This document shows, piece after piece, positions 1 to 64,000 of a DNA stretch of 64,000 nt. This stretch comes from an uncultured Bacteroidales bacterium. Lineage in GTDB: Bacteria; Bacteroidota; Bacteroidia; Bacteroidales; Bacteroidaceae. Position numbers and translations under genes: made by a program. The stretch is from the NCBI GenBank assembly GCA_902787575.1, contig CADAGX010000006.1, positions 27,979 through 91,978 of the forward strand. Reading direction: 5' to 3'. The notes beneath the pieces were generated by a model, which was not told the origin of the DNA, searched no databases, and was given only the letters and a program-made list of their open reading frames with translations. Position 1 is the stretch's first letter, and the number at the start of each line of letters is the position of its first letter.

Positions 1-858
1 GCCATTGACAGCGTTTCGTTGGTGCGGCTCATACAGCAGGAAGTGGACTTGGATTTCCCAGCTGCCGAACTTTATCCCGAATGGAACAACGAGTTCGTGG
101 CTGGTTACGACGTGCAGCTTCCGCAGGAACATCGTATCGATTTGCGCGGCTTCCGTATGCCTACGCTAAGCCGTAACGTGACGAGTCACTACGGCTACCG
201 TCGCAGCTTCCGCCGCCAGCATTACGGCACGGATATCAAAGTCTATACGGGCGATACCATTGTGGCGGCATTCGACGGCAAAGTGCGCGTGGCGAAATAC
301 AACCGCAAGGGCTATGGATACTACGTGATACTGCGTCACCCCAACGGCCTCGAGACACTCTACGGACACCTCAGCCGCCAGTTGGTGAAGGAAGACCAGA
401 TCGTGCGGGCCGGCGAACCAATCGGTTTGGGCGGCAGCACGGGACGCAGCACCGGTTCGCATCTGCATTTCGAGACGCGTTTCCTCGGCCAGCCCATCGA
501 CCCGGAGCGAATCTTCAGCTTCGAAGCGCAGGATGTGCGTGGCGATTGCTTCGTTTTCCGCCCCGGTAACCGCGGTTTCATACAGGATGCCCACAGCCTC
601 GAAGTGAATGGCGAAGTGGAAAGCAACGAGCAACTGATGGCGCGAGCCGAGAAAGAGAGCGAGAGTCGTGCATTCCAGGAGCAGAAACGCGCCGAACAGA
701 AGGCTCGTCCGCGCAGCGGCGTGCATAAGGTGCGTTCGGGCGAGAATCTCTCGGTCATCGCTCACAAGTACCACACGTCGGTAAGCAAATTGTGCCGCCT
801 GAACGGCATCAAGGAGACCACAGTACTGCGTGTCGGACAGATTCTGAAGTATAATTGA
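1..858 (+). CDS. M23-family metallopeptidase with C-terminal LysM domain (5' partial)
   Basis: Cell-wall endopeptidase of the M23 (LytM/NlpD-like) family, expected in the periplasm or outer membrane cutting or regulating cutting of peptidoglycan cross-links. The frame is open to the left edge, so the N-terminus lies outside; a TTG at 19 is only an internal codon. Counting from that TTG, the zinc ligands are visible as HYGTD (His68, Asp72), YGHLS (His117) and HLHFE (148-152). A charged linker at about 200-235 (rich in E, K, R, Q) leads to a LysM peptidoglycan-binding domain at 236-278. All metal-binding positions are intact, so it is probably an active enzyme rather than an NlpD-type activator. 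A terminator follows at 897-936. Confidence 0.9.
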   Translation, partial: AIDSVSLVRLIQQEVDLDFPAAELYPEWNNEFVAGYDVQLPQEHRIDLRGFRMPTLSRNVTSHYGYRRSFRRQHYGTDIKVYTGDTIVAAFDGKVRVAKYNRKGYGYYVILRHPNGLETLYGHLSRQLVKEDQIVRAGEPIGLGGSTGRSTGSHLHFETRFLGQPIDPERIFSFEAQDVRGDCFVFRPGNRGFIQDAHSLEVNGEVESNEQLMARAEKESESRAFQEQKRAEQKARPRSGVHKVRSGENLSVIAHKYHTSVSKLCRLNGIKETTVLRVGQILKYN

Positions 859-896
859 CACGCCACGGCACAAGTTACAGCGGCCGAAAACAATAG

Positions 897-936
897 CAGG
901 GCTTCCGACAGCAATTTTCGGAAGCCCTGTTTTTAT
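897..936 (+). terminator. Rho-independent terminator after the M23 peptidase
   Basis: A 12-bp perfect stem (897-908 with 918-929, CAGGGCTTCCGA and its complement) with a 9-nt loop is followed by a run of T at 929-935. It lies 39 bp after the stop codon. Confidence 0.85.
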
Positions 937-939
937 GTG

Positions 940-1075
940 CCTGCAATTTGGTACAGGCAGCGATAGGACACGTGGGCCGACTACCACGTGAAGTAGGCCG
1001 GACGGCAGACGTGCGACGGTGCCTCGCAAATGCGAAAACGGTGCTGCCGTGCGTCTTTTTCTCTAAAGAGAAACG
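940..1075. other. Structured non-coding stretch before DUF1599
   Basis: No convincing gene. It holds several ACGTG-containing short palindromes (around 965, 982 and 1005), which resemble the 14-bp repeat family found elsewhere in this window but with irregular spacing. A nested hairpin at about 1005-1070 has inner arms TCGC/GCGA around AAAT and outer arms ACGGCAG/CTGCCGT, followed by CTTTTTCTC. It could be a degenerate repeat array or a second terminator. Confidence 0.35.
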
Positions 1076-1094
1076 TTGTTTGCAGAAATTGTCG

Positions 1095-1102
1095 TATCTT
1101 TG
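1095..1102 (+). promoter_or_regulatory. Bacteroidetes -7 promoter box (TATCTTTG) for DUF1599
   Basis: TATCTTTG matches the TAnnTTTG -7 element and lies 21 bp before the ATG at 1124. TTG triplets upstream (1076-1082) are closer than the usual 19-21 bp spacing, so the -33 element is uncertain. Confidence 0.55.
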
Positions 1103-1123
1103 CAGCGACTTTGACACAGAGCA

Positions 1124-1681
1124 ATGGATACGCGCGAACAATTCGAGAAAATTATGGCCGAGTGCCGCCAACTTTTTGCCGCGAAGTTGCACGACTACGG
1201 CGCGGCGTGGCGCATCATGCGGCCTTCGTCGGTGACAGATCAGATATATATCAAGGCAAATCGCATACGCAGTATCGAGACAAAGGGCGTGGCGCTGGTG
1301 CAGGAAGGCGTGCGGCCGGAATTTATCGGCATCGTCAATTATGCGATTATCGGCCTCATTCAGTTGGAACTCGGCCCGTCGGAAACGGCAGACTGCATGT
1401 CGGCCGATGAGGCGCTGGCAGCGTACGACCGTAAGGCGGCGGCCGCGCTGGAACTTATGCTGCGCAAGAACCACGACTACGACGAGGCGTGGCGCGGAAT
1501 GCGCGTGAGCAGCTACACCGACCTCATCCTGATGAAAATTTTCCGCACGAAGCAAATCGAGTTGCTCGAGGGCGACACACTCGTTTCGGAGGGCGTGGAC
1601 GCGAATTATATGGACATGATGAACTATGCCGTGTTCGGTCTGATAAAATTGACGTTTGGTGAAGAAGAAAACGCTGAGTAG
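1124..1681 (+). CDS. DUF1599 domain-containing protein
   Basis: A 185-aa cytoplasmic protein of the DUF1599 family, common in Bacteroidetes and of unknown function. An internal tandem duplication is visible: residues 23-52 (HDYGAAWRIMRPSS...) match 118-147 (HDYDEAWRGMRVSS...), and 61-84 match 156-179 (both of the form EGV...NYA..GLI.L..G). The repeated HDY.EAW and TD motifs could form a symmetric ligand or metal site; that is inference. It starts just after a -7 box and overlaps the following DoxX-like gene by 23 bp, so the two are almost certainly co-transcribed and translationally coupled. Confidence 0.85.
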   Translation: MDTREQFEKIMAECRQLFAAKLHDYGAAWRIMRPSSVTDQIYIKANRIRSIETKGVALVQEGVRPEFIGIVNYAIIGLIQLELGPSETADCMSADEALAAYDRKAAAALELMLRKNHDYDEAWRGMRVSSYTDLILMKIFRTKQIELLEGDTLVSEGVDANYMDMMNYAVFGLIKLTFGEEENAE

Positions 1682-2963
1682 TTTGTTGCGTTGGCTGGGC
1701 GTGAATCTCTGTCGCCTGCTGCTGTCGGTGGTTTTTCTGTTCTCCGGAATGGCAAAACTAAACGACCCGCTGGGCACGCAATACAAGATAGAGGACTACG
1801 CCAGCGCCATGGGCTTGGGTTCCCTGCTGCCGGCACCGCTGCCGTTGTGCGCGTCGGTGCTGCTGGGAGCCGTGGAATTCTGCCTTGGCGTGTATCTTTT
1901 CTTTTCCATTCACCGCCGGCGGACGCTGTGGCTCGTGTTGGCGCTGCTGCTCTTCTTCACGCCGCTGACGCTGTGGACTGCCATCGCGAATCCTGTGTCG
2001 GATTGCGGTTGCTTCGGCGACGCGCTGGTGCTGACCAACTGGCAGACGTTCTGGAAAAACGTAGTGCTGCTGGCGGCGTGGTACGTGGCGTGGCGCTATC
2101 GCTGTCGCATGACGCGTTTCATTACGGAGCGCAATCAGTGGCTTGTGTCGCTTTATTCGTGGGCTTTCGCCTTTGCTTTTGCACTGCTCAACCTGCACGG
2201 ACTGCCACTCATTGACTTCCGGCCCTATCATATTGGCGCCGACATCTACGAAAAGATGAGCCTGGGCGACGAGGCCGCGCAGTACGAAACTACGTTTCTG
2301 CTCGAGAAAAATGGCGTGACAAAGGAGTTTACGCTCGACGACTACCCCGACAGCACTTGGAACTTCGTGGATTCGCGCACCACACTGAAGCACGCAGGTG
2401 CAGAACTGCCCGAGATACACGACCTTGTCATTACGTCGATTGACGAAAACCGCGAGGTGACAGACGAACTGCTGGCCGACAGCGGTTGGAAGTTTGTGCT
2501 CGTTTCGCCGCATCTGACGGCTGCCGACGACGGAGTGATGGATCATATCGCGGCCATCCACGACTACTGTCAGGAATACGGCTACGCGTTTCTCGGGCTG
2601 ACGGCCAGCGGCGACGAGGATATCGAGCGTTGGCGCGATGCCACTGGCGCTGAGTATCCGTTCTACCGCGTGGACGCGATTCCGCTGAAGACGATGGTGC
2701 GTTCCAATCCGGGCTTGCTGCTGCTGAAAGGAAGCGTGGTTGCCAACAAGTGGCCCAGCACGAAACTGCCGCGCGAAGAGCAGTTGACGGCGCCACTTGA
2801 CGAGCTGCCGCTGGCGCATCCGCAGCTGCGCGGATTTCTGCAGCGTGTACTGCGCATTGTGTTGTGGTACGTCTTGCCCTTGCTCGTGCTGACGCTGGCC
2901 GACCGACTGTGGGTACAATGGAAACTGAGGAAGCTACATACATTTTCGAACCATAATAATTAA
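1659..2963 (+). CDS. DoxX/MauE-like membrane protein (BT_3928 family)
   Basis: A 434-aa inner-membrane protein. The N-terminal third has four predicted membrane segments (about residues 11-30, 60-85, 92-112 and 130-170) of the DoxX/MauE type, with the typical Cys-rich loop SDCGCFGD after the third helix. The middle (about 190-400) is a soluble region, resembling a thioredoxin-like fold only in length and position. A last hydrophobic helix sits near 410-430. MauE/DoxX proteins act in quinone-linked or disulfide redox chemistry; the substrate here is unknown. The start is GTG (1659), with TTG at 1656 as an alternative; either overlaps the DUF1599 end. tpiA follows 15 bp downstream. Confidence 0.8.
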   Translation: MKKKTLSSLLRWLGVNLCRLLLSVVFLFSGMAKLNDPLGTQYKIEDYASAMGLGSLLPAPLPLCASVLLGAVEFCLGVYLFFSIHRRRTLWLVLALLLFFTPLTLWTAIANPVSDCGCFGDALVLTNWQTFWKNVVLLAAWYVAWRYRCRMTRFITERNQWLVSLYSWAFAFAFALLNLHGLPLIDFRPYHIGADIYEKMSLGDEAAQYETTFLLEKNGVTKEFTLDDYPDSTWNFVDSRTTLKHAGAELPEIHDLVITSIDENREVTDELLADSGWKFVLVSPHLTAADDGVMDHIAAIHDYCQEYGYAFLGLTASGDEDIERWRDATGAEYPFYRVDAIPLKTMVRSNPGLLLLKGSVVANKWPSTKLPREEQLTAPLDELPLAHPQLRGFLQRVLRIVLWYVLPLLVLTLADRLWVQWKLRKLHTFSNHNN

Positions 2964-2978
2964 AAAACTACAAAAGCT

Positions 2979-3737
2979 ATGAGAAAAAAGATTGTGGCAG
3001 GCAACTGGAAAATGAACAAGACCCTGCAAGAAGGTGTAGCGCTGGCTACAGAACTGAAGGAGGCGCTGAAATCGGAGCAGCCCAAATGCGAAGTTGTCAT
3101 TGGCACGCCGTTTATCCACCTCGCTACGGTAAGTGAGTTGCTGAAGGACAGCGTTATCAAAGTGAGCGCCGAAAACTGCGCCAATCACGCCAGCGGTGCA
3201 TATACTGGCGAAGTCAGCGCAGAAATGGTGAAGAGCACCGGTGCTGACTACGTGATATTGGGTCACAGCGAGCGTCGCGAATACTACAACGAGACACCCG
3301 AAATTCTGAAAGAGAAGGTTGATTTGGCACTGGCCAACGGCCTGAAGGTGATTTTCTGCATCGGCGAAAGTCTGGCAGAGCGTGAGGCAAACCTCCAAGA
3401 GAAGGTCTGCAAGGACGAACTGACGGGCAGCGTCTTCCATCTGACACCCGAGCAGTGGAAAAACATCGTCATTGCATACGAGCCGATATGGGCCATCGGA
3501 ACCGGTAAGACAGCCACCGCTGAGCAGGCCGAGGAGATACACGCCTACATTCGTCGTTGCGTAGCCGAGGTTTATGGCGCAGAAATGGCAGACGAGACGA
3601 GCATTCTCTACGGCGGCAGCTGCAAGGCCAGCAATGCTCCCGAGCTGTTTGCAAAGCCCGACATCGACGGCGGTCTCATCGGCGGTGCATCGTTGAAGGC
3701 TCCCGACTTCAAGGGAATCATTGACGCTTGGAAATAA
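2979..3737 (+). CDS. tpiA: Triosephosphate isomerase
   Basis: Interconverts dihydroxyacetone phosphate and glyceraldehyde 3-phosphate in glycolysis and gluconeogenesis. The 252-aa length is normal. Catalytic residues are in place: Lys11 in GNWKMN, His96 in GHSERR and Glu168 in [11 protein letters not shown]. The phosphate-binding glycines (LYGGS) are near the C-terminus. It lies 15 bp after the DoxX-like gene and ends in front of a strong terminator at 3753-3790, which closes the DUF1599-DoxX-tpiA transcription unit or reduces read-through into the SPOR gene. Confidence 0.97.
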
Positions 3738-3752
3738 ACAGATATCACACGT

Positions 3753-3790
3753 CCTTCCCGTCGCCACTGAAGGCGGCGGGAAGGAATTTT
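3753..3790 (+). terminator. Terminator after tpiA
   Basis: A 13-bp stem (3753-3765 with 3772-3784, one G-T pair) with the 6-nt loop ACTGAA is followed by AATTTT. It lies between tpiA and the SPOR gene and explains why the SPOR start is at 3812 rather than further upstream. Confidence 0.8.
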
Positions 3791-3811
3791 CAAACCAAAA
3801 ACAGAAATTCG

Positions 3812-4360
3812 ATGTCACGAAAAAGCCTCCTTTGCGCAGCCATCTTGTGCGGCGCCCTGTCACTGCAGGCGCAAACAAAGTTCACCGAACGCCTGCAACG
3901 CACGCTTCCGGGCGAGGGTAGCGTGGTATTGCATCAGAGTCAGGCACTGGCCGACTTGGTGAACGGCATTTCGGCCACTGCGACGCCTGCCGCTTCGCCC
4001 AAGACGCCCGCCACGGCCACTGCCGCAGGCGAGCATCCTCAGGACGTAGTGCCGTACGACCCGACGGAAGCGCCCGTAACCAATACGGTGAAGGTTCGCA
4101 TGAACGGTTATCGCATTCAGGTTTACTCGGGCGGCAACTCGCGACAATCGAAGAACGAGGCCGCCATGATGGGACAGCGCGTGCGAAGCCTGTTTGGCGA
4201 TCTGTCGGTTTATACCCACTTCTCGAATCCCCATTGGATTTGTCGCGTGGGAGATTTCAAGACGTACGAGGAAGCCAACGAAATGTACCGCCAGATGAAG
4301 GAAACCGGACGTTTCCGCGAGGCTGTCATCGTGAAGAGCAAGATTTATGCAACGTACTGA
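3812..4360 (+). CDS. SPOR domain-containing exported protein
   Basis: A 182-aa secreted protein with a signal peptide (about residues 1-22, ending LSLQAQT), a low-complexity Ala/Thr/Pro linker (about 50-75) and a C-terminal SPOR domain (about 95-182, from [12 protein letters not shown] to VIVKSKI). SPOR domains bind denuded glycan strands of peptidoglycan, so a role in the cell wall or division septum is likely. The ATG at 3812 is chosen because upstream in-frame codons run through the terminator and have no signal-like sequence. The end nearly touches folE. Confidence 0.85.
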
Positions 4361-4361
4361 G

Positions 4362-4940
4362 ATGGATACGAAGAAGCAAGAACTCTCGCCCGTGCAGCAG
4401 AAACTGGCAAAACATGTGGCCGGCATTCTGGAACTGATAGATGAGAACCCGAAGCGCGAAGGCCTGCAGCGTACGCCGTTGCGTGTGGCAAAGGCAATGA
4501 CGGACTTGACGCGCGGATATGCCGAGGATCCCGTGGCCATTCTCAACTCGGCAAAATTTCACGAAGACTACCGGCAGATGGTCATCGTACGCGACATAAA
4601 TTTCTATTCGCTCTGCGAACATCACATGCTGCCGTTCTACGGCCGCGTTCACGTGGCTTACATTCCCAACGGACAAGTGACGGGACTGAGCAAACTGGCT
4701 CGCGTGGTGGAGTGTTTTGCACGTCGTCTGCAGATTCAGGAACGTCTGACCAAACAAATCCGCGAGTGCATTCAGGAGGCACTGCAGCCGCTGGGCGTCA
4801 TGGTGGTCGTGGAGGCTCAGCATATGTGCATGCAAATGCGCGGTGTCGAGAAACAGGGCAGCATTACCACGACCAGCGATTTCAGCGGCGCCTTTAATCA
4901 GGCAAAAACCCGCGAGGAGTTTTTGTCGCTTATCAAGTGA
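4362..4940 (+). CDS. folE: GTP cyclohydrolase I
   Basis: Converts GTP to 7,8-dihydroneopterin triphosphate, the first step of folate/pterin synthesis. The protein is 192 aa from the ATG at 4362; an in-frame ATG at 4347 would overlap the SPOR gene by 14 bp and add five residues. Zinc ligands are intact: the Cys and His of [10 protein letters not shown], and the later Cys in [11 protein letters not shown] (C90, H93 and C161 in numbering from the 4347 start). The C-terminal motif [13 protein letters not shown] is also typical. It sits in a tight + strand unit and fmt follows after 22 bp. Confidence 0.96.
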
Positions 4941-4962
4941 AGAAATTTAATTACCACGTGTG

Positions 4963-5952
4963 ATGGAGGAAAAACTGCGTGTGGCAGCAGAAAAACTGCG
5001 TATCGTTTTTATGGGAACGCCCGAGTTTGCTGTGGCGTCGCTCGACGCTTTGCTCGGTGCGGGCTGTAATGTGGTGGGTGTGGTGACGATGCCCGACAAA
5101 CCCGTCGGCCGGCATCACGATACACTGCAGGCCAGCGCCGTGAAGCAGTACGCTGTGGAGCACGGACTCCCCGTGTTGCAACCCGAGAAACTGCGCGACG
5201 AAGAATTCCTTTCAGCGCTTCGCCAGTGGAATGCCGACCTGCAGGTGGTGGTAGCTTTCCGCATGCTGCCCGAAGTGGTGTGGGACATGCCGCGACTTGG
5301 CACCTTCAATCTCCATGCCGCCCTGCTGCCGCAATACCGCGGTGCTGCGCCGATTAACTGGGCCATCATCAACGGAGAGACCGAGACGGGCGTCACAACT
5401 TTTTTCCTCGACCACGATATAGACACAGGGCGCATCATTCTGCAGGAGCGTTGCCCCATTGCTGAGACGGACAACGCCGAGACGATTCACGACCGCCTGA
5501 TGGAGATGGGAGCACGGGCCGTGGTGGAAACTGTGCAGCGCATCGCAGACGGTCGGGCAGACTCGGTTGCACAGGAAACGCTCGTCGGCGATGCATCGCT
5601 GAAGCCTGCCCCCAAGATTTTCCGCGAGACGTGCCAGATCCGTTGGCAGGAGCTGGGCGCCAAGCAGGCTTACGATTTTGTGCGCGGACTCTCGCCCTAT
5701 CCGGCTGCGTGGGCTACACTCTGCACTGCCGACGGCCACGAGGCGCAACTCAAGGTGTTCCGTGCCTCGTTTCGACGGGCGGCGACCGACGTGCCGGCCG
5801 GCACTCTGCACACCGACGGCAAAGCTACGCTCGAAGTTGCACTTCGCGACGGGTGGCTCAGCCTGCAGGAAGTGCAGTTGGCAGGCAAGAAACGCATGCC
5901 TGTTGAGGAGTTTTTGCGCGGTGCAAAGCTCCAAAACGCGCATTTGGCGTGA
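4963..5952 (+). CDS. fmt: Methionyl-tRNA formyltransferase
   Basis: Formylates the amino group of initiator Met-tRNA using 10-formyl-tetrahydrofolate. The 329-aa protein has the N-terminal Rossmann-type formyltransferase domain beginning LRIVFMGTPEFAV (about residues 12-24), the catalytic block FNLHAALLPQYRGAAPINWA with the Asn and His, the downstream Asp in FFLDHDIDTG, and a C-terminal OB-like domain. GTG at 4960 precedes the chosen ATG directly; the N-terminus is about 11 residues longer than in many homologues, so an internal start cannot be excluded. Being next to folE puts folate synthesis beside a folate-using step. Confidence 0.95.
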   Translation: MEEKLRVAAEKLRIVFMGTPEFAVASLDALLGAGCNVVGVVTMPDKPVGRHHDTLQASAVKQYAVEHGLPVLQPEKLRDEEFLSALRQWNADLQVVVAFRMLPEVVWDMPRLGTFNLHAALLPQYRGAAPINWAIINGETETGVTTFFLDHDIDTGRIILQERCPIAETDNAETIHDRLMEMGARAVVETVQRIADGRADSVAQETLVGDASLKPAPKIFRETCQIRWQELGAKQAYDFVRGLSPYPAAWATLCTADGHEAQLKVFRASFRRAATDVPAGTLHTDGKATLEVALRDGWLSLQEVQLAGKKRMPVEEFLRGAKLQNAHLA

Positions 5953-6037
5953 TTTTTTTCGAAAATATTTGGCTGTTAGAAAAAAAACTCCGTTCTTTGC
6001 GTCCGATATAACGTTTAACCACACTAAAAACTGCATT

Positions 6038-6059
6038 GCCTATAGAACAATCGTTACTC
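6038..6059. repeat. Left copy of a 22-bp direct repeat flanking the sigma factor gene
   Basis: GCCTATAGAACAATCGTTAC (then TC) at 6038-6059 recurs as GCCTATGGAACAATCGTTAC (then CTC) at 6773-6795. There is one mismatch in 20 bp, and an A-rich flank (TAAAAAC) precedes both. The left copy lies 20 bp before the sigma factor ATG; the right copy includes the start of the 35-aa microprotein. Confidence 0.65.
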
Positions 6060-6078
6060 AGAACCAACATTTCTACAA

Positions 6079-6669
6079 ATGAGCAACTGGGAAACAATGA
6101 CCGATTATGAATTGGTCTCGTTGTATGAGAAAGGTAATGACAGTGCATTCGACGCTTTATTAAGGAGACATCAGGAATACGTCTTTTCGTATATCCTTTT
6201 TCTCGTGCAGAATCGCGACTTGGCAGAGGACATCTTCCAAGAAACATTCACACGCGCCATCATAGCCATACGCAATCACCGCTATCAGAGCACAGGGAAA
6301 TTCAGCGCCTGGCTGATACGCATCGCCCACAACCTTGTGGTGGACAACATGCGAAGCTCGGAAAACTGCAATGTGACGTCCAACGAAGATTTTCCGCAGG
6401 ATATTCTCAACAGTACGAAGCACAGCGAGCAGGCTGTTGACACGCAGATTATGGAGATGCAGGACGCCAAAACACTGCAATCGCTGCTTGCTTATCTGCC
6501 CGAGCCGCAGGCAGATGTCGTAATCCTGCGCTTCTACGAAGATTTGTCGTTCAAGGAAATTGCAGAAAGGACAGGCGTCAGCATCAATACCGCACTTGGC
6601 CGGATGCGTTACGCGCTCATCAATCTGCGAAAGCTCATCCAGAAGCACAACCTCAGCCTTGCCGTCTGA
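6079..6669 (+). CDS. Sigma-70 family (ECF-type) RNA polymerase sigma factor
   Basis: A 196-aa sigma factor with region 2 at about residues 20-90 (core-binding and -10 reading; DALLRRHQEYVFSYI ... DLAEDIFQETF) and region 4 at about 130-190 (LPEPQADVVILRFYEDLSF ... GVSINTALGRMRYAL, a helix-turn-helix for the -35). There is no region 1 or 3, so it is group 4 (ECF). No anti-sigma gene lies next to it, which is unusual for ECF factors. Upstream there is a TTTG (5968) and a loose -7 box (5992-5999) at 20-bp spacing. The regulon is unknown; the flanking 22-bp repeats are possible target sites. Confidence 0.9.
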   Translation: MSNWETMTDYELVSLYEKGNDSAFDALLRRHQEYVFSYILFLVQNRDLAEDIFQETFTRAIIAIRNHRYQSTGKFSAWLIRIAHNLVVDNMRSSENCNVTSNEDFPQDILNSTKHSEQAVDTQIMEMQDAKTLQSLLAYLPEPQADVVILRFYEDLSFKEIAERTGVSINTALGRMRYALINLRKLIQKHNLSLAV

Positions 6670-6772
6670 GCAGAAAAAAGTTTGGCAGCGATACAATAAA
6701 AGGCGCCATAGGTACGTTTTATATGTAGAAGCGAGCAGAAACACTGCCCGCAACATAAAAACCATGTTTAGC

Positions 6773-6795
6773 GCCTATGGAACAATCGTTACCTC
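6773..6795. repeat. Right copy of the 22-bp direct repeat
   Basis: Matches 6038-6059 with a single A/G difference over the first 20 bp. The copy contains the ATG and first five codons of the microprotein at 6777, so it may be conserved as coding sequence here and as a decayed or regulatory copy on the left. Confidence 0.65.
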
Positions 6796-6884
6796 TTCCC
6801 TATTTTACACCCAGTCAGGCAGTCTTGGCCCGCATCCGCGAATTCGCTCGCGCGTATCGTCCGCAGCCCGAACACTTGAATTAA
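6777..6884 (+). CDS. 35-aa microprotein between sigma factor and rpe
   Basis: A short frame with ATG at 6777 and TAA at 6882-6884. It begins MEQSLPLPYFTPSQAV, continues LARIREFARAYRP and ends QPEHLN. It has an aromatic/proline start and an amphipathic basic helix (about residues 14-28). It fits exactly between the sigma factor stop and rpe (12 bp before the rpe ATG). Codon choice (CGC, GCC, ATC, CTT) resembles its neighbours. I do not know its function. Small proteins of this look are found in Bacteroidales beside regulators, but I cannot name the family. Confidence 0.55.
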   Translation: MEQSLPLPYFTPSQAVLARIREFARAYRPQPEHLN

Positions 6885-6896
6885 AAAACGCGAGCC

Positions 6897-7538
6897 ATGA
6901 TAGCACCTTCTTTGCTCTCAGCCGACTTTAGCGACTTGCGCCGCGAATTTTCGTGGCTCAACCAGAGTTCCGCAGACTGGCTGCACTTAGACGTGATGGA
7001 TGGCGTGTTCGTGCCCAATATCTCGTTTGGTTTTCCGGTTCTCAAGCATGTGGCCCGACTTTCCGACAAGCCGCTGGATGTACATTTGATGATAGTGCAG
7101 CCCGAAAAGTTCGTGCGAGAAGTAAAAGACTTAGGCGCGCACGTGATGAATGTGCACTTCGAAGCCTGCACTCACTTGCATCGCGTTGTGTATATGATAC
7201 GCGAGGCTGGAATGCTGGCGGGTGTGACGCTCAATCCCGCCACGCCGGTTTCTGTCTTGCGAGACATCATATGCGACGTGGACCTCGTGCTTTTGATGAG
7301 TGTGAACCCAGGTTTTGGCGGTCAGAAGTTCATTCCGCACACGCTGACGAAAGTTGCCGAACTGCGCGACCTGATAAATCAGAGCGGCAGCAAGGCACTT
7401 ATTGAGGTGGATGGCGGCGTAAATCTGGAGACGGGCGCACAATTGCGCAAGGCTGGCGCCGATGTGCTGGTTGCCGGCAATTATATTTTCGGCGCGTCCG
7501 ACCCGCTGGAAGCGTGCCGCCTGCTGAGCGCGTTATGA
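6897..7538 (+). CDS. rpe: Ribulose-phosphate 3-epimerase
   Basis: Interconverts ribulose 5-phosphate and xylulose 5-phosphate in the pentose phosphate pathway. A 213-aa TIM barrel of normal length. Metal and catalytic residues are visible: His30 and Asp32 in LHLDVMDGVFVPN, His63 in DVHLMI, and the Asp in IEVDGGVN near residue 170. The phosphate loop is NPGFGGQKF and the C-terminal GNYIFG. The stop codon overlaps the comEC ATG (ATGA), indicating translational coupling. Confidence 0.97.
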   Translation: MIAPSLLSADFSDLRREFSWLNQSSADWLHLDVMDGVFVPNISFGFPVLKHVARLSDKPLDVHLMIVQPEKFVREVKDLGAHVMNVHFEACTHLHRVVYMIREAGMLAGVTLNPATPVSVLRDIICDVDLVLLMSVNPGFGGQKFIPHTLTKVAELRDLINQSGSKALIEVDGGVNLETGAQLRKAGADVLVAGNYIFGASDPLEACRLLSAL

Positions 7539-8728
7539 GGATAAGCCTGCCTTTGGTCTGGCTCGTTCCGTTTTTCATTTTTGGCCTGCTGATAGGTAGG
7601 CAATTACCCTCTGTTGTTTATTTGTGGCTGGCAGCCGTCGCGCTGCTGGCACAAGGTTTTGTGTGGCGCCGGCGCCATTGGCCTGAGGTGTTGGCTGTGG
7701 CATTCTGGCTGCTGCTTGGCGCAGCCCGCATGACGTATGCGGTGCAAGAGGTCGGGACGGGTCGCAGCACAACCGACAAAGCGTTGTCTGCCATGCGGAC
7801 ACACGCTCATCGTGCGCAGGCACAGCTGATGCTACGCATGGAGCGTGCCGGACTGGACGGCGAGACGCTTGCGCTAACGTCTGCTTTGCTCTTGGGGCGA
7901 CGTTCTCAGCTGAGCTACGAGACGCGCCACGCGTTCTTCGAGACGGGCACCGGCCACTTGCTGGCGCTCAGCGGCCTGCACCTGGGCATTGTGTACGGTG
8001 TATTGCATCTTCTCTTCCTTTCTTTTGTGGGGCACACACGTTGGCGGTGGCACGCCTTGCCGCCACTTTTACTTTGCATCTGGGGGTACACAATGCTGGC
8101 GGGCGCACCAAACTCGCTGGTGCGTGCGGCAATCATGTGTAGCATGCTTGCTGTTGGCACACTCCTGGAGCGGCATGTCGTGTCGTTGCACTCGCTGGCC
8201 GTGGCGGCGCTCGTGGTTCTGATGGTTTCTCCGCGTGCCCTCTACGATGTGGGCTTTCAGCTTTCTTTTGTTTGCGTGTTCTTTATACTGATGCTATACA
8301 TGCCAATACACGAAATATTCTGTCTTTGGAAAGTTCGTGGCGGGCGCTTGCTGTCGATGTTGGGCGTGGCGCTGGTGGCGCAACTGGGTGCCATGCCGCT
8401 TATCGCCTATCATTTCCATACATTTGCGCTGTTAGCACCGTTGCTGAGTCCCGTGCTGATTCCACTTACGGCGCTTGTCATCTACGGCGGCCTGCTGTTG
8501 TTGCTCTTGCCGTGGCATGTGCTGGCTGTGACGCTGACGTGTGTCGTGCGTGCTGAGTTGTGGATAGTGGGGCAGTGGCTGCGCGTGCCGGGAGCGACGC
8601 TCCACGACATATATGTGCCTACGTGGGCCGTCGTGCTGACCTACGTGCTGCTGTTGTGTGCCACGCTGCGGTTGCACGTAAAGTTTCGTGCCGGTGATTT
8701 TCGGAATACCCCAGGCGGTTTCGAGTGA
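7535..8728 (+). CDS. ComEC/Rec2-family membrane protein, minimal form
   Basis: A polytopic inner-membrane protein of the ComEC/Rec2 (DNA-uptake channel) family, only 397 aa against about 650-800 in most members. Two or three N-terminal helices (residues 1-75) lead almost directly into the Competence domain (about 105-390), with the typical GTGHLLALSGLHLGI block at about 137-151 and many hydrophobic helices. The N-terminal OB-fold (DUF4131) and the C-terminal metallo-beta-lactamase domain are absent. The frame is intact and the next gene (ClC, opposite strand) ends 10 bp away, so there is no room for a lost C-terminus. The start overlaps the rpe stop by 4 bp. Whether it still moves DNA is unknown. 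Confidence 0.85.
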   Translation: MRISLPLVWLVPFFIFGLLIGRQLPSVVYLWLAAVALLAQGFVWRRRHWPEVLAVAFWLLLGAARMTYAVQEVGTGRSTTDKALSAMRTHAHRAQAQLMLRMERAGLDGETLALTSALLLGRRSQLSYETRHAFFETGTGHLLALSGLHLGIVYGVLHLLFLSFVGHTRWRWHALPPLLLCIWGYTMLAGAPNSLVRAAIMCSMLAVGTLLERHVVSLHSLAVAALVVLMVSPRALYDVGFQLSFVCVFFILMLYMPIHEIFCLWKVRGGRLLSMLGVALVAQLGAMPLIAYHFHTFALLAPLLSPVLIPLTALVIYGGLLLLLLPWHVLAVTLTCVVRAELWIVGQWLRVPGATLHDIYVPTWAVVLTYVLLLCATLRLHVKFRAGDFRNTPGGFE

Positions 8729-8737
8729 CGTGGCCCG

Positions 8738-10519
8738 TCAGTCTTGCGAGAAGTCGGTCAGCACCTGACGATACACCGTGAGGATTGTGCTTTTCCGAAT
8801 GAAGCCGACAAAGACACCATCTGCGTCAACCACCGGAAGTGTCCATGCCCCGGTGCGGTCGAACACGGCAACGACGGCGTCCATCGGGTCGTTTACGGTG
8901 AGAATGGCCTCGGGTTGCTTCATTAGCTGCGCCACCTGGAAATCTCTGTAGAGTTCCGTGCGGAAAATCAAGTGTCGGATGTCATCGAGGTACACGGCGC
9001 CGATGAATTGCATCTGGCGGTTTACGACGGGGAAGACGTGGTTCTTGCTGTCGCTGACCTGCGTAGCCACGTCACCAAGCGTCATGTCTGGATAAAGTAC
9101 ACGGTCGTAGTGCTGAATCACGCTGTCCATACTCATCAAAGTGAGTATGGCATGGTCGGTGTGATGCGTCAGAAGTTCGCCTCTCTGCGCCAGTCGCATT
9201 GCATATATGCTGTGGGGCTCGAAAGCCTTAATGGTGAGATACGAGCAAACGGCCACAATCATCAGCGGCATGAACAGGCCGTAGCCGCCAGTCAGCTCGG
9301 CGATTAGGAAAATTCCCGTGAGGGGTGCGTGCATGACACCGCTCATAAGTCCGCACATGCCAAGCATCGCAAAGTTTCTGACGGGCACCGACAGTCCCAG
9401 CAGGCCGTAGCGGTTCCACAAACTGCTGAAGACAAATCCGCAGACACAGCCCAGAAACAGACTTGGCGCGAATATTCCGCCGCATCCTCCGCCGCCGTTT
9501 GTCGCGGTGGTGGCAAAGACTTTGAAGAAAACGATGAGCGAGAGGTAGAAAAGCAGCAGGTGTTCGCTTCCGTAGAAAAGCGAGCGATTCATGGCCGTGG
9601 CCCAGTCAGCTTCGCCGTTGCCGTTGAGAAGCAGGCTGATGAGCTCGTAACCTTCGCCATATAGCGGCGGGAAAAGATAAATGAGCAGGCTCAGCATGAC
9701 TGCGCCCAGCAGGAAACGGTACATCGGACGTTGCAGCCGACGGAAAATGCCTTCGAGCCGATTCATCATGCGTGTGAAATAGAGGGCCACGACGCCGCAG
9801 ACGACGCCCAACAACATGTAGGCGGGAATGCGGTCCACGGCGAAAGCGTCCTGCAGGTGGAACTCGAAGACGGGGTTCGTGCCGGAAACTGCAAAAGTGA
9901 GGCCCGCAGCCGTGACGCAACTCACCAGAAGCGGCAAAAGACTTGTCATCGTGAGGTCTATCATCAGCACTTCGATGACAAACACCAGCCCGGCAATCGG
10001 CGCCTTGAAGATGCCAGCCACGGCGCCGGCTGCGCCGCAGCCCACGAGAAGCATCATTTGTTTGTTGCTCAGGTTGAACAACCGGCCCAAGTTGCTGCCG
10101 ATGGCGCTGCCCGTCAGCACGATTGGAGCCTCCGCCCCCACGCTACCGCCAAAACCAATCGTGATGGCGCTGGCGACAACCGAGCTCCACGTGTTGTGCA
10201 AGCGTATTTTGCTTTGTTTTCGCGCGATGGCGAAAAGAATCTTCGTGACGCCGTGACTGATGTCATCGCGCACAATGTAGCGAATGAAGAGCATCGTCAG
10301 CAGAATTCCCACGACGGGATAGACCAAATAAAGCCAGTTATCGCTGGTCATCACGAATCCCCGCGTCAGAAAGTGCTCGATGGCGGCAATCAGCCACTTG
10401 AGGAATAGTCCGACGAGGGCCGTCAGAATTCCCACTGCGAAGCTGATGATGAGCAGAAACTGCGTGTCGCTCAAGTAGCGGCGCCGCCAGTGTAGGATGC
10501 AAGCCAGTATGTTTCTCAT
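8738..10519 (-). CDS. ClC-family chloride channel/transporter with CBS domains
   Basis: A 593-aa inner-membrane anion channel or Cl-/H+ antiporter. The ClC membrane domain spans about residues 20-440. The gating glutamate is kept in GGSVGAEAP (the family motif is GREGP) and the third signature in GGCGGIFAPS. The first motif, usually GSGIP, reads SHGVT here, so the central anion site is atypical. Two C-terminal CBS modules (about 450-590) may bind nucleotides. It is the last gene of a minus-strand run (LysE, DUF4924, prfC, tsaC, ClC). A repeat array lies just before its start. Confidence 0.92.
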   Translation of the reverse strand: MRNILACILHWRRRYLSDTQFLLIISFAVGILTALVGLFLKWLIAAIEHFLTRGFVMTSDNWLYLVYPVVGILLTMLFIRYIVRDDISHGVTKILFAIARKQSKIRLHNTWSSVVASAITIGFGGSVGAEAPIVLTGSAIGSNLGRLFNLSNKQMMLLVGCGAAGAVAGIFKAPIAGLVFVIEVLMIDLTMTSLLPLLVSCVTAAGLTFAVSGTNPVFEFHLQDAFAVDRIPAYMLLGVVCGVVALYFTRMMNRLEGIFRRLQRPMYRFLLGAVMLSLLIYLFPPLYGEGYELISLLLNGNGEADWATAMNRSLFYGSEHLLLFYLSLIVFFKVFATTATNGGGGCGGIFAPSLFLGCVCGFVFSSLWNRYGLLGLSVPVRNFAMLGMCGLMSGVMHAPLTGIFLIAELTGGYGLFMPLMIVAVCSYLTIKAFEPHSIYAMRLAQRGELLTHHTDHAILTLMSMDSVIQHYDRVLYPDMTLGDVATQVSDSKNHVFPVVNRQMQFIGAVYLDDIRHLIFRTELYRDFQVAQLMKQPEAILTVNDPMDAVVAVFDRTGAWTLPVVDADGVFVGFIRKSTILTVYRQVLTDFSQD

Positions 10520-10543
10520 TTTTTCTCCTGCTGTTTCTTTTCT

Positions 10544-10622
10544 TGCGACGTGTAGTTTCGGTCTTTGCGACGTGTCGTATTTTTCTTGCGACGTGTGGCG
10601 TCTGTCGGTGTGACGTTTACTT
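10544..10622. repeat. 22-bp-period palindromic array between ClC and tsaC (4 units)
   Basis: Units of the 14-bp 6+2+6 quasi-palindrome start at 10544 (TGCGAC GT GTAGTT), 10566 (TGCGAC GT GTCGTA), 10587 (TGCGAC GT GTGGCG, shifted by one) and, degenerate, 10609 (TGTGAC GT TTACTT). Spacing is 22, 21 and 22 bp. The last unit contains the tsaC stop codon (10617-10619). Confidence 0.85.
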
Positions 10623-11195
10623 TCGGATGAAACTGATTTCGCCGTCTGCGCGGAGGCGTATGATTTGACTCGGTTTCGCCTTCGATGTGTCGTTCTGCCG
10701 GCTCTTCATCACGTAGTCCACGCCCTGTCGTATCGCATCGGACACCTCGCTGAAATTGGCAGGCGACGGCTCGCCGCTCAGGTTGGCACTGGTGCTGACG
10801 ATGGCTTTCTGGAATCGATAGCAGAGTTCGTGGCTGATGTTTTCGCGTGTCACACGCATGGCAATGCTGCCATCCTCGGCCATCAGGTTGGGCGCCACGT
10901 TCAGCGCGCCGTCCAGCACGAGTGTCAGCGGCCGTTCGGCGTAGTCAATCAGGTCCCACGCCACGTCGGGAATTGAGCGCGAGTAGCGTTGCAGCCGGTT
11001 TGCGTCGTCCACCAGACAAATCAGCGCCTTCGAGTCTTCGCGTTGCTTCAGCGCGTAAACACGGCTGACGGCCTCTGCATTTGCAGCGTCGCAGCCAATT
11101 CCCCAGATAGTGTCCGTGGGGTAGAGGATGAGGCCGCCTCGTCGCAGCGTTTCCACGGCCTGCCGTATGTCTTCTGCTATTTCCTTTTGTGTCAT
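10617..11195 (-). CDS. tsaC: L-threonylcarbamoyladenylate synthase (YrdC/Sua5 family)
   Basis: Makes threonylcarbamoyl-AMP from threonine, bicarbonate and ATP for the t6A37 modification of ANN-decoding tRNAs. The 192-aa length is that of the short TsaC form (YrdC domain only, no Sua5 C-terminal domain). Motifs include the N-terminal LILYPTDTIWGIGCD (about residues 20-34), the basic KQRE segment and STSANLSGEPSP (about 134-145). It lies 25 bp after prfC on the minus strand, so two translation-related genes are adjacent. Confidence 0.95.
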   Translation of the reverse strand: MTQKEIAEDIRQAVETLRRGGLILYPTDTIWGIGCDAANAEAVSRVYALKQREDSKALICLVDDANRLQRYSRSIPDVAWDLIDYAERPLTLVLDGALNVAPNLMAEDGSIAMRVTRENISHELCYRFQKAIVSTSANLSGEPSPANFSEVSDAIRQGVDYVMKSRQNDTSKAKPSQIIRLRADGEISFIRK

Positions 11196-11220
11196 TTTTC
11201 TCGCTGTTTCTTTTTTTCTG

Positions 11221-12789
11221 CTAAAACTCGCTGGTGAAATGGAAGCGGATGTGCTCGAAATCCTGCTGCGCCATCGTCAGCACGTAAGCACTGTCGGCCA
11301 GAAACACGTCGCGACCCTCGCGGTCTCGCGCCATGTACTGATATTTCCGCTTCTTGAATGCTTCCAGCTGCGCCTCGTCGTCGCTTTCTATCCAGCACGC
11401 CTTGTAGAGACTGGCTGGCTCCCAGCGGCATTTGGCGCCGTATTCGTTCTCCAGTCGGTATTGTATCACTTCAAACTGCAGTTGGCCGACGGTCCCTATC
11501 AGCTTGCGACCATTGAATTGATGTATGAAAAGCTGGGCGACGCCTTCGTCCATGAGCTGATTGACGCCCTTTTCCAGCTGTTTCGTCTTCATCGGGTCGG
11601 CATTCTCAAGGTACTTAAACATTTCCGGCGAGAAGGAAGGCAGCCCGCGGAAGTGAAGCGGCTCACCCTCGGTCAGCGTATCGCCGATTTTGAAGATGCC
11701 GTTGTCCGGCAGGCCCACGATGTCTCCCGGCCACGCCTCGTCGATTGTCTCCTTGCGCTGTGCCATAAATTGCGTGGGACTGCTGAAGCGCACTGTTTTT
11801 GCCTGTCGTACGTGCAGGTACGGCGCATTGCGGACAAAGCGCCCCGAGCAGACTTTGCAGAACGCAATGCAGGAGCGGTGGTTCGGGTCTATGTTGGCCG
11901 TAATCTTGAAGATGAAACCGGTGAATTTCGGCTCATCGGGCTGCACGTCCCGCTCTTCAGCCTGCGTCGGCCGCGGGCAGGGCGCAATCTGTACGAAGCA
12001 GTCGAGCAACTCCTGAACGCCGAAATTATTCAGCGCCGAACCAAAGAAAACAGGTGCCACCTCCGCATCCAGATACGTTTGCTTGTCGAATTCCGGATAG
12101 ACACCGTCCACAAGTTCCAGGTCGTCGCGCAGTTTCTGTGCATCCCGCTCGCCAACCTGTTCTTCCAACGCGTGGCTCTGAATGTCGACGGCTATCTTTT
12201 CGGTGACTTTCTGCTTGTCGGGCGTAAAAAGGTTAAGCCGCTGTTCGTAGATATTATATACGCCTTTGAAGCGCGCGCCTTGATTTATCGGCCAACTCAG
12301 CGGTCGCACTTTTATTTGCAGCTCCTCTTCCAACTCGTCCAACAGGTCAAACGGATCCTTTCCTTCCCGATCCATTTTATTTATGAAGATAATGACCGGA
12401 GTTTTCCGCATGCGGCAGACGGTCATCAGCTTGCGGGTTTGTGCCTCCACACCCTTCGCACCATCCACAACGATGATTGCCGAATCCACTGCCGTGAGTG
12501 TGCGGAACGTATCTTCAGCGAAATCCTGGTGGCCCGGCGTGTCGAGTATGTTCACTTTGAAGCCCGCATAGTCGAATTCCATGACGCTCGTCGTCACAGA
12601 GATGCCTCGTTGCTTCTCAATCTCCATCCAGTCGCTGGTGGCCGTCTTCTTGATTTTATTATTCTTGACTGCCCCCGCCACTTGAATCTGCCCGCCGAAA
12701 AGCAGAAGCTTCTCGGTGAGTGTGGTTTTTCCCGCGTCGGGATGCGAGATGATGGCAAACGTGCGTCTTCTTTCTATTTCTTGATTCAT
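11221..12789 (-). CDS. prfC: Peptide chain release factor 3
   Basis: Translational GTPase that removes RF1/RF2 from the ribosome after termination. 522 aa from the ATG at 12789; upstream in-frame codons to 12834 are possible but unlike the family. G domain motifs are complete: HPDAGKTT (G1), SVTT in switch I, DTPGHQDF with the catalytic His (G3) and NKMDRE (G4). Domains II and III follow, with the typical VGQLQFEV near residue 430. It lies between DUF4924 (19 bp upstream) and tsaC. Unlike the EF-G paralogue at 34743, the catalytic His is kept. Confidence 0.97.
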
Positions 12790-12808
12790 TGCTTCTGCGT
12801 TTCGTTTT

Positions 12809-13342
12809 TTAAGTTTCTTCGGGTGCTGCCGCAAATCCCTCGCTCAGCAGCTCCAGCAGGTGGCTTACTGGCTGCATGGCGGCCTTCGTTTCGGCCGACG
12901 GCTCGCGTCCCTGCATCTTCAGCACGGTCAGTCCGTACACTGCGTCGAGGCAGTTTTCTATTTCTCCCTTCTCCTTGTCTGCGCCACGTGCTCTCAGTTC
13001 CACGATTGTGGGCAGTGCTTTGTAGTATGCCGCAGCATAGAACGGCTGTTTCGGGTCTTGGAGCAACTCCTGGTGGCGGTCGGCGAGCAGAATCAGCGTG
13101 TTGCGCACCACCTGCACATGCCCCTTTTCGCTTACTCCCTCCTCTCGCATCATTCGTGCCAAGTGGCCGTACCACTCGGTAGCGGCTGTCGTTTGCTCGG
13201 CATCGTAACCGAAGCGTGGCAGATACTCGCTGCGGATTCTGTCGGTGTCGAGGCCGAAAGCGCGGATAACATCCTCCACCTGAAACATATATAAGGCGTA
13301 GGCCACCACGTTCTGCTGTCTGAGTTTCTGTGCAACAAACAT
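12809..13342 (-). CDS. DUF4924 family protein
   Basis: A 177-aa cytoplasmic, probably all-helical protein of the DUF4924 family, found mainly in Bacteroidales and functionally uncharacterised. Recognised from the N-terminus ([20 protein letters not shown]) and the central acidic/Leu-rich helices. No signal peptide or membrane helix is seen. It sits directly before prfC in the same minus-strand unit, which suggests but does not prove a housekeeping role. Confidence 0.8.
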
Positions 13343-13428
13343 CTTTCTGATTTCCCGATTTGCTTTTTTACTTATTTCCCCATTCTTTTTCTTCCCTCAC
13401 CTCCGAAAAGGCTGCCGGCGCGCTCATC

Positions 13429-14073
13429 CTATATATTATATAAGGTATATGCCAGTCCCACCAGCGATGCCGCCATCACCAACGCACCGATGGCGTGATT
13501 CAGCCACACGATGTTTCTCATCTGGAAGCGTGTCCGCACGTGGTCTATGACGCCCGTCAGGCAGAACCACCACAGCAGGGCGCCGCAGACGATGCCTGCA
13601 AATCCGAACAGTGTCTCAGGCCGGAACTCGGATTCCACGAAGTCGAAGCGCGCAAACAGCGCCACGAAGAGGAAGATGATGAGCGGATTGCTCAGCGTTA
13701 CGGCGAATCCCGTCAGCATATTGTGAGCCAGCGTACCACGATTCTTGCTGGGAGGCCGCACCGCGGGACGTGCCAAATATGTGTAAAGTCCGAATACGAA
13801 CAGCATTACGGCGCCCGCCAACTTCAGATACAGCACGGTGCGGTTGCGTTCCATCAGGGCCATGGCCAGACTCATGCCCAGCGCCGTGAAGAGCGCGTAG
13901 AGCAGATCGCTCACCGCCGCGCCCAGTCCTGTTACAAATGCGTGCCATCGTCCTTTGTTCAGCGTGCGCTGTACCACAAGAATGCCCACGGGGCCCATCG
14001 GGGCACTCGCTATAATGCCCACAATCAGTCCCTTAATGAACAATTCTGCGGCTTGTAATGGATTCAAGAACAT
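13429..14073 (-). CDS. LysE/RhtB-family amino-acid exporter
   Basis: A 214-aa inner-membrane protein with about six hydrophobic helices. The LysE signature is visible near the N-terminus: IIASAPMGPVGILVVQRTL (about residues 18-36), followed by GLGAAVSDLLYALF and, near residue 130, the conserved TLSNPLIIFLFVAL. The family exports amino acids or small metabolites; the substrate cannot be read from sequence. The start used is the ATG at 14073; another at 14085 would add four residues. First gene of the minus-strand unit ending in ClC, divergent from the ROK kinase. Confidence 0.85.
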   Translation of the reverse strand: MFLNPLQAAELFIKGLIVGIIASAPMGPVGILVVQRTLNKGRWHAFVTGLGAAVSDLLYALFTALGMSLAMALMERNRTVLYLKLAGAVMLFVFGLYTYLARPAVRPPSKNRGTLAHNMLTGFAVTLSNPLIIFLFVALFARFDFVESEFRPETLFGFAGIVCGALLWWFCLTGVIDHVRTRFQMRNIVWLNHAIGALVMAASLVGLAYTLYNI

Positions 14074-14152
14074 AGGCGAGTGCAAATTTCGCGCTTTTTT
14101 TCGAGTTAAACGTACTTTTTTATGGAAAAAGTGACGAAGTGTGAAACTAAAT

Positions 14153-14168
14153 CCCTACCTTTGTAGGG
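14153..14168 (+). promoter_or_regulatory. -7 box embedded in a palindrome before the ROK kinase
   Basis: TACCTTTG (14156-14163) fits the -7 consensus and lies inside the perfect inverted repeat CCCTAC-CTTT-GTAGGG (14153-14168). A repressor bound there would cover the promoter. No good -33 TTTG is seen 20 bp upstream, so regulated or weak initiation is plausible. Confidence 0.5.
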
Positions 14169-14218
14169 ACAAACCGCAAGCGTTACAAATTTTTTACGAA
14201 CCCAATAAATGTAGAATT

Positions 14219-15181
14219 ATGGAAAAGAAACCTTTTGTTATTGGCCTCGATTTGGGCGGTACGAACTCCGTTTTCGGAATTGTTGACGGCAAAGCCAACG
14301 TGGTGGCCAGCGTCACAGTGAAGACTCGCGGGCATGGAACAGCAGAAAACTACGTGAACAATTGCTGCGAGGCACTCAATACAATCATCGCACAAGTGGG
14401 CGGAATCGAGAAAATTCAGGCCATGGGCATCGGCGCGCCGAATGGTAACTACTATTCTGGCAGCGTGGAGAATGCTCCCAACCTCGAGTGGCCCGGCATC
14501 ATACCGCTGGCAGATATGTTCAGCCAGCGTCTCGGCATTCCTGTGGCCCTCACCAACGACGCCAACGCAGCCGCCATCGGCGAAATGGCCTACGGCGTGG
14601 CAAAAGGCATGAAGAACTTCATCATGATTACACTTGGCACCGGAGTCGGCAGCGGCATCGTCGTCAACGGCCAGCTGGTGTACGGCAGCGACGGCTTTGC
14701 AGGCGAACTCGGCCACGTGGTAATCGACCGCGGTCCGAGTGCGCGCGATTGCGGTTGCGGCCGCAAGGGCTGTCTCGAGGCCTATTGTTCTGCCACTGGC
14801 ATGGTTCGCACCGCACTCGAATGGATGGCAATTCGCACCACGCCAAGCACGCTGCGCGAAATACCATTCGAGAAACTCGAGGCGAAGGACATCAGCATTG
14901 CAGCTGCGCAAGGCGATTTCCTGGCAAAGGAGATTATGAATTACACGGGCGACCTGTTGGGAAAAGCCTGCGCCGACTTCTGCAATTTCAGCAGCCCCGA
15001 AGCATTTATTTTCTTTGGCGGTCCCACCAAGGCCGGCGACCTGCTGATGAATCCCATCCGCAAGGCATACGACGAAAACGTGCTGATGAACTTCAAGGGC
15101 AAAGCCAAGCTGCTGCTCTCCGAGCTCGACGGCTCCAGTGCCGCCGTGTTGGGCGCCAGCGCTCTCGGCTGGGAACTCTGA
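14219..15181 (+). CDS. ROK-family sugar kinase (probable glucokinase)
   Basis: A 320-aa cytoplasmic kinase of the ROK family, which phosphorylates glucose or related hexoses with ATP. The N-terminal phosphate loop is DLGGTNSVFG (about residues 11-20). The ROK signature with its zinc cluster is intact: ELGHVVID, then CGCGRKGCLEAYCS (about 178-191), giving the His and Cys ligands. The DNA-binding helix-turn-helix of NagC-type ROK regulators is absent, so it is an enzyme. ATG 14219 is chosen because the protein family starts there and because an upstream frame would run through the promoter. A terminator follows at 15207. Confidence 0.92.
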   Translation: MEKKPFVIGLDLGGTNSVFGIVDGKANVVASVTVKTRGHGTAENYVNNCCEALNTIIAQVGGIEKIQAMGIGAPNGNYYSGSVENAPNLEWPGIIPLADMFSQRLGIPVALTNDANAAAIGEMAYGVAKGMKNFIMITLGTGVGSGIVVNGQLVYGSDGFAGELGHVVIDRGPSARDCGCGRKGCLEAYCSATGMVRTALEWMAIRTTPSTLREIPFEKLEAKDISIAAAQGDFLAKEIMNYTGDLLGKACADFCNFSSPEAFIFFGGPTKAGDLLMNPIRKAYDENVLMNFKGKAKLLLSELDGSSAAVLGASALGWEL

Positions 15182-15206
15182 TTTCCTGCCCGACAGACGA
15201 ATACCG

Positions 15207-15245
15207 GCCCCTCGCGCTTTCTGGCGCGAGGGGCTTCCTTTTTCC
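15207..15245 (+). terminator. Terminator after the ROK kinase
   Basis: An 11-bp GC-rich stem (15207-15217 with 15224-15234, GCCCCTCGCGC and its complement), a 6-nt loop and a T-rich tail TTCCTTTTT. Confidence 0.85.
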
Positions 15246-15564
15246 CGAGGCCTGCCGTCGCACCGAAAAATGCCACGCGTGGCACGACGAAATGCGACAC
15301 GTAGTTTCTGAAAATCTACACGTCGCGTGAGACGCTGCCACACATAGTTTTTTAGCCGGCACGTGAAGCAGGGTGCCTGGCACACCCGTTTTCCGGACTT
15401 ACAACGGGTCGTATGTGTGCAAATTAGACAATTAAACCCATTTTTTTCACCCTTTTGAACAATTATTCGCGCAAATAATTGCGATTTTGCCTAAAACAAG
15501 TTAAATTTGCGCAGAAATAGGAAAAAGAATTAAACGTATCACCCGTAAAACACAACGAAACATT
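15246..15564. other. Gene-free stretch between the ROK kinase and the outer-membrane protein
   Basis: No gene seen. After the terminator comes a 5-unit palindromic repeat array (15271-15370), then an AT-rich leader (about 15420-15560) with several TTTG/TTG triplets that probably contains the promoter of the outer-membrane protein gene. No TAnnTTTG box was clear. Confidence 0.6.
15271..15370. repeat. 22-bp-period palindromic array after the ROK kinase (5 units)
   Basis: Units start at 15271 (TGCCAC GC GTGGCA, a perfect palindrome), 15293 (TGCGAC AC GTAGTT), 15314 (ATCTAC AC GTCGCG), 15336 (TGCCAC AC ATAGTT) and 15357 (CGGCAC GT GAAGCA). Spacing is 22, 21, 22 and 21 bp. Confidence 0.85.
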
Positions 15565-16320
15565 ATGAAGAAGTCACTGCACCTCGTAGCAATCCTCGTG
15601 TCGCTGGCCGTATCGTCTGCTGTGTCGGCACAGACCAACATCTTCAATCATTTCTCCGTGGGCGCCGAATTGGGAACAACGGGCTTCGGCGGCGAAATTG
15701 CCGCACCCTGCACCCGTTATGTCACCTTCCGTGCCGGTATGACCACCATGCCGCGCTTCAGCTACTCCACCGACATTGATTTCGAGAAGAACAACGGAGA
15801 CGAAGTGGAAGCCGAGATAAAAGGAAAGTTCTACATGACAGACTTCAAGTTCCTTGTCGATGTACATCCTTTCACACACAGTTCTTTCCATGTGACGGTC
15901 GGTGCCTACTTTGGCAAACCCAATCTCGTGAAAGTCTGGAATACCAATGACATTACCAAGCCCGGCAATCCAAATGGCTTTGGTCCCGGCGAATATATTG
16001 CCATCGGTAACGAACGTGTGATGCCCGACGCCAACGGTACGTTGCGTATCAACCTCGAAACCTCGAAATTCAAACCCTATGTGGGCCTCGGTTTCGGCCG
16101 TGCCGTGCCCAAGCGCAACAGAGTAAGCTGTGCTTTCGACCTCGGCGTGCAGTTCTGGGGAAAACCCAAGCTGAAGGCTTATCCGACACTGAACGACGGA
16201 TGGGTAGAAATAAAGAAAGGTGACATCAAGGACGACACGGTGGACGATATTTTCGACGTGAAGGATAAAATCGTTCTCTACCCGGTGATGAATTTCCGCA
16301 TTTACTTCCGTCCCATCTGA
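15565..16320 (+). CDS. Predicted outer-membrane beta-barrel protein
   Basis: A 251-aa exported protein with a Sec signal peptide (about residues 1-22, cleavage after SAVSA). The mature part has alternating hydrophobic/polar strands and ends in an aromatic-rich strand (YPVMNFRIYFRPI), typical of small outer-membrane barrels. No enzyme motif is seen. It may be in one unit with the lipoprotein gene 59 bp downstream, but it has its own long AT-rich leader. The function is unknown. Confidence 0.7.
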   Translation: MKKSLHLVAILVSLAVSSAVSAQTNIFNHFSVGAELGTTGFGGEIAAPCTRYVTFRAGMTTMPRFSYSTDIDFEKNNGDEVEAEIKGKFYMTDFKFLVDVHPFTHSSFHVTVGAYFGKPNLVKVWNTNDITKPGNPNGFGPGEYIAIGNERVMPDANGTLRINLETSKFKPYVGLGFGRAVPKRNRVSCAFDLGVQFWGKPKLKAYPTLNDGWVEIKKGDIKDDTVDDIFDVKDKIVLYPVMNFRIYFRPI

Positions 16321-16379
16321 CGCGAGGAAACCAGAAAACAGAATGACAAAAACGTTTAACTAAATTAAAGAACAGAATT

Positions 16380-17330
16380 ATGAAAAAGCATTTTCTTTAT
16401 CTTGCACTGATGGCAGGCATGACGCTGGGCTTCACAGCTTGCAGCGGAGACGATGACAACGAAGCGAAGGCTCCCGAACTGCCGACGACAAAGCCGCTGG
16501 CTCTGGCGAAGCAGGCCGTAGAACTCGAATTTACCGCCGATTTGACAGCGCCATTCGAGAAAATCATTCTTACCGAGACCGGCAAGGCACTTCTCAACCG
16601 TCGCGAGCTGGCTTCGAACGATACCCGCGCCACTGCCAGCGATGATTATTTTATTGGCACGTATACGGTGAAAGGTAACGTGTATACTATCATCGATAAC
16701 GTGGGCAACGTTTACTGTACCTTGAATATTACGCCAAATGCCGCAGGCACCGCCACGGATGTGACGATTAAAATCGGCGATGAGGAAGAAGTAGTTGCAA
16801 AAGCCGACGCTGAGGAGAAGAACGAAGAAAGCATGACAAATACGCTCTGTCGTGACTGGACAATCGTTTATACTGACCTTCAGTACGAAGCAGACTTTGC
16901 CGCCGTTGGTAAGATATTCGGTCTCGACAAAGACTACGCTCCCAACAGTTTGAACGACGTTCTGAGGTATGCAAAGACGCAGGCAGATATCGACGAAGAG
17001 CTCGAGGAAGGAATGGCCATCACAGATGTTATCTTCACTCGCAGCGGTTCGTTTATTCTCCTCTTCGAGAACGGAAAATGTTTCGTCGGCGGCTGGCAGT
17101 GGGATCAGAAGGTCGGATACATCACTTACAAGTGGGAAAACGAAGATATGAAGACCATCTTCGAGAATGAGAACGATTACGGCGACGCTACCGCAGTCTT
17201 CGGCACCGGAACCTTGAAGAAAGTTACTTATTACACGCTGACGCTGAAGTCCGACAACATTACGAACAAGAAGAACGGCAAGGACGAAAAGTACAAAGTG
17301 TCCATCACATTCTTCCTGAGAGAGAAATAA
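16380..17330 (+). CDS. Hypothetical lipoprotein
   Basis: A 316-aa lipoprotein I cannot assign to a family. The signal peptide ends in a lipobox (GFTAC, Cys21), and the residues after it (SGDDDNE) are strongly acidic, which fits the Bacteroidetes lipoprotein export signal for surface display. The rest is soluble, Lys/Glu/Asp-rich, and predicted to be mostly beta with repeated short segments such as GTYTVKGN and GNVYCTLN. It follows the outer-membrane protein by 59 bp and is closed by a strong terminator. Surface partner proteins are a reasonable guess only. Confidence 0.7.
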   Translation: MKKHFLYLALMAGMTLGFTACSGDDDNEAKAPELPTTKPLALAKQAVELEFTADLTAPFEKIILTETGKALLNRRELASNDTRATASDDYFIGTYTVKGNVYTIIDNVGNVYCTLNITPNAAGTATDVTIKIGDEEEVVAKADAEEKNEESMTNTLCRDWTIVYTDLQYEADFAAVGKIFGLDKDYAPNSLNDVLRYAKTQADIDEELEEGMAITDVIFTRSGSFILLFENGKCFVGGWQWDQKVGYITYKWENEDMKTIFENENDYGDATAVFGTGTLKKVTYYTLTLKSDNITNKKNGKDEKYKVSITFFLREK

Positions 17331-17362
17331 AGAAGATTCTTGCGGTCGGAAGACCGACACAG

Positions 17363-17399
17363 GACGGGAGGCACATGTCGTGCCTCCCGTCGTTTTTTT
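17363..17399 (+). terminator. Terminator after the lipoprotein gene
   Basis: A 12-bp stem (17363-17374 with 17380-17391, GACGGGAGGCAC and its complement), loop ATGTC, then TTTTTTT. Confidence 0.9.
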
Positions 17400-17401
17400 A
17401 T

Positions 17402-17501
17402 TCCAGCCCGTGGAAACTTTTATTCCTGCCCGTGAGAAAAAATTTCCTACACGTGGTTTCGGCAAAACTGCGTGCAGATATTTCAGAAACCACGCGCAAA
17501 T
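17402..17501. repeat. 22-bp-period degenerate palindromic array before purL (5 units)
   Basis: Units start at 17402 (TCCAGC CC GTGGAA), 17424 (TCCTGC CC GTGAGA), 17445 (TCCTAC AC GTGGTT), 17466 (AACTGC GT GCAGAT) and 17488 (AACCAC GC GCAAAT). The sequences are diverged but the 21-22 bp phase is kept. The array begins 3 bp after the preceding terminator. Confidence 0.65.
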
Positions 17502-17514
17502 ATTGAATCGCGGG

Positions 17515-17546
17515 TTGTGAAATCTGAATAATTTGTCGTATCTTTG
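17515..17546 (+). promoter_or_regulatory. purL promoter
   Basis: TTG at 17515-17517 and TATCTTTG at 17539-17546 with a 21-bp gap match the Bacteroidetes -33/-7 pattern. The purL ATG is 27 bp downstream. Confidence 0.65.
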
Positions 17547-17573
17547 TGGGCAAATACATTCAACCCAAGAAAT

Positions 17574-20500
17574 ATGACGATTACTTTCTTCCAGACGCCC
17601 TCGGGCAGCATCATTGCCACGCAGAGCAAGTCGGCCCTCCAGACCGCAGAAACGGAAAAACTATGTTGGCTCTACGGCGGTGCCAAGGCTCTCGCCGAGG
17701 GTTCTCTCAGCGGCTATTTCGTAGGCCCACGTCGCGAAATGATAACGCCGTGGAGCACAAACGCCGTGGAGATTACTCAGAATATGGCCATCACAGGCAT
17801 CATGCGAATTGAGGAGTTCTTCCCCGTAGAAAGTGCCGAGGCAGAATTCGACCCCATGCTGCAGCGAATGTACAACGGGCTGGACCAGCAGATTTTCAGC
17901 GTGGACATAAAGCCGGCTCCGATACGTCACATCGAGGATTTGGAAGCCTACAACGAGGCTGAGGGCCTTGCCCTCTCGCCCGAGGAGATAGCGTATCTGC
18001 GTGGCGTCGAGCAGCAGCTGGGCCGCCGGCTTACGGACAGTGAAGTGTTTGGCTTCGCACAGATAAACAGCGAGCACTGCCGCCACAAAATCTTTGGCGG
18101 CACTTTCATCATCGACGGGCAGGAAAAGGAAAGCAGCCTCTTCCAGTTGATAAAGCGCACTACGCAGGAGAATCCGCATCACATCATATCGGCGTACAAA
18201 GACAACGTAGCCTTCGCACAAGGCCCCGTGGTGGAGCAATTCGCGCCCGAGAATCACGCCACGAGCGACTGGTTCCGTGTAAAGGACATCGAGAGCGTGA
18301 TAAGCCTGAAGGCCGAAACGCACAATTTCCCCACCACAGTGGAACCGTTCAACGGCGCCAGCACAGGTACCGGCGGTGAGATTCGCGACCGCATGGGCGG
18401 TGGCACCGGCAGCTGGCCCATCGCCGGCACGGCCGTGTATATGACCAGTTATCCCGAAGGCGGCACGATGGAGCGCCGCCCGTGGCTCTATCAGACTCCC
18501 GAGCAGATTCTCATCAAGGCAAGCAACGGCGCCAGCGATTTCGGCAACAAATTCGGCCAGCCGCTGGTGGCAGGTTCGGTGCTGACCTTCGAACACGAGG
18601 AAAACGGCGAGAAGTATGGCTACGACAAAGTGATAATGCTGGCCGGCGGCGTGGGGTACGGCACGAAACGCGACTGCCTGAAGGGAACGCCACAGAAAGG
18701 GAACAAGATTGTGGTGGTAGGCGGCGACAACTATCGCATCGGCTTGGGCGGCGGCAGCGTGTCGAGCGTAGAGACCGGACGCTACAGCAGCGGCATAGAA
18801 CTCAACGCAGTGCAGCGCGCAAACCCCGAAATGCAGAAACGTGCCAACAATCTGGTGCGCGCCCTCTGTGAGGAGGACGTAAATCCCGTGGTGTCGATTC
18901 ACGACCACGGGTCGGCCGGGCACGTGAATTGCCTCTCGGAGTTGGTTGAGGAGTGTGGCGGCCTGATTGATATGAGCAAACTGCCTGTCGGCGACCCGAC
19001 GCTTTCGGCAAAAGAACTCATCGCAAACGAAAGTCAGGAGCGCATGGGCCTGCTCATCGACGAGCGGCATATCGAACACGTGCGGCAGATTGCCGAGCGC
19101 GAACGTGCACCGCTCTACGTGGTGGGCGAGACAACCGGCGATGCGCACTTTGCTTTCCAGCAGGCCGACGGCGTGCGACCCTTCGATCTCGACGTGGCGC
19201 AAATGTTCGGACACTCACCAAAGACCGTGATGAAGGACGAAACCGTCACTCGTACATACGAAAATGCGACTTATACGCCCGATTCCATCGCCGACAAGCT
19301 GGAGCGCGTGCTGCGCCTCGAGGCCGTGGCTTGCAAAGATTGGCTCACCAACAAGGTGGACCGCTCCGTCACCGGAAAAGTGGCGCGTCAGCAGTGCCAA
19401 GGCGAACTTCAGTTGCCGCTTTCGGACTGTGGCGTCGTGGCGCTCGACTATCGTGGCCGCAAAGGCATAGCCACTGCTCTGGGTCACGCACCGCAGGCTG
19501 CACTGGCTGACCCGGCAGCAGGCTCCGTGCTGAGCGTGGCAGAGTCGCTGACAAACCTCGTTTGGGCACCGCTGGAGGAGAAACTCGACAGCGTCAGCCT
19601 TAGTGCCAACTGGATGTGGCCGTGCCGTGCACAGAAAGGCGAGGACGCCCGTCTGTATCAGGCTGTCGAAGCATTGTCCGACTTCTGCTGCCAGCTGCAA
19701 ATCAACGTGCCGACGGGCAAGGACTCGCTGTCGATGACACAGAAGTATCCCAACGGCGAGAAGATTGTATCGCCCGGCACCGTCATCGTGAGCAGCGGCG
19801 GATTGGTTTCTGACATACGCAAAGTGGTTTCTCCCGTGCTGGCCGACGAGCCTCGCAGCGCGCTCTATCATATCGACTTCTCGTTTGATGCACTGCGACT
19901 GGGCGGAAGTGCGCTGGCACAGAGCATGGGACGCGTTGGCTCGGATGTCCCCACCGTGACGAACGCCGAATATTTCCGCGACGCGTTCGACGCTGTGCAA
20001 GACTGCGTGCGGCGTGGTCTCCTTTTGGCTGGCCACGACATCAGCGCGGGCGGACTTGTGACGACGCTGCTCGAGATGTGCTTCGCCAACACGCATGGCG
20101 GCATCAAATTGAACCTTGTGAATATCGACGAGACAGATATCGTGAAGATTCTCTTTGCCGAGAATCCCGGCGTCGTGGTGCAGGTTTCTACCCAGCACGA
20201 GGCAGAGTTCAAGAAACTCATGGACGAAGCCGGCGTGGCATACGCCTATATCGGAGTTCCGCAGCGCGAACGCTTTCTTAGCATACGCAAGGGCGAGCAG
20301 CAGGAGGTGCTGGACATCGACCATCTGCGCGACGTATGGTACGAAACGTCGCACCGCCTCGACCGCAAGCAGAGCCGGAACGGCAAGGCCGACGAACGCT
20401 TCCAGAACTACAAGCGGCAGCCGCTCGAATGGCTGCTGCCCAAAAAGTTCACGGGCAAGCTGAAACAATATGGCATCAACGCCGACCGACGCGAGCCGAC

Positions 20501-21269
20501 AGGCCTTCACGCTGCCATCATACGCGAAAAAGGTACAAACGGCGAGCGCGAAATGGCCTACATGCTATATCTGGCCGGATTCGACGTGAAGGATGTGATG
20601 ATGACGGACCTCATCAGCGGCCGTGAGACGCTCGACGATGTGAACTTCATCGTCTTCTGCGGCGGATTCTCGAACAGCGATGTGCTCGGCTCGGCCAAGG
20701 GATGGGCCGGTGCCTTCCTTTATAATCCGAAAGCCAAAGAGACGTTGGATCGTTTCTACGCGCGGCAGGACACCCTGTCGTTGGGCGTTTGCAACGGATG
20801 TCAGTTAATGGTGGAACTCGGACTCGTGGGCGGCGGCAAGACGAAGGCCCGGATGCTGCACAACGACTCGCACAAGTTCGAATCGGGCTTCGTGGGACTT
20901 ACGGTGCAGCCCAACGAAAGCATCCTGCTGCGCACGCTTGCCGGTGCTAAGTTGGGCATTTGGGTGGCTCACGGCGAAGGGAAATTCTCGCTGCCGGGCA
21001 ACGAGAAAGACTGGAACGTAGTGCTGAAATATTCCCACGAGGGCTATCCTGCCAATCCTAATGGCAGCGACTTTGCCACTGCGGGCATTTGTTCGGCCGA
21101 CGGCCGTCATCTGGCCATGATGCCACATCTGGAGCGTGCCTTCTACCCGTGGCAATGCGGATGCTACCCCGAGTCGCGACGGCTGACGGACGAGGTGACG
21201 CCATGGATTGAAGCCTTCGTAAATGCTCGCGAATGGGTGAAGAAGCAGAAACAAGGCGCGGGGAAATAA
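17574..21269 (+). CDS. purL: Phosphoribosylformylglycinamidine synthase, large single-chain form
   Basis: Converts FGAR, glutamine and ATP to FGAM in purine synthesis. The 1231-aa length is that of the fused large PurL. In order: N-terminal PurS-like domain (about 1-150), linker and first AIRS-type ATP domain (EHCRHKIFGG, LKAETHNFPTTVEPFNGAST), second AIRS-type half (about 600-950) and a C-terminal glutamine amidotransferase. The nucleophile Cys is in LGVCNGCQL, and the His/Glu pair in MMPHLERAFYPW. ATG 17574 is chosen because it lies downstream of the -7 box; a TTG- or GTG-type upstream start would fall inside the promoter. A strong hairpin follows the stop. Confidence 0.98.
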   Translation: MTITFFQTPSGSIIATQSKSALQTAETEKLCWLYGGAKALAEGSLSGYFVGPRREMITPWSTNAVEITQNMAITGIMRIEEFFPVESAEAEFDPMLQRMYNGLDQQIFSVDIKPAPIRHIEDLEAYNEAEGLALSPEEIAYLRGVEQQLGRRLTDSEVFGFAQINSEHCRHKIFGGTFIIDGQEKESSLFQLIKRTTQENPHHIISAYKDNVAFAQGPVVEQFAPENHATSDWFRVKDIESVISLKAETHNFPTTVEPFNGASTGTGGEIRDRMGGGTGSWPIAGTAVYMTSYPEGGTMERRPWLYQTPEQILIKASNGASDFGNKFGQPLVAGSVLTFEHEENGEKYGYDKVIMLAGGVGYGTKRDCLKGTPQKGNKIVVVGGDNYRIGLGGGSVSSVETGRYSSGIELNAVQRANPEMQKRANNLVRALCEEDVNPVVSIHDHGSAGHVNCLSELVEECGGLIDMSKLPVGDPTLSAKELIANESQERMGLLIDERHIEHVRQIAERERAPLYVVGETTGDAHFAFQQADGVRPFDLDVAQMFGHSPKTVMKDETVTRTYENATYTPDSIADKLERVLRLEAVACKDWLTNKVDRSVTGKVARQQCQGELQLPLSDCGVVALDYRGRKGIATALGHAPQAALADPAAGSVLSVAESLTNLVWAPLEEKLDSVSLSANWMWPCRAQKGEDARLYQAVEALSDFCCQLQINVPTGKDSLSMTQKYPNGEKIVSPGTVIVSSGGLVSDIRKVVSPVLADEPRSALYHIDFSFDALRLGGSALAQSMGRVGSDVPTVTNAEYFRDAFDAVQDCVRRGLLLAGHDISAGGLVTTLLEMCFANTHGGIKLNLVNIDETDIVKILFAENPGVVVQVSTQHEAEFKKLMDEAGVAYAYIGVPQRERFLSIRKGEQQEVLDIDHLRDVWYETSHRLDRKQSRNGKADERFQNYKRQPLEWLLPKKFTGKLKQYGINADRREPTGLHAAIIREKGTNGEREMAYMLYLAGFDVKDVMMTDLISGRETLDDVNFIVFCGGFSNSDVLGSAKGWAGAFLYNPKAKETLDRFYARQDTLSLGVCNGCQLMVELGLVGGGKTKARMLHNDSHKFESGFVGLTVQPNESILLRTLAGAKLGIWVAHGEGKFSLPGNEKDWNVVLKYSHEGYPANPNGSDFATAGICSADGRHLAMMPHLERAFYPWQCGCYPESRRLTDEVTPWIEAFVNAREWVKKQKQGAGK

Positions 21270-21290
21270 AACCGAAGGTCGGAGACAGCA

Positions 21291-21327
21291 TGCCGAGGCC
21301 GGCCCTCAGAATCCGGCCTCGACGGCA
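21291..21327 (+). terminator. Strong hairpin between purL and the chromate transporter genes
   Basis: TGCCGAGGCCGG (21291-21302) pairs with CCGGCCTCG-A-CGGCA (21313-21327), leaving a 10-nt loop and one bulge. No T-run follows, so it is more likely an mRNA-stabilising or attenuating hairpin than a classical terminator. Confidence 0.5.
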
Positions 21328-21353
21328 TCCGAAAACAGAACGCGAGACGTTGC

Positions 21354-21881
21354 ATGGAACTCTTCATAACTTTTTTTCGCATCGGCCTTTTTACCATTGG
21401 CGGCGGTTACGCCATGATTCCCCTCATCGAGGAACAGGTGGTTCGACGCAAGCAATGGCTCAGTTCGGCTGAGCTAATGGACCTTATCGCGGTTGCGCAG
21501 TCGTGTCCTGGCATCTTCGCCGTAAATATCAGCATCTTCGTGGGCTACAAACGACGTGGGCTATGGGGTGCTTTCATGGGCACGCTGGGTACGGTTATGC
21601 CGTCGTTTCTCATCATTCTTGCCATCGCGCTCATTTTCCAGCAGTATCGCCAGAATCCTTACGTCGAGCGGATTTTCCGCGGCATCAGGCCGGCAGTGGT
21701 GGCGCTTATCGCCGCACCCGTGTTTCGCATGGCCCAGAGTGCAAAGATCAACCGCTACAATGTGTGGATTCCTGCCGTGGCAGCGCTGGCGATATGGCTG
21801 CTGGGTGTCAGTCCCATCTATGTTATTCTGATTGCCGGCATGGGAGGCTACGTCTATGGCCAGTACATTAAAAACGAGTGA
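21354..21881 (+). CDS. Chromate transporter, first half-size subunit
   Basis: A 175-aa membrane protein of the CHR (chromate ion transporter) superfamily, short-chain type, in which two half-size proteins from neighbouring genes form the transporter. Signature IGGGYAMIPLIEEQVV (about residues 14-29) and AVAQSCPGIFAVNISIFVG (about 45-63) are visible, followed by three hydrophobic stretches. The real substrate in anaerobes may not be chromate. The stop codon lies inside a unit of the palindromic repeat. The partner gene follows after 44 bp. Confidence 0.9.
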   Translation: MELFITFFRIGLFTIGGGYAMIPLIEEQVVRRKQWLSSAELMDLIAVAQSCPGIFAVNISIFVGYKRRGLWGAFMGTLGTVMPSFLIILAIALIFQQYRQNPYVERIFRGIRPAVVALIAAPVFRMAQSAKINRYNVWIPAVAALAIWLLGVSPIYVILIAGMGGYVYGQYIKNE

Positions 21882-21912
21882 CGCGTGGCAACTTTGAATA
21901 GCACACACAGCA
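21877..21912. repeat. Two-unit palindromic repeat across the first chromate transporter stop
   Basis: AGTGAC GC GTGGCA (21877-21890) includes the TGA stop at 21879-21881. A degenerate TAGCAC AC ACAGCA follows at 21899, 22 bp away. Confidence 0.55.
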
Positions 21913-21925
21913 AAATATTTTCTGC

Positions 21926-22504
21926 ATGATACTTTTATTCCTTCGTCTCTTCTGGACTTTCTTTCTGATAGGTCTTTTCGGCTTTGGCGGCGGCTACGCC
22001 ATGATTTCCATGATTCAGGGAGAAATCGTGACGCACTACCATTGGCTTACGATGGGCGAGTTCACTGATATCGTGGCCATCAGCCAGAGTACGCCGGGTC
22101 CCATCGGTATCAACAGCGCCACCTATGTGGGCTACACCAGCATAATAAATGCCGGCTACAGCCACGCTTGGGGCGTGCTCGGCTCGTTTGTGGCCAGCTT
22201 TGCTGTGGTATTGCCCAGTTTCGTGCTTATGATTCTCATTAGCAAGTTCCTGCTCAAGTATTACACGCATCCCGCCGTGGAAAATACGTTTGCTGGCCTG
22301 CGTCCCGCAGTTGTCGGCCTACTTGCCGCAGCCGCTTTGTTACTTATGAACGCCGAGAACTTCAGCAGCTACGCCGAGTCGCCGTGGCAATTCTGCATTA
22401 GCGTGGCAATCTTTGCCTTCGCATTCATCAGTCAGCGTGTCTATAAGATGAATCCCATACACATTTTGCTGCTTTGCGGAATAGCCGGGCTGATTCTCTT
22501 CTGA
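21926..22504 (+). CDS. Chromate transporter, second half-size subunit
   Basis: A 192-aa CHR-family membrane protein and partner of the preceding gene. Motifs: FGFGGGYAMISMIQGEIV (about residues 15-32), VAISQSTPGPIGINSATYVG (about 51-70) and GLRPAVVGLLAAAALLL (about 119-135). The two halves are homologous but diverged, as expected for an old duplication with opposite membrane topology. A bidirectional terminator follows and separates it from the convergent DUF5606 gene. Confidence 0.9.
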   Translation: MILLFLRLFWTFFLIGLFGFGGGYAMISMIQGEIVTHYHWLTMGEFTDIVAISQSTPGPIGINSATYVGYTSIINAGYSHAWGVLGSFVASFAVVLPSFVLMILISKFLLKYYTHPAVENTFAGLRPAVVGLLAAAALLLMNAENFSSYAESPWQFCISVAIFAFAFISQRVYKMNPIHILLLCGIAGLILF

Positions 22505-22535
22505 GGCAGTACGCGCTGTAGGGGTACACAAAAAA

Positions 22536-22575
22536 GCCGGAGGCTGACGGATGAAGACAGCCTCCGGCACATTTT
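22536..22575. terminator. Bidirectional terminator between chromate transporter and DUF5606
   Basis: An 11-bp stem (GCCGGAGGCTG at 22536-22546 with CAGCCTCCGGC at 22558-22568) has A-run CAAAAAA on the left and ATTTTTTT on the right, so it can stop both convergent transcripts. Confidence 0.85.
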
Positions 22576-22587
22576 TTTCTTGCGGAC

Positions 22588-23052
22588 TTAGGCTTTTGCG
22601 TCGTCGGACGCAGCTTTTTCGCGGTCGGCGATGTTGTCGCCCTGTGTCTCCTGCAGCGACTCGTCGAAGTCGGTGATGCCATTTTCGAGCAGCAGGTTGT
22701 ACCACGTAAGCAGCTTCTTCATGTCGCTGGGATAAACGCGGTCGCGGTCAAATTCGGGCAGCACTTCTGCCACGTAGGCCGTCAGTTCCTGCTTTGTGGC
22801 CTTACGTGGGTCGAGCGACGTAGGGCCGCCGTTTTCTTTCTGCTGTATGTTTTTCATAACCTGACGCAGCGGCACTTCCTCTGTGTCGGTGTACATGGCG
22901 ATGTCCGACAGCGAGATTACGCGGTCGGTGGCGAAGACTGGCATGCGCTTGTGCTCTGCATCGAGCGTTTCTACGATGAGATTGCTGTTGCCACGGGACA
23001 CAAGTTTGTAGAGTCCCGGCTTTCCGGAGATGGCTAAGATTGTTTCTAACAT
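22588..23052 (-). CDS. DUF5606 domain-containing protein
   Basis: A 154-aa cytoplasmic protein of the DUF5606 family of Bacteroidetes, function unknown. The N-terminus (MLETILAISGKPGLYKLVS) looks like a small SH3-like or KOW-like beta domain, followed by helices with PSDMKKLLTWYNLLLE. The C-terminal tail is acidic and Ala-rich. Start ATG 23052 is preferred; an ATG at 23064 adds four residues. It is the last gene of the nusB-yajC-ybbR-coaE minus-strand run, so it may be a housekeeping accessory. Confidence 0.8.
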   Translation of the reverse strand: MLETILAISGKPGLYKLVSRGNSNLIVETLDAEHKRMPVFATDRVISLSDIAMYTDTEEVPLRQVMKNIQQKENGGPTSLDPRKATKQELTAYVAEVLPEFDRDRVYPSDMKKLLTWYNLLLENGITDFDESLQETQGDNIADREKAASDDAKA

Positions 23053-23088
23053 ATTATTTTGCATTTAAAAATTTGTAACGTGTGAAAA

Positions 23089-23682
23089 TTATTTTTCCTC
23101 GTGTAGCAATTCCGATACGACGTGTCGCAACTGTGGCAACAACGTGTCGCATCCTTCGCTGTCATTCGTGACAATGTAGTCGGCACGCTGTCGCTGTTCG
23201 GCCTTCTGGTGTGCCATGCGCGCTTCCACCTGTGCCTGTGTGGCTCCATCGCGCTGCATTGCACGGCGCAGGCGTGTCTGTGTCGGTGCCTCCACGCAGA
23301 GTGTGGCGTCGAGACCCTCGTGAAATCCGCTCTCGAAGAGGATGGCGCTCTCCACCGCAGCCAGTGGTGCCGTCTGCCGGGCGAGCCATTGCTCCAAGTC
23401 GCGGCGAACAGCAGGGTGGACCAGTGCGTTTACCGCCTGCGCATGCGTCGCATCGCCGAAAATGTAGGCTGCCAGCACACGTCGCTGCAAGTGGCCTTCG
23501 GCATCGTACACCTGTGGACCGGCCAACTGCGTGAGGGCGCTTCGCAGCTGTGCGTCGTCCTCCTCGAGCCGTTTGGCCGCAGCATCGCAATCATAGACCG
23601 GTATGCCCCAATGCTCGCTGAGCAACCGAGAGACATAACTCTTGCCGCTGCCGATGCCACCTGTGATGCCCAGCAGTTTCAT
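23089..23682 (-). CDS. coaE: Dephospho-CoA kinase
   Basis: Phosphorylates dephospho-CoA, the last step of coenzyme A synthesis. The 197-aa length is normal. The P-loop GITGGIGSGKS is at residues 5-15, the substrate/lid region follows with VYDCDAAAKRL and LVHPAVRRDLEQWL, and the ADYIVTNDSEG segment is near the C-terminus. It overlaps the YbbR-like gene upstream by 4 bp. The last 25 codons coincide with a four-unit palindromic repeat array (23095-23173), so the C-terminal tail (about DTLLPQLRHVV onward) is encoded by repeat DNA. Confidence 0.95.
   Translation of the reverse strand: MKLLGITGGIGSGKSYVSRLLSEHWGIPVYDCDAAAKRLEEDDAQLRSALTQLAGPQVYDAEGHLQRRVLAAYIFGDATHAQAVNALVHPAVRRDLEQWLARQTAPLAAVESAILFESGFHEGLDATLCVEAPTQTRLRRAMQRDGATQAQVEARMAHQKAEQRQRADYIVTNDSEGCDTLLPQLRHVVSELLHEEK
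23095..23173. repeat. Palindromic repeat array inside the coaE 3' coding region (4 units)
   Basis: Units start at 23095 (TTCCTC GT GTAGCA), 23116 (TACGAC GT GTCGCA), 23138 (AACAAC GT GTCGCA) and 23160 (TGTCAT TC GTGACA), spaced 21, 22 and 22 bp. The phase matches the intergenic arrays although the DNA is coding. Confidence 0.6.
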
Positions 23683-24692
23683 TCCTCCGAACCGTCCCCC
23701 TCAGCGGTGCGTTCTTCTATCAGATAGTCCACTTCCTGCGGTGCGATGCGCACATTCGCCACGCCCTCGGGCAGGGATTTCAGATGCAAGTGGAGTTTCT
23801 CTGATTCGTTGCGTAGAAGTTCCTCGTAGGTGAAGGCCAGCACAAAGTTGTCGGCCGTGAATTCCTGATAACGGGCTGCGCCGACGCGGAATGTGATGGT
23901 TGCTTGTGCGGGAAACGTGCGCAGGCGACGCTCGGCCGGGAAGTTGAGACCGATGATTGGCACCTGCACCGATTTTTCTGTGTAGTAATCCACGCTGGCT
24001 GACACCGTGACGCGGCTGGGTTCGTACTTGACGCCGCGTATCGGCATGAGGCGTGTTTCGAAGACTGCGTCCTGTGTCAGTCCCATTTGCGAGAGCGCCT
24101 GGGTGAAAGCCGCAGTCATGGTATCGCGCACGCTGGCTGGCGCATACACATCTACCGAGTCTGGCACGACGCTTACGCCCTGCAGATAATTCTGCGGCGA
24201 CGTGGTGAAAGTGCCGACAACGCGCACCGGAAGTCGGTGCCGCAAGCCTCGGTTGTAGTAAAACTCCAGCGTGTCGGGACGCAAACCTTCTATGTGCGTG
24301 GTACTTTCGAGCTGACTTTGCACGGCACGCAGCACGTCGTTTTGCGGAATCTGCACGCGGCCGCTCACCGCTCCGTTGTCATAGTTGCGGAAATCAAGCG
24401 TCACCGGACGCATAGAGCGGCTGCTGACAAAGCGCACAAGCATGGTACCCTTGTCGCGAACCGACACACTGACCTGCTCGGGCAGCTCCGTGGTAATATG
24501 TACGCCCTCGGGGACTTCTGTCAGCCGTAGTGGCACGGAAAGTTCGACCGCGAACGTGTCGTTGAGCCTTACCATGAGCCAAAATCCAGCCGCCACCAGC
24601 AGAAAAAAGAGAAAGACGAATCCTTCCTGAGCGCGGACGCTCTGGAAGAAAGTCTGAAAATGGCTTGTGAAACGGCGGAAACTTTGCTTCAT
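23679..24692 (-). CDS. YbbR-like (CdaR-type) membrane-anchored protein
   Basis: A 337-aa protein with one N-terminal membrane helix (about residues 24-43, EGFVFLFFLLVAAGFWLMV) and an extracytoplasmic part of about three YbbR-like beta domains (each about 80-90 aa, with repeats of the V.V...P..V.V type). In Firmicutes, YbbR/CdaR regulates the di-AMP cyclase; in Bacteroidales it is commonly near coaE and nusB and its role is unproven. It overlaps coaE by 4 bp and follows yajC by 36 bp. Confidence 0.85.
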   Translation of the reverse strand: MKQSFRRFTSHFQTFFQSVRAQEGFVFLFFLLVAAGFWLMVRLNDTFAVELSVPLRLTEVPEGVHITTELPEQVSVSVRDKGTMLVRFVSSRSMRPVTLDFRNYDNGAVSGRVQIPQNDVLRAVQSQLESTTHIEGLRPDTLEFYYNRGLRHRLPVRVVGTFTTSPQNYLQGVSVVPDSVDVYAPASVRDTMTAAFTQALSQMGLTQDAVFETRLMPIRGVKYEPSRVTVSASVDYYTEKSVQVPIIGLNFPAERRLRTFPAQATITFRVGAARYQEFTADNFVLAFTYEELLRNESEKLHLHLKSLPEGVANVRIAPQEVDYLIEERTAEGDGSEE

Positions 24693-24728
24693 ACGTCGGA
24701 ATTTCGCGGCCTGCAGCCAGAAATGTGG

Positions 24729-25037
24729 TTACTGCACGGGCTGAGGCGACGCGTACACGGAGTTGCGGTCCACCTTAATGCGAACACCGCTGGCCACCTC
24801 TATCAGAAGTGCGTTGTCGGCTTCCTCAATTTGCTTAACAACGCCATAAATTCCGCCGGCAGTCACCACATTTTGGCCAACAGCTATGGAATTGCGAAAC
24901 TTCTGTATCTCTTTCTGCTTTTTCTGCTGCGGGCGGAAAAAGAAAAGGTACATAATCACAAAAATGAGCAGCATCATCACCATCATTGACATGCCGCCTC
25001 CGCCGGCGCCATTCGCCGCTTGCATAAAAGTAAACAT
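24729..25037 (-). CDS. yajC: Preprotein translocase subunit YajC
   Basis: A 102-aa small inner-membrane protein associated with SecDF and the Sec translocon. One Met/Leu-rich membrane helix is visible (about residues 17-36) followed by FRPQQKKQKEIQKF, the classic cytoplasmic signature, then VGQNVVTAGGIYGVVKQIEE, a small beta domain. The N-terminal glycine stretch (GAGGGGMS) is typical of Bacteroidetes YajC. It lies between nusB and the YbbR-like gene. Confidence 0.95.
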   Translation of the reverse strand: MFTFMQAANGAGGGGMSMMVMMLLIFVIMYLFFFRPQQKKQKEIQKFRNSIAVGQNVVTAGGIYGVVKQIEEADNALLIEVASGVRIKVDRNSVYASPQPVQ

Positions 25038-25118
25038 AGGAATTATAGTTTTAAAGTTTGTTTTCTGCTGTTTGAGTGCCGTTGCCGCACTGCCACACGC
25101 GGCAGCCGCTAAATGAAG

Positions 25119-26048
25119 TTACATACTCTTGACGATGCGTTTCTCCTCGACGAGTCTCTTTGAGATAGCATCCAGCGTGGCGTTAATATATTTGCTACTA
25201 TTCGGCGTACTGTACATTTTGCTCATCTCCACGTATTCGTTGATTGTGACACTGATGGGAATGGACGGGAAAGAAATGATTTCGGCCAGTGCCACCTGCA
25301 GTATCACACGGTCCATCAGAGCTACGCGGTTCACATCCCAACGGCGCGTGGAGTTGGAAATGAGATTTTGCAAGTAAGACTCGTTCGCCAGCGTGCGGCG
25401 CAACAGCCGGACAGCAAACTCGCGGTCTTCTTCGTCCTTGTATTCTGGAAGTAGCGGCTGACTGTCGTTGCTTTCCTCGCTGAAGCGATTTATTGTTTTC
25501 AGCACGAAAGTATCCACCACCACTTTGTCGTCATTCCAGTAGATGTTCATATCCTCCAGAATGGCGTCCAAATCTTCGTTGTTGCAGATGAAATGTCGGT
25601 ATATCATACGCCAGACCTCGCGGTCCTCGGCGTAGCCAGACTCCTTTCGACTCATATATTCCTTAAAGAAATCAGCGTCTTCCACTTTGGCAAGCAGCGA
25701 GCGGAGGAATTCCTCCTCGTCGGCCCAGTTCCGCTTCATGTTCTCGCGAAATTCTTTCAGCTGCTTGTTCGACTCCAACTGTAACATAAATTTGTTATCA
25801 ACAAATCGCCGGCTCAATGTCGTGTAGTCGCCCAAACGGCGCAACCTGTTCTGTCTCATTTCCAACGTTCGGGTGGCAATCCGGCTCAGGTCAACCATCA
25901 GCAGCAACATGGAGTTATACAGGTCGTACGCTTTGGAGAGAGAAAACAGCAGTTCGCGCTCTGCGGTGTCGGGGTTTCCGTCTCCGTTCTGATAGTAGGA
26001 ATAGGTTATTTGTACTGCCTTTTGTCGTATTAATTCGCGATTTATCAT
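25119..26048 (-). CDS. nusB: Transcription antitermination factor NusB (long form)
   Basis: NusB binds boxA RNA with NusE (S10) and supports rRNA antitermination. This protein is 309 aa, about twice the E. coli size, as in other Bacteroidetes. The NusB fold is recognisable in the C-terminal half (about 190-309: LLRRTLANESYLQNLISN, DRVILQVALAEIISFPSIPISVTINEYVEMSKMY). The N-terminal half is an extra helical domain (RELIRQKAVQITYSYYQN at the start). First gene of the minus-strand run. A putative boxA occurs at the far right end of this window. Confidence 0.92.
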   Translation of the reverse strand: MINRELIRQKAVQITYSYYQNGDGNPDTAERELLFSLSKAYDLYNSMLLLMVDLSRIATRTLEMRQNRLRRLGDYTTLSRRFVDNKFMLQLESNKQLKEFRENMKRNWADEEEFLRSLLAKVEDADFFKEYMSRKESGYAEDREVWRMIYRHFICNNEDLDAILEDMNIYWNDDKVVVDTFVLKTINRFSEESNDSQPLLPEYKDEEDREFAVRLLRRTLANESYLQNLISNSTRRWDVNRVALMDRVILQVALAEIISFPSIPISVTINEYVEMSKMYSTPNSSKYINATLDAISKRLVEEKRIVKSM

Positions 26049-26170
26049 GTCAAAGTTACTTAAATATTGAACAAAAGTACGAATTTTAACTCAAATAACT
26101 ACATTTTATACCATTTTTTTTGGCAGTTAAAAAAAATATGATGAATTTTGGAGCAAAATAACAAAGTGAT

Positions 26171-26506
26171 ATGGAAGAAAAACTGAACACGACAGAGGGA
26201 AAAGAAAAGGATATTCTCTTCTCAAAGACAGCAAAAGCCGGACAGCGCATCTACTACATAGATGTAAAAATAAACCGCAAAGAAGAAATGTATCTCTGCA
26301 TTACCGAAAGCAAGAAGGTGCAAACGGGAACGGTAGAACAGCCGGCAATAAATTATGAGAAGCACAAAATTTTTCTTTATCGGGAAGATTTCCAGAAATT
26401 CATGGAGTGCATCAACGAGGCGATGCAGTACATATCCGAGCAACAAGGCGAGGCGGAACCTCGTGCGGAACGCGACGATTCAATAAAATTGGACTTGGAA
26501 TTTTGA
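26171..26506 (+). CDS. DUF3276 (PUR-alpha-like) protein
   Basis: A 111-aa cytoplasmic protein of the DUF3276 family, which adopts the PUR fold and in Bacteroidetes and spirochetes binds single-stranded nucleic acid. The PUR-like repeat is visible as AGQRIYYIDVKINRKEEMYLCITESK (in two parts, about residues 22-48) and HKIFLYREDFQKFMECI (about 66-82). The C-terminal 20 residues are acidic and disordered. The gene is monocistronic-looking, divergent from nusB, and its stop overlaps the -33 element of the rplY promoter. Confidence 0.85.
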   Translation: MEEKLNTTEGKEKDILFSKTAKAGQRIYYIDVKINRKEEMYLCITESKKVQTGTVEQPAINYEKHKIFLYREDFQKFMECINEAMQYISEQQGEAEPRAERDDSIKLDLEF

Positions 26507-26532
26507 AAGTTCGGGGAAAAGTTGTAACTTTG
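26501..26532 (+). promoter_or_regulatory. rplY promoter
   Basis: TTTTG at 26501-26505 and TAACTTTG at 26525-26532 with a 19-bp gap, a good -33/-7 pair. The 5' leader to the ATG is about 70 nt. Confidence 0.8.
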
Positions 26533-26608
26533 CACCCGCTTTTGCAGCCGTGTGATGGCGAATTAAGCATTTAATAACTTAATTTAGAGTAACACAAAAC
26601 GAGAAAAA

Positions 26609-27205
26609 ATGAAAACAATTGACGTAAAAGGTACAGCGCGCGTCGCAAACGGTAAGAAGGGCGCGAAAGATGTTCGTCGCCAAGGTGGCGTACCCTGTAA
26701 TCTCTACGGAGAAGCAAAAGGAGAGAACGGACTTCCCGTGGCACAGAGCTTCACAGCCACACAGGAAGAGCTCAGAAAGTTGGTTTACACGCCCGACATT
26801 TTCAGCGTGAACCTCAATATCGACGGTAAGGAGTGCAAGGCCGTGATGAAGGAGCTGCAGTTCCACCCCGTGACGGACCGACTTCTGCACGTGGACTTCT
26901 ATGAAATTACAGAAACGAAGCCCATCGTCATGGAAGTTCCCATTAAGTTGAACGGATTGGCAGAGGGCGTACGCGCCGGTGGTAAGCTTGCCGCCAGCGT
27001 CCGCAAACTGAAAGTTCGTGCTCCCTACACGCAGATTCCCGAGCGCTTGGACATCGATGTAACGAACCTCGGCCTTGGAAAGACAATTAAGGTGGGCGAA
27101 CTGAGTTTCGAAGGCCTTGAATTGGTGACCAGCCCGAGCGTGGTTGTTTGCCAGGTGAAGATGACACGTAGTGCAATGAGCGCGGCGGCCAAGAAGGAAG
27201 AGTGA
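26609..27205 (+). CDS. rplY: 50S ribosomal protein L25/general stress protein Ctc
   Basis: 5S rRNA-binding ribosomal protein of the long L25/Ctc (TL5) type, 198 aa. N-terminal L25 beta-barrel (about 1-95; GKKGAKDVRRQGGVPCNLYG) and C-terminal TL5 beta domain (about 96-190; VPIKLNGLAEGVRAGGKL). It has its own strong promoter and is followed after 8 bp by pth, the common L25-Pth pairing in bacteria, then pepT, hslR-like and dnaG. Confidence 0.95.
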   Translation: MKTIDVKGTARVANGKKGAKDVRRQGGVPCNLYGEAKGENGLPVAQSFTATQEELRKLVYTPDIFSVNLNIDGKECKAVMKELQFHPVTDRLLHVDFYEITETKPIVMEVPIKLNGLAEGVRAGGKLAASVRKLKVRAPYTQIPERLDIDVTNLGLGKTIKVGELSFEGLELVTSPSVVVCQVKMTRSAMSAAAKKEE

Positions 27206-27213
27206 AGCACTGA

Positions 27214-27777
27214 ATGAAATATTTGATAACGGGGCTGGGTAACATCGGCGACGAGTACGACGGCACCCGCCACAACATCGGATTCAGAGTATTGGACGCC
27301 CTCGCTAAGGCGTCCAATACTGCTTTTGACGACCGGCGTTATGGGTTCGTGGCGCACACACGGGTGAAGAATGCGGAACTGGTGCTGCTGAAGCCCTCCA
27401 CATTTATGAACCTCAGCGGTAATGCTGTGCGCTACTGGCTGCAGCAGGAAAAAATCGAGCTGCAGAATCTGCTGGTTGTCGTGGACGATTTGAGTCTGCC
27501 GCTCGGGACAATTCGCATGAAGCCTTCGGGCAGCGCGGGCGGACACAATGGATTGCGGCATATTGCACAAGTCTTGGGAACGGAGGCGTACAACCGGCTG
27601 CGTTTTGGCATCGGAAATGATTTTCCTCGCGGCACGCAGGTGGATTTCGTGCTGAGCCGCTTCACGCCGGAAGAGGAGACACTGGTAAATGAGAAGGCGC
27701 TGGTGGCGTGCGACGCTGTCAAGGCATTTGCTCTCTGCGGGATGCAATTTGCAATGTGCAACTATAATGGAAAATAA
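27214..27777 (+). CDS. pth: Peptidyl-tRNA hydrolase
   Basis: Cleaves peptidyl-tRNAs that drop off the ribosome and recycles tRNA. The 187-aa length is normal. Catalytic and binding residues are visible: [18 protein letters not shown] with Asn and the general-base His, [10 protein letters not shown], and [20 protein letters not shown] with the Asp and GGHNGL block. An unusual feature is a perfect 13-bp inverted repeat inside the coding region (27288-27321). It follows rplY by 8 bp. Confidence 0.97.
27288..27321. repeat. Perfect 13-bp inverted repeat inside pth
   Basis: AGTATTGGACGCC (27288-27300), loop CTCGCTAA, GGCGTCCAATACT (27309-27321), within the coding region at about codons 25-36 of pth. 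Confidence 0.9.
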
Positions 27778-27832
27778 CATCGTGCGTCTTTCGCGCGCAC
27801 GCGTGTAGTATAATAAGGTATAAGCTGAAGAA

Positions 27833-29053
27833 ATGGAATTAGTAGACAGATTCTTGAAATATGTGTCGTTCGATACGCAGTCTTGCGAAGAGAACGAAGC
27901 AGAATGCCCAAGTACGGAAAAACAATTTGCACTGGCGCGTTATCTGAAAAGTGAGCTTGAATCGCTGGGTCTCGAGGATGTGGAGATGGATGCGCACGCT
28001 TATGTTTATGCCACGCTGCCTGCGAATACGCAGAAAACTGTGCCCACAATCGGATTTATTGCGCACATGGACACAAGTCCCGACTGCAGCGGTGCTAACG
28101 TCAAGCCGCGCATTATACAGAACTACGACGGTTCGGACATCGTGTTGAACGCTGAGTTGGGAGTTGCCACGTGCGTTAGTCAGTTTCCCGAACTCCGTTC
28201 GCACATTGGCGAGGATCTTATCGTCACCGACGGCACGACGCTGCTTGGCGCTGACGACAAGGCCGGGATTGCCGAGATTGTGACAGCTATGACTTACCTG
28301 CAGGCGCATCCGGAAATCGAGCACGGAAAGATACGTGTCGCCTTCAATCCCGATGAGGAGATAGGGGCAGGTGCACACCTCTTTGACGTGGAAAAATTTG
28401 GATGCGACTGGGCTTACACGATGGACGGTGGCGAAGTCGGTGAGTTGGAGTACGAGAATTTCAATGCCGCCAGCGCAAAAGTGCAAATCCGAGGGCGCAA
28501 CGTGCACCCCGGCTATGCCAAGGGAAAAATGCTGAACGCATGTCTGATGGCAAGTGAGTTTGCCGCCCTGCTTCCTGCAGGCGAAACGCCGGCAATGACC
28601 GAGGGGTACGAAGGTTTCTATCATCTCTGCGGCGTGCAGGCAACGGTGGAAGAGGCCACCCTGAGCTATATTATCCGCGACCACGACCGCCAGAATTTCG
28701 AGCGTCGCAAGCAGACTGTGCTGAAGGCGGCAGAGACGATGAACGCGCGTTATGGCGACGTCGTCAGCGTGACGCTTAAGGATCAATATTACAACATGCT
28801 GGAGCAGGTGAGCGACAAGCCTCATATCATAGATACGGCACGTCGTGCCATCACCGAGGCGTGCGGCTTCTGTACCGTGGTGCCCATTCGTGGCGGAACG
28901 GACGGTGCGCAGCTGTCGTTCAAAGGCCTGCCGTGTCCGAATATCTTCGCGGGCGGACTGAATTTCCACGGAAGAAACGAGTTCGTGCCTGTGCAGAGTA
29001 TGCAGAAGGCCATGATGACCGTCGTTAACATCTGCAGAATAACTGCCGAGTAA
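27833..29053 (+). CDS. pepT: Peptidase T (tripeptide aminopeptidase)
   Basis: Cytoplasmic dizinc M20B aminopeptidase that releases N-terminal residues from tripeptides. 406 aa, normal length. Zinc and catalytic residues are visible: AHMDTSPD (His, Asp), [12 protein letters not shown] (bridging Asp), NPDEEIGAG (Glu-Glu) and [13 protein letters not shown]. The gene is 55 bp after pth and 1 bp before the S4-domain gene, so it is part of the rplY-pth-pepT-hslR-dnaG run. Confidence 0.96.
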
Positions 29054-29054
29054 C

Positions 29055-29492
29055 ATGGCAAACACAGAAGCGCGCATCGACAAGTGGCTGTGGGCAGCAC
29101 GAATCTTTAAGACTCGCACGTTGGCGGCAGCAGCCTGCAAGAAAGGGCAGGTGATGCTACGCGGCGTACAGCTGAAAGCCAGTCGCACCGTGAAGGCGGG
29201 CGACGTCGTGGATGTGCGTAAGCCGCCCGTCACATATAGTTTCCGCGTGTTACAACCCATAGAAAAGCGCGTGGGCGCAAAGTTGTTGCCCGAGATACTG
29301 GAGAACGTTACGGCGGCCGAGCAGTACGAGTTGCTCGAGATGAGTAAAATCAGCGGCTTCGTGAATCGCGCCAAAGGCACGGGACGTCCGACAAAGAAGG
29401 ACCGCCGTAGTCTGGACGAGTTTGCCGGCGATGTTCCCACGTTTGTCGGTGACTTTGATTTCGACTTAGACGATTCGGACGACGAGGAGTAA
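29055..29492 (+). CDS. S4-domain RNA-binding protein (Hsp15-like)
   Basis: A 145-aa protein with an N-terminal S4 domain (about residues 7-70; RIDKWLWAARIFKTRTLAA, KKGQVMLRGVQLKASRTVKAGD). Hsp15/HslR recycles stalled 50S subunits carrying nascent chains. The C-terminal part (about 85-145) is helical and ends in a strongly acidic tail (DFDLDDSDDEE). It starts one base after the pepT stop and is followed by dnaG after 14 bp, so it is clearly co-transcribed. Confidence 0.88.
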   Translation: MANTEARIDKWLWAARIFKTRTLAAAACKKGQVMLRGVQLKASRTVKAGDVVDVRKPPVTYSFRVLQPIEKRVGAKLLPEILENVTAAEQYELLEMSKISGFVNRAKGTGRPTKKDRRSLDEFAGDVPTFVGDFDFDLDDSDDEE

Positions 29493-29506
29493 ACAGAAAA
29501 CAGCCA

Positions 29507-31531
29507 ATGATAGACCGCGCTACCATAGATAAAATCATGGACGCCGCCAGCATCGTGGATGTGGTGAGCGACTTCGTAACGCTGAAGCGTGCAGGTGCCA
29601 ACCTGAAGGGGCTCTGCCCGTTTCACGACGATCGCACGCCGTCTTTTATGGTGTCGCCTGCAAAAAATTACTGCAAGTGCTTTGCTTGCGGCAAGGGCGG
29701 CAATCCCGTGGGATTTATCATGGAGCACGAACAGCTCACGTATCCCGACGCGTTGCGCTATCTGGCGCGCAAATATGGCATTCCCATTAAGGAAAAGGAA
29801 GTTTCGGCCGAGGAGATTCAGGCGCGCGACGACCGCGAGAGTATGTTTATCCTGAACGAATGGGCGCGCGACTGGTTCCGCCACGAACTTCTCGAGACGG
29901 AAGACGGACGCGCTGTGGGCTTGGCTTATTTTCGCGGGCGCGGATTCCGCGACGACATACTCAACCGCTTTCAGGTGGGCTTCAGTCCCAACGATGCGAA
30001 GCATACTTTGGCCGACGACGCGCTGAAGCAGGGCTATCAGGAGAAGTACCTTGTGAATATCATCGACGAGCGCGAGCCAAAGAACAGCATAGGCACGGGA
30101 CTCTGCCTGAAGAACGCTGACGGCAAGCTGCGCGACCGATTCCGCGGACGTGTCATCTGGCCCATATTTTCCGTGAGCGGCCGTGTGGCTGGCTTCGGCG
30201 GCCGCGTCTTGGACGCCGCCACGAAGGGCGTGAACGTGAAATACCTGAATTCGCCCGAAAGTGTGGTTTACAGCAAACGCAAGGAACTTTTTGGCTTGTT
30301 CCAGGCCAAAGAAGCCATTCGTCGCAACGACCTTTGCTATCTGGTGGAGGGCTACACCGACGTGATGGCCATGCATCAAATGGGCGTGGAAAACGTGGTT
30401 GCCTCGTCGGGTACGGCGCTTACCACAGACCAAATCCGTCTTATCCACCGCATGACGAGCAATATCACCGTCATTTTCGACGGCGACGAAGCCGGCATTC
30501 ATGCCAGCGAGCGCGGCATCGATATGTTGCTGGCTGAGGGCATGAATGTGAAGCTTCTGCTCTTGCCCGACGGCGATGACCCCGACAGTTTCGCGCGCAA
30601 GCACAACGCCACCGAGTATCAGGATTATCTGCGCACACATCAGGTGGATTTTATCCACTTCAAGACTAATAATACGTTGGCCGCCGCGCAGGGCGACCCC
30701 GTGCGGCTGAGCCAGCTCATCAACAACATTGTGGAAAGTATTGCTGTGATTCCTGACGAAATCACGCGTGTGCTCTATGTCCGACAGGCGTCGCAGACCC
30801 TGCAGATGGACGAGCGGCTCATACAGACGGCCGTGGGAAAACAGATGCAGCGGCTCGCCGATGAGCGGCGCAAGGAACGAGAGCGCGAGGAACGCCGCAA
30901 TGTGCCGCAGCCCGAAGGGCCGGACGACACTGCGGTAGGCCCTGCAGAGGAAACGCCGCGGCCGGAGCCCGTGGTCGCACCTCGTGCATCGGAGGGCAAG
31001 GACGGCAGCGAGCGTTTGCTCGCAGAGGCTGTAGTCCGCTACGGCGAGCGTCAATTGTGTTATGTGGAGGAAGGGGACAAAGAGATCCCACTCAGTGTCA
31101 TCGAATTCACGTACTACAGCCTGCAAGATGACGGCGTGCAACTGCAAAACGAGCTGTACCGTCGTATTCTCGACGAGGGAATGCAGCACATTCACGACAA
31201 AGGTTTTGTGGCGGAGCGTTACTTCCTAAACCATCCCGACCCGCAAATCAGCGGAACGGCTTTCGAACTCTCGATAGACAAAGAGCAACTAAGCCGTTAC
31301 CACGGCGATGTGGAACTCGAGAACCCGCTGGCTTCCATCCCGCGACTCATAGCCACGCTGAAATTGCGCGTCGTACGCGAGGACCTGAAGCGCCTCACCG
31401 AGAAAGCCAAAGACCCGGCACTGCGGAGCGACAAGGAGGCATTCCGTGCGCTGATGGACGAATTCAAGGCTAAGACGCAGCGCGCCGGCGAACTGGCCAA
31501 GGAAAGTGGCGACCGCGTAGTGTTGCGCTGA
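29507..31531 (+). CDS. dnaG: DNA primase
   Basis: Synthesises RNA primers for replication. 674 aa. In order: the N-terminal CHC2 zinc finger (CPFHDDRTPSF ... YCKCFACGKGG, about residues 39-70), the catalytic core with the TOPRIM motifs LVEGYTDVMAMHQMG (about 279-293) and FDGDEAG (about 324-330), and a C-terminal helicase-interaction domain (about 500-674). A long Arg/Glu-rich and Pro-rich linker (about 450-500; ERREEREREERR-type) precedes that domain. Upstream neighbours are co-transcribed; downstream is a weak repeat array. Confidence 0.97.
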   Translation: MIDRATIDKIMDAASIVDVVSDFVTLKRAGANLKGLCPFHDDRTPSFMVSPAKNYCKCFACGKGGNPVGFIMEHEQLTYPDALRYLARKYGIPIKEKEVSAEEIQARDDRESMFILNEWARDWFRHELLETEDGRAVGLAYFRGRGFRDDILNRFQVGFSPNDAKHTLADDALKQGYQEKYLVNIIDEREPKNSIGTGLCLKNADGKLRDRFRGRVIWPIFSVSGRVAGFGGRVLDAATKGVNVKYLNSPESVVYSKRKELFGLFQAKEAIRRNDLCYLVEGYTDVMAMHQMGVENVVASSGTALTTDQIRLIHRMTSNITVIFDGDEAGIHASERGIDMLLAEGMNVKLLLLPDGDDPDSFARKHNATEYQDYLRTHQVDFIHFKTNNTLAAAQGDPVRLSQLINNIVESIAVIPDEITRVLYVRQASQTLQMDERLIQTAVGKQMQRLADERRKEREREERRNVPQPEGPDDTAVGPAEETPRPEPVVAPRASEGKDGSERLLAEAVVRYGERQLCYVEEGDKEIPLSVIEFTYYSLQDDGVQLQNELYRRILDEGMQHIHDKGFVAERYFLNHPDPQISGTAFELSIDKEQLSRYHGDVELENPLASIPRLIATLKLRVVREDLKRLTEKAKDPALRSDKEAFRALMDEFKAKTQRAGELAKESGDRVVLR

Positions 31532-31535
31532 AGCC

Positions 31536-31592
31536 TGTAGCCTGTACCGCCGTCGGTTACTGCACGTGGTTTTTCGTATGCGACAGCCACTT
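31536..31592. repeat. Degenerate palindromic repeat array after dnaG
   Basis: Possible units at 31536 (TGTAGC CT GTACCG), 31558 (TACTGC AC GTGGTT) and 31579 (TGCGAC AG CCACTT), spaced 22 and 21 bp. A 9-bp hairpin TGCGACAGC ... GCTGTCGCA overlaps its right part (from 31579). The match to the family is weak. Confidence 0.4.
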
Positions 31593-31656
31593 TTATTTTT
31601 TCTTGCTGTCGCACGAAGCAAAACAGCGCGTGATATTAGAAATGATGACGGGCGGA

Positions 31657-31688
31657 TTGTGAAATATGGATTAAAGTTTGTAACTTTG
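31657..31688 (+). promoter_or_regulatory. Promoter of the DHH phosphoesterase gene
   Basis: TTG at 31657-31659 and TAACTTTG at 31681-31688 with a 21-bp gap; ATG 17 bp downstream. Confidence 0.75.
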
Positions 31689-31705
31689 TAGCCCGAAAGA
31701 AAAAT

Positions 31706-32746
31706 ATGGAGAAGGTTATCGATGATGGTGGGTTGGGCCGATTCCGGGCTCTGATAGCCGCGGCACAGCGAATTGTGGTCTGTGGCCACGTGAATCCCGA
31801 CGGCGACGCAGTGGGTTCTGCACTGGCGCTTCAGCACTGGCTGCAGCGGCAGGGAAAGGAATGCACTGTGGTACTGCCCAATACATTCCCCGACTTTCTG
31901 CTTTGGATGCCCGGCGCCAAGGATGTCAAAGCCTACCGCCGGCACGAGGCCGAGGTGGCGCCGATAATCGAGCAGGCAGATCTCTTCGTGATAGCCGACC
32001 TGAATTCTCCCTCGCGTCTGATGGACATAGAAACACTGGTGATGGCCAATCCTGCGCCAAAGGTTATGATTGATCACCACATGTCGCCGGCCGACTTCTG
32101 TGACGTCACGATCTCGCATCCCGAGATGTGCGCTACGGCCGAGGTGCTGTGCCATCTGTTTTGGCAACTGGGAGAACTGCAGCAACTGGCCGAGGCGGAG
32201 GCCGTTTGCCTATATGCGGGCATGATGTGCGACACGGGAGCCTTCACTTATGCCTCCACGCGCGCCGTCATCTACGAGTGCGTCAGTCACCTTCTGGCGC
32301 GTGGCATTGACAAAGACCGCATTTACCGCAACGTTTACTACACGGCATCGCTTGCCCGCCTGAGGCTGCAGGGATATATGCTGTACGTGAATCTGCGGAT
32401 GCGTAAGAACCTGCACGCAGCTGTGATGACTCTCACCAACGCCGAGCGCCGCCGTTTCGGAGTGAAGAACGGCGACACGGAAGGTCTGGTGAACATGCCG
32501 CTGCAAATCAGCGGCACGCGGCTGAGCATCTTCCTGACGGAAGATACGGAACTGGAGGGACTGGTGAAGGTAAGCCTGCGCAGCGTGGACGATTTCCCGT
32601 GCAACAAGATGGCCGAGGAGTTCTTTGGCGGCGGCGGACACCTGAATGCCAGTGGCGGCAAGCTCTATTGCTCAATGGACGAAGCGCTGAAAGTGGTGGA
32701 TCGCGCGTTGCAGAAATATGCGCCGCTGCTGAAGGGACAAGTATAA
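31706..32746 (+). CDS. DHH-family phosphoesterase (NrnA-like oligoribonuclease/pAp phosphatase)
   Basis: A 346-aa manganese-dependent phosphoesterase expected to degrade nanoRNAs and to remove the 3' phosphate of pAp. The DHH domain (about 1-200) has GHVNPDGDAVGSA, FVIADLNSPSR and DHHMSP; the DHHA1 domain (about 230-345) ends in GGGGHLNASGG. It lies between dnaG and the DUF4827 lipoprotein gene and has its own promoter. No membrane or CBS domains are seen, so it is not a GdpP-type c-di-AMP enzyme. Confidence 0.92.
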   Translation: MEKVIDDGGLGRFRALIAAAQRIVVCGHVNPDGDAVGSALALQHWLQRQGKECTVVLPNTFPDFLLWMPGAKDVKAYRRHEAEVAPIIEQADLFVIADLNSPSRLMDIETLVMANPAPKVMIDHHMSPADFCDVTISHPEMCATAEVLCHLFWQLGELQQLAEAEAVCLYAGMMCDTGAFTYASTRAVIYECVSHLLARGIDKDRIYRNVYYTASLARLRLQGYMLYVNLRMRKNLHAAVMTLTNAERRRFGVKNGDTEGLVNMPLQISGTRLSIFLTEDTELEGLVKVSLRSVDDFPCNKMAEEFFGGGGHLNASGGKLYCSMDEALKVVDRALQKYAPLLKGQV

Positions 32747-32784
32747 TTCCTGCCACAAAGCAATGGCGTTTGAACGAAAATAAC

Positions 32785-32792
32785 TATCTTTG
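32785..32792 (+). promoter_or_regulatory. -7 box (TATCTTTG) before the DUF4827 gene
   Basis: TATCTTTG lies 19 bp before the ATG at 32812. The nearest TTTG (32769-32772) is only 12 bp upstream, so the -33 element is not convincing. Confidence 0.5.
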
Positions 32793-32811
32793 CAGACGTA
32801 AAACGTATGTT

Positions 32812-33507
32812 ATGAAGAAGAAACTCTACTTCTCTGTGCTTCTGACGGCGCTGGCTGCCGTGCTTACGGCATGCCACGACGACGAAACGTATGCCGAGCA
32901 GAAGGAAAAAGAAGCCAAGGCCATCAACGCTTTTCTGCAGCGCGATGTGGTGATACGCAGCGCCGAGGGCGATACACTGCGACACATCGGACGCATCAAA
33001 GTGATACAGGAGTCGCAATTTCTGGCGCAGGATTCTACAACTGACTTGGAGGAAAACCAGTATGTCGTCTTCAAGAACAGCGGCGTTTACATGCAGATTG
33101 TGCGCCGTGGCGTGGGCGAACGTATCTTGCCGGGGCAGTCGAAGCAAGTGCTGACGCGCTTCCTCGAGTACAACATACTGGGAGACAGCCTGCAACTGCG
33201 CGACGAAGTGCCGTATTGGGCGACCGACGAGGGGATTATGGACGTGGTGAATGTGTCGGGCTCAATCTCGGCAACCTGGAATACCACGTATCACAGCGGC
33301 GGTGCCATGTACACGGCTTACAACGAGACGAAGGTGCCCGACGGATGGAAGGTGCCGCTGAATTATATCCGCATTGGGCGTCAGAACAGCGAAGAGGGCA
33401 TAGCTCTGGTGCGACTCATCGTACCGCATTCGCAGGGGCATCAGAATGCCACAAAGGGCGTGTACCCTTGTTTCTACGAAATCAGTTATCAGCAGACGCG
33501 TGACTGA
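32812..33507 (+). CDS. DUF4827 domain-containing lipoprotein
   Basis: A 231-aa lipoprotein with a signal peptide ending in the lipobox VLTAC (Cys21), followed by HDDETY (acidic). The mature part resembles FKBP-like or related beta domains in length and pattern, and DUF4827 proteins are Bacteroidetes-specific with no fixed role. ATG 32812 is preferred over upstream in-frame codons because it gives a clean signal peptide (MKKKLYFSVLL). It overlaps the hemW start by 8 bp. Confidence 0.82.
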   Translation: MKKKLYFSVLLTALAAVLTACHDDETYAEQKEKEAKAINAFLQRDVVIRSAEGDTLRHIGRIKVIQESQFLAQDSTTDLEENQYVVFKNSGVYMQIVRRGVGERILPGQSKQVLTRFLEYNILGDSLQLRDEVPYWATDEGIMDVVNVSGSISATWNTTYHSGGAMYTAYNETKVPDGWKVPLNYIRIGRQNSEEGIALVRLIVPHSQGHQNATKGVYPCFYEISYQQTRD

Positions 33508-34615
33508 GGTCGGGCTCTACGTACACGTGCCTTTCTGCCAGTCGCGGTGCATATACTGCGATTTCTTCTCTACGACTTTTACTGAGTGGCGCGAGCAGTA
33601 TGTTATGGCATTGCAGCGCGAAATTCGCGCACGTCGTGACGAACTGCCTAACGCGCGCGCGCGTACTATTTATATAGGTGGGGGCACACCCAGTCAGCTC
33701 AGCAGTATACAGCTGCGCGACATATTCGAGGCGCTGCTGGCAAATTTCGAACTCGAGCCGCAGGCCGAGGTTACGGTGGAGGCAAATCCCGAAGACGTGA
33801 CGGCCGATTGGCTCGCTGCGTTGCGCGATACGCCGGTAAATCGCATCAGCATGGGTGTTCAGACGTTTCACAACGATCTTTTGCGCTTTCTGCATCGTAG
33901 GCACGACGCGCGCCGTGCTGTGAAAGCAGTGGAGCAATGCCTCGCTGCCGGCTTCCGAAATCTCAGTATCGACCTTATCTATGGTTTGCCAGGACAGGAC
34001 ATGACTGCGTGGCGACAGGATGTGGCACAGGCTTTTGAGCTCGACGTCACGCATCTGAGCGCCTACGCCCTGATGTTTGAAGAGGGAACGGCATTGTATG
34101 ACATGCGACAAAAAGGCGCTGTGCGGGAAGCGGACGAAGAACTGAGCCTCGACATGTATTGTTGGCTGCAGGACGAAGCCGCGCGCCGCGGCTGGGAGCA
34201 CTACGAAATATCAAATTTTTGCCGCCCCGGGTTCTTCTCGCGCCACAACAAAAGCTACTGGCTGGGCCTTCCTTATCTGGGCTTCGGTCCTGGCGCCCAT
34301 TCCTACGACGGGCAACGTGTGCGCCGATGGAACTACGCCGACCTGAAAGATTACGTCCGAGACGCAGGTAATCCGCGTTTCGAGAGCGAAACACTGTCGG
34401 ATGACGAATTATATAATGAATATGTGATGACTCGGCTGCGACTGCCCGAAGGTGTGGACTTGACGGCTCTCTCCACAGAAAACCGCACATACTTCCTGCG
34501 GATGGCTCAGCCGCACATTGATGGAAATCGACTGACTTTCAGCGAAAACCACGTGTCGCTTTCGCGAATTGGACTCTTCGTTTCGAACGATATCATCAGC
34601 GATTTGATGCGTTGA
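33500..34615 (+). CDS. hemW: Radical SAM heme chaperone/coproporphyrinogen III oxidase-like protein
   Basis: A 371-aa radical SAM protein of the HemN/HemW family. The 4Fe-4S ligand motif is CQSRCIYCDF (CxxxCxxC, at about residues 12-21), followed by the SAM-binding glycines GGGTPSQL and VEANPEDVT. HemW-type members traffic heme rather than decarboxylate coproporphyrinogen; length and N-terminus (YVHVPFCQSRC) fit HemW. The GTG at 33500 is used because an upstream start would run back deep into the DUF4827 gene. A HemN_C-like domain occupies about 290-370. Confidence 0.88.
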   Translation: MTEVGLYVHVPFCQSRCIYCDFFSTTFTEWREQYVMALQREIRARRDELPNARARTIYIGGGTPSQLSSIQLRDIFEALLANFELEPQAEVTVEANPEDVTADWLAALRDTPVNRISMGVQTFHNDLLRFLHRRHDARRAVKAVEQCLAAGFRNLSIDLIYGLPGQDMTAWRQDVAQAFELDVTHLSAYALMFEEGTALYDMRQKGAVREADEELSLDMYCWLQDEAARRGWEHYEISNFCRPGFFSRHNKSYWLGLPYLGFGPGAHSYDGQRVRRWNYADLKDYVRDAGNPRFESETLSDDELYNEYVMTRLRLPEGVDLTALSTENRTYFLRMAQPHIDGNRLTFSENHVSLSRIGLFVSNDIISDLMR

Positions 34616-34742
34616 CGGGCGTTTCAATTTCAGAATAGCGCGCCAAATTATGCTGTATAACATATAATGGTTGTTTTGTCATCTGAAGGAATCTTACTAA
34701 ATTTATGCCCGAAATTTGCAAATTACACTAAAAAAAGCAGAT
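34616..34742 (+). promoter_or_regulatory. Leader region of the EF-G2 gene
   Basis: A 127-bp AT-rich gap with no gene. A possible -7-like AAATTTGC (about 34710) and TTTTG (about 34675) are seen but neither is a good match. In Bacteroides the orthologous gene is induced by a CRP-like regulator during carbon limitation; the absence of a strong housekeeping promoter would agree with an activator-dependent promoter. That last step is inference. Confidence 0.35.
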
Positions 34743-36902
34743 ATGAAGGTTTATCAATCAAACGAAATCAAGAACATTGCCTTGCTGGGCAATGACGGCG
34801 CCGGTAAAACCACACTTACCGAGGCGCTGTTGTACGAGGCTGGAATTATTAAACGTCGTGGACGCATCAGCCAGCAGAACACTGTGAGCGATTATTTCCC
34901 TGTGGAGCACGAGTACGGCTACTCGGTGTTTTCTACGGTTTTCCACGTGGAATGGAATGGAAAGAAGCTCAATATCATCGACTGCCCGGGCAGCGACGAC
35001 TTCGCCGGGGCTGCAGTTTCGGCAATGAGTGTCACAGATACCGCAGTTTTGTTGCTTAATGGATCTGCCGGCATCGAGGTGGGAACTCAAAACCACTTCC
35101 GCTATACAGACAAACTGGGCAAGCCAGTGATTTTCCTTGTTAATCGTTTGGACGACGAGAACTGCGATTACGATTCTTTGCTCGAGCAGTTGAAGGCAAC
35201 CTACGGCCCGAAAGTCGTGCCGGTGCAGTACCCAGTGAAGACTGGTCCGGATTTCAATTCTGTCATTGACGTGCTGTTGATGAAGAAATATAGTTGGGGA
35301 CCCGAGGGTGGCGCGCCCACCATCGAAGATATTCCAGCAGACGAGCTCGATAAGGCCACGGAGATGCATCACGCTCTCGTGGAGGCGGCTGCAGAAAATG
35401 ACGAGACGCTGATGGAAAAGTTCTTCGAGAGCGAAGCTCTGACAGAGGACGAAATGCGTGAGGGCATTCGCAAAGGCCTGGCAATGCGTGGCATTTTTCC
35501 CGTGTTCTGCGTTTGCGCTGGAAAAGACATGGGCGTTCGCCGTCTTATGGAGTTCCTTGGCAATGTTGTTCCCTTTGTGAATGAAATGCCCGCCACGCCG
35601 AATACGGCAGGAGCAGAGGTCGCACCCGACTCAAATGGCCCCACCAGTCTGTTCTTCTTCAAGACGGCTATGGAGCCCCACATCGGAGAAGTTCAGTACT
35701 TCAAGGTGATGAGCGGAAAAGTACACGAAGGCGACGACCTGACAAATGCCGATCGCGGTAGTAAGGAGCGTCTCGCTCAGATTTTCACTTGTGCAGGTGC
35801 AAACCGCTTCAAGGTGGAGGAACTGTGCGCAGGCGACATAGGTTGCTCGGTTAAGCTGAAAGATGTGAAGACGGGCAATACTTTGAATGGCAAGGACGCT
35901 GACAATCGTTTCGACTTCATTCAGTATCCCAATTCCAAGTACAGCCGTGCCATTAAGGCGGCCAACGAATCTGAGACGGAGAAGATGATGAATGCGCTGC
36001 AGAAGATGCGCGAGGAAGATCCCACGTGGAGAATCGAGCAGAGCAAGGAACTCCGCCAGATTATTGTGCATGGTCAGGGCGAATTCCACCTGCGTACGCT
36101 GAAATGGCGTATGGAGAATAACGAGAAGATACAAATCGTTTTCGAAGAACCTAAGATTCCGTATCGCGAAACCATTACCAAGGCTGCACGTGCCGACTAT
36201 CGCCACAAAAAACAGTCGGGTGGTGCAGGACAATTTGGCGAGGTGCATCTGATTGTGGAGCCTTATTATGATGGAATGCCCGACCCCGATGTGTATCGTT
36301 TCGGCGGTCAGGAGTACAGAATCAACGCCAAGAGCAGCGAAACCATCGACTTGGAATGGGGCGGCAAACTCGTGTTTATCAACAGTGTGGTGGGTGGCGC
36401 CATCGATGCCCGCTTCATGCCAGCTATCTTGAAAGGTGTGATGCAGCGAATGGAGCAGGGACCTTTGACCGGTTGCTACGCTCGCGACGTTCGTGTTATC
36501 GTGTACGACGGAAAAATGCACCCTGTGGACAGCAACGAACTTTCCTTCATGCTGGCAGGCCGACAGGCATTTGCCCAGGCATTTAAGGAGGCAGGTCCAA
36601 AAATCTTGGAACCCATCTACGATGTGGAAGTTCTCGTTCCGAGCGACAAGATGGGCGACGTGATGAGCGACCTGCAGGGCCGTCGCGCCATGATTGAGGG
36701 AATGACCAGCGAGAGCGGTTACGAAAAATTGGTGGCAAAAGCCCCGCTGAAAGAGATGTCGAGTTATAGCACTTCTCTGAGTAGCCTGACGGGCGGCCGC
36801 GCCAGCTTCTCGATGAAGTTCTCGTCGTATGAACTCGTTCCGGGCGACGTACAGACGAAACTGATTGCAGAATATCAGGCTTCGCAGACAGACAAGGATT
36901 GA
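34743..36902 (+). CDS. fusA2: EF-G paralogue (EF-G2 type) lacking the catalytic histidine
   Basis: A 719-aa translational GTPase-family protein with all five EF-G domains. P-loop GNDGAGKTT (residues 16-24) is intact, but switch II reads DCPGSDDF (80-87): Ser84 stands where canonical EF-G and EF-Tu have the catalytic His (DTPGHVDF). G4 is NRLD instead of NKxD. It has a full domain IV (GGAGQFGEVHLIVEPY) and domain V. In B. thetaiotaomicron a second EF-G of this kind works without GTP hydrolysis and is needed in the gut under carbon limitation; the same is inferred here. ATG 34743 (MKVYQSNEIKN) is chosen over 34716. Confidence 0.92.
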   Translation: MKVYQSNEIKNIALLGNDGAGKTTLTEALLYEAGIIKRRGRISQQNTVSDYFPVEHEYGYSVFSTVFHVEWNGKKLNIIDCPGSDDFAGAAVSAMSVTDTAVLLLNGSAGIEVGTQNHFRYTDKLGKPVIFLVNRLDDENCDYDSLLEQLKATYGPKVVPVQYPVKTGPDFNSVIDVLLMKKYSWGPEGGAPTIEDIPADELDKATEMHHALVEAAAENDETLMEKFFESEALTEDEMREGIRKGLAMRGIFPVFCVCAGKDMGVRRLMEFLGNVVPFVNEMPATPNTAGAEVAPDSNGPTSLFFFKTAMEPHIGEVQYFKVMSGKVHEGDDLTNADRGSKERLAQIFTCAGANRFKVEELCAGDIGCSVKLKDVKTGNTLNGKDADNRFDFIQYPNSKYSRAIKAANESETEKMMNALQKMREEDPTWRIEQSKELRQIIVHGQGEFHLRTLKWRMENNEKIQIVFEEPKIPYRETITKAARADYRHKKQSGGAGQFGEVHLIVEPYYDGMPDPDVYRFGGQEYRINAKSSETIDLEWGGKLVFINSVVGGAIDARFMPAILKGVMQRMEQGPLTGCYARDVRVIVYDGKMHPVDSNELSFMLAGRQAFAQAFKEAGPKILEPIYDVEVLVPSDKMGDVMSDLQGRRAMIEGMTSESGYEKLVAKAPLKEMSSYSTSLSSLTGGRASFSMKFSSYELVPGDVQTKLIAEYQASQTDKD

Positions 36903-36954
36903 TGCGTAGGTGCGAAATTCGCAACTCTGCACGCGATTATTTCTTAAATAAGTT

Positions 36955-36990
36955 AAAAACCGACGCTCTTTTGCGTCGGTTTTTTGTTTT
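36955..36990 (+). terminator. Terminator after EF-G2
   Basis: A 12-bp stem AAAAACCGACGC/GCGTCGGTTTTT with a 6-nt loop and T-run to about 36990. The T-run also holds the -33 element of the following rprX promoter. Confidence 0.9.
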
Positions 36991-37014
36991 ACTGCGCATT
37001 AGCGTCTAACTTTG
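36984..37014 (+). promoter_or_regulatory. rprX promoter, near-leaderless
   Basis: TTG at 36984-36986 and TAACTTTG at 37007-37014 with a 20-bp gap. The rprX ATG at 37020 is only 5 nt after the -7 box, so the transcript should start at or within a few bases of the start codon. Confidence 0.75.
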
Positions 37015-37019
37015 CGGAT

Positions 37020-38540
37020 ATGAAACGAAACACAATTTGGCTTATTTGTATCATCATCGGCGTGTCGTTCCTGGTGTTGCTATACTTGGAAGCGCGATAT
37101 GCTGACGCGATGGTGAGGATGCGGCAGGAGCAGTTCGACGAAACGGTGCGCCGCAGCCTTGATATGGCCTCGAGGGACCTGGAAAAGGACGAGACGTACA
37201 GATACCTGAAGCAGGTCATCAGCCAGCATGAGGAGTTGGCTGCGAGGGCAGACACGTTTGCCTTGGTGGATAATGACCTGTCGCTGCCCGACACCTTTAT
37301 GCAGAAATATGGTGGGCAGCTGCAGTATGTGGGGAAGCGTCCTCATCGTTTCCCGAGTACGCTGACGATGCCGCGCAGCAACAGCATCGACCGTGCAGCT
37401 GCCAACCTGCAGAAACATGTGCAACAGGCTTACGCATACGAGCAGAACATACTTGAGGAGGTGATTTACGCCGTGATGTATACGGCCAGCAACCTGAATT
37501 TTCAGGAGCGCCTGCAGCCATCGGTTTTGGATATCTGCCTTCGTAGGGCATTGGAAGGCAACGGCATAATGTTGCCGTTCCACTTCATTGTCTATACTTC
37601 CGACGGTCGCGAGGTATTCCGCTGCCGCGAGTACGACGAGCAGGGCAAGGAGCGTAATTACACGCAACCGCTTTTCCGCAGCGATCCGACAGGTCAGATG
37701 GGTTATGTGGTGGTTCATTTCCCTGGGCGCAAAGGCTATATCCGTGATGTGGGAAGTTACGTAACTCCGGCCATGCTCTTCACATTTATTCTTTTCATCA
37801 CGTTCTTGGTGACAGTCTACCTTGTGGTTCGGCAAAAGAAAGTGACGGAAATGAAAAACGACTTCGTGCACAATATGACGCACGAGTTCAAGACGCCTAT
37901 TTCCACCATTTCGATTGCTGCGCAGATGCTGTCGGACAAGTCGCTGCCGAAGTCGGAAGCCACGTACGAACGATTGGGAGGAGTTATCAATGCCGAGACG
38001 CGCCGACTGCGATTCCAGGTGGAAAAAGTCTTGCAGGTCAGTCTTTTCGAACGCGACAACATAGCGCTGAAACTGGACGAGTTGGATGCAAATGCACTGA
38101 TAGATTCCGTCGTGGAGACCTTCTCGCTGAAGGTTACTCAGAGCGGCGGCAGCATCGACACGCGTCTGAACGCCGACAATGCCGTGGTGAAGGTGGACGA
38201 GATGCACTTCACAAATGTGATTTTTAACCTGATGGACAATGCCGTGAAGTATAAGCGCGAAGATGTGGACTTACATCTCGAAGTTGTGACGTGGAATCAG
38301 GGCGCCAACCTCTGCATCAGCATTCAGGACAACGGCATAGGAATCCAGAAAGACAACCTGAAAAGGATTTTCGACAAGTTCTATCGCGTACATACAGGCA
38401 GTCTGCACAATGTAAAGGGCTTTGGCCTTGGTCTGGCCTACGTGAAGAAAATGGTGGAACTGCACGGCGGAACTATCCGTGTGACGAGCGAACTTGGCAG
38501 AGGCACGAAGTTTACAATATCATTACCAAACGTTAAATAA
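37020..38540 (+). CDS. rprX: Two-component sensor histidine kinase RprX
   Basis: A 506-aa membrane histidine kinase, partner of RprY. N-terminal TM helix (about residues 8-25), a periplasmic sensor region (about 26-255), second TM helix (about 256-276, AMLFTFILFITFLVTVYLVV), then HisKA with the phosphoacceptor His in VHNMTHEFKTPIS (about 292-304) and HATPase_c (N box DNAVKY, G1 DNGIGI, G2 GFGLGLAYV). Length and layout match B. fragilis RprX, linked there to tetracycline-type regulation and stress. ATG 37020 is chosen from the promoter position. rprY follows after 11 bp. Confidence 0.9.
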   Translation: MKRNTIWLICIIIGVSFLVLLYLEARYADAMVRMRQEQFDETVRRSLDMASRDLEKDETYRYLKQVISQHEELAARADTFALVDNDLSLPDTFMQKYGGQLQYVGKRPHRFPSTLTMPRSNSIDRAAANLQKHVQQAYAYEQNILEEVIYAVMYTASNLNFQERLQPSVLDICLRRALEGNGIMLPFHFIVYTSDGREVFRCREYDEQGKERNYTQPLFRSDPTGQMGYVVVHFPGRKGYIRDVGSYVTPAMLFTFILFITFLVTVYLVVRQKKVTEMKNDFVHNMTHEFKTPISTISIAAQMLSDKSLPKSEATYERLGGVINAETRRLRFQVEKVLQVSLFERDNIALKLDELDANALIDSVVETFSLKVTQSGGSIDTRLNADNAVVKVDEMHFTNVIFNLMDNAVKYKREDVDLHLEVVTWNQGANLCISIQDNGIGIQKDNLKRIFDKFYRVHTGSLHNVKGFGLGLAYVKKMVELHGGTIRVTSELGRGTKFTISLPNVK

Positions 38541-38551
38541 AAAAAGTAGCT

Positions 38552-39265
38552 ATGAACACGACAGACAACAAACTGCACATTCTCCTGTGCGAAGACGAGG
38601 AAAGCCTGGGAATGCTGGTGCGCGAATACCTGCAGGCTAAGGGATACGAAGCCGAGCTCTTTCTCGACGGCGAAGCCGGCTATAAGGCTTTCATGAAGAA
38701 CAAGTACGACATGTGCCTTCTTGACGTGATGATGCCACGCATGGACGGCTTCACGCTGGCTCGCGAGATTCGTATGGTGAACGCCGAAGTCCCCATCATT
38801 TTTCTCACGGCCAAGAACCTGAAGGACGACATCCTGGAGGGGTTCAAACTGGGCGCGGACGATTATCTGACAAAGCCATTTTCGATGGACGAGTTGGTCT
38901 ACCGCATGGAGGCCATACTGCGGCGCGTGCGTGGCAAGAGCCAGCGCAACGTAACGCGATACCAGCTGGGACAATTTACATTCGACACACAGCGACAAAT
39001 GCTCACCATTGGCGAGAAGCAGACCAAGCTGACGACAAAAGAGAGCGAGCTGTTGACGATGTTGTGCAAGCACGCAAACGAAGTTTTGGAGCGCGAGCAG
39101 GCACTTAAGACGATTTGGATTGACGACAACTACTTCAACGCCCGCAGCATGGACGTGTACATTACGAAGTTGCGTAAGTTGCTGCGCGACGACCCGGCCA
39201 TCGAAATCAACAATGTGCACGGCAAGGGCTATCGCCTTATCGTGCCGAATCTGGTGGAAGAATAG
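38552..39265 (+). CDS. rprY: OmpR/PhoB-family response regulator RprY
   Basis: A 237-aa response regulator with receiver domain (about 8-125: acidic EDEE, phosphoacceptor Asp in LLDVMMPRMDG, Thr in FLTAK, Lys in DYLTKPF) and a winged-helix DNA-binding domain (about 140-235: LTTKESELLTMLCKHAN, NARSMDVYITKLRKLLRDD, GKGYRLIV). Cognate of RprX by position (11 bp) and family. It ends 20 bp before a perfect 30-bp palindromic terminator. Confidence 0.93.
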   Translation: MNTTDNKLHILLCEDEESLGMLVREYLQAKGYEAELFLDGEAGYKAFMKNKYDMCLLDVMMPRMDGFTLAREIRMVNAEVPIIFLTAKNLKDDILEGFKLGADDYLTKPFSMDELVYRMEAILRRVRGKSQRNVTRYQLGQFTFDTQRQMLTIGEKQTKLTTKESELLTMLCKHANEVLEREQALKTIWIDDNYFNARSMDVYITKLRKLLRDDPAIEINNVHGKGYRLIVPNLVEE

Positions 39266-39285
39266 GGTAGAAATCAGCTACTGCA

Positions 39286-39323
39286 AGAGGGCGTGCCAAC
39301 GTTGGCACGCCCTCTGCTTTTTC
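39286..39323 (+). terminator. Perfect palindromic terminator after rprY
   Basis: AGAGGGCGTGCCAAC (39286-39300) is directly followed by its exact complement (39301-39315), then GCTTTTTCC. It can act on both strands in geometry, but the T-run is only on the + side. Confidence 0.9.
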
Positions 39324-39344
39324 CTGACGTTTGGGGACTCAAAA

Positions 39345-39424
39345 AACTACGTGTGGCATCTCTTCATGCCACGCGTCGCGTGAGTGAAAACTACGTGTCG
39401 CATTCGTCATTGCGACGTGTGGCA
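39345..39424. repeat. 22-bp-period palindromic array between rprY and the outer-membrane protein (4 units)
   Basis: Units start at 39345 (AACTAC GT GTGGCA), 39367 (TGCCAC GC GTCGCG), 39389 (AACTAC GT GTCGCA) and 39411 (TGCGAC GT GTGGCA), spaced exactly 22 bp. The last ends 3 bp before the stop codon of the minus-strand gene (39428-39430). Confidence 0.9.
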
Positions 39425-39427
39425 TTT

Positions 39428-40123
39428 TCAGAAGCACACGCCAACGTGTACGCCGCACTCGTGAATCTGCGGCAACTTGCTGTCGTCGGGGAAGTCGCGG
39501 CCGTAGGATACGCCCACAAAGTAGCGTTGCCACCACATTCGCAGCCCCACCTGCCAGCCCAGCTGCGCCCATTCCCATTCGGCTCCCGTGGTGTTGGCTT
39601 TCTTGTGGTCCAGCAGCGAAGTTTTTGTGCCGCCCAGTTTTTCGTGTGCCACAGCCGTGGCCCGCATATACACGCCGGCAAAGGGCGCCAACGCGATGTC
39701 GCGATGCGAGGAAAGATACAGCTTATAACTCACGTTGATGGGCACGCGGAATGTGAGCAGGCTGTACTTTGCGTGCTGGTGGGCGTCGTCTCCGCCAGAG
39801 TGCGAGTATTTGGCTTGCAATCCCAGTTCCACAAAGTAGGGTTTCTCCTCTTCCACCTGAAATATGTGCGCCCATCCCATCGAGAACTCTTGGAAGTGGA
39901 GATGAGGCGTGGCGCCGTCGAAATGATACTGCGAGGGAGAATACTGCACGTGGAGCATGTTTTTATACTCTTTGTGCTTCGGTTTCTGCACCGTGTCCTC
40001 TTCCTCATCGTAGTACAGCCCCAGCCCGTCGTCGTAGTCCTCGTCCGTTTCTATCTGTGCGAACGTGTTAAGGCTCATGCTGAGCGCGGCTGCGAGGCAG
40101 ATGAGTGTATTTTTCTTCTTCAT
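39428..40123 (-). CDS. Predicted outer-membrane beta-barrel protein
   Basis: A 231-aa exported protein with signal peptide (about 1-22, NTFAQ), then an acidic segment (TDEDYDDGLGLYYDEEED) and about eight amphipathic strands. It ends with an aromatic residue (VHVGVCF), typical of outer-membrane barrels. It resembles the small porin/OmpA-like barrels of Bacteroidetes; the specific role is unknown. It lies downstream of the 58-aa protein (47 bp gap) on the same strand. Confidence 0.75.
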   Translation of the reverse strand: MKKKNTLICLAAALSMSLNTFAQIETDEDYDDGLGLYYDEEEDTVQKPKHKEYKNMLHVQYSPSQYHFDGATPHLHFQEFSMGWAHIFQVEEEKPYFVELGLQAKYSHSGGDDAHQHAKYSLLTFRVPINVSYKLYLSSHRDIALAPFAGVYMRATAVAHEKLGGTKTSLLDHKKANTTGAEWEWAQLGWQVGLRMWWQRYFVGVSYGRDFPDDSKLPQIHECGVHVGVCF

Positions 40124-40170
40124 GGGGCTTACGGGATGTCAGTCGGCAGGCCGTAGTGCGGCTGCCGCGG

Positions 40171-40347
40171 TCAGTTCTTCTTGCTGATGACGATGTGAGC
40201 CACGATGCCGCCGATGATAAGCAGCAGGCAGACGAGCTGATACCAGTTGTAGTCCACCCAGTCTTTTGTGAAATAGCTCACCATAAGCATCAGGGCACCC
40301 AGTGCAATCAGAATGATGCCAGCGTTCTTTTGCAAATTCTCCTTCAT
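40171..40347 (-). CDS. 58-aa membrane microprotein (two helices)
   Basis: A 58-codon frame on the minus strand, start ATG at 40347 and TGA at 40171. The first helix is GIILIALGALMLMVSYF (residues 10-26), then KDWVDYNW, then LVCLLLIIGGIVAHIVI (38-54) and a basic tail SKKN. The N-terminus (MKENLQKN) is polar. Small two-helix proteins of this shape recur in Bacteroidetes; function unknown. Codons and strand agree with neighbours, and it fills the gap between the outer-membrane protein and the radical SAM gene. Confidence 0.75.
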   Translation of the reverse strand: MKENLQKNAGIILIALGALMLMVSYFTKDWVDYNWYQLVCLLLIIGGIVAHIVISKKN

Positions 40348-40458
40348 AGTTTTTATTTTTCTTGTTTTCGTTTTTCTTTATTCCAGCCACAAAATAACAC
40401 ATTTTTCTCGATATGGCGAAATTTTTGCGCATAAAAACACGTTTGCTTCCTTTGGCTG

Positions 40459-41349
40459 CTACGCTTGCGGCGCTTCGTCTCGCATTCTTTGTCTCAGCAG
40501 GTCTGCGAATTCGTGGTTCTTCAGGTTCCATTTCGGCGCCAGCACCATCTCTGGCGGGCTTTGGCTGACGAAGCGCTCCAGCACGAGCGTCTTTGGCAGA
40601 CGGCTCACATAGTCGAGCACCAGGCGGATGTATTCCTCGGCCGAAGGCACTTGCCACGGCCGCTGCATGTACTCCTCGGCCAACTGCGTGCCGCGGATAA
40701 TCTGCAACTGGTGGATTTTCAGTGTGGTGAGTGGCAGGCGGGCGATTTCGTCGGCTTGGCGCATCAGTTCGTCGTGTGTCTCCCACGGAAAGCCCAGTAT
40801 GATATGCGCTCCCACACGGATGCCAAGCTCGGCTGCGGCGCGTATGGCTGCTGCGCTTTGCGCAAAAGTGTGTCCGCGATGCACGCGGCGCAGTGTCTCC
40901 TCGCTGGCACTTTCCACTCCGTACTCCAGCAGCACGAACGTTCTGGCGCTCAGTTCCGACAGATACCGAAGCACGCTGTCCGAGATGCAATCGGGGCGCG
41001 TGGCGATGACAAGGCCCACCACGTCGGGCACGCGCAGTGCCTCTTCGTACAGCGCCTGCAGTTTTTCGAGCGGAGCGTATGTGTTTGTGTAGGCCTGAAA
41101 GTAGGCCAGATATTTCATCGTGGGGTATTTGCGCGCGAAGAAGCGCTTCCCCTCCTCCAGCTGCGCCGCAACGCTGAGCTCCGGCTTGCAGTATGCCGGA
41201 TTGAACGTCTGGTTGTTGCAGAATGTGCAGCCGCCGCTGCCCAGCGTGCCGTCGCGGTTGGGACAGGTGAAGCCCGCGTTCACCGAAATCTTCTGCACCT
41301 TGCAGCCCAGTTGCTGCTGCAGCCACGGTCCGAACTCGCGAAAAGTCAT
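40459..41349 (-). CDS. TIGR01212-family radical SAM protein
   Basis: A 296-aa radical SAM protein. The cluster-binding Cys residues are in TCPNRDGTLGSGGCTFCNN (about residues 24-42), an extended CX(n)CXXC arrangement typical of this family rather than the usual CxxxCxxC. Other conserved parts are YFQAYTNTYAP and EYGVESASEETLRRVHRGH. The reaction is not established. Its ATG overlaps the end of btuD by 4 bp, so it is translationally coupled to the cobalamin transporter genes. Confidence 0.88.
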   Translation of the reverse strand: MTFREFGPWLQQQLGCKVQKISVNAGFTCPNRDGTLGSGGCTFCNNQTFNPAYCKPELSVAAQLEEGKRFFARKYPTMKYLAYFQAYTNTYAPLEKLQALYEEALRVPDVVGLVIATRPDCISDSVLRYLSELSARTFVLLEYGVESASEETLRRVHRGHTFAQSAAAIRAAAELGIRVGAHIILGFPWETHDELMRQADEIARLPLTTLKIHQLQIIRGTQLAEEYMQRPWQVPSAEEYIRLVLDYVSRLPKTLVLERFVSQSPPEMVLAPKWNLKNHEFADLLRQRMRDEAPQA

Positions 41350-42107
41350 CCTTCTATCCTCAGCGTGAATGATTCGGCGTCGAAGCTGACACCCTCGCGG
41401 CTGACGAACCGTGCGATGCTGCCGTCGCTGGCCAACTCGCGGGGCGAGCCAGTGGCCAGCCGACCGCTTGCTTCCATGAGCCACACGCAGTCGCTCAGTT
41501 GCAATGCCATTTCAACGTCGTGGGTACTGAGGCAGATACACTTGTTCATCTCGTGTGCCAACCGTTTCAGCAGCCGCAGCATCTCCACTTTGCTCGGGAA
41601 GTCGAGGAAGGCCGTTGGCTCGTCGAGTAGGATGATGGGCGTGCTTTGTGCCAGTGCCTTGGCTATCATCACTTTCTGCCGCTCGCCGTCGCTCAGCGTC
41701 TGAATGCTGCGCTCGCGCAACGGACCGATGCCCGTCTGCTCTATCGCCTCGTTTATGAGTTGTCGGTCTTCGTCCGTCAGACGGCCCCAGAAGCCAGTGT
41801 ACGGGCTGCGGCCCATAGCCACCATGTCGTAGGCCGTCATGTTGCGTACGTCGAGCCGTTCCGTCAGCACCACGCCTATCTTCTGGCTGATTTCGCTGGC
41901 CGAAAGATCTCCCAGGGGCTGTCCCTGCACGAAAACCTCGCCCGCCAGCGCGGGTTGGAAGGCTGCCAACGTGCGCAGCAGCGTGCTCTTTCCCACACCG
42001 TTTGGGCCGAGCAGACTGGTTAGCTCACCCTCTTTTAGGCGGGCGTTCAGGTCGGCAGCCACAATGTGCGTGCCGTACCCGGTGGACAGGTGCCGTAGTT
42101 CTATCAT
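41346..42107 (-). CDS. btuD: ABC transporter ATP-binding protein, probable cobalamin importer BtuD
   Basis: A 253-aa cytoplasmic ATPase of the FecE/FhuC/BtuD type that powers import of corrinoids through BtuC. Walker A LLGPNGVGKST (about residues 32-42), Q-loop GVVLTER, signature LSDGERQKVMIAKAL (about 137-151), Walker B PIILLDEPT and switch His STHD. ATG 42107 is chosen (MIELRHLSTGYG); a longer upstream frame is not family-like. Its assignment to cobalamin rests on the riboswitch-led locus upstream, although two GH20 genes separate it from btuC. Confidence 0.85.
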   Translation of the reverse strand: MIELRHLSTGYGTHIVAADLNARLKEGELTSLLGPNGVGKSTLLRTLAAFQPALAGEVFVQGQPLGDLSASEISQKIGVVLTERLDVRNMTAYDMVAMGRSPYTGFWGRLTDEDRQLINEAIEQTGIGPLRERSIQTLSDGERQKVMIAKALAQSTPIILLDEPTAFLDFPSKVEMLRLLKRLAHEMNKCICLSTHDVEMALQLSDCVWLMEASGRLATGSPRELASDGSIARFVSREGVSFDAESFTLRIEG

Positions 42108-42124
42108 TCCTCTCTTGTCGTTTT

Positions 42125-43723
42125 TTATTCGTAGTGCGGACAGTATTTGTAGCCCAGCCGGCGGTAGTATTTTTCCAGCGCGGCCAGTCGCACTTTGAAC
42201 TGCCCGAAGTCCTTTTCTGCGGGTTGCAGCCACATCACTTCGCTGAGGGCGGCCAGTCGCGGCAGCAACATATATTCTGCGTGGTCGGGGCTGCTGACGT
42301 ACTCCGTCCAGAGATTGCACTGCGCGCCCAAGATATATTTGCTTTCCTCGGGTGTCAGCTCAGGCGACACGGGTTCCATGCTGTAACACTTGCTGAGCGG
42401 CAGATAGCGCGTAAAGGCCAGCGGCTGCGTCTCGCGCTTCTCCAACTGATAATAGTCGAGGTAGCAAAACCATTTGTTGCTGTTGATTACGCGGTGATGT
42501 TGCTTCGCAGCCACCACATCGCCGTCCCCTCCACGCCAAAACATCACGGTGGCGTTGTCCGACAGACCGCCGTTTACTATCTCGTCCCAGCCAATAAGTT
42601 CGCGGCCACGAGATGCCAGAAAACTTTCCACCTCGCGGTTGATGTAGGTCTGCAGTTCAGATTCTTTCTTCACGCCCAGTTCTTTCATTTTTGCTTGGCA
42701 TTTCGGACATTTCTCCCATCTTGTGCGCGGACATTCGTCGCCGCCAATATGGATGAATTTGCTCGGGAAGATGTCGCATACCTCGCCCAGCACTGTCTTT
42801 ATGAACTCGAGGGTCTTGGGGTTGCCGACGCAGAGAACATCCTTATCGACGCCCCAGAAAGTTTTTACGGCGTATGGGCCTCCCGTGCATCCCAGTTCGG
42901 GATAGACGCTGAGGGCTGCCACCATGTGGCCCGGCAAGTCAATCTCCGGAATAATCGTGATGTAGCGTTCGGCGGCGTACGCTACGATTTCGCGCAGCTG
43001 AGCCTGTGTGTAGAATCCTTCTTCGGGCGTATCGTCGTAAAGTGGGGTTGGCGGCGTTTCTCTGACGCCCAGATTACTGCCCAAGATGGTGTGCGGACGA
43101 TAGCTGCCACGCTTTGCCAGTTCGGGCAGCGCCTTCACTTCTACTCGCCAGCCCTGGTCGTCTGTCAGATGCCAGTGGAACTTATTCACGCCGTGAAGCG
43201 CCAGAATGTCGATAAACTCCTTCACAAATTCCACGGGGAAGAAGTGGCGCGCGCAGTCCAACATCGTGCCGCGATACTGGAAGCGAGGCTCCGCCTTGAT
43301 TGTGGCCCACGGCAGCCGAATTGTGTCGCCCTGTTCGTCAGCAATGCTCTTGCGCAAAGTCTGGATGCCATAGAACACACCGCTCTCCGATGCACCCTGA
43401 ATCTGTATTCCCTTCTTTCCCACCGTGATGCAGTAGGCGTCGGGGTTCTCGCTTTCGAGGCCCAGCGTCAGGCTCACGGACGCAGGTTTTTTCTTTTCAA
43501 CTTCGGGCGTGAGTCCGAGATACTCTTGTGCGAAAAGTGCGTTGCGCCACATCTTAGCGTTCTCGGCCGGATACGATACTGTTTGCCCTTTGACGAGGAG
43601 CGCCGACTTGCCGCTTCCATCGAATACGATGCTTTGCGGGCATGGAATGGTCTGGTAGTTTACTTCTGCCGAGGCGCTGATGCTCAGTGCGGCGGCTGCA
43701 AGGAAAAGAATCGTGCGTTTCAT
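42125..43723 (-). CDS. Glycoside hydrolase family 20 beta-N-acetylhexosaminidase (copy 1)
   Basis: A 532-aa exported GH20 enzyme releasing terminal GlcNAc/GalNAc. Signal peptide (about 1-19, SISASA), N-terminal GH20b domain (about 20-145), then the catalytic barrel from RFQYRGTMLDCARHFF. The catalytic Asp-Glu pair is in FIHIGGDECPRTRW (about 320-333). HWHLTDDQGWRVEV and the C-terminal WTEYV (Trp) are conserved. It is not a lipoprotein, so periplasmic or secreted. Close paralogue of the next gene (20 bp gap), arising by tandem duplication; both sit between btuC and btuD. Confidence 0.95.
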   Translation of the reverse strand: MKRTILFLAAAALSISASAEVNYQTIPCPQSIVFDGSGKSALLVKGQTVSYPAENAKMWRNALFAQEYLGLTPEVEKKKPASVSLTLGLESENPDAYCITVGKKGIQIQGASESGVFYGIQTLRKSIADEQGDTIRLPWATIKAEPRFQYRGTMLDCARHFFPVEFVKEFIDILALHGVNKFHWHLTDDQGWRVEVKALPELAKRGSYRPHTILGSNLGVRETPPTPLYDDTPEEGFYTQAQLREIVAYAAERYITIIPEIDLPGHMVAALSVYPELGCTGGPYAVKTFWGVDKDVLCVGNPKTLEFIKTVLGEVCDIFPSKFIHIGGDECPRTRWEKCPKCQAKMKELGVKKESELQTYINREVESFLASRGRELIGWDEIVNGGLSDNATVMFWRGGDGDVVAAKQHHRVINSNKWFCYLDYYQLEKRETQPLAFTRYLPLSKCYSMEPVSPELTPEESKYILGAQCNLWTEYVSSPDHAEYMLLPRLAALSEVMWLQPAEKDFGQFKVRLAALEKYYRRLGYKYCPHYE

Positions 43724-43743
43724 CTTTCTGATTTCTTGATGTG

Positions 43744-45342
43744 TTATTCGAATGTGGTGCAGTACTTATAGCCAAGGCGACGGTAGAGCGTCTGCAATTC
43801 TGCCAGTCGGCCCGTGAATTGTTCGAAGTTCTTTTCCTCGGGCCGCAGCCACTGCACTTCGGCGATGGCCGCCAAACGAGGCAAAAGCATGTACATTGCG
43901 TGGTCGGGGCTGCTGACGAATTCGGTCCAAAGATTGCACTGAGCTCCGAGTATGAACTGTTGTTCCTCGGGTTTCAACTCGTCGGGCACGGGCTCCAGGC
44001 TGTAGCATTTGCTCAGAGGAAGGTAGCCGCCGATGGCCAGCGGCTGATGATCGTGATTCTTCAACTGGTAGTAATCGATGTAACAATGGCTCGTAGGTGT
44101 CATTATCACGCGATGATGCAGTCGTGCGGCCTCAATGCCGCCCTTAAATCCGCGCCAGCTCATCACTGTGGCGTTCTCCGAGAGGCCGCCCTCGAGTGTC
44201 TCGTCCCAACCTATCAGTTCGCGTCCGCGCCCTGACAGGAAGGATTCCACTTCCTTATTGATATAAGTCTGCAGCTCCGCTTCTTTCTTGAGCCCCAGCT
44301 CGCGCATTTTTGCCTGACACTTCTGGCAAGCCTGCCAGCGCGTGCGAGGACTTTCGTCACCGCCAATGTGAATGAATTTGCTGGGGAAGACGTCGCAGAT
44401 TTCGCCCAGCACGGTCTTGATAAACTCCAGTGTCTTGGGATTTCCGGCGCACAGCACGTCGGGGTCCACGCCCCAGTACGGACGGACGAAATACGGGCCG
44501 CCGGTGCAGCCAAGCTCGGGATATACGCTCAGCGCAGCCACCATGTGGCCTGGCAAGTCTATTTCCGGAATAACAGTGATATACCGCTCGGCTGCGTAAG
44601 CCACCACCTCGCGCAACTCAGCCTGCGTGTAGTATCCCTCCTCGGGCGTGTCGTCGTAGATGGCGTTGGCAGGGTCGTGCAGACCGATGTTTTTGCCAAT
44701 GATAGTGTGCGGACGCCGGCTGCCACGCTTGGCCAGTTCGGGCAGCGCCTTCACTTCCACTCGCCAGCCCTGGTCGTCTGTCAGATGCCAGTGGAACTTG
44801 TTCACGCCGTGAAGCGCCAGAATGTCGATGTATTTCTTCACAAATTCCACGGGAAAGAAGTGGCGTGCGCAATCGAGCATCGTACCGCGGTATTGGAAGC
44901 GCGGTTCTGCCTCCACGACGGCCCACGGCAGACGTATGGTGTCGGCCGTCTCTCCGGCTACGCTTTTGCGCAGTGTCTGCAGGCCGTAGAAAACGCCGCT
45001 CTCGCTGGCGCCTTGTATTTGCACGCCTTTCTTATCCACCGTGATGCGGTAGGCATCGGGATTCTCGCTCTCAAGGCCCAGCGTCAGGCTCACGGGCGTA
45101 GTTTTTTTCTTGGCGGCTTCCTGTGGCACGAGACCGAAGAATTCCTGTGCGAAGAGTGCGTTTCGCCGCATCTGGGCGTTGCCGGCCGGGTACGACACGG
45201 CCTGTCCCTTGATGAGGAACGTGGTTTTTCCGCTCTCGCTGAGCGCAATTTTCTGTGCCAGCGGCACGGTCTTGTACGTTACCTCGGCAAAGGCGGCCAT
45301 ACCGAGCATGGCGGCCACGAATAGTGCAGTCAGTTTTTTCAT
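43744..45342 (-). CDS. Glycoside hydrolase family 20 beta-N-acetylhexosaminidase (copy 2)
   Basis: A 532-aa exported GH20 enzyme, same length and domain order as copy 1, with signal peptide (about 1-19, GMAAFA). Catalytic pair in FIHIGGDESPRTRW; CPKC in copy 1 is CQKC here. Divergence is uneven: a 104-bp block (44726-44829) differs from copy 1 (43110-43213) at only three positions, while other parts differ widely. ATG 45342 (MKKLTALFVAAM) is chosen; an upstream ATG at 45375 would spoil the signal peptide. It is downstream of btuC by 87 bp. Confidence 0.95.
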   Translation of the reverse strand: MKKLTALFVAAMLGMAAFAEVTYKTVPLAQKIALSESGKTTFLIKGQAVSYPAGNAQMRRNALFAQEFFGLVPQEAAKKKTTPVSLTLGLESENPDAYRITVDKKGVQIQGASESGVFYGLQTLRKSVAGETADTIRLPWAVVEAEPRFQYRGTMLDCARHFFPVEFVKKYIDILALHGVNKFHWHLTDDQGWRVEVKALPELAKRGSRRPHTIIGKNIGLHDPANAIYDDTPEEGYYTQAELREVVAYAAERYITVIPEIDLPGHMVAALSVYPELGCTGGPYFVRPYWGVDPDVLCAGNPKTLEFIKTVLGEICDVFPSKFIHIGGDESPRTRWQACQKCQAKMRELGLKKEAELQTYINKEVESFLSGRGRELIGWDETLEGGLSENATVMSWRGFKGGIEAARLHHRVIMTPTSHCYIDYYQLKNHDHQPLAIGGYLPLSKCYSLEPVPDELKPEEQQFILGAQCNLWTEFVSSPDHAMYMLLPRLAAIAEVQWLRPEEKNFEQFTGRLAELQTLYRRLGYKYCTTFE

Positions 45343-45429
45343 TTCTGTGTGGAGTTTTTGTAGTTTATAGTTCATATTTTATATTTCGGCCAAATCCTAA
45401 TCGCTAATCCTTCCTAATCCTTGTTCCTA

Positions 45430-46449
45430 CTACGTGTATTTGTTTTGTTTCAGTATCACATATAGGATGACGGGCGCTCCGATGAGCGGCGTCACCACGT
45501 TTATGGGCAGTACGCTGCCCTGTCGCAGCTGTGTGCACAGCAGGTTGCAGGCCAAGGTGAGACAGCCGCCCGTCAGCATGGCACCCGGCAGCAGCACGCG
45601 GTGATCGCTGGTGCGCAGCAGCATGCGTGCGATATGCGGCACCGCTAAGCCGAGAAACGAGATGGGACCGCAGAAAGCCGTGGTGGTGGCTGTGAGCAGT
45701 CCGGTGCAACAGAGCAGAAAACCGCGCGTGCGCCTCACATTGATGCCCAGATTGGTGGCATATCGTTCTCCCAGCAGCAGGGCGTTGAGCGGCTTGGCCA
45801 GCAGTACGGCTGCGACAAGTCCGACCAGCAGCAGCGCAGCATAGAGCGGCAAATGTGCGAGCGACACGCTGCCGAAGTTGCCCATTCCCCAGATTATGAA
45901 GTTATGTACGCCCTCCTCCGTGGCGCTGTAGTTGAGCAGCGAGATTACGGATCCCGTGACGTAACTCACCACAACGCCCGTAATGAGCAACATTGTGGCG
46001 CTCCGTAGTGTGTGAGAGAGCACCAGCAGCAGTAGCATGATGGCTGTGGCGCCCACCATGGCGGCTGCCACCACCAGTACGTATCCGCCCAGCGAGAGGC
46101 CGCCCAGCCCGAGGCTTCCGCCCAGCAACAGCATCACCAGCGCCACACCCAGATTGGCGCCGGCATCTATGCCAAGAATGCCTGGGCCGGCCAGCGGGTT
46201 GCGGAAAAGTGTCTGCAACATCAGGCCGCACGTGCTCAACGACGCGCCGCAGAGCAGCGCCGTCAGCGCCTGCGGAATACGGCTCTCGAGGACAATGAAG
46301 CGCCACGCAGGGTTCTGGCTCTCGCTCTCGCCGGAGAGAATGCGCACCACGCTCTCGAGCGGGATGTCGAGCGAGCCCCACAGCAGATTGGCCGCCACAA
46401 GCAGCACCGCACAGGCCGTCAGGAGTATGATTGCAGCGTGTTGTCTCAT
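45430..46449 (-). CDS. btuC: ABC transporter permease, probable cobalamin importer BtuC
   Basis: A 339-aa inner-membrane permease of the FecCD/BtuC family with about ten hydrophobic helices. Family motifs: GSLDIPLESVVRILSGE near the N-terminus, RIPQALTALLCGASLSTCG, NPLAGPGILGIDAGANLG and, near the C-terminus, FLGLAVPHIARML. With BtuD and BtuF it imports corrinoids. ATG 46449 is selected because it follows a TAACTTTG box by 11 bp and earlier codons run into the promoter. The btuF gene is upstream across a 398-bp repeat-filled gap. Confidence 0.88.
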   Translation of the reverse strand: MRQHAAIILLTACAVLLVAANLLWGSLDIPLESVVRILSGESESQNPAWRFIVLESRIPQALTALLCGASLSTCGLMLQTLFRNPLAGPGILGIDAGANLGVALVMLLLGGSLGLGGLSLGGYVLVVAAAMVGATAIMLLLLVLSHTLRSATMLLITGVVVSYVTGSVISLLNYSATEEGVHNFIIWGMGNFGSVSLAHLPLYAALLLVGLVAAVLLAKPLNALLLGERYATNLGINVRRTRGFLLCCTGLLTATTTAFCGPISFLGLAVPHIARMLLRTSDHRVLLPGAMLTGGCLTLACNLLCTQLRQGSVLPINVVTPLIGAPVILYVILKQNKYT

Positions 46450-46460
46450 CTTCTTGACTG

Positions 46461-46468
46461 CAAAGTTA
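46461..46468 (-). promoter_or_regulatory. -7 box (TAACTTTG, minus strand) before btuC
   Basis: CAAAGTTA on the + strand reads TAACTTTG toward btuC, 11 bp before its ATG (46449). It is the end of the first 85-88 bp repeat unit. Confidence 0.55.
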
Positions 46469-46716
46469 CGAATAAGCGAGAGAAAAGAAAAGAAAATCAC
46501 GCTTTTCTTTTCTTTTCCGAGCGAGAGTAACTTGGGCCGTCAGGCCAAAGTTATGAATAAGCGAGAGATGTGCAAAACGAAAGACGAAGTTTTTCGGTTT
46601 GGCACGTCCGAGCGGGAGTAATTTGGGCGCAGCCAAAGTTGAGAATAAGCGAGCGATGTGAGAAAAGAAAGACGACGGTTTTCGGTCTCACACGTCCGGA
46701 CGGAAGAAACTTGCGT
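46461..46716 (-). repeat. Three tandem 85-88 bp hairpin/promoter-like repeats before btuC
   Basis: Each unit begins (in + orientation) with CAAAGTTA-like sequence and GAATAAGCGAG: starts 46461, 46546 and 46634, i.e. 85 and 88 bp apart. Each then has an inverted repeat of variable sequence (46484 AAAAGAAAAGAAAA with TTTTCTTTTCTTTT; GTGCAAAACG with GGTTTGGCAC; GTGAGAAAAG with TTTTCGGTCTCAC), then GTCCGAGCG.GAGTAA and TTGGGC. Read on the minus strand each unit ends in TAACTTTG (the third in CAACTTTG), the -7 promoter form. The arms vary while pairing is kept, which suggests selection for structure. Confidence 0.8.
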
Positions 46717-46852
46717 GTGGAATTTCGCATGCCACACGTCGCACGAAAATTGCGACGTGTAGTTTTTGTCTTTGCGACGTGTAGTTTTTGTCTTTGCGAC
46801 GTGTAGTTTTTGTCTTTGCGACACGTGGCATTTCGGCCTCCGACGTGTCACT
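46708..46852. repeat. 22-bp-period palindromic array downstream of btuF (7 units)
   Basis: Units start at 46708 (degenerate), 46730 (TGCCAC AC GTCGCA), 46751, 46773 and 46795 (three identical TGCGAC GT GTAGTT with spacer TTTGTCTT), 46817 (TGCGAC AC GTGGCA) and 46839 (TCCGAC GT GTCACT). Spacing is 21-22 bp. The last unit contains the btuF stop codon (46848-46850). Confidence 0.9.
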
Positions 46853-47975
46853 CCATCGGGCGGAAGTACGACTTCTCGGGATGGAGGCCGAGCTCGGGGT
46901 GCAGCAGGCTGATGATGTCCTCGAGCAGGCGTTCGGGGTGGAAGGGTGTCTCCTCGTAATAATTGTTCGAACCGATGTCGCAGAACCACATCTGCGCATC
47001 GATGGGTCGCAGCGTCGGGCAGTCTGCCACGATTTGGCGGCGGGTCAGCACGCCATTGTTCTTCATAATCCACACGTCGGCCGTCATGGCGCGGTCCAGC
47101 ACGCGCTCTATGCTCATGGCCACACTGCCCGCTCCGCGCAGGTCGCTGAACAGATAGTCGGCTCCGGCGTCGCGATAGAGCTGCCCCATGGTGCTTTCTC
47201 CGCCTGGCAAGTACCAATATCCACTCTTCGGCACTTCGCATATCAGGCGCGGACGTGTGCTGGCCGTCTCTGCGAGCCGACGTAGATCGAGATATCGCCG
47301 CTCGATGCTTTCAAACAGGCTGTCGGCTTCGCGGGCGCGACCAAACAATCTGCCGTAGAAGCGTATCCATTCGGCGCGTCCCAAAGGCGAGCGCTCCATA
47401 TAGTCGGCGCACTCCACGATGGGGATGCCGAGGCGGGTGAGACGGCCGTAGCCACCGCTATTCTCGAAAGGTGTGGGAAGCAGCGCGTCGGGCTGCAGTT
47501 GAATGACGCGCTCCAGGTCGGGCGACATCCCGTTGCCGAGGTTGGCAATTCGTCCACAGGCCACACCCTCATGAACGAAAGGCAGATGTATGTATTCCAA
47601 CTCACAGATGCCGCCAATAGCATCTGGGCAGCCCAGTTCCTGCAGTAGGGCGCAGTGCACGCTGGTGAAAACGGCGGCGCGTCGCAGCGGAGCGCAGACA
47701 AGGGTGGCGCCGGCTGCCTCGGCAGGAAGTGCCGAAGCGGAATCTTCGGCCTGTCGGATGATGTATCGGTGCAGCAGCTGGGTGCTGTCCCACGGGTTGC
47801 GCATGGTGGCTTCGAGGTAGCCGTCGTGCTGAACCATCACGAGGTTTCGGGCGTAGCGCAGGCAAATGGTGTCGCCTGGCTCGGCCGTGGCAGACTGTTG
47901 GCGGCCGGGCTGGCAGGCGGTGCAGCCGAGAATGGCCAAAACGAGTGCGAGGACGATACGGATGGCGTGTTTCAT
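46848..47975 (-). CDS. btuF: ABC transporter substrate-binding protein, probable BtuF
   Basis: A 375-aa periplasmic lipoprotein of the FepB/BtuF fold, delivering corrinoid to BtuCD. Signal peptide ends in a lipobox (LGCTAC, Cys21) and the next residues are QPGRQQ, not acidic, consistent with the inner membrane/periplasm rather than the surface. N-lobe and C-lobe (about 100-230 and 240-375) are linked by a long helix; GRIANLGNGMSPDLERVIQL is the usual family block. It overlaps the btuB-like gene by 4 bp, so both are translated together. Its stop lies inside a repeat unit. Confidence 0.87.
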   Translation of the reverse strand: MKHAIRIVLALVLAILGCTACQPGRQQSATAEPGDTICLRYARNLVMVQHDGYLEATMRNPWDSTQLLHRYIIRQAEDSASALPAEAAGATLVCAPLRRAAVFTSVHCALLQELGCPDAIGGICELEYIHLPFVHEGVACGRIANLGNGMSPDLERVIQLQPDALLPTPFENSGGYGRLTRLGIPIVECADYMERSPLGRAEWIRFYGRLFGRAREADSLFESIERRYLDLRRLAETASTRPRLICEVPKSGYWYLPGGESTMGQLYRDAGADYLFSDLRGAGSVAMSIERVLDRAMTADVWIMKNNGVLTRRQIVADCPTLRPIDAQMWFCDIGSNNYYEETPFHPERLLEDIISLLHPELGLHPEKSYFRPME

Positions 47976-50005
47976 TTTGTGTGCAATTTCAGGTCCACGT
48001 AGATTTCGAAGTTGCGCGGCGGCATGGGACGCGAGAGAACTGTCACGTACTCCGTGCCGAGCACATTATTCACTGCGAGGCGGACGTTGGCCGAAGCCCA
48101 CGACCAGCGAAACTCCTTGCCGAGCGAGACGTCGGTCATGTAGTAGGGACGCAGGCGGCCTGTGATGCGGTCGGCCTCGGCCGAGGTGGTTGTGAAACGC
48201 TGGCCGTAGTGCGTCCAATGGCAGGCGAGCGTCCACGTGCGCCAGCCCATCCGCGCCGTCAGGTTGGCCGAGCGGCGTGGCACGTAGGGCAGTTGCTTGC
48301 CATACGAAGCGTCGTTAGCGTTCGTTCGCTCGCCTCGGTTGAGGCTCGGCGTGTAGGCGAAATTTCCTGCAATGTCCATTTCTACGGCCCGCACGCGGCC
48401 CTTGGCCTGCAGGTGGAGCTCGGCGCCGTAGTTGTGGACGCGCTTCACGTTGCTCGGCTCCCAGTATCCCTTGGCATTCGGCGTCCACTGAATCCAATCT
48501 GTGATGTGCGAGTCGAAGCACGCGATACTGCCGCTCAGCGTCCATGGCCGCAGCGGAATGACGGCCTCCAGCCCGCCGTCGTAAGTGAAACCTTGCTCCG
48601 ACTTCAGGTGGGGATTTCCGCCGGGCTGGAAGTACAGGTCATTCATCGAGGGGTGGCGACAGTTTCGCGCCACGGAGGCTTTTGCCGTCAGTCGCCACGG
48701 CCGATACAGCACGTAGTCGGCCAGCAGGGCAGGGATGGGCGGCACCAGATGAGAGCCGAACGACTCGTGGCGTAGCACGGCGGCCAGGGTGAATGGCTCC
48801 ACGGGTCGCCATCGCGCCTGTGCCGATGCACTTGTCTCGGCACGTCCGAGGTTGTAGTTCTGTCCGATATGGAAGGGGCTGCGGTCGCGGCTGCGAATGT
48901 GGTCGTAGCGCAACTCGGCGCTGGCCGTCAGAAGCCACGCGGCTGCTGGCATCCAGTCTGCTGCGCCCTGCACGAGCGCTGAATGTGCACGACTGCGGCT
49001 GTGTGTGATGTCTGTGCGCATGTCGGTTCGCGTGGTGAAATAGTCGTATGCAATGTCCTGCCAAGCGTAGCCCGCTCGGAGGCACGTGGACCACGTGTCG
49101 CGTGTATGATTCCACGAGAGAATGCCACGCAGGGCATCCGCTCCTTGTTCGTTGCGGAAGTCGCTGTCTTCCTTGTAATCCACGCTGAGGAAGGGCAGCC
49201 CTCGCAGCGAGTGTGTGTACCACACGGAGGCTGCGTAGCGGTTGCCGCGATTGTCGGTCCGGAACACGTCTTGCTGTGCGTGCAGGTCGCGGAAATATCC
49301 GCTCTTGTTGCGTTCCGTGGGATGGTACGAGCGGATCAGGCGGCCCTGGCTGTCGCGCACATCCGTCTTCTTGTCGTAGTTGGTAAATCGGAAGTCGTTT
49401 TCGCTGCGGCCATAGAAGACACGCGTCGTACTGCTCCAGCGGCGGCCTTTCCAGTTGAGACGCAGAAATTGGTCGTAAGTCCGAAACGAACCGATGCCCT
49501 GCACATATTGCGCTCCGAAGCCGTCGGACTGTGGGGCCACACTCTTCATTTCTACGGCGCCGCCCAAGCCGCCACCGGTGAGTGGGATGCTGGAGGCTCC
49601 GTGATAGAGTGCCGCCTCGTCTATGAAGTGCGAAGGAATGGTGCTGAAGTCCACGGTGCCCAGCATCGGCGAGTTGATTCGCATCCCGTTCCACGTCACT
49701 TGCGTGTGGCTGGGCGATGTGCCGCGAAATTCGGCCGTCGATTCAGTGGCGCGTCCGTAGCTTTTAACGAAGACTGCACTATTCTGTGTCAGTATCTCGG
49801 CCATCGAGTGCGAGATGTTCTCGTGCAGAACGAGCGTGTCAAGCACGATTTTCTGCAAGCCCGTGTCGCGCAGGCGGCGGCTGGCTTCCACAGGAACGGT
49901 GCGCAGTGTGGAGAGCGTGTCGCGTTGTGGCACAGTTGCCTTGCTCACGGCCACGAGTGAGTGGCATAGCAGGAGGGCGGATAGAAAGCAACTGCGAGCG
50001 GTCAT
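47972..50005 (-). CDS. btuB: TonB-dependent outer-membrane receptor, probable BtuB
   Basis: A 677-aa TonB-dependent receptor. Signal peptide (about 1-20), plug domain (about 45-150: ILTQNSAVFVKSYGRATES, TSPSHTQVTWNGMRINSPMLG, ASSIPLTGGGLGGAVEM) and 22-strand barrel to an aromatic-containing end (FEIYVDLKLHTK). No SusC-type carboxypeptidase-like N-terminal extension is present, which fits a vitamin or metal receptor. The cobalamin assignment rests on the riboswitch, BtuG-like partner and btuF overlap. It lies 9 bp after the PKD-like gene. Confidence 0.87.
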   Translation of the reverse strand: MTARSCFLSALLLCHSLVAVSKATVPQRDTLSTLRTVPVEASRRLRDTGLQKIVLDTLVLHENISHSMAEILTQNSAVFVKSYGRATESTAEFRGTSPSHTQVTWNGMRINSPMLGTVDFSTIPSHFIDEAALYHGASSIPLTGGGLGGAVEMKSVAPQSDGFGAQYVQGIGSFRTYDQFLRLNWKGRRWSSTTRVFYGRSENDFRFTNYDKKTDVRDSQGRLIRSYHPTERNKSGYFRDLHAQQDVFRTDNRGNRYAASVWYTHSLRGLPFLSVDYKEDSDFRNEQGADALRGILSWNHTRDTWSTCLRAGYAWQDIAYDYFTTRTDMRTDITHSRSRAHSALVQGAADWMPAAAWLLTASAELRYDHIRSRDRSPFHIGQNYNLGRAETSASAQARWRPVEPFTLAAVLRHESFGSHLVPPIPALLADYVLYRPWRLTAKASVARNCRHPSMNDLYFQPGGNPHLKSEQGFTYDGGLEAVIPLRPWTLSGSIACFDSHITDWIQWTPNAKGYWEPSNVKRVHNYGAELHLQAKGRVRAVEMDIAGNFAYTPSLNRGERTNANDASYGKQLPYVPRRSANLTARMGWRTWTLACHWTHYGQRFTTTSAEADRITGRLRPYYMTDVSLGKEFRWSWASANVRLAVNNVLGTEYVTVLSRPMPPRNFEIYVDLKLHTK

Positions 50006-50014
50006 GGCCTAAGG

Positions 50015-51511
50015 CTATTCTGTAGCAAAGATGCCGTAAACTTCGGTGCTGGCTTCGCCCAGATTTGGCGTGGCACCTGTGATGGCCGTCTGCACCTTCA
50101 CGAAATCGAAATATTCCAGTGCGGCAGGTTGGCCGTCCCACGTGCGCGCATTCTCTACCTTATAATAGCCCATGCGGCCCAACGTGCCGTTTCGGTAGTC
50201 GCTGCCCAGATTGTCTGCGTACCCCCAAGGATATGGCGGCAAGTCCGAGATGCCGCCCGAATAGCTCACGTGACTGGCCAGACAGCTGCCGAAGTAAGTC
50301 TTCTCGCTGCCGTCGATCCAGTCCTGCCAATAGTAGGGATTTGGATTCCAATAGCTCATATATGGAATCTCGCCGCGGCCGCCTTTGTTATCCTTCCATA
50401 CCGTGGCCGAATGCGGCTGCGATGGCCGATAGTACGTAACGGCGTAGCCGGTGGTGTGACTCTCGGTGCCGTACTCCGAGCCTGCCAACTCGTACCATAT
50501 GTCGTTTGGCAGACCGTCGCCGTTCACGTCCTGGCTCACGTATATGATTCCGGGTTCTGACTGGTAGTCGAAGGGATTCCCTTTTATGCACAAGTCATAA
50601 TTGCCACTGACTGCGACACTGTGGTCGAAGCCTGCCACCAGATAGCCGCCGCACGCGCCAAGACTTGTGGACCACCCGCGAAGGAAATGCTGAAGCACCG
50701 TATCGCAGGCTTCCTCGTGCGAGCAATTGGCCGGGAAGGCGTCGCCCGTCAGGCGGTAGCCGTTCACCTGATGGCCGGGAGCGGGCACAAACTCAAAGAT
50801 GCGTGTCACCATTTGCTGGCTTCGTGCCGTGGCTTCTCGCCGATAGGTGCCAGCTGGCGGACAGACACGTAAAAGGATGTCTTGGCTCACTTGGAACGTG
50901 TCAATCGACAGCGTAAGTGTGAGCGTGTGCAGCCCTTGCTCGGACGCCGTAAAGACGTAATCCATCGTGCCGGCCACGGGCGTGCCGTTGTCGGCCCACA
51001 GATAAGTGGCGCCATCTGCGTTTTCCACGCAGTAGGGCGTCAGGTGGATGCTGCGCCCCACGGGAATGTTCATTTCCGTGAAGGGCCAGCGCCACGCGAA
51101 GACGCTGTCGTTGTCGGGGATGGAGTCGGTTTGGCCGCCGATGCGTTCCACAACGGTGACTTTCAGCTCATCTTCTGCCGTTCCGAAGCGGTTGGAGACA
51201 CGAAACAGAATGTAGTATTCGCCGGCGTGTTCCTCGCAAAAACTGTAGTTGTCGGCCGTCCCGACGGCTGTTCCCTCGCGCAACCACAGATACTGCGTGG
51301 TCTCGTCGGTGTTTGCCACGTCGGGCACGAGACTCAGCACTTCGCCTTCTAAAACTTTAAAGCGAGCTCCCGACATGTTCCACGTGATGACGGGCAGCGG
51401 ACCGCTGGCATCGTCGTCGGAACAGGCGGCCAGGCACAGGATGCAGGCCACGGCAAAAAGGCCAAAGGTACTTCCCGCAAGGCGAAGCCACGAATTATTT
51501 TTCTTGCACAT
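50015..51511 (-). CDS. PKD-like surface lipoprotein of the cobalamin locus
   Basis: A 498-aa lipoprotein with lipobox CLAAC (Cys30) followed by SDDD, the Bacteroidetes surface-export type. Two PKD/Ig-like domains are visible (about 45-125 and 145-225, each with W..G......Y.F...). The C-terminal half (about 230-498) has GWSTSLGACGGYLVAGFDHS, EPGIIYVSQDVNGDGLPND and IWYELAGSEY, a composition seen in Bacteroidetes cell-surface proteins of B12 loci. Role in capture of corrinoid is inferred. ATG 51511 is used; an upstream start at 51565 would have no signal peptide. Confidence 0.8.
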   Translation of the reverse strand: MCKKNNSWLRLAGSTFGLFAVACILCLAACSDDDASGPLPVITWNMSGARFKVLEGEVLSLVPDVANTDETTQYLWLREGTAVGTADNYSFCEEHAGEYYILFRVSNRFGTAEDELKVTVVERIGGQTDSIPDNDSVFAWRWPFTEMNIPVGRSIHLTPYCVENADGATYLWADNGTPVAGTMDYVFTASEQGLHTLTLTLSIDTFQVSQDILLRVCPPAGTYRREATARSQQMVTRIFEFVPAPGHQVNGYRLTGDAFPANCSHEEACDTVLQHFLRGWSTSLGACGGYLVAGFDHSVAVSGNYDLCIKGNPFDYQSEPGIIYVSQDVNGDGLPNDIWYELAGSEYGTESHTTGYAVTYYRPSQPHSATVWKDNKGGRGEIPYMSYWNPNPYYWQDWIDGSEKTYFGSCLASHVSYSGGISDLPPYPWGYADNLGSDYRNGTLGRMGYYKVENARTWDGQPAALEYFDFVKVQTAITGATPNLGEASTEVYGIFATE

Positions 51512-51551
51512 CTGAATCAGAGTTATGTCTTGCAGTCCCAATGCGCGCGGC

Positions 51552-52745
51552 TCATTTGAATGCAAATCCGTTGGGATTGATTCCTACTCGGAACTGGTCG
51601 CGGAGTGCGCCTTCACGCGAGTAACGATAGACGACGCCCGACTGGCTGTAGTCCACAGCGTCGGCCACGTAAATATCTCCACCGCGTGGGTTCACACTGA
51701 GGCCGTAGAGTTTGTGACGGCGCCCCTTCGCGTCCACGGGCGCCAGTATGAAAGGCCGTACTGGCACGTGACTCTCTGCGACGCCCATGCGATAAATGTC
51801 GTTGTTCACCAGATAGAGCGTGTCGCGCCTCGGGTTGAGCGCCAGTTGCACGCTGGCCTCGTCCGTGTCCAGCACTTGGTCTAGTTCTATTTTGCGTGTG
51901 GCAGCGTCGATGCGATAGAGGTGCGGCTCGTTGTCTCCAAAGCTGGCTGCGTCGGTGCCGTAGCCGCCGTCGGTGATGACCCACAGTTTGCCTCTGGCAT
52001 CAAGTGCCATGCATTTTGGCTGCCAACTCGTCAGCACAATGCTGTCTGTCACCTCTGCTTTCTGCGTGTCGAGGACCAGAATGCTACGGCTGTAGCACCA
52101 GCAGTTGGTGAAGAGTACGTCGCCGTAGGCCACAAATTGCTCGGTGTTGCAGTAGCCGTAGGCCTGTGGCTGCTGTGTGCTGATGCTTCCCACGGCTTGC
52201 ATCGTTGCTGGGTTGAATACGGTGATAAAAGGCGAGTAGAGGTCCGAGACGTATGCACGCTCGGCATTGGCCACATGGACGTATCGCGGATTCACAATCT
52301 TGTTTCCCGCTCCGGCTGTCAGCTGTCCTTTCACCTTAAACGTCTCGGCGTCGATGGCCCAGATGATGCCGCTGTTTTCGACTGCAATGTAAGCCGTCCC
52401 GTCGTGGAGCGTGATGGACTGGCCCGTGTCGCCCAGTTTGCGGTCGTTGGCACGTTGGAACACGCCGTTCTCCACCTTCCGCGTCTGCGGGTCGTAGTAG
52501 GAAAGCGAACTGTTGCCGCTCTGATAGTTGCCTTCGCAAAGGATAAAAACGCCGGTGCCCGTGTCGGTGAACGTTTCTTCGTCGTTCTCGTCGCCTATGC
52601 CGTTGCACGACTGAAAAGCCAAGGCCGTCAGCATCGGCAGCAGACCGAGCCATGCGGCCGTGCTAAGGCGGAAACTTTGCTTCGAGGCTCGGGAGCGAGA
52701 CTCCTGACAGCAGGTGGACGATGCCGCACCGGTGCGATTCATCAT
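51552..52745 (-). CDS. btuG: BtuG-like YncE/DUF5074-type beta-propeller lipoprotein
   Basis: A 397-aa surface lipoprotein with a seven-blade beta-propeller. Signal: long basic n-region, LGLLPMLTALAFQSC lipobox, then NGIGDENDEE. The diagnostic first blade VFILCEGNYQSGNSSLSYYD matches BtuG/YncE proteins that bind B12 with very high affinity at the surface and hand it to BtuB in Bacteroides. ATG 52745 (MMNRTG...) is chosen; another frame-in ATG at 52793 is possible. It is separated from the DUF4465 gene by a terminator-like hairpin at 52762-52795. Confidence 0.82.
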   Translation of the reverse strand: MMNRTGAASSTCCQESRSRASKQSFRLSTAAWLGLLPMLTALAFQSCNGIGDENDEETFTDTGTGVFILCEGNYQSGNSSLSYYDPQTRKVENGVFQRANDRKLGDTGQSITLHDGTAYIAVENSGIIWAIDAETFKVKGQLTAGAGNKIVNPRYVHVANAERAYVSDLYSPFITVFNPATMQAVGSISTQQPQAYGYCNTEQFVAYGDVLFTNCWCYSRSILVLDTQKAEVTDSIVLTSWQPKCMALDARGKLWVITDGGYGTDAASFGDNEPHLYRIDAATRKIELDQVLDTDEASVQLALNPRRDTLYLVNNDIYRMGVAESHVPVRPFILAPVDAKGRRHKLYGLSVNPRGGDIYVADAVDYSQSGVVYRYSREGALRDQFRVGINPNGFAFK

Positions 52746-52760
52746 GCTACGGCTGAGAGT

Positions 52761-52795
52761 AGAAAAGGTTGGGAGTGAATTGCTCACTCCCAACC
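52761..52795 (-). terminator. Intra-operon terminator between DUF4465 and btuG-like genes
   Basis: On the minus strand, GGTTGGGAGTGA (52784-52795) pairs with its complement (52767-52778), loop GCAAT, then TTTTC. Position after the first gene of the operon suggests partial termination, lowering downstream expression relative to DUF4465. Confidence 0.75.
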
Positions 52796-52806
52796 GCCTG
52801 TTCTGA

Positions 52807-53574
52807 TTATTTCTTCACTACCACGTTGTCGAAAGCGAAGTAGGCCGGAGTGTTCAGGCCCCAGTCGCTCTTGTCGCTGCCTTCCATCGTGAAGTGGAGA
52901 TGCGTCACCTTGCCCAATGCGCTGAGCGGATGGGTGTACCACTTCGAGAGCTTTCCGCCGTCCAGAGCCACGGCAATCTTGCTGACACCCGTCTCGGTCT
53001 CTCCGTTGAAGCCCGTCACGATGATGTTCAGGAAGTCGCCTTTTGCAGTCAGCGGCTTGGCGTAGTCGTTACCATTCTTGATAACGCTCAGCACGTAGGT
53101 CGTGGCGATGACATCGAACGACTGGATTTCGCGAGCCACACCGTCGGCAAAACTCAGCGTGGCGCCGTCGTTGCAATAAACGACAGCGAAGTTCTTGCTG
53201 CCGTTGCTCACGGGTACGGCCAACTGTATGTCGTACGAGCGAATGGAGTCGCTGTTCTCGTCCACGTAATTGCTGATGGCAATACCGCTTTCCGAGAAAC
53301 CGTAGTTGCCGCCGTAGGCATTCGTCATTCCGCCGTGCAGCTGAGTCGTGGCGTCGGTCCACGCATAATCCTTGGCGTTCTCGCCGTAGAGCAGCGGGCC
53401 GTAGTTCTGCGGGTTGTCGATGAGGGCGTCCCATTTCGACTCCTCGAATGTCAGCGTCATCGTGTTGGCAGCCTCTTCCGTGCTGGGGTTGAAGTCGTCG
53501 TTCTCGTCGTCACAAGCCGTAAATGCGAAGCCGGCAAAAAGCAGCATCGCCAGAAACTTTGTCTGTTTCATCAT
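52807..53574 (-). CDS. DUF4465 lipoprotein of the cobalamin locus
   Basis: A 255-aa lipoprotein, first gene after the riboswitch. Lipobox FAFTAC (Cys21) followed by DDENDD, a strong surface-export signal. The mature part is a beta-sandwich-like DUF4465 domain (about 40-250) with GGNYGFSESGIAISN and NTPAYFAFDNVVV. DUF4465 proteins occur in B12-uptake loci of gut Bacteroides, and at least some accessory lipoproteins there bind B12; I infer the same. ATG at 53574 is followed by a second at 53571; either is possible. Confidence 0.85.
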   Translation of the reverse strand: MMKQTKFLAMLLFAGFAFTACDDENDDFNPSTEEAANTMTLTFEESKWDALIDNPQNYGPLLYGENAKDYAWTDATTQLHGGMTNAYGGNYGFSESGIAISNYVDENSDSIRSYDIQLAVPVSNGSKNFAVVYCNDGATLSFADGVAREIQSFDVIATTYVLSVIKNGNDYAKPLTAKGDFLNIIVTGFNGETETGVSKIAVALDGGKLSKWYTHPLSALGKVTHLHFTMEGSDKSDWGLNTPAYFAFDNVVVKK

Positions 53575-53621
53575 TTTGTTATTTTAAGGTTACACATGTT
53601 ATGTTCTACGTCCGCGCGTAT
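53575..53621. other. Leader linker between riboswitch and DUF4465 start
   Basis: Short AT-rich sequence before the ATG with no SD-like element; start recognition is likely by an A-rich leader. Confidence 0.6.
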
Positions 53622-53784
53622 TCTGATGGCGGCAGGTTTTCTGACTCGTTCCTGCTTCGCGGTGCACCTTCCCAGAGACGTTTCTTCTCCAGTGGCTGAT
53701 ACGCACGGAAGCACATGTGAGGAACACACAGCTGCGGGACAGTTTCGGAGTTTCACCGAATTCCCTTATCCGTCATTTCGTCCG
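53622..53784 (-). promoter_or_regulatory. Cobalamin riboswitch
   Basis: Minus-strand leader with all hallmarks: GGGAATTCGGTGAAACTCCG near 53766, then ACTGTCCCGCAGCTGT, GCCACTGG in the middle, GGGAAGGTGCACC, and the B12 box AGTCAGAAAACCTGCC ending near 53630. About 50 nt separate it from the DUF4465 ATG. Binding of adenosylcobalamin should switch off translation or transcription of the uptake operon. This fixes the function of the following genes as corrinoid acquisition. Confidence 0.95.
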
Positions 53785-53815
53785 CAAAGTTACGCTTTTT
53801 AGTTTGAAAAACAAA
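53785..53815 (-). promoter_or_regulatory. Promoter of the cobalamin uptake operon
   Basis: On the minus strand: TTTTG (53812-53816), 19-bp gap, TAACTTTG (53785-53792), directly before the riboswitch. A palindromic repeat array starts 1 bp beyond the -33 box (53817). Confidence 0.85.
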
Positions 53816-53816
53816 A

Positions 53817-53874
53817 TCTGACGTGCAGTTTCGCAGATTTCCACGTGTGGCAAGTCAGGTTGCCACGTGAGGTT
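53817..53874. repeat. Palindromic repeat array between the B12 promoter and panE (3 units)
   Basis: Units start at 53817 (TCTGAC GT GCAGTT), 53839 (TTCCAC GT GTGGCA) and 53861 (TGCCAC GT GAGGTT), spaced 22 bp. The third unit encodes the last panE residues (part of KPHVAT) and the array touches the B12 operon -33 element. Confidence 0.8.
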
Positions 53875-54823
53875 TTGTTTTTTCTTGCCGTTGTTTCTGC
53901 ATGAATCGCAGCTCGGCCTCCAGCATTTCGAGGCGTGGCATTGGGCATCCCGCCTGCCGCGCTATCTGCAGCGGGCGCGAGTAGATATAATCTATCTCCA
54001 TCGGCCTGCCAAAGTCCCAGTCGAGCCGCATCGACGGGCTGTAGGGAGTCATGGCGTCGGTGGTGACAATCATTTTTTCCACGAACTCTTCGTCTACGCC
54101 CTCCACGCCCATTGCTCGTGTGGCGCGTACTATCTCCATCATCTGCTCGCGGATGAGTTGGCGCGTGGCGGGCATCTGTAGCAGTTCATCCGTCTGGCAG
54201 TGCAGGGCCACGGTCATGCCGTTGAACGGCATGTTCCACACCGCTTTTCGCCAGCGTGCCGTGGCGTATTCCACCTCGTGCGCCTCTATTCCGGCGGCCT
54301 GCAAGTCGGCCGTCACGCTCTGTATGAGCGCCTCGTCGGGACACGAATAATTTCCGATGTTTATGCTGCCATAGCACTGGTGGCAGACACGCCCCGGCTC
54401 CGTCTTGGCCGAGCAGATGAACGCCAGTCCGGCGGCCAGCCACACGTCGGGAAACTGCTGCTGCACGTCCTCCTCCACGCCGATGCCGTTCTGTATGAGC
54501 ACCACCAGCGTGCGCTCGTGCAACAGCGGCGGAAGCAGTCGCGGCAACATGTGATTATTGGTACTTTTGAGCGCCACCAGCACTACGTCGCACTGCGGCA
54601 TCCTCGCCACGTCGTTATAAACGTGAGGGTTCGACAGGTGGAAATCCCCGTCGCACGAGTCCACAAACAGCCCGTGCTCCTTCACAAAATCATAGTCGCG
54701 GTGAAGCAGAAAATGAACTTCCCGTCCGCTCCGCGCCAGCCGCGCACCGTAGAATCCTCCCACGGCTCCCGTGCCGATTACTCCATATCGAAGCCTTATT
54801 TCTCCGTTGTACGTATTATTCAT
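53855..54823 (-). CDS. panE: 2-dehydropantoate 2-reductase (ketopantoate reductase)
   Basis: NADPH-dependent reduction of ketopantoate to pantoate for pantothenate/CoA synthesis. 322 aa. N-terminal NADPH-binding Rossmann motif GVIGTGAVGGFYGARLARSG (about residues 14-33), then DVVLVALKSTNN and LVVLIQNGIGVEEDV; the catalytic Lys is in RWRKAVWNMPFNG (about 192). C-terminal helical domain ends in SPSMRLDWDFGRPMEIDY. The C-terminal four residues (HVAT) come from a repeat unit. The start overlaps the 3' end of the DUF2461 pseudogene by 8 bp. Confidence 0.93.
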   Translation of the reverse strand: MNNTYNGEIRLRYGVIGTGAVGGFYGARLARSGREVHFLLHRDYDFVKEHGLFVDSCDGDFHLSNPHVYNDVARMPQCDVVLVALKSTNNHMLPRLLPPLLHERTLVVLIQNGIGVEEDVQQQFPDVWLAAGLAFICSAKTEPGRVCHQCYGSINIGNYSCPDEALIQSVTADLQAAGIEAHEVEYATARWRKAVWNMPFNGMTVALHCQTDELLQMPATRQLIREQMMEIVRATRAMGVEGVDEEFVEKMIVTTDAMTPYSPSMRLDWDFGRPMEIDYIYSRPLQIARQAGCPMPRLEMLEAELRFMQKQRQEKTKPHVAT

Positions 54824-55485
54824 AGTCGTCGATTGTGTAGTTGATGAAGTCGAGGAATGGTTTCATCACCTCGAAGACGTGGAGCGTCTGCTGGAGCCAG
54901 TCGGGCTGGCGCAGGAAATCGTCGGGAATCTGCGTGGCCACCGAGTAGTCCTTCGGGCGAATGTAGTCGGGGAAAGGGAATTCGCGCGGAAAACCTTTGG
55001 GCACGGTCTTCACGCGGTCCATGCCAAGGGTGGGGAAGAGGCGGCGAAACTCGGGTGCCTCCACGATGCCGCGAAATTCTTCTATCTCGTCCACAACGCT
55101 CTGACGCACAGCACGTAGCATATGGGGGTGGTAGGCAGTAGGCACCGCCGGCAATCATGCACGACGCGGGCTCGATGTGGAGATAGTACCCACCGTGGAA
55201 AGCCTTCTTGCCGTGGGCCGCGACGTAGAGTCCGAAGTGCCGCTTGTAGGGCGACTTGTCTTCGCTGAAACGCATGTCGCGGTAGAATCGGTAGGTGCAA
55301 TCTTTCACCGAGAGGTGGGCCACCGAGGGATCGATGACGGCAAGGCCGCCAATCAACTGCTCGGCCATGGTTTCGAAAATGAGGCGTGCGCGGTCGTACT
55401 CGTCGCGGTGGGCGGCGAACCAAGTGCGGTCGTTGTGCGCAGCAACGTCGCGCAGGAACTTATATACGATGTCGATGTCTGTCAT
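54816..55485 (-). pseudogene. DUF2461 gene disrupted by a 7-bp tandem duplication
   Basis: DUF2461 family protein (about 220 aa when intact; MTDIDIVYKFLRDVAAHN... to FLDFINYTIDDYE). The reading frame breaks after ...CMIAGGAY. On the minus strand, TGCCTAC occurs twice in a row (positions 55131-55144, read on + as GTAGGCA twice). Removing one copy joins the two frames exactly as ...GGAYHPHMLRAVRQSV..., a sequence expected for the family. Length then is 663 bp, an exact multiple of three. It has its own -7 box and repeat unit upstream. Either a pseudogene, a reversible slippage allele or an assembly error. Confidence 0.85.
55131..55144. repeat. 7-bp tandem duplication (GTAGGCA x2) causing the DUF2461 frameshift
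   Basis: GTAGGCA at 55131-55137 is repeated immediately at 55138-55144. Loss of one copy restores the frame. Confidence 0.9.
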
Positions 55486-55493
55486 AACGAGGG

Positions 55494-55566
55494 CAAAGTT
55501 ACGAAGAAGCGAGCAATCGGGCAAGCAAAACGACGTATTTCGTGGCAGATTTGCGAGGCGCGACGG
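55494..55566 (-). repeat. Single copy of the hairpin/promoter-like repeat before DUF2461
   Basis: Starts CAAAGTTACGAAGAAGCGAG, as in the three copies before btuC, then GCAAAACGACG, similar to the second copy there. Minus-strand TAACTTTG (55494-55501) is a -7 box 8 bp before the DUF2461 start (55485). Confidence 0.7.
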
Positions 55567-55584
55567 CGAAAGTCTCAAGAGAAA

Positions 55585-55619
55585 AATAAGGTGCCGCCCA
55601 CGAAGGACGACACCTTATT
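55585..55619 (-). terminator. Terminator after mutB
   Basis: On the minus strand, AATAAGGTG pairs with CACCTTATT (55611-55619 with 55585-55593), followed by TTTTTC. It ends the mutA-mutB transcript. Confidence 0.8.
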
Positions 55620-55642
55620 AATTATACGCGCGCGTGCGCGAC

Positions 55643-57811
55643 TTACTCTTTGTCGAGCAGCAGCTTCATTACCTCGAGGGCAGACTTGGCAACGCTGGTG
55701 CCGGGGCCGAAGATGGCGGCGACGCCTGCCTTGTAGAGGAAATCGTAGTCCTGAGCGGGGATAACTCCGCCTGCGGTAACCATGATGTCCTCGCGGCCAA
55801 GTTTCTTCAGTTCCTCAATGACTTGCGGAATGAGCGTCTTGTGACCGGCGGCCAGTGAGCTGGCGCCCAGCACATTCACGTCGTTCTCCACTGCCTGACG
55901 AGCTGCCTCCTCGGGCGTCTGGAAGAGCGGACCCATGTCCACGTCGAAGCCGCAGTCGGCATAGCCGGTGGCTACAACTTTGGCGCCACGATCGTGACCG
56001 TCCTGGCCCATCTTGGCAATCATGATGCGCGGACGACGTCCCTCGCGCTTTGCAAATTCCTCGGTCAATGCACAGGCTTCCTCGAACTCTGTGTCATTCT
56101 TGCTTTCACTGCTATACACACCTGAAATTGTTCTGATTACTGCTTTGTAACGTCCCACGATGGCTTCGCATGCGTCGCTTATCTCGCCCAGTGTGGCGCG
56201 ATGACCGGCGGCTATGACAGCCAGGTCGAGCAGGTTGTTCTTGCTCTTCTTTCCTTCGTTGAACTCGCGTACGCATTCTGTGATGGCAGCCAGGTCTTTC
56301 TTCACCTGAGCCTCGTCGCGCTTAGCGCGAACTTCCTTGAGCGAAGCTTCCTGCTGCAGACGCACTGCGGTGTTGTCGATTTCCAGAATGTCGATGGGAT
56401 CCTCGTGCTCGAGACGATACTTGTTTACACCCACGATGGTCTGAACGCCAGAGTCGATACGAGCCTGCGTACGTGCGGCAGCTTCCTCGATGCGCATCTT
56501 GGGCAGACCTGTCTCGATAGCCTTGGCCATTCCGCCGAGCTTCTCGATTTCCTGGATGTGCTCCCATGCTTTGGTGTAGAGTTCCTGCGTGAGTTTCTCC
56601 ACGTAGTAGCTACCAGCCCACGGGTCGATGTGCTTGCAGACCTGTGTCTCGTTCTGGATGTAAATCTGCGTATTACGTGCGATACGTGCGGAGAAGTCGG
56701 TGGGCAGTGCGATGGCCTCGTCCAGTGCGTTCGTGTGGAGCGACTGTGTGTGACCGAGCACAGCTGCCATGGCTTCGATACAGGTGCGGCCCACGTTGTT
56801 GAAGGGGTCCTGCTCGGTGAGCGACCAGCCCGACGTCTGCGAGTGAGTACGCAGAGCCATCGACTTGGGATTCTTGGCACCGAAGGATTTCACTATCTTG
56901 GCCCAAAGCAGACGGCCTGCGCGCATCTTGGCAATTTCCATGAAGTGGTTTACGCCGATGGCCCAGAAGAACGAGAGACGCGGTGCGAAGGCATCCACGT
57001 CGATGCCTGCGTTGATACCGGCGCGGAGGTAATCCATTCCGTCTGCCAACGTGTAAGCCAACTCGATGTCGGCCGTGGCACCTGCCTCTTGCATGTGATA
57101 ACCCGAGATGGAGATGCTGTTGAACTTAGGCATCTTCTGGCTCGTGTACTCGAAGATATCTGCGATAATCTTCATGGAGAATGCGGGTGGATAGATGTAC
57201 GTGTTACGCACCATGAACTCCTTGAGGATATCGTTCTGGATGGTACCTGCCATCTCCTCGAGTTGTGCACCCTGTTCCAGTCCGGCGTTGATGTAGAATG
57301 CCAGAATCGGCAGCACGGCGCCGTTCATCGTCATGGAGACAGACATCTTGTTCAAGGGAATACCGTCGAAGAGCACCTTCATGTTCTCGAGCGAGCAGAT
57401 GCTAACGCCAGCCTTGCCGACGTCGCCCACCACGCGCTGGTTGTCGGGGTCGTAGCCGCGGTGTGTGGGAAGGTCGAATGCGACGCTCAGACCCTTCTGT
57501 CCGCTGGCCAGGTTGCGGCGATAGAAAGCGTTGCTCTCTTCGGCCGTCGAGAAACCGGCATACTGACGGATGGTCCACGGGCGGAAAGGATACATCATGC
57601 TGTACGGGCCACGCAGGAACGGCGGGATGCCGGCTGCGAAGTCGAGGTGTTCCATGCCCTCGAGGTCTTCTTTTGTGTAGACGGGTTGGATTTCTATCTG
57701 CTCGGGAGTCTTCCAGTTGGCAGTGATTCCATTTTCTTTTTGCCATTGCTGGCCATTCTTTGCCTCTATGCCGGCAAAGATGTCTATGTTGTTGAATTGT
57801 TTACGTGCCAT
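55643..57811 (-). CDS. mutB: Methylmalonyl-CoA mutase, large (catalytic, B12-binding) subunit
   Basis: Interconverts methylmalonyl-CoA and succinyl-CoA in the propionate pathway; requires adenosylcobalamin. 722 aa. N-terminal catalytic TIM barrel (about 60-560; [40 protein letters not shown]-like [10 protein letters not shown]) and C-terminal cobalamin-binding domain (about 590-720) with the base-off DxHxxG motif in [14 protein letters not shown]. It is 6 bp after mutA and ends at a terminator. Being near the B12 locus is functionally logical. Confidence 0.98.
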
Positions 57812-57817
57812 AATCTA

Positions 57818-59662
57818 TCAGATTCCCAGTTTAGCGTTATACTCTTTCAATGTCTTCAGTTGGTCTACGCGCACATGGATGAAGTTTTCGATGCCTGCGG
57901 CTTTCAGATCTTCAGCACATGCGGGAGCTCCGGCCACTACGAACATGGCGCGGCCGTTGAGGTACTTGAATGCCGGAATGGCGTATTCTGCGTACTCGTC
58001 GTCGCTGGAGCAGATGACAACGATGTCAGCGCCAGCCTCGAGTGCCTTGTCTACGCCTTCTTCCACGGTGGGGAAGCCCAGATTGTCTATCACTTTGTAT
58101 CCAGCGGCTGCCAGGAAGTTGCAGCTGAACTGAGCGCGAGCCTGGCGCATGGCCAGATTACCGATGGTGAGCATGAAGGCAACAGGTGTCTTGGCTGCTT
58201 TCTCGGTTGTGAGGCGCAGTGTCTCGAAATCGCTGGCCAGACGTGTGGGCTGTATGGTGGGCAGTGTGCCGCACTCGGTGCCGCAGCCGCACTGGCATTC
58301 GCGCGGTTCCTTGCCTTCGCTCTTCTCGGTGAAGTTGGGGAACTGATTTGTGCCGAGCAGGAACTCTTTGCGCTTGCCTGCGTTGGCGTGGCGTGTCTGG
58401 TTTGTCTCGTTGATGGTGTTCTGGATGGCGCCGCCCTTGACTGCTGTCAGGAAGCCGCCCTGCTCCTCAACGCTGAGGAACAGCTTCCAAGCCTGTTCTG
58501 CCAGAGCTACGGTGAGTTCTTCGACGAAGTAGCTGCCGCCGGCCACGTCCACCATGCGGTCGAAGTGGCACTCGTCCTTGAGCAGGAGCTGCTGGTTGCG
58601 TGCGATGCGCTCGGCAAACTCGGTGGGAGTCTCGTACGGCTCGTCGAAGGGACGCACCACGATGCTCTCCACGCCGCCCAGTGCAGCGCTCATCGTCTCG
58701 GTTTGCGAGCGCAGCATGTTCACGTAGCTGTCGAAGAGTGTCTGGTTGTAGGTCGTGGTAACGGCCAGTACGTGCATCTTGGCGCTTTCCTTGTCTGTCG
58801 TGTACTGACTTACGATTTGCGACCACAGCATTCGTGCGGCACGCAACTTGGCAATCTCCATGAAGTAGACGCCGTTGATGCCCATGTTAAATTTGATGTT
58901 GCTGGCAGCCACTTCGGGTGCCACGCCTGCTTCGGTGAGCTGCTGCATGTACTCGTTGCCCCATGCCAAAGCATAGCCAAGGTCCTGATAGCTGTAGGCG
59001 CCGGCATCCGTCAGGCGGTAAGCGTTTACGCCAACGGCGCGGAAGTTGGGCCATGCGGCCAACGTCTCCACTACGGCCTTTGCCTCCGAGATCATCTCGC
59101 TGAGATCTTTGCCCTTGGTGAGCATCTTTTCAATCGGGTCGAAGTTGATGCTGCCGCGTATCTTCTCGGCTGCGATGCCAGACTGGCGGAAGTATTCGGC
59201 CAGGATCTGTGCCAACTCTGCCGTGTGACGCGGACAAGTGGTGAAGTTCACCTCTACGCAATCCAGGTAGATGCCTTTCAGCAGTGTGGCCACGAACGCC
59301 GGGCTGACGTCCTTGCCTTCAATCTTGAAGCCGAGGCTGTCCACGCCTTTGCAGAGCACGTCCAGTGCCTTGGCGTTGGCCTCTTCGGCCGATTCGCACT
59401 TGATGTCCTGACGGACACACCACTCGTTGTCGGCGGCTTTGTTGCCGCGCACATACGGGAACTCGCCGGGCAAGGCGTTCACTGTGGCCAGTTGGTCCAC
59501 ATCTTCCTTGCGGTAGAAAGGCTCCATGCTGAAGCCTTCGTTCGTTCTCCAGACCATCTTTTTCTGATAGTCGGCACCCTTGAGGTCTACCTCAATCTTG
59601 TCGCGCCATTCCTGACGCGAGGGCGCAGTGAAATCGGAGAATAGCTTTTCTTTTTCTGCCAT
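57818..59662 (-). CDS. mutA: Methylmalonyl-CoA mutase, small subunit
   Basis: Heterodimer partner of MutB. 614 aa. It has the same TIM-barrel and C-terminal Rossmann-like fold but lacks the DxHxxG cobalamin motif and key active-site residues, so it is structural. N-terminus MAEKEKLFSDFTAPSRQEW; domains about 30-500 and 510-614 (LTIGNLAMRQARAQFSCNF). First gene of the mutA-mutB pair, with a -33/-7 promoter at 59709-59740 on the minus strand. Confidence 0.97.
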   Translation of the reverse strand: MAEKEKLFSDFTAPSRQEWRDKIEVDLKGADYQKKMVWRTNEGFSMEPFYRKEDVDQLATVNALPGEFPYVRGNKAADNEWCVRQDIKCESAEEANAKALDVLCKGVDSLGFKIEGKDVSPAFVATLLKGIYLDCVEVNFTTCPRHTAELAQILAEYFRQSGIAAEKIRGSINFDPIEKMLTKGKDLSEMISEAKAVVETLAAWPNFRAVGVNAYRLTDAGAYSYQDLGYALAWGNEYMQQLTEAGVAPEVAASNIKFNMGINGVYFMEIAKLRAARMLWSQIVSQYTTDKESAKMHVLAVTTTYNQTLFDSYVNMLRSQTETMSAALGGVESIVVRPFDEPYETPTEFAERIARNQQLLLKDECHFDRMVDVAGGSYFVEELTVALAEQAWKLFLSVEEQGGFLTAVKGGAIQNTINETNQTRHANAGKRKEFLLGTNQFPNFTEKSEGKEPRECQCGCGTECGTLPTIQPTRLASDFETLRLTTEKAAKTPVAFMLTIGNLAMRQARAQFSCNFLAAAGYKVIDNLGFPTVEEGVDKALEAGADIVVICSSDDEYAEYAIPAFKYLNGRAMFVVAGAPACAEDLKAAGIENFIHVRVDQLKTLKEYNAKLGI

Positions 59663-59708
59663 TTTTGTATAAAAAATAATAATGTGTGTGTGCTTGTTAG
59701 AAGCGGCG

Positions 59709-59740
59709 CAAAATTACTTAATTTTGGGGACGTGGCAAAA
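59709..59740 (-). promoter_or_regulatory. mutAB promoter
   Basis: Minus strand: TTTTG (about 59736-59740), 19-bp gap, TAATTTTG (59709-59716), then about 46 nt to the mutA ATG (59662). Confidence 0.75.
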
Positions 59741-59807
59741 TTTATGTGCAGGAATCCGTCATCGTTTGACGTTTTTTCTTCTTTTCGGCACTTGTGAGGC
59801 GCCAGAA

Positions 59808-59886
59808 AACTACGTGTGGCAAAATTTTTGCGACGCGTCGCGTTGACCATTGCGACGTGTCGCGTGAGTCGAAACTACGCGTCGCA
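59808..59886. repeat. 22-bp-period palindromic array in the mutA/transporter divergent region (4 units)
   Basis: Units start at 59808 (AACTAC GT GTGGCA), 59829 (TGCGAC GC GTCGCG), 59851 (TGCGAC GT GTCGCG) and 59873 (AACTAC GC GTCGCA), spaced 21, 22 and 22 bp. This is the only array not next to a 3' gene end. Confidence 0.9.
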
Positions 59887-59944
59887 TTTTCAACTGCGTC
59901 AGAAGAAATACAGTACGGCGGGCGGCGGAATGAGAAAAACTTCG

Positions 59945-59952
59945 TACCTTTG
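59945..59952 (+). promoter_or_regulatory. -7 box (TACCTTTG) for the YidE-type transporter
   Basis: TACCTTTG 56 bp before the ATG at 60009. No TTTG at the usual distance upstream. Confidence 0.45.
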
Positions 59953-60008
59953 CAGCCGAAACGGGATAACAATGATCCAATCGCAAACGCAAATACTTGA
60001 GTAACACT

Positions 60009-61709
60009 ATGGAATGGCTGAAATCGTTGCTTGTGAGTTCTGACAGTGTGGCGCACATCATATTGCTTTACGCCGTGGTAATTTCGGCAGGCATCGGGCT
60101 GGGACGCATCAAGTTGAAGGGCATTTCGCTCGGTGTGACGTTCGTCCTCTTCGCCGGCATCTTGGCCGGTCACCTCGGCTTCACGGGAACACCCGACGTG
60201 CTGAACTTCGTACAGGATTTCGGACTCATACTCTTTGTCTATTGCATCGGTCTGCAGGTCGGTCCCGGCTTCTTTGCAAGTCTGAAAGTGGGCGGCATAA
60301 AGTTGAATCTGTTGGCCTGCGCCCTGATTCTGCTTAATGTCGTTTGCTGCATCGGGCTGTTCTATCTGGTTTTCTACGACGGGCACCTGCCGCAGCGCGA
60401 GAACTCCACCAATTTGGCCATGATGGTAGGCGTGCTCTGTGGCGCCGTTACCAATACGCCCGGCCTTGGTGCTGCCACCGAGGCCTGCCAGCAGATTTTC
60501 GGCGACGTGGCTCCGTCGATTGCCAACGGCTATGCGTGCGCTTATCCGCTTGGCGTCATGGGCATTATATTGGCCATGCTGTTGCTGCGCGTGCTGTGCC
60601 GCATCAGTCTGAAGAAGGAGGAAGAACAGATACAGCACGAGCAGGCGGCCAATCCGCACGCCGTGCCGCATCGTATGACGCTCCGCGCCGTGAATCCTTC
60701 GCTCGCCGGCAAGACGATTTTGCAGGTGCGCCAGTTCCTGGGCCGCGACTTTGTGTGCAGCCGCATCCTGCAGAGCGGACACGTCAGCATACCGACGCGC
60801 GACACCGTGTTGCACATCGACGACAAACTGTTTATCACCTGCGCGCAGGATGACGCCGAGGCCATCGTGGCCTTCATCGGACCCGAGGAGCACGTGGAGT
60901 GGGACGAGCAGGACGTGCCGTTCGTAAGCAAGCAAATCTTGGTGACGCAGCCACGTATGAACGGAAAGACTTTCGGCTCGCTCCATTTCAGCAGTGTTTA
61001 CGGTGTGAACGTGACACGCATCCGCCGAGGCGGAATGAATCTCTTCGCCGACCGCCATCTGCGTATGCAGGTGGGGGATAAACTGGTGGTCGTTGGACCG
61101 GAGGACGCCGTAGACCGCGTGGCCAGCATGATGGGAAACTCGGTCAAGAGCCTCGACACGCCCAACTTGGCGGCCATCTTTGTCGGCATTCTCGTGGGCA
61201 TCATCTTCGGTTCCATACCCTTCGCCCTTCCGGGCGTGCCTACGCCGGTGAAGTTGGGACTCGCGGGCGGTCCGCTCATCGTGGCCATCTTGGTTGGTCG
61301 CTTCGGGTACAAAGCCAAGCTGGTGGCTTACACAACCACCAGCGCAAACCTGATGCTGCGCGAAGTGGGCTTGGCACTCTTCCTGGCCAGCGTCGGTGTG
61401 AAGGCCGGCGCCACCTTTGCCGAAACTGTGCTGCAGGGCGACGGACTCACTTACGTGTGGTGCGGATTCCTCATCACGCTGCTGCCGGCGCTCATTGTCG
61501 GACTTGTTGCACGCCTGCGCTATAAACTCAATTATTTCACACTCATGGGATTCATCGCAGGCAGCACCACCAATCCGCCCGCACTCGCCTTTGCCAATCA
61601 GACGGCGGCGGGCGATTCTCCTTCGGTGGGCTACAGCACCGTTTATCCGCTCAGCATGTTCCTGCGCATCCTTACGGCGCAGCTCATCGTTCTGCTGCTT
61701 TGCTCGTAA
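60009..61709 (+). CDS. YidE/YbjL/AspT-type transporter with TrkA-C domains
   Basis: A 566-aa inner-membrane protein of the AspT (aspartate-alanine exchanger)/YidE-YbjL superfamily. Two halves of about five helices each (about 10-190 and 390-566) flank two cytoplasmic RCK_C/TrkA-C domains (about 205-290 and 295-380; GKTILQVRQFLGRDFV, LFADRHLRMQVGDKLVVVGP). Signatures GLQVGPGFFASL and GAVTNTPGLGAATEA, and in the second half GVKAGATFAETV and GSTTNPPALAFAN, are present. Substrate unknown. ATG 60009 is preferred over TTG 59997. The gene is monocistronic. Confidence 0.88.
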   Translation: MEWLKSLLVSSDSVAHIILLYAVVISAGIGLGRIKLKGISLGVTFVLFAGILAGHLGFTGTPDVLNFVQDFGLILFVYCIGLQVGPGFFASLKVGGIKLNLLACALILLNVVCCIGLFYLVFYDGHLPQRENSTNLAMMVGVLCGAVTNTPGLGAATEACQQIFGDVAPSIANGYACAYPLGVMGIILAMLLLRVLCRISLKKEEEQIQHEQAANPHAVPHRMTLRAVNPSLAGKTILQVRQFLGRDFVCSRILQSGHVSIPTRDTVLHIDDKLFITCAQDDAEAIVAFIGPEEHVEWDEQDVPFVSKQILVTQPRMNGKTFGSLHFSSVYGVNVTRIRRGGMNLFADRHLRMQVGDKLVVVGPEDAVDRVASMMGNSVKSLDTPNLAAIFVGILVGIIFGSIPFALPGVPTPVKLGLAGGPLIVAILVGRFGYKAKLVAYTTTSANLMLREVGLALFLASVGVKAGATFAETVLQGDGLTYVWCGFLITLLPALIVGLVARLRYKLNYFTLMGFIAGSTTNPPALAFANQTAAGDSPSVGYSTVYPLSMFLRILTAQLIVLLLCS

Positions 61710-61777
61710 GGCGGCGTTTTTCTGCATTTCGGAACAAAAAATGTGGCACGGCCGTGCGGAGATTCCAGAAAAAGATG

Positions 61778-61905
61778 TACCTTTGCGCCGCTTTTCGACC
61801 GTGAAAATGACATAATCAGCATTCAGAAGCAAGCACATCACGTCGCTGGGCCCGAACCGTCAAAGGGGAGGACAGGGCGAAGTGTGTTCTTTGTTTTAAT
61901 GCTGA
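61778..61905 (+). promoter_or_regulatory. Promoter and long structured leader of the small unknown gene
   Basis: TACCTTTG at 61778-61785 fits a -7 box. The following about 120 nt before ATG 61906 contain an outer stem GCATTCAG (about 61820) with CTGAATGC (61900), a second short stem GCACA/TGTGT and an inner TCGC...GCGA, so a folded leader is likely. No known riboswitch signature was recognised. Confidence 0.45.
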
Positions 61906-62343
61906 ATGCGTATGAAAAGAAATCTAAAACGCAGTTCCGAGTTATACGAAATGGAACTGCGCAACATGCGTACGGGTGACGTCGCAGTCGTGACACTCAG
62001 GGCCGATGCATGGCTCGAGGAGTTGAGTCCGAAGATTAAGTTGGCGCTTTCGCTGCCGCTCGTAGACCGCAAATGGCATCGCTTCCTCCTGAACGGCGCC
62101 GCGTGGGTACCCGAGGAACATGTGGAGTTGGAACCCGAGATGCTGTGGGAGGCAGAGGTGCCTCCCGAACGTCCTTATTATTCCAGCGACCGCGTGCGTC
62201 TGCGCCGCATGTTCACCACCCTCGGCTCTGCCTTCGTGTATGCACAGAGCCGCGACTATCTGCCACCCATCATGGTGCGCTGCACGCTGCTCCGGCGGCT
62301 GTCATCCGATTACTTAAGCAGGACATCCACCACGTTGGGGTAG
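61906..62343 (+). CDS. Hypothetical protein (145 aa)
   Basis: A 145-aa protein I do not recognise. It begins MRMKRNLKRSSELYEMELRN (basic, polar), followed by a region with RTGDVAVVTLRADAWLEEL and PEEHVELEPEMLWEAEVPPE, then a basic stretch SSDRVRLRRMFTTLG. No signal peptide, membrane segment or enzyme motif. Codon usage resembles real genes nearby. Its 3' end overlaps the convergent EEP gene by 34 bp (62310-62343). An ATG at 61912 is an alternative start. Confidence 0.6.
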   Translation: MRMKRNLKRSSELYEMELRNMRTGDVAVVTLRADAWLEELSPKIKLALSLPLVDRKWHRFLLNGAAWVPEEHVELEPEMLWEAEVPPERPYYSSDRVRLRRMFTTLGSAFVYAQSRDYLPPIMVRCTLLRRLSSDYLSRTSTTLG

Positions 62344-63605
62344 TGGTCCGTCAGGCTTAGCGTGAAGCGAGCCTGAATGCAGTCGAAAACTTTCACTTCC
62401 ACGTTTTGCTGCTTGTCGAGCAGCAAAACGTGATCCAAGGCTCCACGCTCGCGCATGGGGCTGGGGCGTTTGCTGCGGCGCGAGAAACCAGCCGAAGCGT
62501 TGCATACGTGGTGCCCGTTGTCGTAATTCGTGCGCACCGTGGCCAGCTTGTAGCACGGCATGTAGCCTGCCTCGAAGAATTGCTGCATGGGCACGTCGGG
62601 CTCGTAGCAATTCATGTCGCCCATCACGAAGATGGGACAGTCGAAACGCGCCCCGATGCCATCCGTCTCGGCCAGGATGAGACGCGACTGTGCAGCGCGC
62701 GCCTGTGTGGTGCCGGGCGACTTCGCATCGGTGGAGCACATGAGGTGCGTAGTAACGCAGGCAAATACGCGTCCCGTCTTCTTGTGTCGAAGTACGGCCG
62801 CCGTGTACGACTTGCTGTCGTAGTCGCACCATTGCTTGGGGCCAAATCGGCAGAACGTCGTGTGCATGGGCTCGAGCGTCTCGGTGCGATAGAAGATGGG
62901 TGTGTAGCATTTGTCGTCCTCGCGGATTATCTCGTAGCCGTAGTCGCGGAGCAACGGCAAAAGGAGGGCATGCATCTCTGGCGCATATTCCTGCAGGCAG
63001 ACCACGTCGGGCATATAGGCGCGGACCAGCTGCGCAAAGAGCGGCGCACGTGCCGCGTCCCTCGGGTCGGCGCCACGCTTCTCCCATTTGGCAGGAATCG
63101 TGGCCAACCCCAGATTGTTCCAGATGTTGTCGTCCATGATGCGCAGGTTGGCACCCTCGAGCGGGAAAATCTGCTCTCCGGCCACCGTTCCACTCACCTT
63201 CCAGCCTTTCGGGATGCCATTCGCCAGTGTCGCTGCCACCTTTGCTGTCGCAGCCTGCAAGGCCCATGCTCCGCCGCCCTTGATAGTGAGCCTGCCAGCT
63301 TGCTCGCTGATTTCGTAGTCGAACGGGCCGTCGGAGCCTCGTTGCAGCACGATGGCGTTTCCTTGGCCGAAAGAAGAGTCTGGCCGCACTTCCAAGCGTG
63401 TGCCGAAGTCCGTTTCGATGGCATGTTGCAGCTCCTGCGCCCGCAGTATCCCTTCTTCCGCCTCGGCCTTTCCGCGGTAAACGATGCAAAACGACGAGGC
63501 GCGGCGTCCGCCGATGCGCCCCTCCTTTGCAGCCCACGCCAGTCCCGTCTGTAATACCACGGCCGCCATCAGCAGCCACCACCTTTTCAAACCCAGATTT
63601 CTCAT
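62310..63605 (-). CDS. Endonuclease/exonuclease/phosphatase-family protein with extra N-terminal domain
   Basis: A 431-aa exported protein, signal peptide about 1-25 (LQTGLAWAA). N-terminal domain (about 35-150; FCIVYRGKAEAEEGILRAQELQHAIE, VLQRGSDGPFDYEI, GGGAWALQAA) resembles the alpha/beta N-terminal domain of GH20/GH67-type glycosidases. The C-terminal EEP domain (about 158-431) has MDDNIWN, VCLQEY, THLMCS, GDMNCYE and, at the end, LDHVLL and TDHYPNV: all metal and catalytic positions are present. Substrate could be a nucleic acid, phosphoester or lipid; unknown. It starts just inside a gene-free region before the rRNA promoter. Confidence 0.82.
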   Translation of the reverse strand: MRNLGLKRWWLLMAAVVLQTGLAWAAKEGRIGGRRASSFCIVYRGKAEAEEGILRAQELQHAIETDFGTRLEVRPDSSFGQGNAIVLQRGSDGPFDYEISEQAGRLTIKGGGAWALQAATAKVAATLANGIPKGWKVSGTVAGEQIFPLEGANLRIMDDNIWNNLGLATIPAKWEKRGADPRDAARAPLFAQLVRAYMPDVVCLQEYAPEMHALLLPLLRDYGYEIIREDDKCYTPIFYRTETLEPMHTTFCRFGPKQWCDYDSKSYTAAVLRHKKTGRVFACVTTHLMCSTDAKSPGTTQARAAQSRLILAETDGIGARFDCPIFVMGDMNCYEPDVPMQQFFEAGYMPCYKLATVRTNYDNGHHVCNASAGFSRRSKRPSPMRERGALDHVLLLDKQQNVEVKVFDCIQARFTLSLTDHYPNVVDVLLK

Positions 63606-63690
63606 GTCGTTCTCTGTTTTCGTCCCTTAGTTTTCGCAAAGGTAACGATTAAAAACGAAAATAAAGCTGTTCCCGCTCCAAAACAGCGCA

Positions 63691-63790
63691 AAACCTACAC
63701 GTTTTCGCCCTGCCTACACCGAAACCTACACTCCGCAAACGCCTACTGGACAGCTGAATAGGCGCCTTCTGTGTAGGTTTGTAGGTTTTT
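63691..63790. repeat. Nested hairpin with repeated AACCTACAC motifs
   Basis: AAACCTACAC (63722-63731) pairs with GTGTAGGTTT (63771-63780); inside, CGCCTA (63740-63745) pairs with TAGGCG (63759-63764). AACCTACAC also occurs at 63692-63700 and GCCTACACC near 63711; GTAGGTTTTTT follows at 63781. A terminator-like T-run ends it. Confidence 0.75.
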
Positions 63791-63919
63791 TCGAGAAAAA
63801 AATTATATGGGTAATGCTCCGTCGCTTTCCCTCCTGCCGTTTTTCCCGTGCGCACACACTATATATAAGGTATTGTTTGCGGCCGGGAAGAAAAAAGTTG
63901 AAAAAAAGTTGCAGAAAGA

Positions 63920-63951
63920 TTTGGCCGGTTCGGAAAGTCGCCGTATCTTTG
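63920..63951 (+). promoter_or_regulatory. Probable rRNA operon promoter
   Basis: TTTG (63920-63923), 20-bp gap, TATCTTTG (63944-63951): the best consensus promoter in the window. Confidence 0.85.
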
Positions 63952-63961
63952 CACTCGCTTT

Positions 63962-64000
63962 CGCCCTAAAAACGGGGCGGTGAAGCATCGTTCTTTGAAA
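63962..64000 (+). other. rRNA-leader-like hairpin and boxA-like element
   Basis: CGCCC-loop-GGGCG hairpin (about 63962-63980) is followed by CGTTCTTTGAAA (63989-64000), which resembles the boxA antitermination element and the leader found before 16S rRNA in Bacteroidales. The 16S gene itself would start outside the window. Confidence 0.6.

Follow-up and report, generated by a model that had tools for sequence, protein, structure and literature searches.

Short palindromes dispersed through bacterial genomes are commonly classed with REP-like or MITE-like repeats. Phased sites of another kind are found in plasmid iterons, where sites stepped by ~22 bp lie on one face of the helix and are bound cooperatively by Rep initiators. 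BrickBuilt, a minisatellite/MITE of Porphyromonas gingivalis, is intergenic and built of a 23-nt unit in 1 to 22.8 copies, and most of its elements, as Klein et al. describe them, carry a leader and/or a tail with inverted ends (Klein et al. 2015, PMC4596501). Here, we analyzed a 64,000-nucleotide stretch (the window) from the genome of an uncultured Bacteroidales bacterium (G000), in which a 14-bp quasi-palindrome recurs in phased arrays, and compared it with other rumen Prevotellaceae. In the open-access full-text literature searched, we found neither a report of 22-bp palindrome arrays from Prevotellaceae nor a family name for them; the original prediction likewise named no known family for this pattern. 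The arrays are probably best read as sites at gene ends that bind several dimers of a protein and whose word changes between species.

Each unit has a 6-2-6 layout, and units are separated by variable spacers of 7 to 8 bp, so that the step is 22 bp or, in a minority, 21 bp. An ungapped, strict search for the 14-mer returned 308 matches in the whole G000 genome versus 22 for a reversed-pattern control. In 464 kb of G000, a model trained on seed units from the same sequence found 39 chains of at least two units scoring at least 15, versus 0.0 in dinucleotide shuffles (three replicates); four units was the commonest array size (14 of 39). Pairs of strong sites in these 464 kb numbered 77 at 22 bp, 11 at 21 bp, one at 14 bp, and none at the remaining lags from 12 to 41, using a site model trained on units having a partner at 21 to 22 bp but scoring on letters only. 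Without any model, the bare 6-bp core AC-RY-GT gave 78 pairs with a lag of 22 bp and 12 with a lag of 21 bp, and fewer than four at every other lag from 3 to 41. All steps were also 21 to 22 bp in 48 neighboring step pairs whose spacers share at most four of 7 to 8 bases, in chains built with a preference for those steps. The arm types, their free mixing, the 21- to 22-bp phase, and the 2-bp center (GT in 66 of 154 units, AC in 55, GC in 30, and another pair in 3) are as originally predicted.

Eight arrays in the window are real (Table 1). Seven of the ten places first proposed are among them, with two starts moved (23095 to 23074 and 46708 to 46709), and the array at 4952 to 5007 is an addition to that list. 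The three others did not hold up: 21877 and 31536 have one weak site each, and the supposed phased array at 17402 to 17501 has one weak site of this motif, although TRF does report two 22-bp copies there (17396 to 17439). At the Rfam gathering score, the window yielded a cobalamin riboswitch alone and no match for the arrays. A plasmid search with one array gave no match, and five exact matches of one 16-mer were found among 2.9 million viral contigs. As a separate observation, the half-site words TGCGAC, TGCCAC, AACTAC, CGCGAC, and CGCCAC are unusually many for one protein, which counts against reading the arrays as binding sites.

Table 1. Phased arrays in the window, with one doubtful repeat
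Feature	Position	Gene context	Score or remark
Array, 3 diverged units (4952, 4973, 4994)	4952..5007	Between 3' end of gene 4347-4940 (+) and Fmt start (~5011)	Chain score 20.1; no shuffle chain ≥15
Array, 3 units (10544, 10566, 10587)	10544..10600	16 bp beyond 3' end of Sua5/YrdC gene 10617-11195 (-)	
Array, 4 units (15271, 15293, 15314, 15336)	15271..15349	89 bp beyond 3' end of ROK-family gene 14141-15181 (+)	
Doubtful: two 22-bp copies, CCGTG cores, arms outside motif vocabulary	17396..17439		TRF score 74; best motif chain one unit, 11.2
Array, 4 units (23074, 23095, 23116, 23138)	23074..23151	Spans 3' end of gene 23089-23682 (-)	Chain score 39.3
Array, 4 units	39345..39424	Between convergent genes 38552-39265 (+, response regulator) and 39428-40123 (-)	Chain score 86.1
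Array, 7 units (46709 to 46839), three of them identical 22-bp copies	46709..46852	3' end of gene 46848-47975 (-)	Chain score 100.6; TRF 46750-46822, period 22, 100%
Array, 3 units	53817..53874	Spans 3' end of ApbA/PanE-like gene 53855-54823 (-)	Chain score 29.1
Array, 4 units	59808..59886	Between divergent genes 57818-59662 (-, methylmalonyl-CoA mutase family) and 59997-61709 (+, Asp-Al_Ex permease, AspT-like)	Chain score 78.8

A scan of related Prevotellaceae had been proposed as a check, and it recovered the architecture in other species, whereas the motif is all but absent outside the species of G000; what is common to the genus is the arrangement, not the sequence. Arrays phased at 22 bp, with other words, occur in 12 of 36 other sampled species of the genus (MAGs of rumen Prevotellaceae, represented in most cases by 20 kb). 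These counts are lower bounds and blanks among them are weak, because the motif-free lag detector used misses known arrays: in the 464 kb of G000, it reported 13 arrays with a lag of 22 in one count and overlapped 16 known arrays in another, versus 39 for the motif model. Dyad symmetry was clear in just 11 of 27 motif-free 22-bp arrays of other species, and arrays of period 23 exist elsewhere (three in one genome of the genus; also L141, L175, L200, and L072). The word AAWGGTTAACCWTT occurs 192 and 189 times in two sister species (G012 and G024) and 0 to 1 times in 23 others; counts for words of further species are 30 and 24, and 51. Several rumen species of this large genus hold dozens to hundreds of 14-bp words per genome, and the wording differs by species. 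That it differs across species and is the same in two sister species suggests an unrecognized genome-wide protein-binding system.

No close relative of G000 was among the genomes compared, and selection was measured in one pair, G012 and G024, close relatives that share another motif, over the aligned parts of 22 arrays. The 14-mers differ at 29 of 866 bases (3.3%; 10 of 496 at the inner eight bases), a divergence lowered by up to about half because arrays were chosen by their match in G012. The 8-bp spacers differ at 78 of 376 bases (20.7%) and the flanking noncoding DNA at 169 of 947 (17.8%). Third codon positions differ at 2,639 of 22,969 (11.5%). Noncoding DNA away from the arrays lies below both spacers and flanks, at 466 of 5,631 (8.3%), and on that scale the arm contrast is 2.5-fold. 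Units located solely through their neighbors, which mostly escape the bias of array choice, have 8 substitutions in 280 bases versus 66 in 272 in their own spacers (Fisher P = 1.7e-14). Conservation of the arms exceeds that of spacers and flanks 5- to 8-fold. In arrays grown outward from strong seeds by 20 to 23 bp at a time, steps are 22 bp in 67 of 67 cases in G012; for two stretches of G024, the counts are 46 of 47 and 16 of 17. Of the 22 G012 arrays, all 14 that lie wholly within aligned DNA are present in both species. Indel events are fewer inside arrays, although not zero (3 in 1,242 bp versus 14 in 2,304 bp of flanks). Site and spacing are thus conserved and the spacer is free, as in a phased binding array, for one motif in this species pair. 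With arms 3%, spacers 21%, and flanks 18% diverged and steps still at 22 bp, the pattern resembles that of phased binding sites under selection more than that of repeats in decay. The word and its places appear to be kept by purifying selection between these two species, as demonstrated for the arms and the step.

In the reading that we favor, each quasi-palindrome would be bound by one dimer of a sequence-specific protein, each arm serving as a half-site. The 22-bp (sometimes 21-bp) step would align neighboring dimers along the same helix face, and we propose that an array, often four sites over 80 to 88 bp, is consequently held as one nucleoprotein complex through cooperative contacts. Four-unit arrays make up 31 of 44 in G012 and G024. 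Lying mainly between genes and often just beyond stop codons, the arrays may act as boundary elements at the ends of transcription units, either stopping read-through or organizing the nucleoid between units. The recognized word would change quickly between species, and the places probably change too. The half of the original prediction that saw a binding array for a dimeric protein gains support from the kept palindromes and 22-bp step beside freely diverging spacers, although in another motif than that of G000, and from the lack of any excess of self-complementarity described below.

The other half, a mobile or expanding repeat, was partly right. In its strongest form, an unlikely but serious rival, the arrays are REP- or MITE-like selfish palindromic repeats, tandem 22-bp bricks spread by a putative enzyme and devoid of host function. 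Such repeats would be dispersed, species specific, and mainly intergenic, as the arrays are, and there are local 22-bp duplications at 46751 to 46816. No array was found at the same Sua5-gene spot in 29 relatives, with an insensitive kind of detector (of the 39 arrays known in G000, it overlaps 16). In G133, a 90- to 91-bp array with constant ends is dispersed, as would be expected of a mobile repeat; among 20 stretches retrieved near motif matches, 15 have it bounded by inverted 24-bp ends. The 24-mer, a long imperfect hairpin, has 70 copies in G133, 22 in G001, one in G026, and none in the rest of 139 genomes. The 15 G133 copies nonetheless have no consistent target duplication, their best direct repeats being 3 to 7 bp at varying distances. 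A parent element was also sought: among the matches listed (14 of 70 places in G133 and 14 of 22 in G001), inspection by eye of the nearest 100 to 130 bases showed no 24-mer pair enclosing a gene. In G000, the short word GTGTAGGTT, with words around it, recurs in the flanks of at least three arrays; no terminal inverted ends were seen there, and the flanks of 35 arrays share 80 common 12-mers versus 100.6 in a control (s.d. 100.9), a noisy test. A RAYT-type transposase (Y1_Tnp, PF01797) passes the cutoff in 11 of 41 genomes, with one copy each in G000, G027, and G035, and the G000 gene lies ~3 kb from an array with no other chain near it. As a minority of genomes carry it and none was found in four array-bearing ones (G001, G012, G016, and G024; 72 to 92% complete), it was rejected as a general partner of the arrays. 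Dead copies of a selfish repeat should, moreover, lose palindrome and spacing together, against the arm conservation measured in G012 and G024.

The position of arrays relative to genes bears on a third reading, in which they are classical operator arrays, where a single transcription factor binds on the promoter side and regulates the next gene. The predicted location at gene 3' ends is clear in the window, where seven of eight arrays overlap or lie within 90 bp of one and the array at 59808 sits between two divergent genes, but weaker genome-wide. By a custom gene caller, the 39 G000 arrays comprise 14 between codirectional genes, 11 between divergent and 3 between convergent genes, 10 inside a called gene, and 1 at a contig end. 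Divergent gaps thus hold 11 of 28 intergenic arrays and make up 30% of gap length; because G000 arrays do not avoid such gaps, a role at gene ends is weakened, and the count speaks for operators. Phased dimer sites are also typical of cooperative regulators. Codirectional arrays, on the other hand, are mostly nearer the 3' end of the upstream gene, in 12 of 14 cases in G000 (counted from rows) and in 21 of 26 in G012 and G024 (median, 36 bp). In those two species, where position counts are not independent because many arrays are orthologues, divergent gaps hold 6 of 44 arrays and account for 9,137 of 30,039 intergenic bp, and 12 of 44 arrays lie between convergent genes, with no start to control. 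This makes operator arrays improbable. The gap past the end of the AspT-like gene holds arrays, with different words, in 9 of 33 loci (28 to 31 cover the spot); this conservation is not used as evidence because it is near chance by a rough, uncomputed estimate from array density.

Very improbable is that the arrays act as RNA or single-strand hairpins, such as terminators or stabilizers of mRNA 3' ends. Their location just beyond stop codons and the imperfect hairpin of the G133 24-mer would suit this, and the folding of G000 arrays exceeds that of dinucleotide shuffles (mean z, -2.85), an outcome to be expected of inverted words in general. When the order of the words was shuffled instead, 32 G000 arrays showed no folding advantage over the shuffles (mean z, +0.42; s.e., 0.27). 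Nor is there an excess of complementary arms in G000, either within units (35 of 117 distinct units versus 43.8 expected by free mixing) or across spacers (23 of 93 versus 33.6). Active avoidance of complementarity is not claimed, as the deficit weakens under within-array shuffling (P = 0.085 and 0.41). Neutral minisatellites made by replication slippage are scarcely credible: the identical 22-bp copies at 46751 to 46816 and repeated units in other arrays speak for them, but slippage leaves unexplained one motif at dozens of loci, the alternating word orientation, and conserved arms beside diverged spacers.

Returning to a bound protein, octamers of the Lrp/AsnC family wrap DNA, and four dimers on four phased palindromes would fit a four-unit array. 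The family is present in all 12 array-bearing genomes searched and in 5 of 6 others (among the 5, G054, with 23-bp arrays). In the common Lrp/AsnC protein, the region of the recognition helix, VCGVSRAAVHQRVQHL, is identical in G005, G035, G012, and G024 and differs at the first residue only in G008 and G027. The family was rejected as the binder, as the recognition helices of the proteins compared do not track the words, being the same or nearly so despite unrelated words.

More tentatively, it is possible that the DNA-binding protein of one genome-wide system evolves in specificity more quickly than other parts of the genome, that each species group has rewritten its dozens to hundreds of sites to a new word, and that a single architecture (14-bp dyad, 22-bp step, and about four dimers) persists across the genus and beyond and forms boundary complexes at gene ends. 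The logic of such word turnover might be comparable to that of eukaryotic centromeres or PRDM9. If a protein binds, these rumen Prevotellaceae would possess a boundary or nucleoid system that acts genome-wide and is expected to escape standard annotation, and their species would form a natural series in which to study how the specificity of a DNA-binding protein changes jointly with its sites, which number up to hundreds. Part of the intergenic sequence of this clade that resembles junk repeats would also not be neutral. The arrays are a class of palindromes with short-term conservation of site and 22-bp step and a vocabulary exchanged between species.

Set against known systems, the arrays differ from iterons, which are direct repeats at one origin, in having alternating half-sites and many dispersed chromosomal locations. 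CRISPR repeats are constant, alternate with unrelated spacers, and are 24 to 48 bp long (size range from Di Nocera et al. 2013, PMC3733652), whereas these units are variable, 14 bp long, separated by 7 to 8 bp, and spread over dozens of loci. With the REP and BIME elements associated with RAYTs in that same account (PMC3733652), the arrays share short, dispersed, species-specific palindromes often downstream of genes, but they are phase-locked and lack the GTAG/CGTC end tag, a general RAYT, and (in G000) a hairpin design. GTAG occurs in one G000 arm type only, CGTC arises across the center of many G000 units and not as an end tag, and neither is in the G012 and G024 words. The likeness to BrickBuilt, as far as the published description extends (PMC4596501), lies in the same bacterial order, tandem units of about two helix turns, an intergenic location, many copies per genome, and imperfect units. 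A leader or tail of the BrickBuilt kind was not found in G000, in a noisy test, and G133 has its inverted 24-bp ends. The arrays described here differ from BrickBuilt, whose tandem 23-nt units have no spacer, in their 22-bp step, in a 14-bp dyad alternating with a free spacer of 7 to 8 bp, in words that are specific to species, and in the conservation of the dyad relative to the spacer.

A scan for three arm types, allowing up to two mismatches, located clusters of sites stepped at 21 to 22 bp in the window. A position model of the unit (a 14-bp quasi-palindrome with 6-bp arms and a 2-bp centre, set off from the next by a 7- to 8-bp spacer), trained on 122 seed units of the window's genome (G000) with chaining that favoured 21- to 22-bp steps, was applied to the window and a further 400 kb from contigs C1 and C2 (464 kb in all); it yielded 44 chains, of which 39 have at least two units. 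Thirty-nine real chains scored at least 15, against 0.0 in dinucleotide shuffles of the 464 kb (three replicates). Seven of the ten array places in the original prediction pass this model, and 17402, 21877, and 31536 fail; the observation was right for the most part.

Arrays passing the position model in the window, with neighbouring and related features
Location	Feature	Remark
4952	Array	
10544	Array	
15271	Array	
23074	Array	
34547-34560	Lone unit AACCACGTGTCGCT, score 21.8	No phased neighbour; within ORF 33446-34615 (+)
39286-39322	Strong hairpin then T run, intrinsic-terminator-like (by eye)	Between response-regulator gene and 39345 array
39345	Array	
46516-46698	Two tandem 88-bp copies, 83% alike	Adjoins 46709 array; 88 = 4 x 22
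46709	Array	
53614-53801 (-)	Cobalamin riboswitch, 73 bits	Upstream of gene 52807-53574 (-); ends ~15 bp from 53817 array
53817	Array	
59808	Array	
L066 11597; L075 888	Arrays of 22-bp period	Two further families of the order
L072 8231 and 9647 (G054)	Arms CTCACAA / CTGACAA, 2-bp centre, period 23 bp	Another family of the order; same design, other period
L023 ~7137-10450 (G000 C1:147137-150450)	Lone RAYT-like Y1 transposase gene (Y1_Tnp)	~3 kb from six-unit array

The dispersed motif first read from the window is in genome-wide excess (308 strict 14-mers in G000 versus 22 for the reversed pattern), and the 21- to 22-bp spacing ascribed to it is present both in strong sites and in model-free cores. 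With letters-only scoring, strong sites pair at 22 bp (77 times), 21 bp (11 times), and 14 bp (once), with zero at other lags from 12 to 41 bp; second neighbours lie at 43 and 44 bp. The bare core AC-RY-GT yields 78 pairs at 22 and 12 at 21, all other lags from 3 to 41 staying below 4. Neighbouring spacers are mostly dissimilar, and every step is 21 or 22 in the 48 comparisons sharing at most 4 of 7 to 8 bases. Units located solely via their two neighbours (n = 45) keep C.AC-RY-GT.G with few exceptions, while the rest of each arm alternates within a small set of linked words. In the flanks of at least three G000 arrays of the 464-kb sample, 12-mers on GTGTAGGTT (e.g., TGTAGGTTTTTT and GTGTAGGTTCGC) are repeated; they may represent an additional word or another dispersed repeat.

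The window's motif is a local version of a more widespread system. Of 138 further species in the genus, just G133 (54 versus 26) and G001 (21 versus 9) have the G000 14-mer in at least 2-fold excess; the nearest named records are rumen and hindgut Prevotellaceae and Bacteroidaceae MAGs, with at most 83% protein identity in a methylmalonyl-CoA mutase family gene. Motif-free self-similarity at fixed lags nevertheless peaks at 22 bp across the genus, most strongly among closer relatives (z of 20.2, 6.0, 1.1, and 2.6 for loci with mutase identities of ≥77%, 73 to 75%, 70 to 72%, and 67 to 69%). At 66% self-identity, samples from 36 species (mostly ≤20 kb apiece) gave 27 period-22 arrays, spread over 12 of the species. 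At 68%, the genus's other species gave 25 in 753 kb, where no period between 14 and 31 other than 22 exceeded 6. Other families of the order gave 2 in 255 kb, and the remainder of the class (341 kb, of which 32 kb belong to a different genus within the same family) gave none. These counts are lower bounds, since the motif-free detector is insensitive (13 arrays at lag 22 in G000 versus 39 by the motif model). Mean dyad symmetry of the genus's period-22 arrays was 0.588, compared with 0.456 in column shuffles, and was clear (excess >0.15) in 11 of 27. The 22-bp arrays in L066 and L075 indicate a design that predates the genus or extends beyond it.

Array words vary among species (e.g., AAWGGTTAACCWTT, GGGACRYGTCCC, GCGTTRYAACGC, and ACATACATGTATGT), with high copy number and patchy distribution. 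AAWGGTTAACCWTT occurs 192 times in G012 and 189 in G024, GGGACRYGTCCC 30 in G005 and 24 in G035, and GCGTTRYAACGC 51 in G001 and 3 in G004, each with 0 or 1 in the remainder (23 of 25 genomes for AAWGGTTAACCWTT); reversed-pattern controls gave 0 to 3 per genome.

Contigs G012 C1 and G024 C4 are syntenic, with seven blocks of >1.8 kb at 87 to 96% identity and two shorter ones at 75 and 79%. Fourteen of the 22 arrays of the G012 contig are wholly aligned and all 14 are present in both species, the 8 falling at least partly outside the blocks being left out. In this one species pair, whose motif is other than the window's, 29 of 866 aligned 14-mer positions were substituted (10/496 in the inner eight bases, 19/370 in the outer six), with array choice by G012 match contributing part of the measured arm conservation. 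Spacers differed at 78/376 positions, flanking noncoding DNA at 169/947, other noncoding DNA at 466/5631, and codon positions 1, 2, and 3 by 5.4, 2.6, and 11.5%; units located through neighbours alone had 8/280 substitutions versus 66/272 in their own spacers. Steps were 22 bp in 67/67 cases in G012 and in 46/47 and 16/17 in G024 (arrays grown at steps of 20 to 23), and indel events numbered 3 per 1242 bp within arrays versus 14 per 2304 bp of flanks. Spacers change at the flanking-DNA rate with their length fixed and the palindromes preserved, as would be seen for protein sites kept in register; on balance we favour reading the arrays as protein-binding arrays.

That they are instead a purely selfish repeat seems unlikely to us, although arrays do spread: in G133, a 90- to 91-bp array bounded by inverted 24-bp ends recurs at scattered places (15 of the 20 stretches retrieved at motif hits). 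Its end 24-mer has 70 copies in the genome, and palindromes detected within the array hold to the 22-bp step. No consistent target duplication accompanies these copies (direct repeats of 3 to 7 bp at variable distances). Array places probably change over longer times; at the Sua5 gene, 0 of 29 fetched relatives had an array at the same spot (one locus, insensitive detector). Among the matches listed, the outer 24-bp palindrome CTTGAC..ACAATTGT..GTCAAG (L210-L224 in G133, L225-L264 in G001) has at least one internal mismatch in each copy, a C-C or G-G pair in most G133 copies and an A-A or T-T pair in those from G001, and is never a perfect dyad, though the search pattern permitted one.

A hairpin design finds no support in G000. 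Thirty-two of its arrays folded better than dinucleotide shuffles but no better than versions with their words reordered at random (z +0.42). Complementary arms were no commoner than free mixing predicts, within units (35 of 117 distinct units versus 43.8 expected) or across spacers (23/93 versus 33.6), a deficit that weakened or vanished under within-array shuffling. A terminator-like hairpin already lies beside the 39345 array, so termination there does not require the array to act as one. Dead repeats, slippage, and hairpins alike would hardly yield the conserved palindromes, fixed step, and free spacers of G012 and G024.

Gene coordinates came from a home-made gene caller. Counting orthologues in both species, the 44 arrays of G012 and G024 (31 with four units) comprise 26 codirectional, 12 convergent, and 6 divergent, with 0 midpoints inside called genes; 21 of the 26 lie closer to the 3' end of the gene upstream, at a median of 36 bp beyond it versus 130 bp to the next start. 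G000 has 14 codirectional, 11 divergent, and 3 convergent arrays, 10 within a called gene, and 1 at a contig end. Gene ends are therefore favoured among codirectional gaps, where the predicted 3'-end placement held in G000 too (12 of 14, counted manually), but the 11 divergent arrays show that divergent gaps are not avoided there. In nine species (L132, L134, L136, L138, L141, L148, L149, L159, and L180), arrays with differing words lie in the gap downstream of the same AspT-like gene, ~30 to 560 bp beyond its 3' end and ~2.0 to 2.5 kb upstream of the mutase gene; following neighbours differ where seen.

Among RAYT transposases and Lrp/AsnC proteins we found no species-specific binder. Several array-bearing genomes lack RAYT transposases; close to the lone Y1 transposase gene in G000 are putative adenine-specific methyltransferase-like and HNH-nuclease-like genes. 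Lrp/AsnC proteins appeal as candidates, since four of their dimers could occupy four sites, and they occur in 12 of 12 array-bearing genomes searched. We rejected them as species-specific binders: G005, G035, G008, G012, G024, and G027 differ in their words, yet their common protein has a recognition region that is identical or altered at a single edge residue.

In the open-access papers searched, we found no report of palindrome arrays stepped at 22 bp from this clade. PINSR of Prevotella intermedia, described as a 188-bp intergenic repeat (PMC4755523), bears no resemblance to them, as judged by description rather than sequence. REP elements (PMC3733652) share dispersal and position with the arrays, but at least one of their defining features fails here. 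The nearest described repeat is BrickBuilt of Porphyromonas gingivalis, a 23-nt minisatellite mostly with a leader or tail (PMC4596501), at least one of whose defining features likewise fails. The arrays fall among dispersed intergenic palindromes, with binder and role putative; should a fast-changing binding protein be found, they would merit a class of their own.
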